Shown piece after piece: positions 1-28,759 of a stretch of DNA of 28,759 nucleotides. Position numbers and translations under genes: made by a program. A model generated the notes under the pieces. It saw nothing but the letters and a program-made list of their open reading frames with translations, was not told the DNA's origin and ran no database searches. Positions within the stretch are counted from its first letter, which is position 1. The number at the start of each line of letters is the position of its first letter. Origin of the DNA: a virus; IMG/VR virus record IMGVR_UViG_3300037963_001405, positions 666 through 29,424 of that record. One strand, 5' to 3'.

Positions 1-3
1 AGA

Positions 4-222
4 ATGCGTATCTATGATAACAGTTTGACACCTGTTGAACCAAAAATGCCTGATTTTAAGGTTTCAACTCAATATTATCAGGTTGAAAATGGTTTTGAAC
101 GTCTTGGAATGGGTCGTGAGGACGAATATTTCTGGAAAACGTCAAAAGAACGCAAAATTGAGGAAGAAAAAGCAGAAGATATGTACAAATCGCAAGAGGG
201 TCGTCCTCTTGATCCTCAATAA
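4..222 (+). CDS. Small unrecognised protein upstream of gp25, possibly 5'-truncated
   Basis: A 72-residue reading frame begins at the first ATG, but the frame stays open to base 1 and there is no room to see a ribosome binding site, so this could be the C-terminal end of a longer upstream gene. The product is hydrophilic and acidic/basic mixed: a central patch rich in Tyr, Phe and Trp (STQYYQVENGFERLGMG, then EDEYFWKT) is followed by a Lys/Glu-rich, probably helical stretch. No signal peptide or membrane segment is visible. Its position directly before baseplate genes suggests a virion or assembly role, but I do not recognise a family and assign no function. The last codons overlap a hairpin (193-211) and the stop overlaps a late-promoter-like octamer. 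Confidence 0.55.
   Translation: MRIYDNSLTPVEPKMPDFKVSTQYYQVENGFERLGMGREDEYFWKTSKERKIEEEKAEDMYKSQEGRPLDPQ
193..211 (+). other. Hairpin at the 3' end of the first ORF
   Basis: CAAGAGG (193-199) pairs perfectly with CCTCTTG (205-211) across a 5-base loop. No T-run follows, so it is not a standard intrinsic terminator. It might act in mRNA processing or be chance. Confidence 0.3.
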
Positions 223-225
223 ATA
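218..225 (+). promoter_or_regulatory. Candidate T4-type late promoter before the 53-aa ORF
   Basis: AATAAATA matches 7 of 8 positions of the T4 late promoter octamer TATAAATA. It straddles the stop codon of the previous gene and lies 16 bases before the ATG at 242. The untranslated leader would be very short. Confidence 0.45.
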
Positions 226-241
226 CGAAAAAAGGGGAAAA

Positions 242-403
242 ATGGCAACTGAACACGATTTTTTGGACAATTTGGGCAATCATCAGCATCAAAAAATGCT
301 TCGTGAGATCTCAAATGATGATTTGACGCCTAAAAAGAGAGATTTCATTGATGAAAATGAATTTTTTGAAAATGAGAGCAATCCAGAACCACTTTATGAG
401 TAA
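242..403 (+). CDS. Small acidic hypothetical protein (53 aa)
   Basis: The frame is open further upstream, to an ATG at 35, but the ATG at 242 is preferred: it follows an A/G-rich ribosome binding site (AAGGGG at about 232-237), starts after the stop of the previous gene, and has a late-promoter-like AATAAATA at 218-225. The 53-residue product starts MATEHDFLDNLGNHQHQKML and is rich in Asp, Glu, Asn and His, with no hydrophobic segment. Its family is not recognised. The tight fit between the preceding gene and gp25 argues that it is real and co-expressed with the baseplate genes. No function can be assigned. Confidence 0.6.
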   Translation: MATEHDFLDNLGNHQHQKMLREISNDDLTPKKRDFIDENEFFENESNPEPLYE

Positions 404-421
404 AGAATCACAAAATACCTT

Positions 422-429
422 GATAAATA
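422..429 (+). promoter_or_regulatory. Candidate late promoter for gp25-gp6
   Basis: GATAAATA, 7 of 8 matches to TATAAATA, lies in the 47-base gap before gp25, 21 bases ahead of its GTG start. T4 late promoters consist of this octamer alone, recognised by the late sigma factor gp55. Confidence 0.6.
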
Positions 430-450
430 AGTTATAATTGCTGTAATTTT

Positions 451-852
451 GTGCCTTTAGAGCGCGTTAGTCAAGGTTTTAAAGACGTTAGTATGACTTT
501 TCAGAAACATCCTCTGACAAGTGATATATTAGCGCTTAAAAATGAGTCCGCAATTGCTCGATCAGTGAGAAATATTGTTTTTACAATGCCTGGTGAGAAA
601 TTTTTTGATGAAGACTTTGGTTCTAGGATCAGTCAGTCACTTTTTGAGAATATAAATGATATTTCTGCCAATATTATAAGGAACGAAATTAAAAGTTCAC
701 TCAGACTTTATGAACCAAGGGTCAATGTGAGAGAAGTTGAAGTAAAACCCAACTTCGATCAGAATGAATTTAATGTATCCATCATTTATGAGATTATTGG
801 AGCAGACGTTCCTGCACAAGAATTACAATTCGTCCTGGAATCAACAAGGTAA
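451..852 (+). CDS. gp25: gp25-like baseplate wedge subunit
   Basis: The 133-residue product matches T4 gp25 (132 aa) in length and pattern: an N-terminal PLTSDILALKNESAIARSVR segment, the core turn NIVFTMPGEKFFDEDFGS, and a beta-strand C-terminus ending in VNVREVEVKP and FNVSIIYEI. gp25 belongs to the GPW/gp25 family. In contractile tails it forms the inner wedge core with gp6 and contacts the sheath, transmitting the contraction signal. The start is GTG at 451. The next in-frame ATG, residue 15, would remove the conserved leader, so GTG is favoured although no clear Shine-Dalgarno is present. A late-promoter-like GATAAATA lies 21 bases upstream. gp6 follows after 3 bases, which suggests translational coupling. 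Confidence 0.95.
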   Translation: MPLERVSQGFKDVSMTFQKHPLTSDILALKNESAIARSVRNIVFTMPGEKFFDEDFGSRISQSLFENINDISANIIRNEIKSSLRLYEPRVNVREVEVKPNFDQNEFNVSIIYEIIGADVPAQELQFVLESTR

Positions 853-855
853 AAA

Positions 856-2958
856 ATGCCATTAGCTAACTTTACTAATCTGGATTTTAACCAGGTTAAA
901 ACGACACTCAGAGAATATTTAAAGGAAAACTCCAATTTCACTGATTATGATTTTGAGGGTTCTAACCTTTCAACGATACTTGATGTTCTGGCATATAATA
1001 CCTACATTACTTCATACAACGCAAACATGGTTGCGAATGAAGTATTCATTGACAGTGCGACACTAAGAGAAAATGTCGTATCATTAGCAAGAAATATTGG
1101 ATATTTACCAAAATCAAGAAAAGCAGCAACAGGAGTAGTAACATTTTTTGTTGATACTAGTAATGTTAGTCCAACTCCATCATCCCTTACCCTTAAAAAG
1201 GGTCCTATAGCAACTTCTCAAGGTGGATTTGGTAATTCTTCGTTTGTATTTTCAATTTTAGAAGACATAACAGTTCCAGTTAATGATGGAATTGCAGAAT
1301 TTAACAATATCACGATTTTTGAAGGTAATTTACTGACAGCTAACTTCACTTATAGTGCAAGAAATCCAAATAGGAAGTTTCTTTTAGATAATATTGGAAT
1401 TGATACTGAATTATTGACTGTAAGAGTTAAACCAAATGAGCAATCATCTAGAAGTGTAAAATACAGTCGTCAAGATAGTTTATTTGAGGTAAAACCAGAT
1501 TCTGCTGTTTACTATCTACAAGAGGCAGATGATGAAAGATATGAAGTGATATTTGGAGATGGTCTTTTTGGTAAAAAACTTGAAGATAATAATTATGTCA
1601 CTGTAGATTACATTGCATCAAATGGTGATGCTGCAAACGGAGTTGGTCAATTTGCTTTTGCTGGAAGATTAGTCTTTACAAGAAATAGTGTAGAGTATGT
1701 CGTTACATCTGGCATCTCTCTAATGACAACTGGACTTAGTGCTAGAGGTGGAGAAGCAATTGAAGGTGTGGAGTCAATTAAGAAGTTTGCACCAAGAATT
1801 TATGCATCTCAGAATAGAGCATTGACTGCAAATGACTATGAATCTTTGATCCCAACACAAATTTATCCAGAAACTGAGTCTATCTCTGTTTTTGGTGGGG
1901 AAGAGTTAGTACCTCCTCAATATGGAAAAGTTTTTATTAGTATTAAACCAAGATTTGGTGATTTTATTCCAAATCTCATCAAAGAAAATATTAAGAAGAA
2001 ACTGAAGAAGTATTCTGTAGCAGGAATCGTTCCAGAACTACTTGATCTTAAGTATCTGTATGTTGAAGTTAATAGTAAGATTTACTATAACTCAAATTTA
2101 GCACCTTCAGCAACTTTTGTTTCTAGTCTTGTTCAAAATAATGTCAATAGATATGCAGAATCAACAGAATTAAATAAGTATGGTGCCAGATTAAAATATA
2201 GTAAACTTCTTAAGTTAATTGACGATGGTCATGATTCAATAACTTCAAATATTACTACAATTGCTATTAGAAGAGATTTAAGAGTAACTTTAGATACATT
2301 TGTAGAATATCAAATCGGATTTGGAAATCAATTCCATATCAAATCGATGAATGGTTACAATATAAAGTCAAGTGGATTTACAGTTGCTGGAATACAAGAA
2401 GTTGTATATGTTTCAGACATTCCAGATACAAATAGAAGAACTGGAACTCTATTCTTCTTTACTTTACCTACTCCAGGGTCACAATCTCCAAATATAGTAA
2501 GAAGAAACACTGGATTCATTAATTACGACAGTGGAGTTATAACAATAAATCCTGTAAATATAACGGGAGCAAAAACAAAGGATGGGCAACCAATTTTAGA
2601 ACTTTCTGCAATACCTCATTCAAACGATGTTATTGGATTACAGGATCTTTATTTGCAACTAGATACTAGTAGCAGTTTGTTTGAACCTGTTGTTGATGAT
2701 GTTTCATCTGGATTAGATCCTTCCTCTTCTACGTACATTGTGTCTTCTAGTTACTCAAATGGCAATTTAGTCCGTTCTGGTGGACCAGACACAGCAACCG
2801 TGACACTAGCATCTGGATCTAGAGTTACTACACAAACTTCAGGAGTCACTGGAGGCACCAGAGCAACTACAACTACAAATACAACTATTTCTACCAGTGG
2901 TGCATCAACAGGTTCTACAGGTTCTTCTGGCGGGTCCTCCGGTGGATCTGGATACTAA
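856..2958 (+). CDS. gp6: gp6-like baseplate wedge subunit
   Basis: The 700-residue protein (T4 gp6 is 660) opens with the typical gp6 N-terminus: FNQVKTTLREYL, then NLSTILDVLAYNTYITSYNA and a SATLRENVVSLARNIGYLPKS helix. A baseplate-J-type motif follows, RGGEAIEGVESIKKFAPR at about 297-314 and NRALTANDYESLI at about 320-332. gp6 dimers bridge neighbouring wedges into the inner baseplate ring. The start ATG has an AAGG ribosome binding site inside the end of gp25. The C-terminal stretch from about residue 640 is unlike T4: it is rich in Ser, Thr and Gly, ends in STGSSGGSSGGSGY, and looks disordered. Identification as gp6 is secure; the role of the tail is unknown. Confidence 0.95.
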   Translation: MPLANFTNLDFNQVKTTLREYLKENSNFTDYDFEGSNLSTILDVLAYNTYITSYNANMVANEVFIDSATLRENVVSLARNIGYLPKSRKAATGVVTFFVDTSNVSPTPSSLTLKKGPIATSQGGFGNSSFVFSILEDITVPVNDGIAEFNNITIFEGNLLTANFTYSARNPNRKFLLDNIGIDTELLTVRVKPNEQSSRSVKYSRQDSLFEVKPDSAVYYLQEADDERYEVIFGDGLFGKKLEDNNYVTVDYIASNGDAANGVGQFAFAGRLVFTRNSVEYVVTSGISLMTTGLSARGGEAIEGVESIKKFAPRIYASQNRALTANDYESLIPTQIYPETESISVFGGEELVPPQYGKVFISIKPRFGDFIPNLIKENIKKKLKKYSVAGIVPELLDLKYLYVEVNSKIYYNSNLAPSATFVSSLVQNNVNRYAESTELNKYGARLKYSKLLKLIDDGHDSITSNITTIAIRRDLRVTLDTFVEYQIGFGNQFHIKSMNGYNIKSSGFTVAGIQEVVYVSDIPDTNRRTGTLFFFTLPTPGSQSPNIVRRNTGFINYDSGVITINPVNITGAKTKDGQPILELSAIPHSNDVIGLQDLYLQLDTSSSLFEPVVDDVSSGLDPSSSTYIVSSSYSNGNLVRSGGPDTATVTLASGSRVTTQTSGVTGGTRATTTTNTTISTSGASTGSTGSSGGSSGGSGY

Positions 2959-2992
2959 TACTAAAAACAACTAACGAAGATAAAATCATAAA

Positions 2993-5900
2993 ATGTCAGA
3001 AACTAGAGTACAGTTTAACACTATCGTATCTAATCAACTTCCTGCTTATGTAAGGGAGGATTATCCACTAATTTCTGAACTTTTAAAACAGTATTATCTT
3101 GGACAAGAATATCAAGGTGGTCCAGTTGATTTAATTCAAAATATCGATAGATACATTAAACTAGATAATACTACAAATTTATCTGAATCTGTTGTTCTAA
3201 ATGGTGATCTTGATTTTGATGCAACAACAATTAATGTAGATCCAGGAGACTCTCCAGCAGGAACTAGAGGATTTCCTGATTCATATGGTCTTTTAAAAAT
3301 TAATGATGAAGTAATAACTTATACTGGAAAAACTGATTTTTCTTTCACGGGATGTGTTAGAGGTTTTGTTGGGATAACTTCTTATAGAAGTGAATTAAAG
3401 AAAGAAGAAGTAGTTTTCAGTGAAAGTGACTCTGATGATCATCTTGATAAATCAACCATAACAAACTTAAGTTGTTTATTTTTAAAAGAGTTTTTAACAA
3501 AAGCAAAACATCAATTCTTACCTGGTTTAGAGGGAAGAAGTCTTGTCCCTGAACTAAATCAAAATTTATTCGTTAAACAATCAAAAGATTTTTATAGAAG
3601 TAAAGGAACTGATTTTTCTTTTGAAATTCTTTTCAGAGCACTATACAATGAAGATGTAAGAGTTGTAAAACCAAGAGATTTTCTAATCTCACCATCAAAC
3701 GCTCAATATAGAATTGTCAATAGTTTAGTAGTAGAACCTATTCAAGGTGATCCAGAAAATTTAGAGAATGCAACTTTATATCAAGATGAATATAAATTTG
3801 GTGGAATAAACAAAGCATATGCACCAATCACCAGTGTTGAAAAAATAGAAGTTGGTTACGGAAAAACTTTCTATAAACTCAGCATTGATGGTGGTTACAA
3901 TCGTGACGCTTCCGTGCAAGGAGCAGTATATGGAGCATTTGTCGTAGAACCATCTACAAGAGTAATAGGAAAGGTATCTTCAGGATCTACAGTTCTTGAT
4001 GTTGATTCAACAGTTGGTTTTGGATCAACTGGAGAACTGTATTTCCGTTATTCAGATAATAGTGTAGGTGTATCTTCATACACTTCTAAATCATTGACTC
4101 AGTTTTATGGTGTCACTGATATTGATGCTGAAATTGCAGATGCAACTATCGTTGGTGTTAATACATTTGCATATGGAAGATCAAAGTTAGATCAAGATGA
4201 AATTATTGAAGTAAGAGTTAGTTCTGTTTTAAATTCTTTCAACATTCCATCCAATACTAATAATCTCTTAAAAGGTGGAAAAGTTAATGTAACTAATCTT
4301 GGAATTTCTGAAAATAATTTCAAAACAAATAAATGGTTCTATAATGTCTCACCAATCTATAAAGTTAAGAACCTTGAAATAATAGATTCATCAAATAACA
4401 CATATAAAGTAACTTTAAACGTACCTAATCAATTTAGATCCGGTGATAATGCAGAAATTATTTTAAACAATGTAAAAAAAGAAACAAAAATTATATCTGT
4501 AAGTTCTGAGACTTCTTTTAATATAAGAGGTCAAGGTGCTTTAAATCTAGATGCGACATATACGATCCAAAGAAGAATTCAAAAAGTCTCTTCTGGAACT
4601 TATCCATCAGCACAAATATATTCTACTGATATTGATAATGTTTATAAGAACGAATCTGGAGATTATTTAATTTCTTCTCCATCAATACCACATTATGATT
4701 CACAGCCATTAAACCCTGCTTCTAGAGAGTTTAAATTTTCTGGTACTTTCCTTGGAGATGAGTTTGAGATTTCTCCTGGAGTAGAACATGGTTTTTATAC
4801 TGGAGATGCTATTTACTATCAGGCACAATTAATAAATCAAACATTTGTTAATGATAGTGGAAGTAGTGATACTAGACTGGTCAGAGATACTTCATTATTT
4901 GATGACGGACTTTATTTTGTAAAAAGAGTTAATAGTTCGACTGTTAAATTTGCAAAGAGTAGAGACGATATTTTTAGCTCTAAATTTATTTCTCTAGATA
5001 ATTCAACAACCGTTGCTAATAGTATTATAAGACCTTTTGAGTTTAATGGAAAAACACTAGAACCTCAAAAAGTTTTAAGAAAAATATCAGAACCTGTTAA
5101 TGATGGAACTTTAACTAAGACAGAACCAGGATTAACTGGAATATTTGTAAATGGTGTCGAACTTTTAAATTATAAAGGAAAGGATATTGTAAAATATGGA
5201 AAAATTGAAACAATAGACATTTTATCGCAAGGGACAAATATCGATGTAATAAATGCTCCTAACTTAATTATTTCTGACTCTGTTGGAACTGGTGCTACTG
5301 GATATGCTGCTGTCTCTGGTTCTCTTAGAGAAGTAAGAGTCATAGATCCTGGATTCGATTACTTAAACACACCAACCGTTAAACTTGAGGGTGGTAATGG
5401 TTCTGGTGCTGTTGCTCAAGTCAACATGAAACAAATTAATCATGAAGTTGATTTCTTTGCTGATTTGTCCTCTGCAGGAGTAACAACTGGTACTTCATCA
5501 TCTCAATCTACAATTGGATTTTCTACATATCATAAATTTAGAAATGCTGAGCAAGTAATTTATAAAACAAAAAATCAAGATGCAGTTGTTGGTATAGTTA
5601 CAGATTCTGTATATTTTGTGTCTACTGTCGATAATGTTACTGTGAGATTGCATCCCACTCAAGCAGATGCCATAGCAGGTATTAATACAGTATATTTAAC
5701 TGATCATGGTATCGGTAAACATTCCTTACAATCAGTCAATAAGAAATCCATAGTTAGTGCAATTAATATTGTCAGTGGTGGTTCTGGTTATGAAAATAAA
5801 AAGAGAACTGCACCTGTCACTGGTATTAACACTGCTTCTAATTTAATTACGATTGTAGATCATGATTATAAAACTGGAGAGAAATTAAAATATACTTGTA

Positions 5901-8900
5901 CGGGAACACCAATCTCAGGATTATCTGTAGATACTGAATATTTTGTAACTGCAATTGATAAAGACTCATTCCACCTCTCTCAAGTAGGAGTTTCATCTGA
6001 TAGAGAATTTTATACTAGAACAAAACAATATATTAACATGACTTCTGTGGGTGTAGGAACTCACGTCTTTAATTATCCAGATATTACTCTTACTTTATCT
6101 GGTAATGTCGGGATTTCCTCCATTGGAACAGAAACATTTAAAGGATCTTTCCAACCAATCGTAAGAGGAACAGTAACTTCTATACACTTAGAGAATGGTG
6201 GTGTTGGATATGGATCTTCTGAAGTTATAAACTTAGATAGACAACCAACTGTTGAACTTCAGTCAGGAACAGATTGTCAATTAACTCCAATTGTTGTTAA
6301 TGGTAGAATAGTTGAGGTTATTATTCAAAAGTCTGGCAGCAGATATGTATCCACACCAGATTTAGTTGTAGTAGGTGATGGAGTCGGTGCTGTATTAGTT
6401 CCAGTCTTAGAAAATGGATCAGTAACCGATGTCAAGATTGTTGAACCTGGTGCTGGATATTTAGATGATTTTGGTCTAACAACTATTGATGTTATACCAG
6501 CTGGATCAACAGAAATACTACCTGTATTCAAAGCAAATGTACAAAATTGGAGAGTAAATTTATTTGAAAAATATTTTACATATTTTTCACAAGATGATGG
6601 TATAATTACGACTGGTTTAAAGTCAGATGATTTTGGACTTCAGTATTCTCACTTATATGCACCAAGAAAACTTAGAGAAACTGTTTTTGCTACTGATCAA
6701 AATGGCAATACTTTATACGGTGAAAGAGATTTAAAAAAAGTTAATAGTATTGAAGTTCAATCCACAAGACACTCTCCTATTTTAGGATTTGCTTACGATG
6801 GACATCCAATATACGGTCCATATGCATTTTCAAAGATAAGTGGTGGTGCGATCACCCAAATGAGATCTGGATATTCTATTGATCTTAAAGATAATAGACC
6901 ACCCACCTCTATTTTCCCAGAAGGGTTTTTTGTAGAAGATTATACACACAATGAAGTTTCTGATGATAGTGTTCTTGATGAAAATAATGGAAGATTTTGT
7001 GTAACTCCAGAATTTCCAAAAGGAACATATGCATACTTCACTACAATTAATGATAAGTTTGCAGAGTCTTCTGGAATTTTTGAAAAGAACCGTAAACCAG
7101 TTTTTCCTTATGTGATTGGCAACAACTATAAGGGTGTTGTTGATAATTTTAATTTTAATCCACAATCAAATTATGATTCCTTTGTCATCTCTAATGATTG
7201 GCGTAGAAATACACAACCATTAAATGTAATTGAGGATGATTTAGAATATTCTTATTTCTATGTTCCAAATAAGTTAAATCAAACCGCAACTGTTACTGCA
7301 ACTGCACCTGGAATAATTGATAGTGTTGGTATTGTTACAGGTGGATCAGAATATAGAATTAATGAAACTCTTGAATTTAATAACGATGGAACTCAAGGTC
7401 AAGGTGTATCAGCAAAAGTAACTCGCATAAAAGGAAGATCTGTCAATAGCATAAGTGTTGCTTCAAGTATTATTGAAGGAGTTGAAATATATCCAGGTCA
7501 ATCAAAAGGAGAGTACTTAGTATTCTCTGATAATCCACATAATTTTGAACCCCTTAATACCATTTCAATTTCTGGATTATCCACAACATCATCTGGTATT
7601 GAGGGATCTTATAATGTTGGTATAAAAACAAATAGATTAACAATTGCTGGTGTAGGAACCACAGGTGTTGCTATTGGTAACACTGATGTAACTGGAATCG
7701 TTACTTATTTCAGAGTTTCTGGTGATTTAAATTATCCTAGCATTAGAGAAAATGATACTCTGATCATAGGTTCGGAAAAAGTTAAAGTTCTGAATGTTGA
7801 TCCTTTAAATTCTAGAATTAGAATTCTAAGAGCATTTGATAATACTGTTGGATCATCTCACACAATCGGAAAGTTTGTTTATGAAGTTCCTAGAAAATTA
7901 AGAATTAATTCTGGATTCAAAACTGATTATTCTTATTCTTTAAACAAACAAATTTATTTTGATCCTGCAGAATCCGTGGGATTAGGAACGACTGCTGGAG
8001 TTGGAATCGGAACAACAATTTCTTTCTCTAATCCAGGTGCTGGCGTAACCTCAGTTTTCATTCAAACTAAAGCAATTTATCTTCCAGGTCATAATTTAAA
8101 AACTGGAGATCAAGTAACATATTCTACAGGAATTGGAACGGTTAAAGGTTCTGGTATAATTGTACAAGATGAAACTAATGTTGGAGTTGGAACAACTCTT
8201 GCAGATGGCACAAATCTATTTGTTGCAAAGATCAATGATGATTTGATTGGTATTGCAACTGTAAGAGTTGGTCTTGGAACAACAGGAACATTTGTTGGTC
8301 TTGCAAATACACTTTCAACTACACTGTTCTTTAGAAATGTAGGAACTGGAGACACGCATAGTTTTAAAACAAACTATAGTGTAATCACTGGAGACATAAG
8401 AAGAAACTTAGTTACTGTTTCCACTGCAGGAACTCATGGTTTGAGTTCACCTCACAACATTTTTGTTAATGTTAATCCGCAGAACACAGGTATTGTAACT
8501 TTAACTTATAATGATTTTAACAGAAGATTGATTGTAAATCCTGTTGGGTTTGTAACTGCTGGAGTTAACACCACAACAAATGCTATAACGATCAATTCTC
8601 ATGGATTTAAAACTGGAGACAAAGTAATTCATACATCAGAGTTGTCTTCTGTGGGATTGTCGAGTGATAGATTTTATTACATTGTAAGAGTTGATAATAA
8701 CAGAATTAAATTATCAGATACTTACTTCGATGCAACTCAACCAAAACCAACCATCGTAGGAATAACTAGTGCTTCTTTAGGAACTATTAATCCAATAACT
8801 CCATCAATAAAACTGTATAAGAATTCTACAGTAACTTTTGATCTTTCGGATAGCTCATTATCTTATGTAAAACAAGGAACAACTTATCCTGCATTTAAAT

Positions 8901-11900
8901 TTAATTTATATGTTGATAAAAACTTTACCAAAGAATGGGAAAAATCTAAAGATAACAGCACATTTGAATTAACTAGACAAGGTACTGTTGGAACATCTGG
9001 TGCAAAAGCAGTATTAGATGTAAATGGAGATACTCCTAATGAACTTTATTATAACTTAGTTCCGATTTATGAGAGTGATCTTCCTACTGCAAAAGCAGAA
9101 ATAGTAACTGATAGTGAGATTATTTCTGGAAATACTATTACCCCTAAAGGTAGTCTTTATAATGGCACTCATACGATTACAGTAGGAACAACCACTACTT
9201 TTACGTATTCTATTGCAGAAGCACCAGAGAAATCTTCTTATGATACTTCTGCATTAATTACATACGATACTGATTGTACTCATACATATGGTCCTATAGC
9301 AAAAGTTGAACTTACCAATCAAGGAAGTAATTACTATTCACTGCCAGGTATATCAACAGTAGATACTCTTGCTGGCACCGGTGCTATTTTAGAGGCAAAG
9401 AGTTCAAGCATCGGTTCTCTCAAGAACATGACATTGGACAACATTGGATTTAATCTTCCATCAGATCCAACATTAAATCCTAGAATTCTTCTTCCTCAAA
9501 TTATCAAAATAGAATCCTTAGCATCATTTGATACTGTAGGAATTACATCTTTTGGAAGAGGATTTTCAGTTCCACCCAAACTTATTGTATTGGATGGAAA
9601 AACTGGCAAACAAGTTACTGATGTTGATCTAAAAGTCACCCTTGGAGAATCTAATGTAGAGATTCTAAAAAATACCAATGGCATGAGTAATGTTGAACCA
9701 ACAATCATACCAACAAATAGTGGTGCGGGTGTTGGGATCAATACGATTGTATTCAATACAGCAGATGAAACAGTGACAGCAACGTTATCTGTTGGATTTA
9801 GTACCATCAACTCCTTCCCATTTGCTGTAGGTGACAAAGTTCTCGTAGAGGGTATTAGTGTTGGTGTGGGATCAACTGGGTTAGGATACAACTCCTCTGG
9901 ATATGATTATAAGTTGTTTGATGTCACAGGGGTTACTGAAAACCTTGGTGGTATTGGAAGTGTTACTTATAGCATGGCTGGATTGTTTAAAAATGGAAGT
10001 TTCCCAGGAACCTTTAAATCATCCAGTTCTTCTGGAAAGATTCTTGCATCTAAACATTTCCCATTATTTGAATCGTTCTTAACCACAAGAAACTTTGCCG
10101 ATAATGAAGAAATCACATCAGATTCTGCAACTGGAATAGTTCAAAGTTGGGATCCAAAAATTACTACACTGACAGTTTCATCAGACGATAATTTTGTTGT
10201 TGGTGAAGTAATCAAAGGAACAGATTCTAAAGTTCAAGGAATAGCATCATCCATTACTTCTTTTGATTCTTATATCAACTTGGGAGCAACTTCAAAAGTT
10301 GTGCAGGGTTGGCAAGAAGATTTTGGTAGATTAAACTTTGAATTACAAAAACTTCAGGATAACTTCTACTATCAAAACTTCTCATATTCATTGAGATCTA
10401 AAGTTGCTTATGATGATTGGAATGATGAAGTTGGTTCTTTAAACCACATACTAGGGTACAAGAAGTTTTCAGATTATCAATTAGAATCTAATAATGACAA
10501 TGATATGACCGTTGGAATTCCAACCAACACTACAAATGTTAATGTTGTTAATAATATTGATGGTTTTGCAAGTCTAAATTGTGTTTATGGATTTGATCTT
10601 GCTACAGAAAATAGTCTGGTTCAGGATTCAAAACTTGTTTCTGATGAAATAGTATTTTCTAATAGAATTCTTACAGATTATTTTGAATCTGTTGGCAATA
10701 GAGTTCTTTCTATTGATGATATAAGTGACGAATTTAATAGTAATCCTAGAGCAACTCCCTTTAGCATAGTGGACACTTTTGACTTGAGTGATATTAGATT
10801 CCAGAAATATATCACATACGTTAGAGATAGAAGATTTAATGCACAAAGGCAATTAATGCTTGTCGATCTTCTCCATGATGGTTCTCGTGGATATTTGAAT
10901 CAATATGGTAGAGTTGAAACACAATATGATCAAGGTTCTTTTGACTTTGCTATTTCTGGAACTGATGCTCAACTCCAATTTTACCCAACTAAGTTTACAG
11001 TCAATGATTACAATCTTAGTGTCTTTTCATATAATTTGAATGATAATTTCCTTGGAGTTGGAACAACAAGTCTCGGTGGTGTTGCAACAATTGAAACAAA
11101 AAGTTCTCCAGTAACCTCTGGTGTCACAACCACTATTGTTTCAATCGGAGATACACATACTGGTGTTAAAGTTTTGGTTAACATAAATCCAGACTTGACT
11201 AGAAATGAAGAATTTGAAGCAGTTGAACTTAATATTGTTCATGATGGAACAAATATTGAGATGATGGAATATGGAAGAATGACAACAAATCTTGGTGGAT
11301 CTGCTGCAACTGGACTTGGCACATATCATGCATACTTCAGTGGATCTTCTTTGAATGTTGATTTCATTCCAACTTCTGTTGGTATTGCAACTACAGGGGT
11401 AATTAACACCGTTCAAGTAGGACTTTCCACAGATACTATTACGGGTATTGGGACCATTGATCTTACCAGAGCTAGACTTGAAGCCAGAACAACTAGTATT
11501 TCTTCTTCAGGATCTCCAGGAATCAACACAGTTGCTGAATATTCAGAAAATTATCATGCTGCTTACTTCATAGCTCAAGTTACGGATACAACCAATAACT
11601 CAACTCAACTTTCTGAACTTGTTATTGTTGATGATTATATTGATTCAACACAAAGTTATCAGACATATGATACTGAATATGGTGTCATAGAAACTGGTGC
11701 TGGATTAGGAACATTTGGATCTAGAGTTTCTGCTGCAGGAACTGTTTCTCTTGTCTTTACTCCAAGTGCAAGTATTGACACAGTAGTTAATGTGTACATG
11801 AATGCATTGTCCTTGAACGAGGACAATACATTATCTAATGAGATTGACTTCACTAACGGATCAATTAATAGTGATTTTGGAGCTTATGAAGGTACAGAAT

Positions 11901-14900
11901 CTGATGTTAAGAGAGCATTTGGAATGCAGCATGAAAATCTCCCAATCTTTGAGAGATACTTTGAAGGAAATGATGTTAGTATTGCTAATACGACAAATAA
12001 TACAATTACAATTCCAAACCACTTCTTTGTATCTGGTGAAAAATTAGAGTACATTCACGTTGGAGAAACTAGTTCTGCTATTGGTATCGCAACAACTAGT
12101 TTCGTTGGTGCTGCAGATACAACCTTCCTCCCAGGAGAAAATCTATTTGCTGTTAAAGTTGACGACAATGTTATTAAAATTGCAACAAGTGCTGCAAATG
12201 CACTGAAGTCAATTCCTGAGGTAGTTGAACTTGAAAGTGTTGGTATTGGTACATCACATAGATTTGTATCCACCAATCAAAATGCAAAAGTTGTTGTTGC
12301 ACTTGATAATATCATTCAATCTCCCGTAGTTTCTACTGCTCTGACTACCACACTTGCTGAACAATTATTAACCGTAGATAACCTGGTATATTTTAGTGGG
12401 ATAACATCTTTCTTCGGATCAGATCTTATTAAGATTGGTGATGAGATTATGAAGATTGAAGGTGTTGGTATTGGTAGCACAAATGCTATTAGAGTCCGTA
12501 GAGAATGGTTAGGAACAAAGATTGGAGTTGGTTCCACAGGTGATTTAGTAACCAAAGTTGTAGGAAACTATAATATTGTAGATAATATATTGAACTTTGT
12601 GGAAGCACCATTTGGAAATACTCCAATTGGATCAACTACAAATCCACCTGATGAAAGAGACTGGACTGGTATTACTTCTTCCTCTAGTTTCCAAGGAAGA
12701 TCTTTCATGAGATCTGGTATTACTGATACAGGAAATGAAACTTATTATAAGAACTATATTTTTGATGATATTTCTGCAGGATTTAATGCTACAGAAAATG
12801 AATTCACTCTGAAGCAAAGTGGATCTGATGTTCCTGGTATTTCAACAGAGGGTGCCATTATCTTAGTTAATGATATATTCCAATCACCAGGACTTACTGA
12901 CCAATACGTCTTGAGTGAACAATCTGGTATCACATCTATTACTTTCCAAGGAACCAATACAGTTCCACTCGGACCCGATGTTGGAATTTCTAGTTATCCT
13001 AAGGGTGGTATCATTATCTCAGTAGCATCAACAGAAGGTTTTGGTTATCAACCACTAGTTGCTGCTGGTGGAACTGCGATTGTATCTGGTTTAGGAACAA
13101 TTCAATCTATCAGTATTGGAAATAGTGGATCGGGATACAGATCTGGAATTCAAACAGTTGTAAATGTTGGTGTAGGAACTTCTAGTTTCAGCACTGGAAA
13201 TATTGAGTTTATTGGAACTGCTGCCATAAGTGGTGGTCATATTGTTAGTGTCGCAATCACTAATCCTGGATCTGGATATACGTCCACTAATCAACCTTTT
13301 GTAGTGTTTGATGATCCATTAAGTTACTCTAATATGGATCTGGTATATAGTTCTTCTTCTGCTACTGGATTCGGAACACACGCAACTGCAAATGTTGTTG
13401 TTGGTCAAGGATCTAGTGTTATTGACTTTGAGATTGTAAACTCTGGTTATGGATATGGTAATGGTCAGATCTTGACCGTTGCTATTGGAGGAACAACTGG
13501 TATTCCAACCACCTCTTCTTATTCTGGAAATGAGTTCCAACTGACAATTGATGAGGTTCATGTAGATGAGTTTACTGGATGGTCAGTTGGAACACTGGAT
13601 GTTTTGGACAGGGTTGATGAGTTTGTTGATGGTGTGAGAAAAGATTTCCCACTTACAAAAGCGGGCTCTATTGTTTCAATTGTTGCTGCTAAAGGATCTA
13701 AGATTAATGTTGAAGATGTTATCTTAGTATTCCTCAACAATACTCTTCAAGTACCTGGAGAAGGATATACATTTGATGGAGGAAGCACTGTTGTATTCAC
13801 GGAGGCTCCAAAGGTTGGTGACAACATAAACATTCTCTTCTATAAAGGAAGTGGTGATACTGATGTTATCTTTAGAAATATCATTGAAACTGTGAAGAAG
13901 GGTGATACTTTACAACTGAATAGTGATAGATCGGTCGGTCAACCAACATATTTTAATGAGGATGAAAGAGTTGTAGAACTCGTTAAATCTACCAATACTG
14001 TTGAAACCAATCCTTATGAGGGTCCAGGAAATACTTCAGATGTTAGCCTTGAAAGACCTGTTGACTGGTGTCGTCAAACAGAAGACATCTTTATTAATCA
14101 GATTGGTGTTGGTAAAGATAGAGAATTGTATGAACCTGTTATCAATCCAAGTGCATATCTTATTAAGTCTGTTGGAGTAGGATCTACCGCAATCTATGTT
14201 GATAATTTGAGACCCATCTTCAATTCTCAAAATGAAAATGATACAACTCTAGTTTTCCAAAAGAAAATTAAGTTCATAACACAAGAAACTAAAACAGGTG
14301 CTGCTGGCACTGCAGTTGTTTCTGGATTTGGTACAATCTCCTCTGTTGTTATTTCTGATGGTGGTGTTGGATATACGACTGCTACTGTAAGTTTTGGTTC
14401 AACTGTTGGTGTTGGAACAACTAGTAGAGCATTTGGTAATGTCACAATTAGTGCCGGAGGAACAGTCACGGGAGTTGCTATCACAAGTCCAGGTGTTGGA
14501 TATACATACACAAATCCACCTACGGTTCTCATCTCACCTCCAACTTATTCAGAAGAAGAAGTAAGTGTAAATTCTTATGCTGGTGATAGTGGAATTATTG
14601 TTGGATTTGGAACAACTGCAGTTGGTGTTGGAACTACTCAACTTGTATTTGATATTCACATTCCATATGATTCCTTCCTTAGAGATTCCTCCATTGCAGG
14701 AACGGCTTTAACTATAAGTTCTATCAGTGCTAATGATTACTTTATTATTAGAAACTCTAATGTTGGACTTGGATCTACTTCTGTGACTTCATTCGATAGT
14801 GCTGGAAATACTGTTGGAGTCGGAACCTCATTTGCGGATAATGTTTATCAAGTTTCTAGTGCAGAATCTATATCAACTAGTGTTTCTGGAATATCTACAT

Positions 14901-15139
14901 ATGTAAGAAGACTATTTGTTGATGTTAATGATTTTGTATATGGTGTCTCTGGAATGACAACATCTGATAATTTCGGATCTTTTAGTTGGGGAAGAATAGA
15001 CATTACTGCTAGAGCAGAGTCTAACTCTTATAATTCTTATACCTTGGGTGGTGTTGGTATTTCTGAAGGAACTGGTATTTCTACATCAACGTTGATTACA
15101 AGATCAAACTTCTTGAAATTCAAAAATTATATCGTTTAA
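2993..15139 (+). CDS. Giant modular baseplate wedge/virion structural protein (gp7 position)
   Basis: This 4048-residue frame sits between gp6 and gp8, where T4 encodes wedge initiator gp7 (1032 aa). Residues 1-241 look like a baseplate anchor: FLKEFLTKAKHQFLPGLEG, then KDFYRSKGTDFSFEILFRAL (198-217) and PRDFLISPSNAQYRI, a pattern I associate with large myovirus baseplate proteins. The rest is a beta-rich mosaic: an IGDEI-type module at 78-128 with relatives at 1587-1630 and 3127-3186; HGFxTGDxVxY modules near 599, 847, 957, 1700, 1870 and 3010; a YHYH-type domain at about 1265-1353; a cupredoxin-like stretch at about 1935-2024; three tandem copies of a roughly 85-residue domain at 2604-2939; two LNNxxQxPG-type modules at 3270-3322 and 3576-3625; and at least 13 GxGY repeats, densest at 3348-3837. 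Cysteine is very rare. No signal peptide or transmembrane segment is visible. A gp7-like wedge role is inferred from position; the exposed modules suggest peripheral or host-contact functions. Confidence 0.85.
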   Translation: MSETRVQFNTIVSNQLPAYVREDYPLISELLKQYYLGQEYQGGPVDLIQNIDRYIKLDNTTNLSESVVLNGDLDFDATTINVDPGDSPAGTRGFPDSYGLLKINDEVITYTGKTDFSFTGCVRGFVGITSYRSELKKEEVVFSESDSDDHLDKSTITNLSCLFLKEFLTKAKHQFLPGLEGRSLVPELNQNLFVKQSKDFYRSKGTDFSFEILFRALYNEDVRVVKPRDFLISPSNAQYRIVNSLVVEPIQGDPENLENATLYQDEYKFGGINKAYAPITSVEKIEVGYGKTFYKLSIDGGYNRDASVQGAVYGAFVVEPSTRVIGKVSSGSTVLDVDSTVGFGSTGELYFRYSDNSVGVSSYTSKSLTQFYGVTDIDAEIADATIVGVNTFAYGRSKLDQDEIIEVRVSSVLNSFNIPSNTNNLLKGGKVNVTNLGISENNFKTNKWFYNVSPIYKVKNLEIIDSSNNTYKVTLNVPNQFRSGDNAEIILNNVKKETKIISVSSETSFNIRGQGALNLDATYTIQRRIQKVSSGTYPSAQIYSTDIDNVYKNESGDYLISSPSIPHYDSQPLNPASREFKFSGTFLGDEFEISPGVEHGFYTGDAIYYQAQLINQTFVNDSGSSDTRLVRDTSLFDDGLYFVKRVNSSTVKFAKSRDDIFSSKFISLDNSTTVANSIIRPFEFNGKTLEPQKVLRKISEPVNDGTLTKTEPGLTGIFVNGVELLNYKGKDIVKYGKIETIDILSQGTNIDVINAPNLIISDSVGTGATGYAAVSGSLREVRVIDPGFDYLNTPTVKLEGGNGSGAVAQVNMKQINHEVDFFADLSSAGVTTGTSSSQSTIGFSTYHKFRNAEQVIYKTKNQDAVVGIVTDSVYFVSTVDNVTVRLHPTQADAIAGINTVYLTDHGIGKHSLQSVNKKSIVSAINIVSGGSGYENKKRTAPVTGINTASNLITIVDHDYKTGEKLKYTCTGTPISGLSVDTEYFVTAIDKDSFHLSQVGVSSDREFYTRTKQYINMTSVGVGTHVFNYPDITLTLSGNVGISSIGTETFKGSFQPIVRGTVTSIHLENGGVGYGSSEVINLDRQPTVELQSGTDCQLTPIVVNGRIVEVIIQKSGSRYVSTPDLVVVGDGVGAVLVPVLENGSVTDVKIVEPGAGYLDDFGLTTIDVIPAGSTEILPVFKANVQNWRVNLFEKYFTYFSQDDGIITTGLKSDDFGLQYSHLYAPRKLRETVFATDQNGNTLYGERDLKKVNSIEVQSTRHSPILGFAYDGHPIYGPYAFSKISGGAITQMRSGYSIDLKDNRPPTSIFPEGFFVEDYTHNEVSDDSVLDENNGRFCVTPEFPKGTYAYFTTINDKFAESSGIFEKNRKPVFPYVIGNNYKGVVDNFNFNPQSNYDSFVISNDWRRNTQPLNVIEDDLEYSYFYVPNKLNQTATVTATAPGIIDSVGIVTGGSEYRINETLEFNNDGTQGQGVSAKVTRIKGRSVNSISVASSIIEGVEIYPGQSKGEYLVFSDNPHNFEPLNTISISGLSTTSSGIEGSYNVGIKTNRLTIAGVGTTGVAIGNTDVTGIVTYFRVSGDLNYPSIRENDTLIIGSEKVKVLNVDPLNSRIRILRAFDNTVGSSHTIGKFVYEVPRKLRINSGFKTDYSYSLNKQIYFDPAESVGLGTTAGVGIGTTISFSNPGAGVTSVFIQTKAIYLPGHNLKTGDQVTYSTGIGTVKGSGIIVQDETNVGVGTTLADGTNLFVAKINDDLIGIATVRVGLGTTGTFVGLANTLSTTLFFRNVGTGDTHSFKTNYSVITGDIRRNLVTVSTAGTHGLSSPHNIFVNVNPQNTGIVTLTYNDFNRRLIVNPVGFVTAGVNTTTNAITINSHGFKTGDKVIHTSELSSVGLSSDRFYYIVRVDNNRIKLSDTYFDATQPKPTIVGITSASLGTINPITPSIKLYKNSTVTFDLSDSSLSYVKQGTTYPAFKFNLYVDKNFTKEWEKSKDNSTFELTRQGTVGTSGAKAVLDVNGDTPNELYYNLVPIYESDLPTAKAEIVTDSEIISGNTITPKGSLYNGTHTITVGTTTTFTYSIAEAPEKSSYDTSALITYDTDCTHTYGPIAKVELTNQGSNYYSLPGISTVDTLAGTGAILEAKSSSIGSLKNMTLDNIGFNLPSDPTLNPRILLPQIIKIESLASFDTVGITSFGRGFSVPPKLIVLDGKTGKQVTDVDLKVTLGESNVEILKNTNGMSNVEPTIIPTNSGAGVGINTIVFNTADETVTATLSVGFSTINSFPFAVGDKVLVEGISVGVGSTGLGYNSSGYDYKLFDVTGVTENLGGIGSVTYSMAGLFKNGSFPGTFKSSSSSGKILASKHFPLFESFLTTRNFADNEEITSDSATGIVQSWDPKITTLTVSSDDNFVVGEVIKGTDSKVQGIASSITSFDSYINLGATSKVVQGWQEDFGRLNFELQKLQDNFYYQNFSYSLRSKVAYDDWNDEVGSLNHILGYKKFSDYQLESNNDNDMTVGIPTNTTNVNVVNNIDGFASLNCVYGFDLATENSLVQDSKLVSDEIVFSNRILTDYFESVGNRVLSIDDISDEFNSNPRATPFSIVDTFDLSDIRFQKYITYVRDRRFNAQRQLMLVDLLHDGSRGYLNQYGRVETQYDQGSFDFAISGTDAQLQFYPTKFTVNDYNLSVFSYNLNDNFLGVGTTSLGGVATIETKSSPVTSGVTTTIVSIGDTHTGVKVLVNINPDLTRNEEFEAVELNIVHDGTNIEMMEYGRMTTNLGGSAATGLGTYHAYFSGSSLNVDFIPTSVGIATTGVINTVQVGLSTDTITGIGTIDLTRARLEARTTSISSSGSPGINTVAEYSENYHAAYFIAQVTDTTNNSTQLSELVIVDDYIDSTQSYQTYDTEYGVIETGAGLGTFGSRVSAAGTVSLVFTPSASIDTVVNVYMNALSLNEDNTLSNEIDFTNGSINSDFGAYEGTESDVKRAFGMQHENLPIFERYFEGNDVSIANTTNNTITIPNHFFVSGEKLEYIHVGETSSAIGIATTSFVGAADTTFLPGENLFAVKVDDNVIKIATSAANALKSIPEVVELESVGIGTSHRFVSTNQNAKVVVALDNIIQSPVVSTALTTTLAEQLLTVDNLVYFSGITSFFGSDLIKIGDEIMKIEGVGIGSTNAIRVRREWLGTKIGVGSTGDLVTKVVGNYNIVDNILNFVEAPFGNTPIGSTTNPPDERDWTGITSSSSFQGRSFMRSGITDTGNETYYKNYIFDDISAGFNATENEFTLKQSGSDVPGISTEGAIILVNDIFQSPGLTDQYVLSEQSGITSITFQGTNTVPLGPDVGISSYPKGGIIISVASTEGFGYQPLVAAGGTAIVSGLGTIQSISIGNSGSGYRSGIQTVVNVGVGTSSFSTGNIEFIGTAAISGGHIVSVAITNPGSGYTSTNQPFVVFDDPLSYSNMDLVYSSSSATGFGTHATANVVVGQGSSVIDFEIVNSGYGYGNGQILTVAIGGTTGIPTTSSYSGNEFQLTIDEVHVDEFTGWSVGTLDVLDRVDEFVDGVRKDFPLTKAGSIVSIVAAKGSKINVEDVILVFLNNTLQVPGEGYTFDGGSTVVFTEAPKVGDNINILFYKGSGDTDVIFRNIIETVKKGDTLQLNSDRSVGQPTYFNEDERVVELVKSTNTVETNPYEGPGNTSDVSLERPVDWCRQTEDIFINQIGVGKDRELYEPVINPSAYLIKSVGVGSTAIYVDNLRPIFNSQNENDTTLVFQKKIKFITQETKTGAAGTAVVSGFGTISSVVISDGGVGYTTATVSFGSTVGVGTTSRAFGNVTISAGGTVTGVAITSPGVGYTYTNPPTVLISPPTYSEEEVSVNSYAGDSGIIVGFGTTAVGVGTTQLVFDIHIPYDSFLRDSSIAGTALTISSISANDYFIIRNSNVGLGSTSVTSFDSAGNTVGVGTSFADNVYQVSSAESISTSVSGISTYVRRLFVDVNDFVYGVSGMTTSDNFGSFSWGRIDITARAESNSYNSYTLGGVGISEGTGISTSTLITRSNFLKFKNYIV
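6785..7051 (+). other. YHYH-type domain inside the giant wedge protein
   Basis: Residues 1265-1353 contain GFAYDGHPIYGPYAFS and, 63 residues after the first Gly, LDENNGRFCVTPEFPKGTYA followed by YFTTI. Both blocks are the hallmark order of the YHYH domain family. The motif that gives the family its name is altered to TYAYF. The domain may begin earlier, near LRETVFATDQNGNTLYGERD. Confidence 0.7.
10802..11809 (+). repeat. Three tandem copies of a roughly 85-residue beta domain
   Basis: Copies lie at residues 2604-2682, 2723-2811 and 2854-2939. Aligned anchors are: a first strand (YITYVRD / KVLVNIN / YFIAQVTD); a Q/E-rich strand before a D (LMLVDLLHDG / AVELNIVHDG / LSELVIVDDY); an EYG-type turn (NQYGRVET / MEYGRMTT / TEYGVIET); then LQFYPTKF / VDFIPTSV / LVFTPSAS. 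The repeat is visible at protein level only; the DNA copies have diverged. Confidence 0.75.
13034..14541 (+). repeat. Dense GxGY repeat region at the C-terminal end of the giant wedge protein
   Basis: GxGY turns end at residues 3352, 3382, 3429, 3488, 3794 and 3837, typically spaced 30-60 residues within a cluster, with a preceding strand of the type GTIxSVxIxxxGxGY and a following PTVxI-like strand. The two clusters (3348-3500 and 3765-3850) are separated by an LNNxxQxPG-type module at 3576-3625. Confidence 0.7.
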
Positions 15140-15144
15140 TCACT

Positions 15145-15152
15145 AATAAATA
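15145..15152 (+). promoter_or_regulatory. Candidate late promoter for gp8
   Basis: AATAAATA, 7 of 8 matches to the late octamer, lies in the 32-base gap between the giant wedge gene and gp8, 19 bases before the gp8 ATG. Confidence 0.55.
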
Positions 15153-15171
15153 AAGAAAAACTCTGTCCAAA

Positions 15172-16725
15172 ATGGCTGCCATTATAACTGATCAGATTAG
15201 AATATTAAATGCGGGTAATTTTGTTGCTGGTGTATCCAATGCTAGCAACTCTTATTATTCCTTTATTGGTTTAACTAATCCTGCAGATTATCAAACTGAT
15301 TGGGATTCTGATCCTCCTGCTCCGAAAGATAATTTTGATCAGGAGAATGATTACTGGAATACAATGGTAGCGTTGAAGAAAATCAACACTGCTGATGCTA
15401 GACAAGTTGTTCCAAAAAGAACTTGGACATCTGGAACAACTTATGACATGTATCGACATGACTATTCCAGATCAAACACGGCAACAGTTTCTGGTGCTAC
15501 TAATCTGTATTCATCAAATTATGTTGTATTGAATAGTGATTTCAGAGTCTATATGTGCTTGCAAAATGGCACTGATCCAGATAACACTGAAGGTAGACCA
15601 TCCTTGGATGAACCAACCTTTACTGATTTAGAACCAAGATCTGCTGGAACTAGTGGTGATGGATATATTTGGAAATACCTTTACACAATTAAACCAAGTG
15701 AAGTTGTTAGATTTGAATCAACAGATTTTATGCCAGTTCCAACTGATTGGTTGACTGCTGCAGAAAATGCTGCTGTAAGAGATAATGCAGTTGATGGTGG
15801 AATCAAAATTATAACTATCACTAACAAAGGTGTTGGTCTTGGAACTGCTAACAGTGTTTATACTTCAGTTCCAATCAGAGGTGATGGAACTGGAGCAGAA
15901 TGCACTATCGTTGTTGATGCAAATCAACAAGTAAGTTCTGTAACTGTCTCTAGTCAGGGATCTGGATATACTTATGGAAACGTAGATCTAGTTGCTGGTG
16001 GAGTACCAACAGGAACTACAAGACCAAGTTTTGATGTCATCATTCCTCCTCAAGGTGGTCATGGTGCAGATATCTATAGAGAACTTGGTGCCTATAATGT
16101 TCTTCTTTATTCTAGAATTGAAAATGATAGCACAAACCCAGATTTTATAACAGGAAATCAAATTGCAAGAATTGGTGTTGTTGAAAATCCTCAACAATTT
16201 GGATCAACTACTCTTCTTTCTGCAGACAAAGTAAGTGCTGTCAGTGCTTTAAAGTTAGTTGGTACTGGATATAGCACTGCAACTTTCTCTGGAGATTCTT
16301 ACTTTACTCAAACTGTATCAACTGGTACTACTGCAGTTGGAAGAGTTGTAAGTTACGATCAAACTACTGGTGTTCTAAAGTTTTGGCAGGATAGATCACT
16401 TGCAGGATTTAATACTGTAGGAACAGCACAAACTCAACCTACTTATGGATTTGATCTTACTGAGTTCTCCTCTTCCCCAGGAACTGGTGGATCTTTAGTC
16501 ATATCTCCAACAACTGGTCAAGATCTAACAATTGATGATACTTTTTCGGGTATAACTACCGTAATAAATAATCGTACATATTATCTTGGTCAAACTTTTG
16601 CTAGTGGTATTGCCAATCCTGAAGTTAAAGCACATTCTGGTAGTATCATTTACGTTGATAATAGACCGTCTATAACACGGTCAGCGAATCAAAAAGAAGA
16701 CATAAAAGTTATTTTGCAGTTCTAA
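15172..16725 (+). CDS. gp8: gp8-like baseplate wedge subunit
   Basis: The 517-residue product carries gp8 signatures: VVPKRTWTSGTTYDMYRHDY at about 82-101, FRVYMCLQNGTDPDNTEGRP at about 125-144, GDGYIWKYLYTI at about 162-173, and a C-terminus with GSIIYVDNRPSITRSANQKE. T4 gp8 has 334 residues and forms a dimer in the wedge, bound to gp7 and gp6. Extra length comes from an insertion around residues 210-285 that holds two GxGx(Y/L)-type repeats (NKGVGLG at 218, QGSGY at 262-266), and from a longer region before the C-terminus. An AATAAATA octamer lies 19 bases before the ATG. The gene directly follows the giant wedge protein and precedes the DUF4815 gene, consistent with one baseplate operon. 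Confidence 0.93.
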   Translation: MAAIITDQIRILNAGNFVAGVSNASNSYYSFIGLTNPADYQTDWDSDPPAPKDNFDQENDYWNTMVALKKINTADARQVVPKRTWTSGTTYDMYRHDYSRSNTATVSGATNLYSSNYVVLNSDFRVYMCLQNGTDPDNTEGRPSLDEPTFTDLEPRSAGTSGDGYIWKYLYTIKPSEVVRFESTDFMPVPTDWLTAAENAAVRDNAVDGGIKIITITNKGVGLGTANSVYTSVPIRGDGTGAECTIVVDANQQVSSVTVSSQGSGYTYGNVDLVAGGVPTGTTRPSFDVIIPPQGGHGADIYRELGAYNVLLYSRIENDSTNPDFITGNQIARIGVVENPQQFGSTTLLSADKVSAVSALKLVGTGYSTATFSGDSYFTQTVSTGTTAVGRVVSYDQTTGVLKFWQDRSLAGFNTVGTAQTQPTYGFDLTEFSSSPGTGGSLVISPTTGQDLTIDDTFSGITTVINNRTYYLGQTFASGIANPEVKAHSGSIIYVDNRPSITRSANQKEDIKVILQF

Positions 16726-16731
16726 AGAATT

Positions 16732-19700
16732 ATGCCACAACAGACTAATCTCAACGTAGCACCATATTTTGACGATTTTGATGCAACGAACGACTATCAT
16801 AAGGTATTATTCAAGCCAGGATTTCCAGTTCAGGCTAGAGAGTTAACAACTCTCCAATCGATACTGCAGAATCAGATTGAAAGATTTGGACAACACTTTT
16901 TTAAAGAAGGTGCTAAAGTAATTCCAGGAAATACTGGATATAGTCAAATATATTATTGTGTTCAATTAGAAAATGTATATCAGGGTGTTCCTGTAGCAGC
17001 ATATGTTGACCAGTTAATAGGAACAAAGATAACAGGACAAAATTCGGGAGTAACTGCGTTTGTAGATAGTGTTTTATTACCAGAGGATTCTGAGAGGGGT
17101 AATTTAACATTATACATTAACTATCTGACTTCTAGCACTAATAATAACTCTACTCAGATTTTTAGTGATGGTGAACCAATTATTTGTAATGAAGCTCTGT
17201 CTTCGGGATTACTTGGAAATACAACTATTGCTGCAGGAACTCCTCTTGCTGTAACATTAGAAACAGCAGCAGCTGCTACTGGTTCTGTATTCCAAATTGA
17301 TAGTGGTGTTTATTTTATCAGAGGAAACTTTGTAAATGTAAACAAGGAAAGTCTTGTATTAGATCAATATACTACAACTCCAAGTTATAGAATCGGTCTC
17401 TTAATCGATGAAAGTATTGTTACTTCAGATATTGATGAAGAGTTAAACGACAATTCTCAGGGATTTAACAATTATGCTGCGCCTGGGGCAGATAGATTAA
17501 GAATTAGTGTAAGATTATTTAAAAAAGCACTTGATGATTTTAATGATGATAACTTTATTTTACTTGCTACCGTTATTAACGGTGTTCTTCAGATAAACAA
17601 GAGAAAGACCGTTGTTGGTGGTGGTGTTGGATTTCAGGATTTAACAGATGTCCTTGCCAGAAGAACATTTGATGAATCCGGTCACTATTATGTTAAACCA
17701 TTTGATGTTACTGTTGTAAACTCTTTAAATGACAGAGTTGGTAACGGTGGAATTTTTAACACAGGACAGTTCTCCCCTGGTGGAGTAACTGTTTCTGATG
17801 ATCTTGCTTTATATAAAATCTCCCCTGGAAAAGCATATGTAAAAGGATATGAAATTGAATCATTAAATGCAGTCTATCTGGATGTAGACAAACCAAGAAC
17901 AACTAGAACACTTGAAGATCAGAACTTAATTTATAATACTGGTCCTACTTTAAAACTTAATAGGGTTTACAGAAATCCAACCGTTGGATTAGGAAATACT
18001 TATTTTGTAAGTCTTAGAGATCAAAGAGTAGGATCTAGCCAAGAAGCTGCACCTGGTAATGAAGTTGGTGTTGCTAGAGTTTATGATTTTAGATTGGAGT
18101 CTGGCTCATATAACACATCAGATGGAAATTTGAATGAGTGGAATCTTGCACTTTATGATGTTCAAACTAATGTAGATCTCTCAATAAACCAAGCTCACAC
18201 TTTATCGACCCCAACCTTTGTAAAAGGTGCTAATAGTGGAGCAACAGGATTCTTAAGATATGCAGTTAGTGCTGGGACTGCTCTTACAGTATATGAATCC
18301 GAAGGATCTTTCATACCAAATGAGAGACTAATCTTCAATGGTATTGATGATGGAAGGATTGCCATTGCCATCACTGAACACAATATTTCAGACGCAAAGT
18401 CAGTTTATGGAATGGTTGGATATGATGGATCTGATTCATCAGTTGGTATCAACACATTCAGTGCAGATGTAATCCAATCAACTAAGTTTACCGTTGGAAT
18501 TGCAACAGTAAGTCCTCTCGTTGGAGGAGTTAGTACTGTAAAAAGCAATAATCCAGCATTCCCAGGAACTTTAATAAAAGAAAATGATTTAATTGAATAC
18601 ACTGATAATACTACGGGTGGGCTTCTTACAGAGGATCCAATCGTAGCTAGAGTTGTTAGTGTTGGAACCACGCATATTGATATTGAAGGTGTAACTGCTG
18701 TTGCAGGAATTTCTAGTGGTCTTCTCCCCTCTGCAGCATTAAATGTAACTGACTTTAAGGTTATTACAACACAACTGGCATCTTCTTCAGACGATTCTTT
18801 ATTCACTAAATTACCAAAGATAAATGTATCTGATGTAAGTCTTGATGATGCATCATTAACGATAAGAAAAACTTTTGATGTAACTATTGCAAGTAATGAA
18901 CTCTCTACTCAAGTAGTTGCAGGAACAAATGAAACTTTCTTACCATTCGACGAAGAAAGATATCTTTTAATCAGAGATGATGGAACAACTGAATCTTTGA
19001 ATGGTGATCAGTTGGATATTTCTCCAAATGGCAAAACACTACAGATTCGTGATTTAGGATCTAATAGTGATGCTACTTTGATTGCTTCTCTGAAAAAGGT
19101 CAAACCAAAAGCAAAACAAAAGATTAAAAATAGAGTTAGTTCAATAACTATTGCCAACTCTAAACTAGTTGGATCTGGAATCGGAACAACAACTCTAAAT
19201 AACGGATTGACTTATGGATCTTTCCCATTTGGAACTAGAGTTGAAGATGAGGTTATTTCTCTAAATGTTCCTGATGTTATTGAAATTCATGGAATCTTTG
19301 AGTCTGCAGACACTTCTGCGGCATCTTGCCCACAAGTTACGTTGCAGTCAATTAATAGCACATCAACTACAACTCAAGAACTTTTGATAGGTGAGAGACT
19401 TATTGGTCAAACAAGTGGTGCTGTTGCAGTTGTAGCAGAGAAATTAGATAATTCTAATATTTCTTTCATCTATAAGAATGAAATTGCTTTTGTTGAAGGA
19501 GAAACTGTTGAGTTTGAGGAATCTGCAATATCTGCACTTATTTCATCATTAGTAACACCAAGTTTTAATGTCTCGTCAAACTATTCTTTCCAGACTGGTC
19601 AAGAGAGAACATTCTATGACTATGGAAAAATAAGAAGAAAAGCAGATGCTTCTGCACCTACTAAGCAATTGAAGATTTACTTCAAGAACGCTTCTTTCTC

Positions 19701-22700
19701 TTCAACAGATGATGGTGATATAACAACTGTTAACTCCTACGATCAGTTTAATTTTACAACAGAAATTAAAGATATAGATCTTAACAGAAATACTGATATC
19801 ATTGATATTAGACCTAGAGTTTCTTCGTTTGTCACTGCCAGTACTAATACTAGATCTCCTTTAGAGTTCCTTGGTAGAACATTTACCGCATCCGGTCAAT
19901 CAGCAACTACAGTACTATCTTCTGATGAGGCAATATTAGCAGATATTTCTTACTTCCAAGGTAGAGTTGATAGAGTTTACTTAACAAAAGAAGGTCAATT
20001 CCAGATAATGTATGGAACTCCTTCTGATAATCCTGATAGACCTGATCCAATTGATGATGCGATTGAAATTTGTAGGGTTAATCTCCCACCATTCCTTTAT
20101 GATACATCTCAAGCATCTTTATCTTTTATGCAACATAAGAGATATCAGATGCAAGATATCAAAAAACTTGAAGATAGAATCAAGAGTCTTGAATATTATA
20201 CTACTTTATCTCTCCTCGAAAAAGAAACAGCAAACTTCTTTGTTCCAGATGACAATGGTCTAAACAGATTTAAATCTGGTTTCTTTGTTGATAACTTCAA
20301 TGATTTCCAGGCACAAGAACTTAACCTTCGTGTTAATAACTCTATTGATAGAAAGTTTAATGAACTGAGACCAAGACACTATACAAACTCAGTTGACTTG
20401 GTATTTGGACCTGTTGTTGATACAGACCCTACTGATGATTTAGATTTTACAGATATTGAAGGCAATAACGTAAGAAAGCAAAATGATATTGTAACTCTTG
20501 ATTATTCAGAAGTTGAATTTATCAAACAAAACTTTGCCACAAGAACTGAAAGTGTTACTCCTTTCCTTATTAGTTTCTGGAATGGAACTATAGAACTTAC
20601 TCCAGCATCTGACAACTGGGTAGACACAACTAGACTTGAAGCAAAAATTATTGAAGCTGAGGGTAATTATAACGAAGTATTCAGAGATCACGTTGAAGCT
20701 GGTACGATTGATCCTCAAACTGGATTTGGTCCTATGATTTGGGACTCTTGGGAAACAAACTGGACTGGTGTTGAAGTTGTTGATGAAACAAGAACCAGAG
20801 TTATTAATAATGGTCCTGATGTTATTCACCAAGGTGAGTCCTGGAGACCAGGAAGAAGTACATCAACTAGACAAGTTACTGATCGGGTCATTGAAGAGCA
20901 ACTCAGAACAACCAGAGAGTTTGGAACACGTTCTAGGTCTGGTGTTAGAACTATCGTTACTGAATCGTTTGATCAGGAGTCTGTTGGAGACAGAGTTGTC
21001 AGCAGAGACCTTATTCCATACATGAGATCTAGAAACGTTGAATTCGTTTCTAAGAAGATGAAACCACTTACGAGAATGTATGGATTCTTTGATGGTGTTG
21101 ACATTACGGAATACTGTGTTCCTAAACTTCTGGAAATCACCATGACATCTGGAACTTTCCAGGTTGGTGAAACTGTTGTTGGTGAAATGACAACGACCGG
21201 TTTGAGTGAAACTTCTGCAGAATCGAATGCAAACATCAGATTTAGAGTTGCTCAATCAAACCATAGAGAAGGTCCTTACGATGCTCCTACTAAAACTTAT
21301 GTAGAAAACCCATATTTAAATCTTCCATTATCCGCATCTTACTCCTCTACTTCTACTATTCTTAATGTAGATACATTCTCTCTTGCATCTCAAGCAAGAG
21401 GTGACTTCTATGGTTGGGTAAAAGAAGGAATGACATTGGTTGGGTCAACAAGTGGTGCTATTGCTACCGTTGAAAATGTCAGATTGATTTCTGATCTTGC
21501 TGCTGTTCTTATTGGTAGTTACTATATTCCAGATCCTAACAATATTACTTTCCCAAGATTTGAATGTGGGACAAAGACTTTCACTCTTACTAATGATATT
21601 GACAACAACCAGGATAATGCAAGCACCATCGCAGAAGAAGCATTTAGTGCATCTGGTACTTTAGAAACTGTTCAAGAGAACATCATTTCTGTTAGAAATG
21701 CAAGAGTTGAACTGAAGAACGAGTTCCAGAGTAGAAACGTCAGTAGAGATCTTGGCACAGAGGTTCTTAATAGTAGAGTCATTGGTTCAAGAACAAGAAC
21801 TCAGACAATTATTTCTTACTATGATCCACTTGCACAGTCGTTCTTAGTGGAAGATGAAACTGGAGTATTCTTGACCAGTTGTGATGTCTTCTTTAGATCT
21901 AAAGACGACATGGATATTCCTGTTGTCTTCCAGTTAAGAACCATGGAAAATGGTTCACCGACTGCAAGAATTCTGCCTTTCTCTGAGATTGTTTTAGATC
22001 CAGATGATATTCAAACATCAGCTGACGGATCGATTGCGACTAATATTCAGTTTAAAGCACCTGTATATGTTGAGGGTGGCACTGAATATGCCGTATGTTT
22101 AGCATCTAACTCCACTAAGTATAGTGTTTACATCTCTAGAATTGGTGAGAATGATCTTCTGACAGATACATTTATCTCTAACCAACCATATCTTGGATCT
22201 CTGTTTAAATCACAGAATGCTTCTACATGGGAACCAAGTCAGTGGGAAGATCTTAAGTTTACTCTTTATAGAGCAGATTTCATTGATAATGGATCTGTTG
22301 AGTTCTATAGTCCAGAACTCACAAGAGGAAATGCACAGATTGCAAAACTTACCCCCGATCCCATTGTTCTTCAGTCTAGATCAATTAGAGTTGGTCTTGG
22401 CACTACAGTAGCAGATTCATATGAGTTTGGTAATACATTCTTCCAAGCAACAACGAATGCAACTGGTGACCTTGTAGGGGTTGCAGGATCCGCTGTAGGA
22501 AATCTTTCAATCAGTAATGCTGGTTTGGGATACACTCCTGCTGATGGTGGTCAAACATTCACTGGTGTTAATCTCGTCACCATAACTGGTAATGGAAGAG
22601 GAGCAACCGCAGACATTACTGTTAGAAATGGCAGCATTGTTGCTTCTGGTGCAACCATTAATAATGCTGGTGGTTCTGGATATCAAGTAGGAGATGTTGT

Positions 22701-24282
22701 TGGAATTGATACGATTGGAGCAGCATCTGTTGGTAGAAATGCAGCACTTACAATTGCAGGTATTGGACATACTAATGAACTTATTCTGAACAATGTTCAA
22801 GGTGAGTTTGTTGTTGGAGCAGCAAAAACACTGTTCTTCTTCAATAGTTCTGGTATCTCTACTGAACTTAATTCGTCTGGTGCTGCAGGACTTGGAACAG
22901 GTGGAGACGTTCAAATCACAAATATTGAAACTGATTCTGATGGGTTGCACTTTAAAGTCAATCATCAAAATCATGGAATGTATTTCTCTGACAACTCTGT
23001 AAGTATATCTGGTGTTCATCCTGATATAAAACCAACTAAGTTGACTGCAGAATATTCATCCACATCCACAGATCAGATTGTAGTTGGTGGTGCAACAACA
23101 TTCTCAACTTTTGAAGGTGTTGGAGTTGGAACAACTAACGTTGGTTATCTCTTGATTGGTGATGAGATTATTGAATATACTAATGTTTCTGGAAACAGCA
23201 TTGGTGGTGATATTGTAAGAGGAACTAATCCGAAGACATATCCTGTTGGAACTCCTGTATATAAGTATGAACTTGGTGGAATTAACCTTCAGAGAATTAA
23301 CAGAACTCATGACTTAAGTGATGTCACTAAACTTGATCCGTTTACATTTGATAGTTATCAAGTTAAGATTGACACTAGCTCAACAACAGGAACCGACAGA
23401 AGCACTGACGTTGGATTCCCTAAACTTTATATAACAGGTGATAGATCTACCGGAGGATCTAGAGTTAGAGCCACTCAAAATATGCCTTTTGAAATCATTA
23501 CTCCACAAGTTCAAAATGTAACTGTTCCTGGAACTAGTATTACAGGTGAACTTAGAACAATCACTTCTCAGAGTTTTAGTGGAACTGAAATACCTTTCGT
23601 TGATGCTGGATTCCAAGACATCACTATAAATCAAAAGAATTATTTTGATACTCCAAGAATGATTGCTTCTAAGGTAAATGAAGATGCACAACTTACTAAT
23701 ATTGTTGGTGGTAAATCAATGCAGATGAGACTTTTCCTCTCATCTACAGATACTCGCATAAGTCCTGTTATTGATGCTCAAAGAGTAAATGCGATCCTTA
23801 CTTCTAATAGAGTAAACAATATTATTACAAACTATGCGACTGACCCTAGAGTAAATAATCCTGTTGAGGATCCAACAGCATTCCAATATCTTTCTAAAGA
23901 AATTGTTCTGGAAAACCCAGCATCCTCTATTAAAGTTATTGTTGCTGCTCATATTAATGAAGGATCTGATATTAGAGCATTCTTTGCAACTAATAACAAC
24001 CCAGGATTAGTTCCTGTGTTTACTCCTTTCCCTGGATATGCAAACCTTAATGAAAGAGGAGAAGTTATTGCATCTGAAAACAATAATGGTGAATCTGATT
24101 CCTTTATAACTAAATCAAATACTCTTGCATTTGATAGTAGAAAACTTGACTACAAAGAATATACATTTACTATTGACAGATTACCATCATTCAGAACATA
24201 TAGAATTAAACTGGCTCTGACATCTACAAGTCAGTGCTTTGTACCAAGAGTGAAAGAACTTAGAGTTATTGCCTTAGCATAA
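16732..24282 (+). CDS. Giant DUF4815 virion structural protein (gp9-gp12 position)
   Basis: The N-terminus (NLNVAPYFDDFDATNDYHKV, then FPVQARELTTLQSILQNQIE) is characteristic of DUF4815 phage structural proteins; the domain seems to run to about residue 570 (FDESGHYYVKPFDV and KISPGKAYVKGYEIESL lie inside it). Further on are a short helical/coiled stretch at about 1134-1165 (RYQMQDIKKLEDRIKSLEYY), a beta-sandwich-like region at about 1696-1850 starting YYDPLAQSFLVEDETG, two GxGY repeats at 1931-1934 and 1981-1984, and an IGDEI-type module at 2137-2179. The last 300 residues are beta-rich and end in VKELRVIALA. T4 has gp9, gp10, gp11 and gp12 in this part of the order, so a peripheral baseplate or fibre-connector role is likely, but this is inferred from position. 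The gene starts 6 bases after gp8 without a strong ribosome binding site. Confidence 0.88.
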   Translation: MPQQTNLNVAPYFDDFDATNDYHKVLFKPGFPVQARELTTLQSILQNQIERFGQHFFKEGAKVIPGNTGYSQIYYCVQLENVYQGVPVAAYVDQLIGTKITGQNSGVTAFVDSVLLPEDSERGNLTLYINYLTSSTNNNSTQIFSDGEPIICNEALSSGLLGNTTIAAGTPLAVTLETAAAATGSVFQIDSGVYFIRGNFVNVNKESLVLDQYTTTPSYRIGLLIDESIVTSDIDEELNDNSQGFNNYAAPGADRLRISVRLFKKALDDFNDDNFILLATVINGVLQINKRKTVVGGGVGFQDLTDVLARRTFDESGHYYVKPFDVTVVNSLNDRVGNGGIFNTGQFSPGGVTVSDDLALYKISPGKAYVKGYEIESLNAVYLDVDKPRTTRTLEDQNLIYNTGPTLKLNRVYRNPTVGLGNTYFVSLRDQRVGSSQEAAPGNEVGVARVYDFRLESGSYNTSDGNLNEWNLALYDVQTNVDLSINQAHTLSTPTFVKGANSGATGFLRYAVSAGTALTVYESEGSFIPNERLIFNGIDDGRIAIAITEHNISDAKSVYGMVGYDGSDSSVGINTFSADVIQSTKFTVGIATVSPLVGGVSTVKSNNPAFPGTLIKENDLIEYTDNTTGGLLTEDPIVARVVSVGTTHIDIEGVTAVAGISSGLLPSAALNVTDFKVITTQLASSSDDSLFTKLPKINVSDVSLDDASLTIRKTFDVTIASNELSTQVVAGTNETFLPFDEERYLLIRDDGTTESLNGDQLDISPNGKTLQIRDLGSNSDATLIASLKKVKPKAKQKIKNRVSSITIANSKLVGSGIGTTTLNNGLTYGSFPFGTRVEDEVISLNVPDVIEIHGIFESADTSAASCPQVTLQSINSTSTTTQELLIGERLIGQTSGAVAVVAEKLDNSNISFIYKNEIAFVEGETVEFEESAISALISSLVTPSFNVSSNYSFQTGQERTFYDYGKIRRKADASAPTKQLKIYFKNASFSSTDDGDITTVNSYDQFNFTTEIKDIDLNRNTDIIDIRPRVSSFVTASTNTRSPLEFLGRTFTASGQSATTVLSSDEAILADISYFQGRVDRVYLTKEGQFQIMYGTPSDNPDRPDPIDDAIEICRVNLPPFLYDTSQASLSFMQHKRYQMQDIKKLEDRIKSLEYYTTLSLLEKETANFFVPDDNGLNRFKSGFFVDNFNDFQAQELNLRVNNSIDRKFNELRPRHYTNSVDLVFGPVVDTDPTDDLDFTDIEGNNVRKQNDIVTLDYSEVEFIKQNFATRTESVTPFLISFWNGTIELTPASDNWVDTTRLEAKIIEAEGNYNEVFRDHVEAGTIDPQTGFGPMIWDSWETNWTGVEVVDETRTRVINNGPDVIHQGESWRPGRSTSTRQVTDRVIEEQLRTTREFGTRSRSGVRTIVTESFDQESVGDRVVSRDLIPYMRSRNVEFVSKKMKPLTRMYGFFDGVDITEYCVPKLLEITMTSGTFQVGETVVGEMTTTGLSETSAESNANIRFRVAQSNHREGPYDAPTKTYVENPYLNLPLSASYSSTSTILNVDTFSLASQARGDFYGWVKEGMTLVGSTSGAIATVENVRLISDLAAVLIGSYYIPDPNNITFPRFECGTKTFTLTNDIDNNQDNASTIAEEAFSASGTLETVQENIISVRNARVELKNEFQSRNVSRDLGTEVLNSRVIGSRTRTQTIISYYDPLAQSFLVEDETGVFLTSCDVFFRSKDDMDIPVVFQLRTMENGSPTARILPFSEIVLDPDDIQTSADGSIATNIQFKAPVYVEGGTEYAVCLASNSTKYSVYISRIGENDLLTDTFISNQPYLGSLFKSQNASTWEPSQWEDLKFTLYRADFIDNGSVEFYSPELTRGNAQIAKLTPDPIVLQSRSIRVGLGTTVADSYEFGNTFFQATTNATGDLVGVAGSAVGNLSISNAGLGYTPADGGQTFTGVNLVTITGNGRGATADITVRNGSIVASGATINNAGGSGYQVGDVVGIDTIGAASVGRNAALTIAGIGHTNELILNNVQGEFVVGAAKTLFFFNSSGISTELNSSGAAGLGTGGDVQITNIETDSDGLHFKVNHQNHGMYFSDNSVSISGVHPDIKPTKLTAEYSSTSTDQIVVGGATTFSTFEGVGVGTTNVGYLLIGDEIIEYTNVSGNSIGGDIVRGTNPKTYPVGTPVYKYELGGINLQRINRTHDLSDVTKLDPFTFDSYQVKIDTSSTTGTDRSTDVGFPKLYITGDRSTGGSRVRATQNMPFEIITPQVQNVTVPGTSITGELRTITSQSFSGTEIPFVDAGFQDITINQKNYFDTPRMIASKVNEDAQLTNIVGGKSMQMRLFLSSTDTRISPVIDAQRVNAILTSNRVNNIITNYATDPRVNNPVEDPTAFQYLSKEIVLENPASSIKVIVAAHINEGSDIRAFFATNNNPGLVPVFTPFPGYANLNERGEVIASENNNGESDSFITKSNTLAFDSRKLDYKEYTFTIDRLPSFRTYRIKLALTSTSQCFVPRVKELRVIALA

Positions 24283-24283
24283 T

Positions 24284-24508
24284 ATGGATTTTTATGAAAT
24301 GGAGGGTCATAAGGATCTCGCAAGAGATCCTGAAACCGGAGCAATCGTTAATGTAAATACTTTGGAATATACACAGTATCTTTCAAGAAATGAAGTGAAA
24401 ACTGAAAAGAATCAGAAAGTACAGACAATGGAGCAAGATCTTGCTAATGTGAAGAGTGAACTAAATGAAATCAAGTCATTACTAAAGGAGTTATTACATG
24501 GATCCTGA
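24284..24508 (+). CDS. Small protein with C-terminal coiled coil
   Basis: The 74-residue product begins MDFYEMEGHKDLARDPETGA and ends in a Leu/Ile heptad-like helix (about residues 45-72: MEQDLANVKSELNEIKSLLK), predicted by eye to form a coiled coil. No family is recognised. The ATG follows the previous stop by one base and has no clear Shine-Dalgarno, which suggests reinitiation or coupling to the upstream giant gene. A perfect 8-bp hairpin with a GCAA loop lies inside the coding sequence shortly after the start. The end overlaps the next gene by 11 bases. A small assembly factor or minor virion component is possible but unproven. Confidence 0.7.
   Translation: MDFYEMEGHKDLARDPETGAIVNVNTLEYTQYLSRNEVKTEKNQKVQTMEQDLANVKSELNEIKSLLKELLHGS
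24312..24331 (+). other. Perfect hairpin with GCAA tetraloop in the coiled-coil ORF
   Basis: AGGATCTC (24312-24319) pairs fully with GAGATCCT (24324-24331) around a GCAA loop of the stable GNRA class. It begins 28 bases after the ATG at 24284. Confidence 0.4.
24483..24490 (+). promoter_or_regulatory. Strong ribosome binding site for the 60-aa ORF
   Basis: TAAAGGAG lies inside the end of the coiled-coil ORF, seven bases before the ATG at 24498. It is one of the best Shine-Dalgarno matches in the window and supports the overlapping start. Confidence 0.7.
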
Positions 24509-24680
24509 TAGCATAGAGTTGAAAAATTTGTCTAAGATGTTTGCATATCAACAGATTGCAAAAGATATAGATAATTGTGAGGATCGTGACATGCTAAAAA
24601 ATATTGCAAAATCTTTTGCAAAACTTTATTATAAACAGCAAGAAACAATCTCTATAATAGGAATACCAGATGCCGTCTAA
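24498..24680 (+). CDS. Small helical hypothetical protein (60 aa)
   Basis: This frame has a strong ribosome binding site (TAAAGGAG, 24483-24490) seven bases before its ATG and overlaps the previous gene by 11 bases and the next by 11, a layout typical of real, coupled phage genes. The 60-residue product starts MDPDSIELKNLSKMFAYQQI and is mostly helical and charged, with KSFAKLYYKQQETI near the end. It has no membrane segment or recognised motif. Its place between structural genes suggests a morphogenesis role, but none can be assigned. Confidence 0.7.
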   Translation: MDPDSIELKNLSKMFAYQQIAKDIDNCEDRDMLKNIAKSFAKLYYKQQETISIIGIPDAV

Positions 24681-25068
24681 TAATATCACATTCGATCCAG
24701 ATTCTGGAGTTCCATATGGTCTTAATTTAACCGTATATGGAGGATCGGATTTTACTGCGAATTTAAACGTAAAGACCACTTCAAATGGTAACTTTGATCT
24801 GACAGATTATAGTGGATCTGCTGCTATATCAAAAAGTGTTGCTGTTGGAGCAACACTCGGTATCACAACTTCATTCACTGTTGGATTTACAAGTGCATAT
24901 GATGGTCAAATGAAACTTTCTCTTGGTACAACTTCTACAAGAAATTTGGCTGAAGGAAGATATGTTTATGATGTTCTAGTGAAAGAAGAAGTTGGTGGAG
25001 GTGCCACTACATATACACTTGCGAATGGAAATATATATGTCTATAACCCTGTATCTTCAGCACCCTAA
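24670..25068 (+). CDS. Probable small virion structural protein, beta-sandwich-like
   Basis: The 132-residue product (MPSNNITFDPDSGVPYGLNL) is made of alternating short beta-strand-like segments rich in Thr, Ser, Gly and Val: YGGSDFTANLNVKT, SGSAAISKSVAVGA, ITTSFTVGFTSAYDGQMKLS, EGRYVYDVLVKEE, and a final YTLANGNIYVYNPV strand. This looks like a single immunoglobulin-like or tail-accessory beta sandwich. No exact family is recognised. An AGGA ribosome binding site (24659-24662) precedes the ATG, which overlaps the previous gene. The following gap before gp13 holds a weak late-promoter-like octamer. Structural-protein status is inferred from composition and context. Confidence 0.75.
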   Translation: MPSNNITFDPDSGVPYGLNLTVYGGSDFTANLNVKTTSNGNFDLTDYSGSAAISKSVAVGATLGITTSFTVGFTSAYDGQMKLSLGTTSTRNLAEGRYVYDVLVKEEVGGGATTYTLANGNIYVYNPVSSAP

Positions 25069-25071
25069 ATA
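25064..25071 (+). promoter_or_regulatory. Weak candidate late promoter for gp13-gp14
   Basis: CCTAAATA matches 6 of 8 positions of the late octamer and overlaps the stop codon of the preceding gene, 24 bases before the gp13 ATG. It is weaker than the other candidates. Confidence 0.3.
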
Positions 25072-25095
25072 CAGGTAGGGAAACTTGTGGAATAA

Positions 25096-25944
25096 ATGGC
25101 ACAACCAGCAAGTAGGACAGATTTAATTAATTATTGCAAAAGGCAACTGGGAGCACCAGTGCTTGAGATTAATGTTGCCGACGAGCAAATAGATGATCTG
25201 GTTGATGATGCCTTACAATATTTTCAAGAGAGACACTTTGATGGTGTAACTCAAACGTTTTTAAAATATAAAATAACTCAAGAAGATATTGATAGAGGAA
25301 GAGCAAGAGGTGGCACTGATAATGCTGCTGGTATCACAACCACGACTGCATCTTCGACTATTGATGGATCTTCTGTAGACTTTTCGTTTGAAGAGAATAG
25401 TAATTATCTTCAAGTGCCACCAGAGATTATTGGAATAACTAAAGTATTTAAATTTGATGGAACAAACACTGTAACTAATAACATGTTCAGTGTTAAATAT
25501 CAATTATTTTTGAACGATATTTACTATTGGGGATCGACAGAAATATTGACTTATGCAATGACCAAGACTTATCTTGAAGATCTTGATTTTGCACTAAGCA
25601 CTGATAAATTTATTAGATTTAATCAAAGACAAGATAGATTATACTTAGATTTTGATTGGGGATCTGCTGCTAAAGATGATTTTCTTATTATTGATTGTTA
25701 TCGTTTAGTAGACCCAAATTCATATTCAAGAGTTTGGAATGATTCCTTCTTGAAGAGATATGTAACCGCACTTGTTAAAAGACAGTGGGGTCAAAACTTG
25801 ATGAAGTTTCAAGGAGTTAAATTACCTGGTGGAATTGAATTAAACGGTCGTCAGATTTACGACGATGCTCAAAGAGATTTGGAAGTGATCAGGGAGCAAA
25901 TGTCTAACACTTACGAACTTCCTCCATACGATATGATAGGTTGA
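25096..25944 (+). CDS. gp13: gp13-like neck (head completion) protein
   Basis: The 282-residue product shows the gp13 N-terminus: DLINYCKRQLGAPVLEINVA, then DEQIDDLVDDALQYFQERHF, closely resembling T4 gp13 (309 aa). Later blocks also fit: VPPEIIGITKVFKF, LFLNDIYYWGSTEILTYAM, RLYLDFDW, and a C-terminal FLKRYVTALVKRQWGQNLMK helix. gp13 binds with gp14 at the portal after packaging to close the head and form the tail-docking neck. The short Thr/Ser/Ala stretch at about residues 74-98 (TDNAAGITTTTASSTIDGSS) looks like a flexible loop. gp14 starts 4 bases after its stop, consistent with coupled expression of the two partners. Confidence 0.95.
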   Translation: MAQPASRTDLINYCKRQLGAPVLEINVADEQIDDLVDDALQYFQERHFDGVTQTFLKYKITQEDIDRGRARGGTDNAAGITTTTASSTIDGSSVDFSFEENSNYLQVPPEIIGITKVFKFDGTNTVTNNMFSVKYQLFLNDIYYWGSTEILTYAMTKTYLEDLDFALSTDKFIRFNQRQDRLYLDFDWGSAAKDDFLIIDCYRLVDPNSYSRVWNDSFLKRYVTALVKRQWGQNLMKFQGVKLPGGIELNGRQIYDDAQRDLEVIREQMSNTYELPPYDMIG

Positions 25945-25948
25945 TGTC

Positions 25949-27397
25949 ATGTTAAATCCATTCTTTACTCAGGGAACTCGGGGTGAGCAAAATCTTGTTC
26001 AGGATTTAATTAATGAACAATTAAGAATGTATGGAGTAGATATTTTTTATCTACCTAGAAAATATTTAACAGAAAATACTATTATAAGAGAGGTTGTGCA
26101 ATCAAAATTTGATATGGCACTTCCTTTAGAAGCTTATATTGATAACTACGATCAATATTCTGGTGCTGGTGATATTCTTTCTAAATTTGGAATTGAATCT
26201 AAAGACGAAGTAAGACTTATCATATCAAGAGATAGATTTGAAAATTATATTACTCCTTTGATTGAAGATCAAGCAAATGTAAAACTTTCAACCAGACCAA
26301 AAGGTGGGGATTTAATTTGGTTTCCACTTGATGACAGAATTTATGAAATCAAAGATATTGAATATGCAAAACCATATTATCAGTTACAGAATCTCTATGT
26401 TTATGAGTTGTATTGCGAACTCTTCCGTTTGGAAGACGAAGTTATTGCAACTGGTATAGATGAGATTGATAATAACCTCATTGGTGAAGAATATGATGGA
26501 CTTACTGATGATGGAATCAATACTATTCAAGGTCCTACACAGACACTTACTTTAGTTGGATCTCCTGTTCAAGCAACTGCAACTGTCGCTATATTTGATG
26601 GTGGTGTTACACAATTTACAGTAACAAACAGAGGTGGTGGATATAGTAGTGTACCAACTGTAGTCATCTCTGCTGCTCCTTCAGGAGGGACTACAGCAGT
26701 CGGTATTGCCACTATGATTGGTGGTATCAATGTATGTAATTTAAATGCCAATCCAAGGGATCAATCTGTTCAGAGGGTTGATGTAGCAAATTCTGGTGCT
26801 GGATATACTGCAGTGCCAGGTGTTAGATTTACTGGTGGTGGAGATGGTGGAACAGGTGCAGCTGCAACCGCAACGATTGGTGATGGTGTTGTTGGAATAG
26901 TTACTATTACAAACGGTGGATCTGGATACACAGTTCCTCCTACAATTACATTCTCTAATGAAGTGTTTGAATCTGGTGTCACAACAGTGTCTGCTGCTGC
27001 AACAGCAGTTGTAAGTGCTGCTGGAACAATTTCAAATATCTTCTTAACGAATTCTGGTGTTGGATACTCTGTTGCTCCTACCATGTCTATCGCAGCATCT
27101 GGAAGCTCTGGATCTGGAACGTTCCAATTTAATGAAGTTGTAACAGGCTCTTCTAGTAAAACAACTGCAAGGGTTAGAACTTGGAACTCTGAAACAAATG
27201 TTCTTGAAGTAGGAACAGTAAGTGGAGAATTCACCCGTGGTGAAACAATTACAGGAGCTACTTCTGGTGCAGCATATGAACTGAGAGTAGCAGACGTACA
27301 ACCTGCAGATGATGGATTTGCTGATAATATTAATATAGAAACAGAAGCAGATGCTATTATTGACTTCTCTGAGCAAAATCCATTCGGTATGCCATAA
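25949..27397 (+). CDS. gp14: gp14-like neck (head completion) protein with internal repeat insertion
   Basis: Residues 1-170 match gp14: FFTQGTRGEQNLVQDLINEQ, RMYGVDIFYLPRKYL, DMALPLEAYIDNYDQYSGAG, IISRDRFENYI, and a GDLIWFPLDDRIYEIKDIEY block. The last 35 residues, ending AIIDFSEQNPFGMP, also fit the gp14 C-terminus. T4 gp14 has 256 residues; this one has 482, because about residues 199-447 form an insertion with four GxGY repeats (GY at 231-232, 285-286, 326-327, 372-373) followed by a TTARVRTWNSETNVLEVGTV-type beta segment. gp14 works with gp13 and the portal to seal the head. The insertion probably decorates the neck surface; its function is unknown. Confidence 0.93.
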   Translation: MLNPFFTQGTRGEQNLVQDLINEQLRMYGVDIFYLPRKYLTENTIIREVVQSKFDMALPLEAYIDNYDQYSGAGDILSKFGIESKDEVRLIISRDRFENYITPLIEDQANVKLSTRPKGGDLIWFPLDDRIYEIKDIEYAKPYYQLQNLYVYELYCELFRLEDEVIATGIDEIDNNLIGEEYDGLTDDGINTIQGPTQTLTLVGSPVQATATVAIFDGGVTQFTVTNRGGGYSSVPTVVISAAPSGGTTAVGIATMIGGINVCNLNANPRDQSVQRVDVANSGAGYTAVPGVRFTGGGDGGTGAAATATIGDGVVGIVTITNGGSGYTVPPTITFSNEVFESGVTTVSAAATAVVSAAGTISNIFLTNSGVGYSVAPTMSIAASGSSGSGTFQFNEVVTGSSSKTTARVRTWNSETNVLEVGTVSGEFTRGETITGATSGAAYELRVADVQPADDGFADNINIETEADAIIDFSEQNPFGMP

Positions 27398-27398
27398 C

Positions 27399-27406
27399 CA
27401 TAAATA
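27399..27406 (+). promoter_or_regulatory. Candidate late promoter for gp15-gp16
   Basis: CATAAATA, 7 of 8 matches to the late octamer, lies in the 47-base gap between gp14 and gp15, 38 bases before the gp15 ATG. Confidence 0.6.
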
Positions 27407-27408
27407 AA

Positions 27409-27430
27409 AATATCTTAATATAGAGATATT
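27409..27430 (+). other. AT-rich hairpin in the gp14-gp15 gap
   Basis: AATATCT (27409-27415) pairs with AGATATT (27424-27430) across an 8-base loop, just after the promoter-like octamer and just before the gp15 ribosome binding site. It is weak because only one pair is G-C, and there is no clean T-run. Confidence 0.3.
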
Positions 27431-27444
27431 GTAGGACTTTAAAA

Positions 27445-28443
27445 ATGTTTGAGTATTTTTACAACGAAATTTTGAGGAGAACCATTATCTCTTTTGGTAC
27501 TCTGTTTAATAACATTTCTATTAAACATGAAGATTCTGACGATAACACAGTCAGTGTTATAAAAGTTCCTTTAGCATATGGTCCTACTCAAAAGTTTCTA
27601 GCAAGGATAGAGCAGTCTCCAGATCTGAATAAACCATTTGCGATGACCTTACCAAGGATGTCGTTTGAATTTACGGGACTATCTTACGATCCTTCTAGAA
27701 AAGTTACTACAACATCAACTTTTACTGTAAAAGATCCTAATGATGGGACTGAGACTAAAAAGGCATATATGCCGGTTCCGTATAACATGCAATTTGAACT
27801 TGCTATTATGTGCAAGTTAAACGACGATGCACTTCAAATTGTAGAACAAATTTTACCATTCTTTCAACCTGCATACAACGTCACTGTAGAACTGGTTGAA
27901 TCATTACAAGAGAAAAGAGATATTCCTGTTGTCCTGGAAAACATCACCATGCAGGATGACTATGAGGGAGACTTTACTAGCAGAAGAGTTCTTCTTTACA
28001 CTTTAAGATTTACTGCAAAAACATATCTGTTTGGTCCTGCATCCACTGCAACCAAGGATATCGTCAAAAAGGCTACTGTCAGTTATCTTACGGGCACGGA
28101 CATTACAAGCACTACCAGAGAAATTTCTTACTCTGTCGAACCAAGAGCAATCAAGAACTACACTGGAAACGCAGCAACGACACTGGCAGAAGATATTACA
28201 AAAGCAAAAACAGCATTCAACGTTGCAGATGCTAGTGGACTTACTGCTAATACCTATGTTGATCTCAATGGAGAGGAAATCTTCATCACTAAGATAACTG
28301 GAAACAGATTAAATGTGAAGAGAGGTCAAGATGGAACCACCATTACAGATCACGTAGTAGGAGAAGAAATCTTTATTATCAATGCTGCTGATAACGCATT
28401 GATTGAAGTTGGAGATGACTTTGGATTTAGTGGTGGATTCTGA
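27445..28443 (+). CDS. gp15: gp15-like tail terminator / sheath stabiliser
   Basis: The 332-residue protein begins MFEYFYNEILRRTIISFGTL and carries gp15-type blocks: VIKVPLAYGPTQKFLARIEQ, LPRMSFEFTGLSYDPSRK, a PVPYNMQFELAIMCKLNDDA strand pair, and EQILPFFQPAYNVTVEL. In T4, gp15 (272 aa) caps the tail tube and sheath as a hexamer and provides the head-binding surface. About residues 245-315 are an added module (NGEEIFITKITGNRLNVKRG) related to modules in both giant proteins, absent from T4 as far as I recall. A CATAAATA octamer and a small hairpin lie in the 47-base gap before the gene, and an AGGA site (27433-27436) precedes the ATG. Confidence 0.93.
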   Translation: MFEYFYNEILRRTIISFGTLFNNISIKHEDSDDNTVSVIKVPLAYGPTQKFLARIEQSPDLNKPFAMTLPRMSFEFTGLSYDPSRKVTTTSTFTVKDPNDGTETKKAYMPVPYNMQFELAIMCKLNDDALQIVEQILPFFQPAYNVTVELVESLQEKRDIPVVLENITMQDDYEGDFTSRRVLLYTLRFTAKTYLFGPASTATKDIVKKATVSYLTGTDITSTTREISYSVEPRAIKNYTGNAATTLAEDITKAKTAFNVADASGLTANTYVDLNGEEIFITKITGNRLNVKRGQDGTTITDHVVGEEIFIINAADNALIEVGDDFGFSGGF

Positions 28444-28759
28444 TGAAAATGACAAAAAACTTTGACGATCTAAATGACACATTCAATACCTCTGGTGACG
28501 TTATCAAACCAGAGGTTGTTGAAAGTAAAATTCAAAAAGTAAAAGAAGGCGTAGACGATATAAAAAAAGATTACGAATATACTAGAGGTAATCTTTATTC
28601 CATCATTGAAAAGGGACAAGAAGCTCTTAACGGTGTTCTTGAACTTGCTCAAGAAAGTGAGATGCCTAGAGCATATGAAGTTGCTGGTCAGTTGATTAAA
28701 AACGTTGCTGATGCAACAGATAAGTTATTGGATCTGCAAAAGAAACTGAAAGATGTTGA
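28443..28759 (+). CDS. gp16: gp16-like small terminase subunit (3'-truncated by window end)
   Basis: The ATG overlaps the gp15 stop (TGATG), and the frame is open to the end of the window; the terminal TGA letters are not in frame. The visible 105 residues start MKMTKNFDDLNDTFN and contain a helical core, IKKDYEYTRGNLYSIIEKGQ, then ALNGVLELAQESEMPRAYEV and AGQLIKNVADATDKLLDLQK, a pattern typical of T4-family gp16. The protein forms a ring that selects phage DNA and activates the large terminase gp17, which would be encoded next. An alternative start is the ATG at 28449. A 9-bp perfect hairpin lies near the 5' end of the gene. Confidence 0.9.
   Translation, partial: MKMTKNFDDLNDTFNTSGDVIKPEVVESKIQKVKEGVDDIKKDYEYTRGNLYSIIEKGQEALNGVLELAQESEMPRAYEVAGQLIKNVADATDKLLDLQKKLKDV
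28488..28516 (+). other. 9-bp perfect stem near the start of gp16
   Basis: ACCTCTGGT (28488-28496) pairs fully with ACCAGAGGT (28508-28516) across an 11-base loop, 45 bases into gp16. Confidence 0.35.

Follow-up and report, generated by a model that had tools for sequence, protein, structure and literature searches.

An often paired GxGY repeat in neck and baseplate proteins of a T4-like cyanomyophage

Why should the neck and baseplate proteins of one phage carry the same short beta module? The question is raised by a stretch of viral DNA of 28,759 nucleotides (hereafter the window), for which an earlier note had proposed that a GxGY module is common to four virion proteins: a 4048-residue protein, gp8, a DUF4815 (VrlC) protein and gp14. 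The phage is a T4-like cyanomyophage, its closest named relatives being Bellamy and S-SM2. The core of gp14, the head closure protein of the neck, matches PF11649 (1.5e-25, 90.5 bits, cut-off 25), and its residues 2-156 align with the T4 gp14 chains 9mkb and 9lu4 at E values of about 1e-20; gp8 matches PF09215 at 67.7 bits (cut-off 25). These cores are homologous to T4 gp14 and gp8, but the T4 proteins are shorter (256 residues against 482 for gp14, 334 against 517 for gp8) and lack the cassettes. Searches of the entire T4 and KVP40 records with the GxGY cassette returned no match at E<=0.001. Within the window, pattern and profile searches found no copy in gp6, gp13, gp15, gp25 or a 132-residue protein.

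Copies of the GxGY repeat

The repeat is about 45 residues long and reads VxxVxIxNxGxGYxxxPxVxI in its fullest form. When the half-pattern VxxVxIxxxGxGY was counted with relaxed hydrophobic positions, it occurred eight times in the 4048-residue protein, four times in gp14 and once each in gp8 and the DUF4815 protein, against means of 0.030, 0.004, 0.003 and 0.013, respectively, and never more than one occurrence, in 1000 shuffles per protein. In gp8 and the DUF4815 protein the count test therefore rests on a single copy. The recurrent module of the earlier note is thus real and above chance, but not at the full length of its consensus: even with relaxed spacing, the P-x-V-x-I half follows GxGY in only six copies, the four of gp14 and two of the 4048-residue protein, so that this consensus is essentially the gp14 form.

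A general profile, seeded with copies from the window and iterated over loci, detected 16 copies at a threshold of at least 8 bits: eight in the 4048-residue protein, four in gp14, two in gp8 (the first of them degenerate, GVGL) and two in the DUF4815 protein (Table 1). A further copy in the 4048-residue protein scored 5.6 bits. The counts put forward earlier hold for gp14, gp8 and the DUF4815 protein, while the figure of at least 13 for the 4048-residue protein is reached only by adding to the eight firm copies five degenerate ones (GFDY at 786, GSRY at 1115, GSEY at 1448, GSNY at 2111 and GRGF at 2188). The proposed span, 5345-27065, fits the interval from GFDY 786 to the last gp14 copy. The GxGY strings at gp8 162 and 364, and those at 2296, 3349 and 3589 of the 4048-residue protein, gave no profile match and were not retained as copies.

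Table 1. Positions of the GxGY repeats, the second shared module and gp14 in the window
Feature	Residues	Position	Strand	Evidence
gp14 neck protein (head closure)		25949..27397	+	T4-type core residues 2-177, PF11649
gp14-1	209-241	26573..26671	+	36.1 bits, general profile
gp14-2	263-297	26735..26839	+	31.4 bits, general profile
gp14-3	303-337	26855..26959	+	44.0 bits, general profile; modelled paired with gp14-4
gp14-4	349-382	26993..27094	+	40.6 bits, general profile
gp8-1, degenerate	207-231	15790..15864	+	12.2 bits, general profile; 12.8, gp14-only profile (shuffle maximum 7.1)
gp8-2	242-277	15895..16002	+	47.4 bits, general profile
DUF4815/VrlC copy 1	1910-1945	22459..22566	+	22.9 bits, general profile
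DUF4815/VrlC copy 2	1960-1994	22609..22713	+	13.0 bits, general profile
4048-aa, degenerate GFDY	773-808	5309..5416	+	7.4 bits, gp14-only profile (shuffle maximum 4.4); none >=4 bits, general profile
4048-aa copy	912-941	5726..5815	+	22.5 bits, general profile
4048-aa copy	1054-1082	6152..6238	+	27.4 bits, general profile
4048-aa copy	1133-1156	6389..6460	+	14.3 bits, general profile
4048-aa, weak GSEY	1431-1460	7283..7372	+	5.6 bits only, general profile
4048-aa copy	3358-3391	13064..13165	+	25.0 bits, general profile
4048-aa copy	3406-3438	13208..13306	+	35.9 bits, general profile
4048-aa copy	3464-3499	13382..13489	+	29.3 bits, general profile
4048-aa copy	3770-3804	14300..14404	+	25.6 bits; inside gp14 own-record tblastn match, E 4.2e-5
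4048-aa copy	3813-3847	14429..14533	+	28.9 bits; inside same gp14 tblastn match, E 4.2e-5
Second module, gp14	388-452	27110..27304	+	hhalign 90.8-97.6 to gp8, 4048-aa 2360-2430 and four DUF4815 segments; 81.5 to a fifth
Second module, gp8	345-425	16204..16446	+	hhalign 90.8 to gp14, 86.0 to 4048-aa; only 0.5-1.7 to DUF4815 segments
Second module, 4048-aa	2360-2430	10070..10282	+	hhalign 97.6 to gp14, 91.8 to DUF4815 870-950
Second module, DUF4815	870-950	19339..19581	+	hhalign 96.0 to gp14

Relatedness of the copies in different proteins

A profile built from the gp14 copies alone recognized ten sites above 0 bits in the 4048-residue protein, eight of which exceeded the shuffle maximum of 4.4, two sites in gp8 (12.8 and 11.7 bits, shuffle maximum 7.1) and one in the DUF4815 protein (5.6 bits, shuffle maximum 2.9). 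Among 16 anchored windows outside gp14, V, I or L occupied positions -9, -6 and -4 relative to GxGY in 12, 10 and 13 cases (binomial p of 1e-5, 7e-4 and 1e-6). Family alignments were then compared by hhalign, several of them after removal of rows from open reading frames that belonged to a different protein or had no assignment (for the gp14 cassette, 20 rows of the 4048-residue type, six DUF4815 rows and six unassigned ones). Of the 36 region pairs, 34 scored higher than any of 144 decoy comparisons (maximum 8.7) and 23 reached 50; reversed controls gave at most 4.4. Independently, cross-matches to PHROGs link the 4048-residue protein to head closure Hc2 (phrog_460, 8.6e-16) and to gp8 (phrog_438, 2.2e-7), and the reverse directions match as well. 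The copies in the different proteins are related, which bears out the idea of one module common to baseplate and neck.

The earlier note would have been contradicted by proteins sharing only the GxGY tetrapeptide, and this was examined by masking it. The link between gp14 and the 4048-residue protein survives masking cleanly (95.8 and 85.7), which excludes that outcome for this pair; the gp8 and DUF4815 links mostly fail. Masked gp8 still matches residues 1040-1185 of the 4048-residue protein at 84.7, but degenerate turns (GVGL, GSRY) stay unmasked in both, and its matches to segments 3335-3510 and 3755-3870 and to gp14 drop to 6-13 (12.3 for the direct comparison with gp14). The masked DUF4815 links give 0.4-26, except for 73.9 to the GFDY segment, which the mask does not touch. 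On masked proteins the gp14-only profile is near null; all that it still finds beyond gp14 are sites whose turns escaped the mask and 2.0 bits at residue 3361.

The repeat pair and its structural relatives

The natural unit looks like a pair of repeats. Among 470 nonredundant runs scored at 3 bits, after removal of near-duplicates and of runs ending truncated open reading frames, 249 consist of one repeat, 177 of two, 24 of three, 16 of four, three of five and one of six. Pairs are in excess, though a strict pair rule leaves the 249 singles and 24 triples unaccounted for. A pair profile matches 13 places in the phage's own record at E<=0.01 (its first row being this gp14) and, at E 6e-7, residues 445-506 of the sequence common to PDB entries 28lx, 28mg and 8ck1. 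That sequence is Dpo31, the exopolysaccharide depolymerase tailspike of the marine Cobetia phage Carin-1, in which residues 434-536 (D3*) are reported to form an Ig-like protruding insert (PMC13317679). That description makes no mention of the repeat or of its spread. A single gp14 cassette retrieved nothing from the PDB sequences up to E 10; only the deep pair profile reached Dpo31.

By hhalign, D3* scores 96.2 against the gp8 repeats, 89.2 and 81.5 against segments of the 4048-residue protein and 77.6 against gp14, with nine decoys at 1.0 at most, but only 11.9 against segment 3335-3510 and 49 against DUF4815. The single-repeat profile gives 5.2 bits on its first repeat, below the shuffle maximum of 7.1, and 13.4 on its second, above it. 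Judged by their two repeats, the copies of the window fit one GxGY pair family with D3*, and the homology extends to a solved protruding domain. D3* likewise has two GxGY turns (457 and 501) in a single protruding insert of about 100 residues, again in a marine phage virion protein; it differs in being a lone domain of a podovirus tailspike, beside an enzyme, whereas the copies studied here lie in neck and wedge proteins.

The fold of these copies is probably Ig-like as well. An AF2 model of the gp14-3/gp14-4 pair (mean pLDDT 81) has 29 BFVD matches at E<=0.001, including a neck protein of S-RIM32 and Bellamy's wedge initiator. Foldseek against the PDB listed ten matches, none significant (best E 3.5); 8ck1 was not among the ten listed and may be outside the library or have no resolved D3*. 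With VIA-align every match had a Z of 3.7 or less, and the similarity to a T cell receptor (TCR) chain (Z 3.7, rmsd 3.7, 75 residues), an Ig constant-domain likeness, may reflect a common beta arrangement and nothing more. A full-length gp14 model (30 rows, mostly close orthologues) had a pLDDT of 39 and was not used. Four cassettes match no Ig-like Pfam family up to E 10, NCBIfam gave nothing for them up to E 1 in gp14, gp8 and the 4048-residue protein, and neither collection has a family that covers the cassettes.

The promiscuous Ig-like domains that tailed phages carry (Fraser et al. 2006) are reportedly attached to virion proteins of many types, and their presence varies between close relatives. 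The GxGY cassette resembles them as a probable accessory beta-sandwich variably present between close relatives, but is distinguished by its two-repeat make-up, by the lack of an Ig-like Pfam match noted above and by its occurrence, within a single phage family, in wedge, hub, neck and fibre proteins alike. In the titles and abstract openings listed for GxGY, for cyanomyophage neck and baseplate structures and for Ig-like domains of phages and cyanophages, mostly from outside the subscription journals, the module goes unnamed.

I favour, with a probability of about 0.58, the hypothesis that each GxGY repeat is half of an accessory Ig-like virion domain, anciently inserted and inherited in place, that provides weak auxiliary adhesion. 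Two repeats would form one beta-sandwich of about 85-100 residues; at an early date it would have entered several T4-type structural proteins, at surface loops or tails, and been inherited there ever since. Judging from the pairing, gp14 would carry two such domains, gp8 and the DUF4815 protein one each, and the 4048-residue wedge protein about four or five, presumably exposed on the virion surface. Their most likely function, by analogy with D3*, which stands beside the polysaccharide-degrading domain of Dpo31, is weak adhesion to cell-surface or extracellular polysaccharide, with no part in DNA gating or tail contraction. No conserved site hints at a glycan pocket, the sole conserved aromatic being the Y of GxGY. 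An unannotated domain of several marine cyanophage structural proteins is in this way tied to a solved reference.

Spread, selection and role

The module is present in all four proteins but not restricted to them, since relatives also carry it in the hub protein gp5 and in tail fibres. The presence/absence survey of orthologues envisaged earlier gave different pictures for the two proteins concerned. With truncated or identical sequences removed, gp14, a core head-closure protein, has from zero to eight copies across relatives, and the gp14 proteins of the sister phages Syn19 and S-MbCM6 (68% identity) form a natural plus/minus pair that differs by the whole cassette; for gp8, 201 of the 213 unique complete sequences sampled have one or more copies at 8 bits. 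Selection on the cassette is purifying: dN/dS is 0.153 in gp14, against 0.040 for the gp14 core, and 0.14 in gp8.

These data bear on a different role, in which the domains would act as spacers or staples that fill or bridge gaps, at the gp14-gp15 neck or between wedge proteins of the baseplate, with no binding partner beyond the virion. The constraint on the cassette and the rarity of gp8 without it agree with this, as does its place in gp14, next to the region matching T4 residues 178-256, the C-terminal part that touches gp15 in the virion (PMC12270204). However, the copy-number range and the sister-pair difference mean that no neck contact can generally depend on the cassette, which moreover changes about four times as fast as the gp14 core. 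A spacer role is on balance unlikely, if still a serious contender, and the accessory domain has the look of an ancient, removable addition to the surface, not of core machinery. Syn19 and S-MbCM6, together with the solved homologue, make a direct functional test possible.

An extension of the adhesion hypothesis is decidedly speculative: the domains of gp14 at the neck, of the wedges (gp7-type, gp8, VrlC), of hub gp5 and of the fibres might together form a putative tail-wide adhesive coat for a common class of cell-surface glycan, its strength set by the zero to eight copies in gp14. If so, cyanophages would owe their hold on the host to avidity over the length of the tail, and not to the fibres alone. 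A partial parallel exists in lactococcal 936 phages, whose host-binding carbohydrate-binding modules sit on the neck passage structure, the major tail protein and Dit, with binding measured for two (PMC6669499). As in the present case, a single virion bears them at the neck as well as farther down the tail, but folds and hosts differ.

The earlier note had also considered gene-internal recombination spreading a neutral cassette. That the cassette was copied between genes in a neutral or selfish manner and tolerated would suit the many copies in many genes, the close relationship of two segments of the 4048-residue protein (hhalign 99.6) and the variable copy number of gp14. Yet in three genomes, with copies lacking an orthologous copy in another genome removed, the clustering check placed the nearest neighbour in the same protein and position for 80 of 80 copies, which indicates that the sharing is old. 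For non-orthologous copies the within-genome excess of similarity over between-genome values is absent, at 0.13 +/- 0.33 (SEM; 117 position pairs), or -0.03 +/- 0.39 for the 82 cross-protein pairs. Ongoing recombination finds no support in these results, nor strict neutrality in a dN/dS of about 0.15, and such spread appears very improbable. Least credible is convergence, the repeated origin of a beta-hairpin and glycine-tyrosine turn with little in common beyond the tetrapeptide: the failed masked comparisons (most gp8 and DUF4815 links, gp14-gp8 directly) and the scarcity of the P-x-V-x-I half agree with it, but the masked gp14-4048 scores far above reversed and decoy controls, the hydrophobic strand positions kept outside gp14, and the spacing and pairing of the repeats all argue against it.

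The four proteins share a second module as well, FxxGExVxGxTSGxxAxV. Segment 300-400 of the 4048-residue protein, tried as a further copy, failed the hhalign comparison; the copies retained are those in Table 1.

The GxGY repeat among the virion proteins

The GxGY repeat (VxxVxIxNxGxGYxxxPxVxI, about 45 aa) is best read, with a probability of about 0.58, as belonging to an accessory, most probably Ig-like virion domain that was inserted long ago, was then inherited in place and would act in weak auxiliary adhesion. The window comes from a virus record of 29,424 bases, that of a T4-like cyanomyophage with Bellamy and S-SM2 as the closest named DNA, and encodes on the + strand gp25, gp6, a 4048-aa protein, gp8, a 2516-aa DUF4815/VrlC protein, a 132-aa protein, gp13, gp14 and gp15. 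In the annotations of Bellamy and S-SM2 the 4048-aa protein is the baseplate wedge initiator, named gp7 in S-SM2.

The bare tetrapeptide is frequent in these glycine-rich proteins (mean 1.7 per shuffle of the 4048-aa protein). The half-pattern including the preceding strand occurs 8 times in the 4048-aa protein, once each in gp8 and the DUF4815 protein and 4 times in gp14, against shuffle means of at most 0.03; the repeat that the earlier note ascribed to these four proteins is thus largely borne out. A profile built from gp14 only (34 nonredundant windows from 83 sequences) found 10 sites scoring more than 0 bits in the 4048-aa protein, 2 in gp8 and 1 in the DUF4815 protein, and none in gp6, gp13, gp15, gp25 or the 132-aa protein. 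The maxima of 200 shuffles per target (4.4, 7.1 and 2.9 bits, respectively) were exceeded by 8 of the 10, both and the single site. A general profile, which knows the window copies by construction, gave 16 of them at 8 bits or more and one such match when nine proteins were shuffled 100 times apiece; the GxGY at 3349 of the 4048-aa protein is without a profile match.

A second module, FxxGExVxGxTSGxxAxVxxWxxxTxxLxV, is common to the same four proteins. That of gp14 links to gp8, the 4048-aa protein (2360-2430) and five DUF4815 segments (81-97.6), that of gp8 only to gp14 and the 4048-aa protein. The YHYH domain of the 4048-aa protein lies shortly downstream of a GxGY cluster.

Features located in the window
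Feature	Protein	Position	Strand	Remark
YHYH domain	4048-aa protein	6755-7060	+	PF14240, 3e-21
Second module	4048-aa protein	10070-10282	+	residues 2360-2430
Second module	gp8	16204-16446	+	
Second module	DUF4815 protein	18169-18411	+	
Second module	DUF4815 protein	19339-19581	+	
Second module	DUF4815 protein	21334-21531	+	
Second module	gp14	27110-27304	+	

Repeat unit, fold and placement

Nonredundant runs of copies at most 62 aa apart numbered 470 at 3 bits (249 single, 177 paired, 24 triple, 16 of four, 4 longer) and 385 at 8 bits (241, 117, 12, 14 and 1). Since runs are mostly single or paired and rarely longer, the counts point to two repeats as the probable natural unit; a single run may be a pair of which one half has decayed, as in gp8, or a genuine lone copy. 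An AF2 model built on A3, an alignment of pairs with 109 rows, has seven strands (mean pLDDT 81), and the A3 profile, run against PDB sequences, matched residues 445-506 of Dpo31, the tailspike of marine podovirus Carin-1 (E 6e-7). Residues 434-536 of Dpo31 are described as an additional protruding domain, D3*, of Ig-like fold and distantly like sugar-binding Ig-like domains (DALI Z 2.8-2.9); its authors speculatively place depolymerase activity in D3, at or near the D3* interface (PMC13317679). Both GxGY of the matched region are within D3*, whose first repeat is weak. By hhalign, D3* gave 77.6-96.2 with gp8, gp14 and two clusters of the 4048-aa protein, 49 with DUF4815 and 11.9 with 3335-3510 of the 4048-aa protein, against at most 1.0 with decoys. 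The window copies would be Ig-like by virtue of this homologue, from which the fold is taken because the pair model itself matches Ig constant domains weakly (Z 3.7) and Foldseek against PDB gave no significant match. In BFVD the pair model also matches (E 0.002-0.01) a protein named tail sheath (Sinorhizobium phage phiM9), a P22 gp10-like protein and two Sylvanvirus proteins.

Solved T4 gp14 is reported to have a beta-barrel core up to residue 177, while its C-terminal region touches gp15 in the virion (PMC12270204). The gp14 cassette, at about 200-392, follows the T4-type core and precedes the conserved tail. Residues 3-190 of gp8 correspond to T4 gp8 10-211, and its last 32 residues align with the T4 C-terminus and weakly with that of wedge chain 9f4a (i-Evalue 5.9); because both flanks align, the gp8 cassette lies within a long insert. 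I infer that the cassettes are surface-exposed.

Inheritance, constraint and role

In an orthology test of the window, Bellamy and S-SM2 (48 copies at 8 bits or more), all 80 testable nearest neighbours were the same protein at the same position, and non-orthologous copies were no more alike within than between genomes. Ongoing gene-internal recombination spreading the cassette, which the earlier note offered as one option, is not supported in these three genomes.

The orthologue comparison also suggested there gave variable counts. Among 238 unique complete gp14, sampled, like gp8, as best hits around chosen queries so that counts are not frequencies, 56 have no copy at 8 bits, 2 have one, 15 two, 62 three, 97 four, 4 five, and one each seven and eight; 55 (213-345 aa) lack a copy even at 4 bits. 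Copies are present in 201 of 213 unique complete gp8. In an earlier set of 130 gp14, length rose by 44 aa per copy (r 0.73); the longest, of 852 aa with 8 copies, is at 3552-6107 of locus L184. A gp14 core tree (21 rows, several long branches) needs 3 presence/absence changes, of which starred branches force at least 2. The sister rows Syn19 (306 aa, no copy) and S-MbCM6 (486 aa, with one copy at 8 bits and three at 4) share 68% identity up to a sharp difference inside the second module, where Syn19 has 10 residues and S-MbCM6 has 186, and 67% beyond it. In MA10, gp13 and gp14 are separated by a homing endonuclease gene (L090, 9564-10217).

Of 15 whole records searched at E<=0.001, T4 and KVP40 had no match, pf16 had 1, Melnitz 2 and the other eleven 8-28. 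The matched proteins include the gp5 hub of S-PM2 and S-8S55 as well as tail fibres of P-HM1, Bellamy and S-8S55. In S-PM2, gene p218 as annotated spans 16 same-strand tRNA genes (L422, 7929-19001), which is either an uncommon overlap or a questionable annotation.

Simple pairwise counting (up to 400 pairs; 61 gp14 sequences at 75% identity or more, 58 gp8) put dN/dS in gp14 at 0.040 for the core, 0.153 for the cassette, 0.175 for the second module and 0.063 for the tail, and in gp8 at 0.098, 0.139 (cassette) and 0.123. Constraint on the cassette is looser than on the core but still clear, which speaks against a fast-evolving receptor site and equally against the neutral insert envisaged in the earlier note; a strictly neutral cassette is at odds with the gp14 value. 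For lactococcal phages, sugar-binding modules are described on both neck and tail (PMC6669499). Given this precedent, the position of the cassettes, their dispensability in gp14 and a homologue adjoining a polysaccharide-degrading domain, weak auxiliary adhesion would be the likeliest role. The main rival is a spacer role. No conserved binding site was recognised in the repeat, so the shared ligand suggested in the earlier note is hypothetical.

Comparison of the copies with and without masking

Nine repeat regions were aligned from the retrieved loci, as were 16 decoy regions, and the alignments were compared by hhalign. Unmasked, gp14 gave 91.9 with gp8, 85.3 with DUF4815 and 97.5 with 3755-3870 of the 4048-aa protein, and gp8 gave 95.1 with DUF4815 and 96.1 with 1040-1185 of the 4048-aa protein. 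The best control values were 8.7 in 144 decoy and 4.4 in 36 reversed comparisons; 2 of 36 repeat pairs (2.3, 5.9) fell under the best decoy. With the GxGY columns masked, gp14 still gave 95.8 (3755-3870) and 85.7 (3335-3510) with the 4048-aa protein. Masked gp8 gave 84.7 with 1040-1185, the degenerate turns GVGL and GSRY being left unmasked; values with 755-815 or 2095-2215 likewise keep unmasked turns (GFDY, GSNY, GRGF). Masked gp8 further gave 5.9 with 3335-3510, 12.6 with 3755-3870 and, down from its unmasked value, 12.3 with gp14. Masked DUF4815 gave 0.6 with gp14, 13.7 with gp8 and 26.4 with 1040-1185. The gp14-only profile, run on masked proteins, scored 7.4 bits at GFDY and 11.7 at GVGL (gp8), found two further sites in the 4048-aa protein (2.0 and 0.4 bits) and had no match in the DUF4815 protein.

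Among 16 GxGY-anchored windows outside gp14, V/I/L stands at -9 in 12, at -6 in 10 and at -4 in 13. Since the masked gp14-4048 values hold and these positions are kept, gp14 and the 4048-aa protein have more than the tetrapeptide in common, and the preceding strand is common to copies in general, whereas the putative kinship of gp8 and DUF4815 rests on the unmasked comparisons. The outcome that the earlier note named as fatal to its claim, a likeness confined to GxGY, is thus excluded for gp14 and the 4048-aa protein, while the masked values of gp14-gp8 and DUF4815 lean towards it. Convergence, with little beyond the tetrapeptide common to the copies, is very improbable; the weakness of masked support for gp8 counts slightly for it and slightly against the accessory-domain reading. 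PHROG profiles are independently concordant with relatedness of the repeat proteins.
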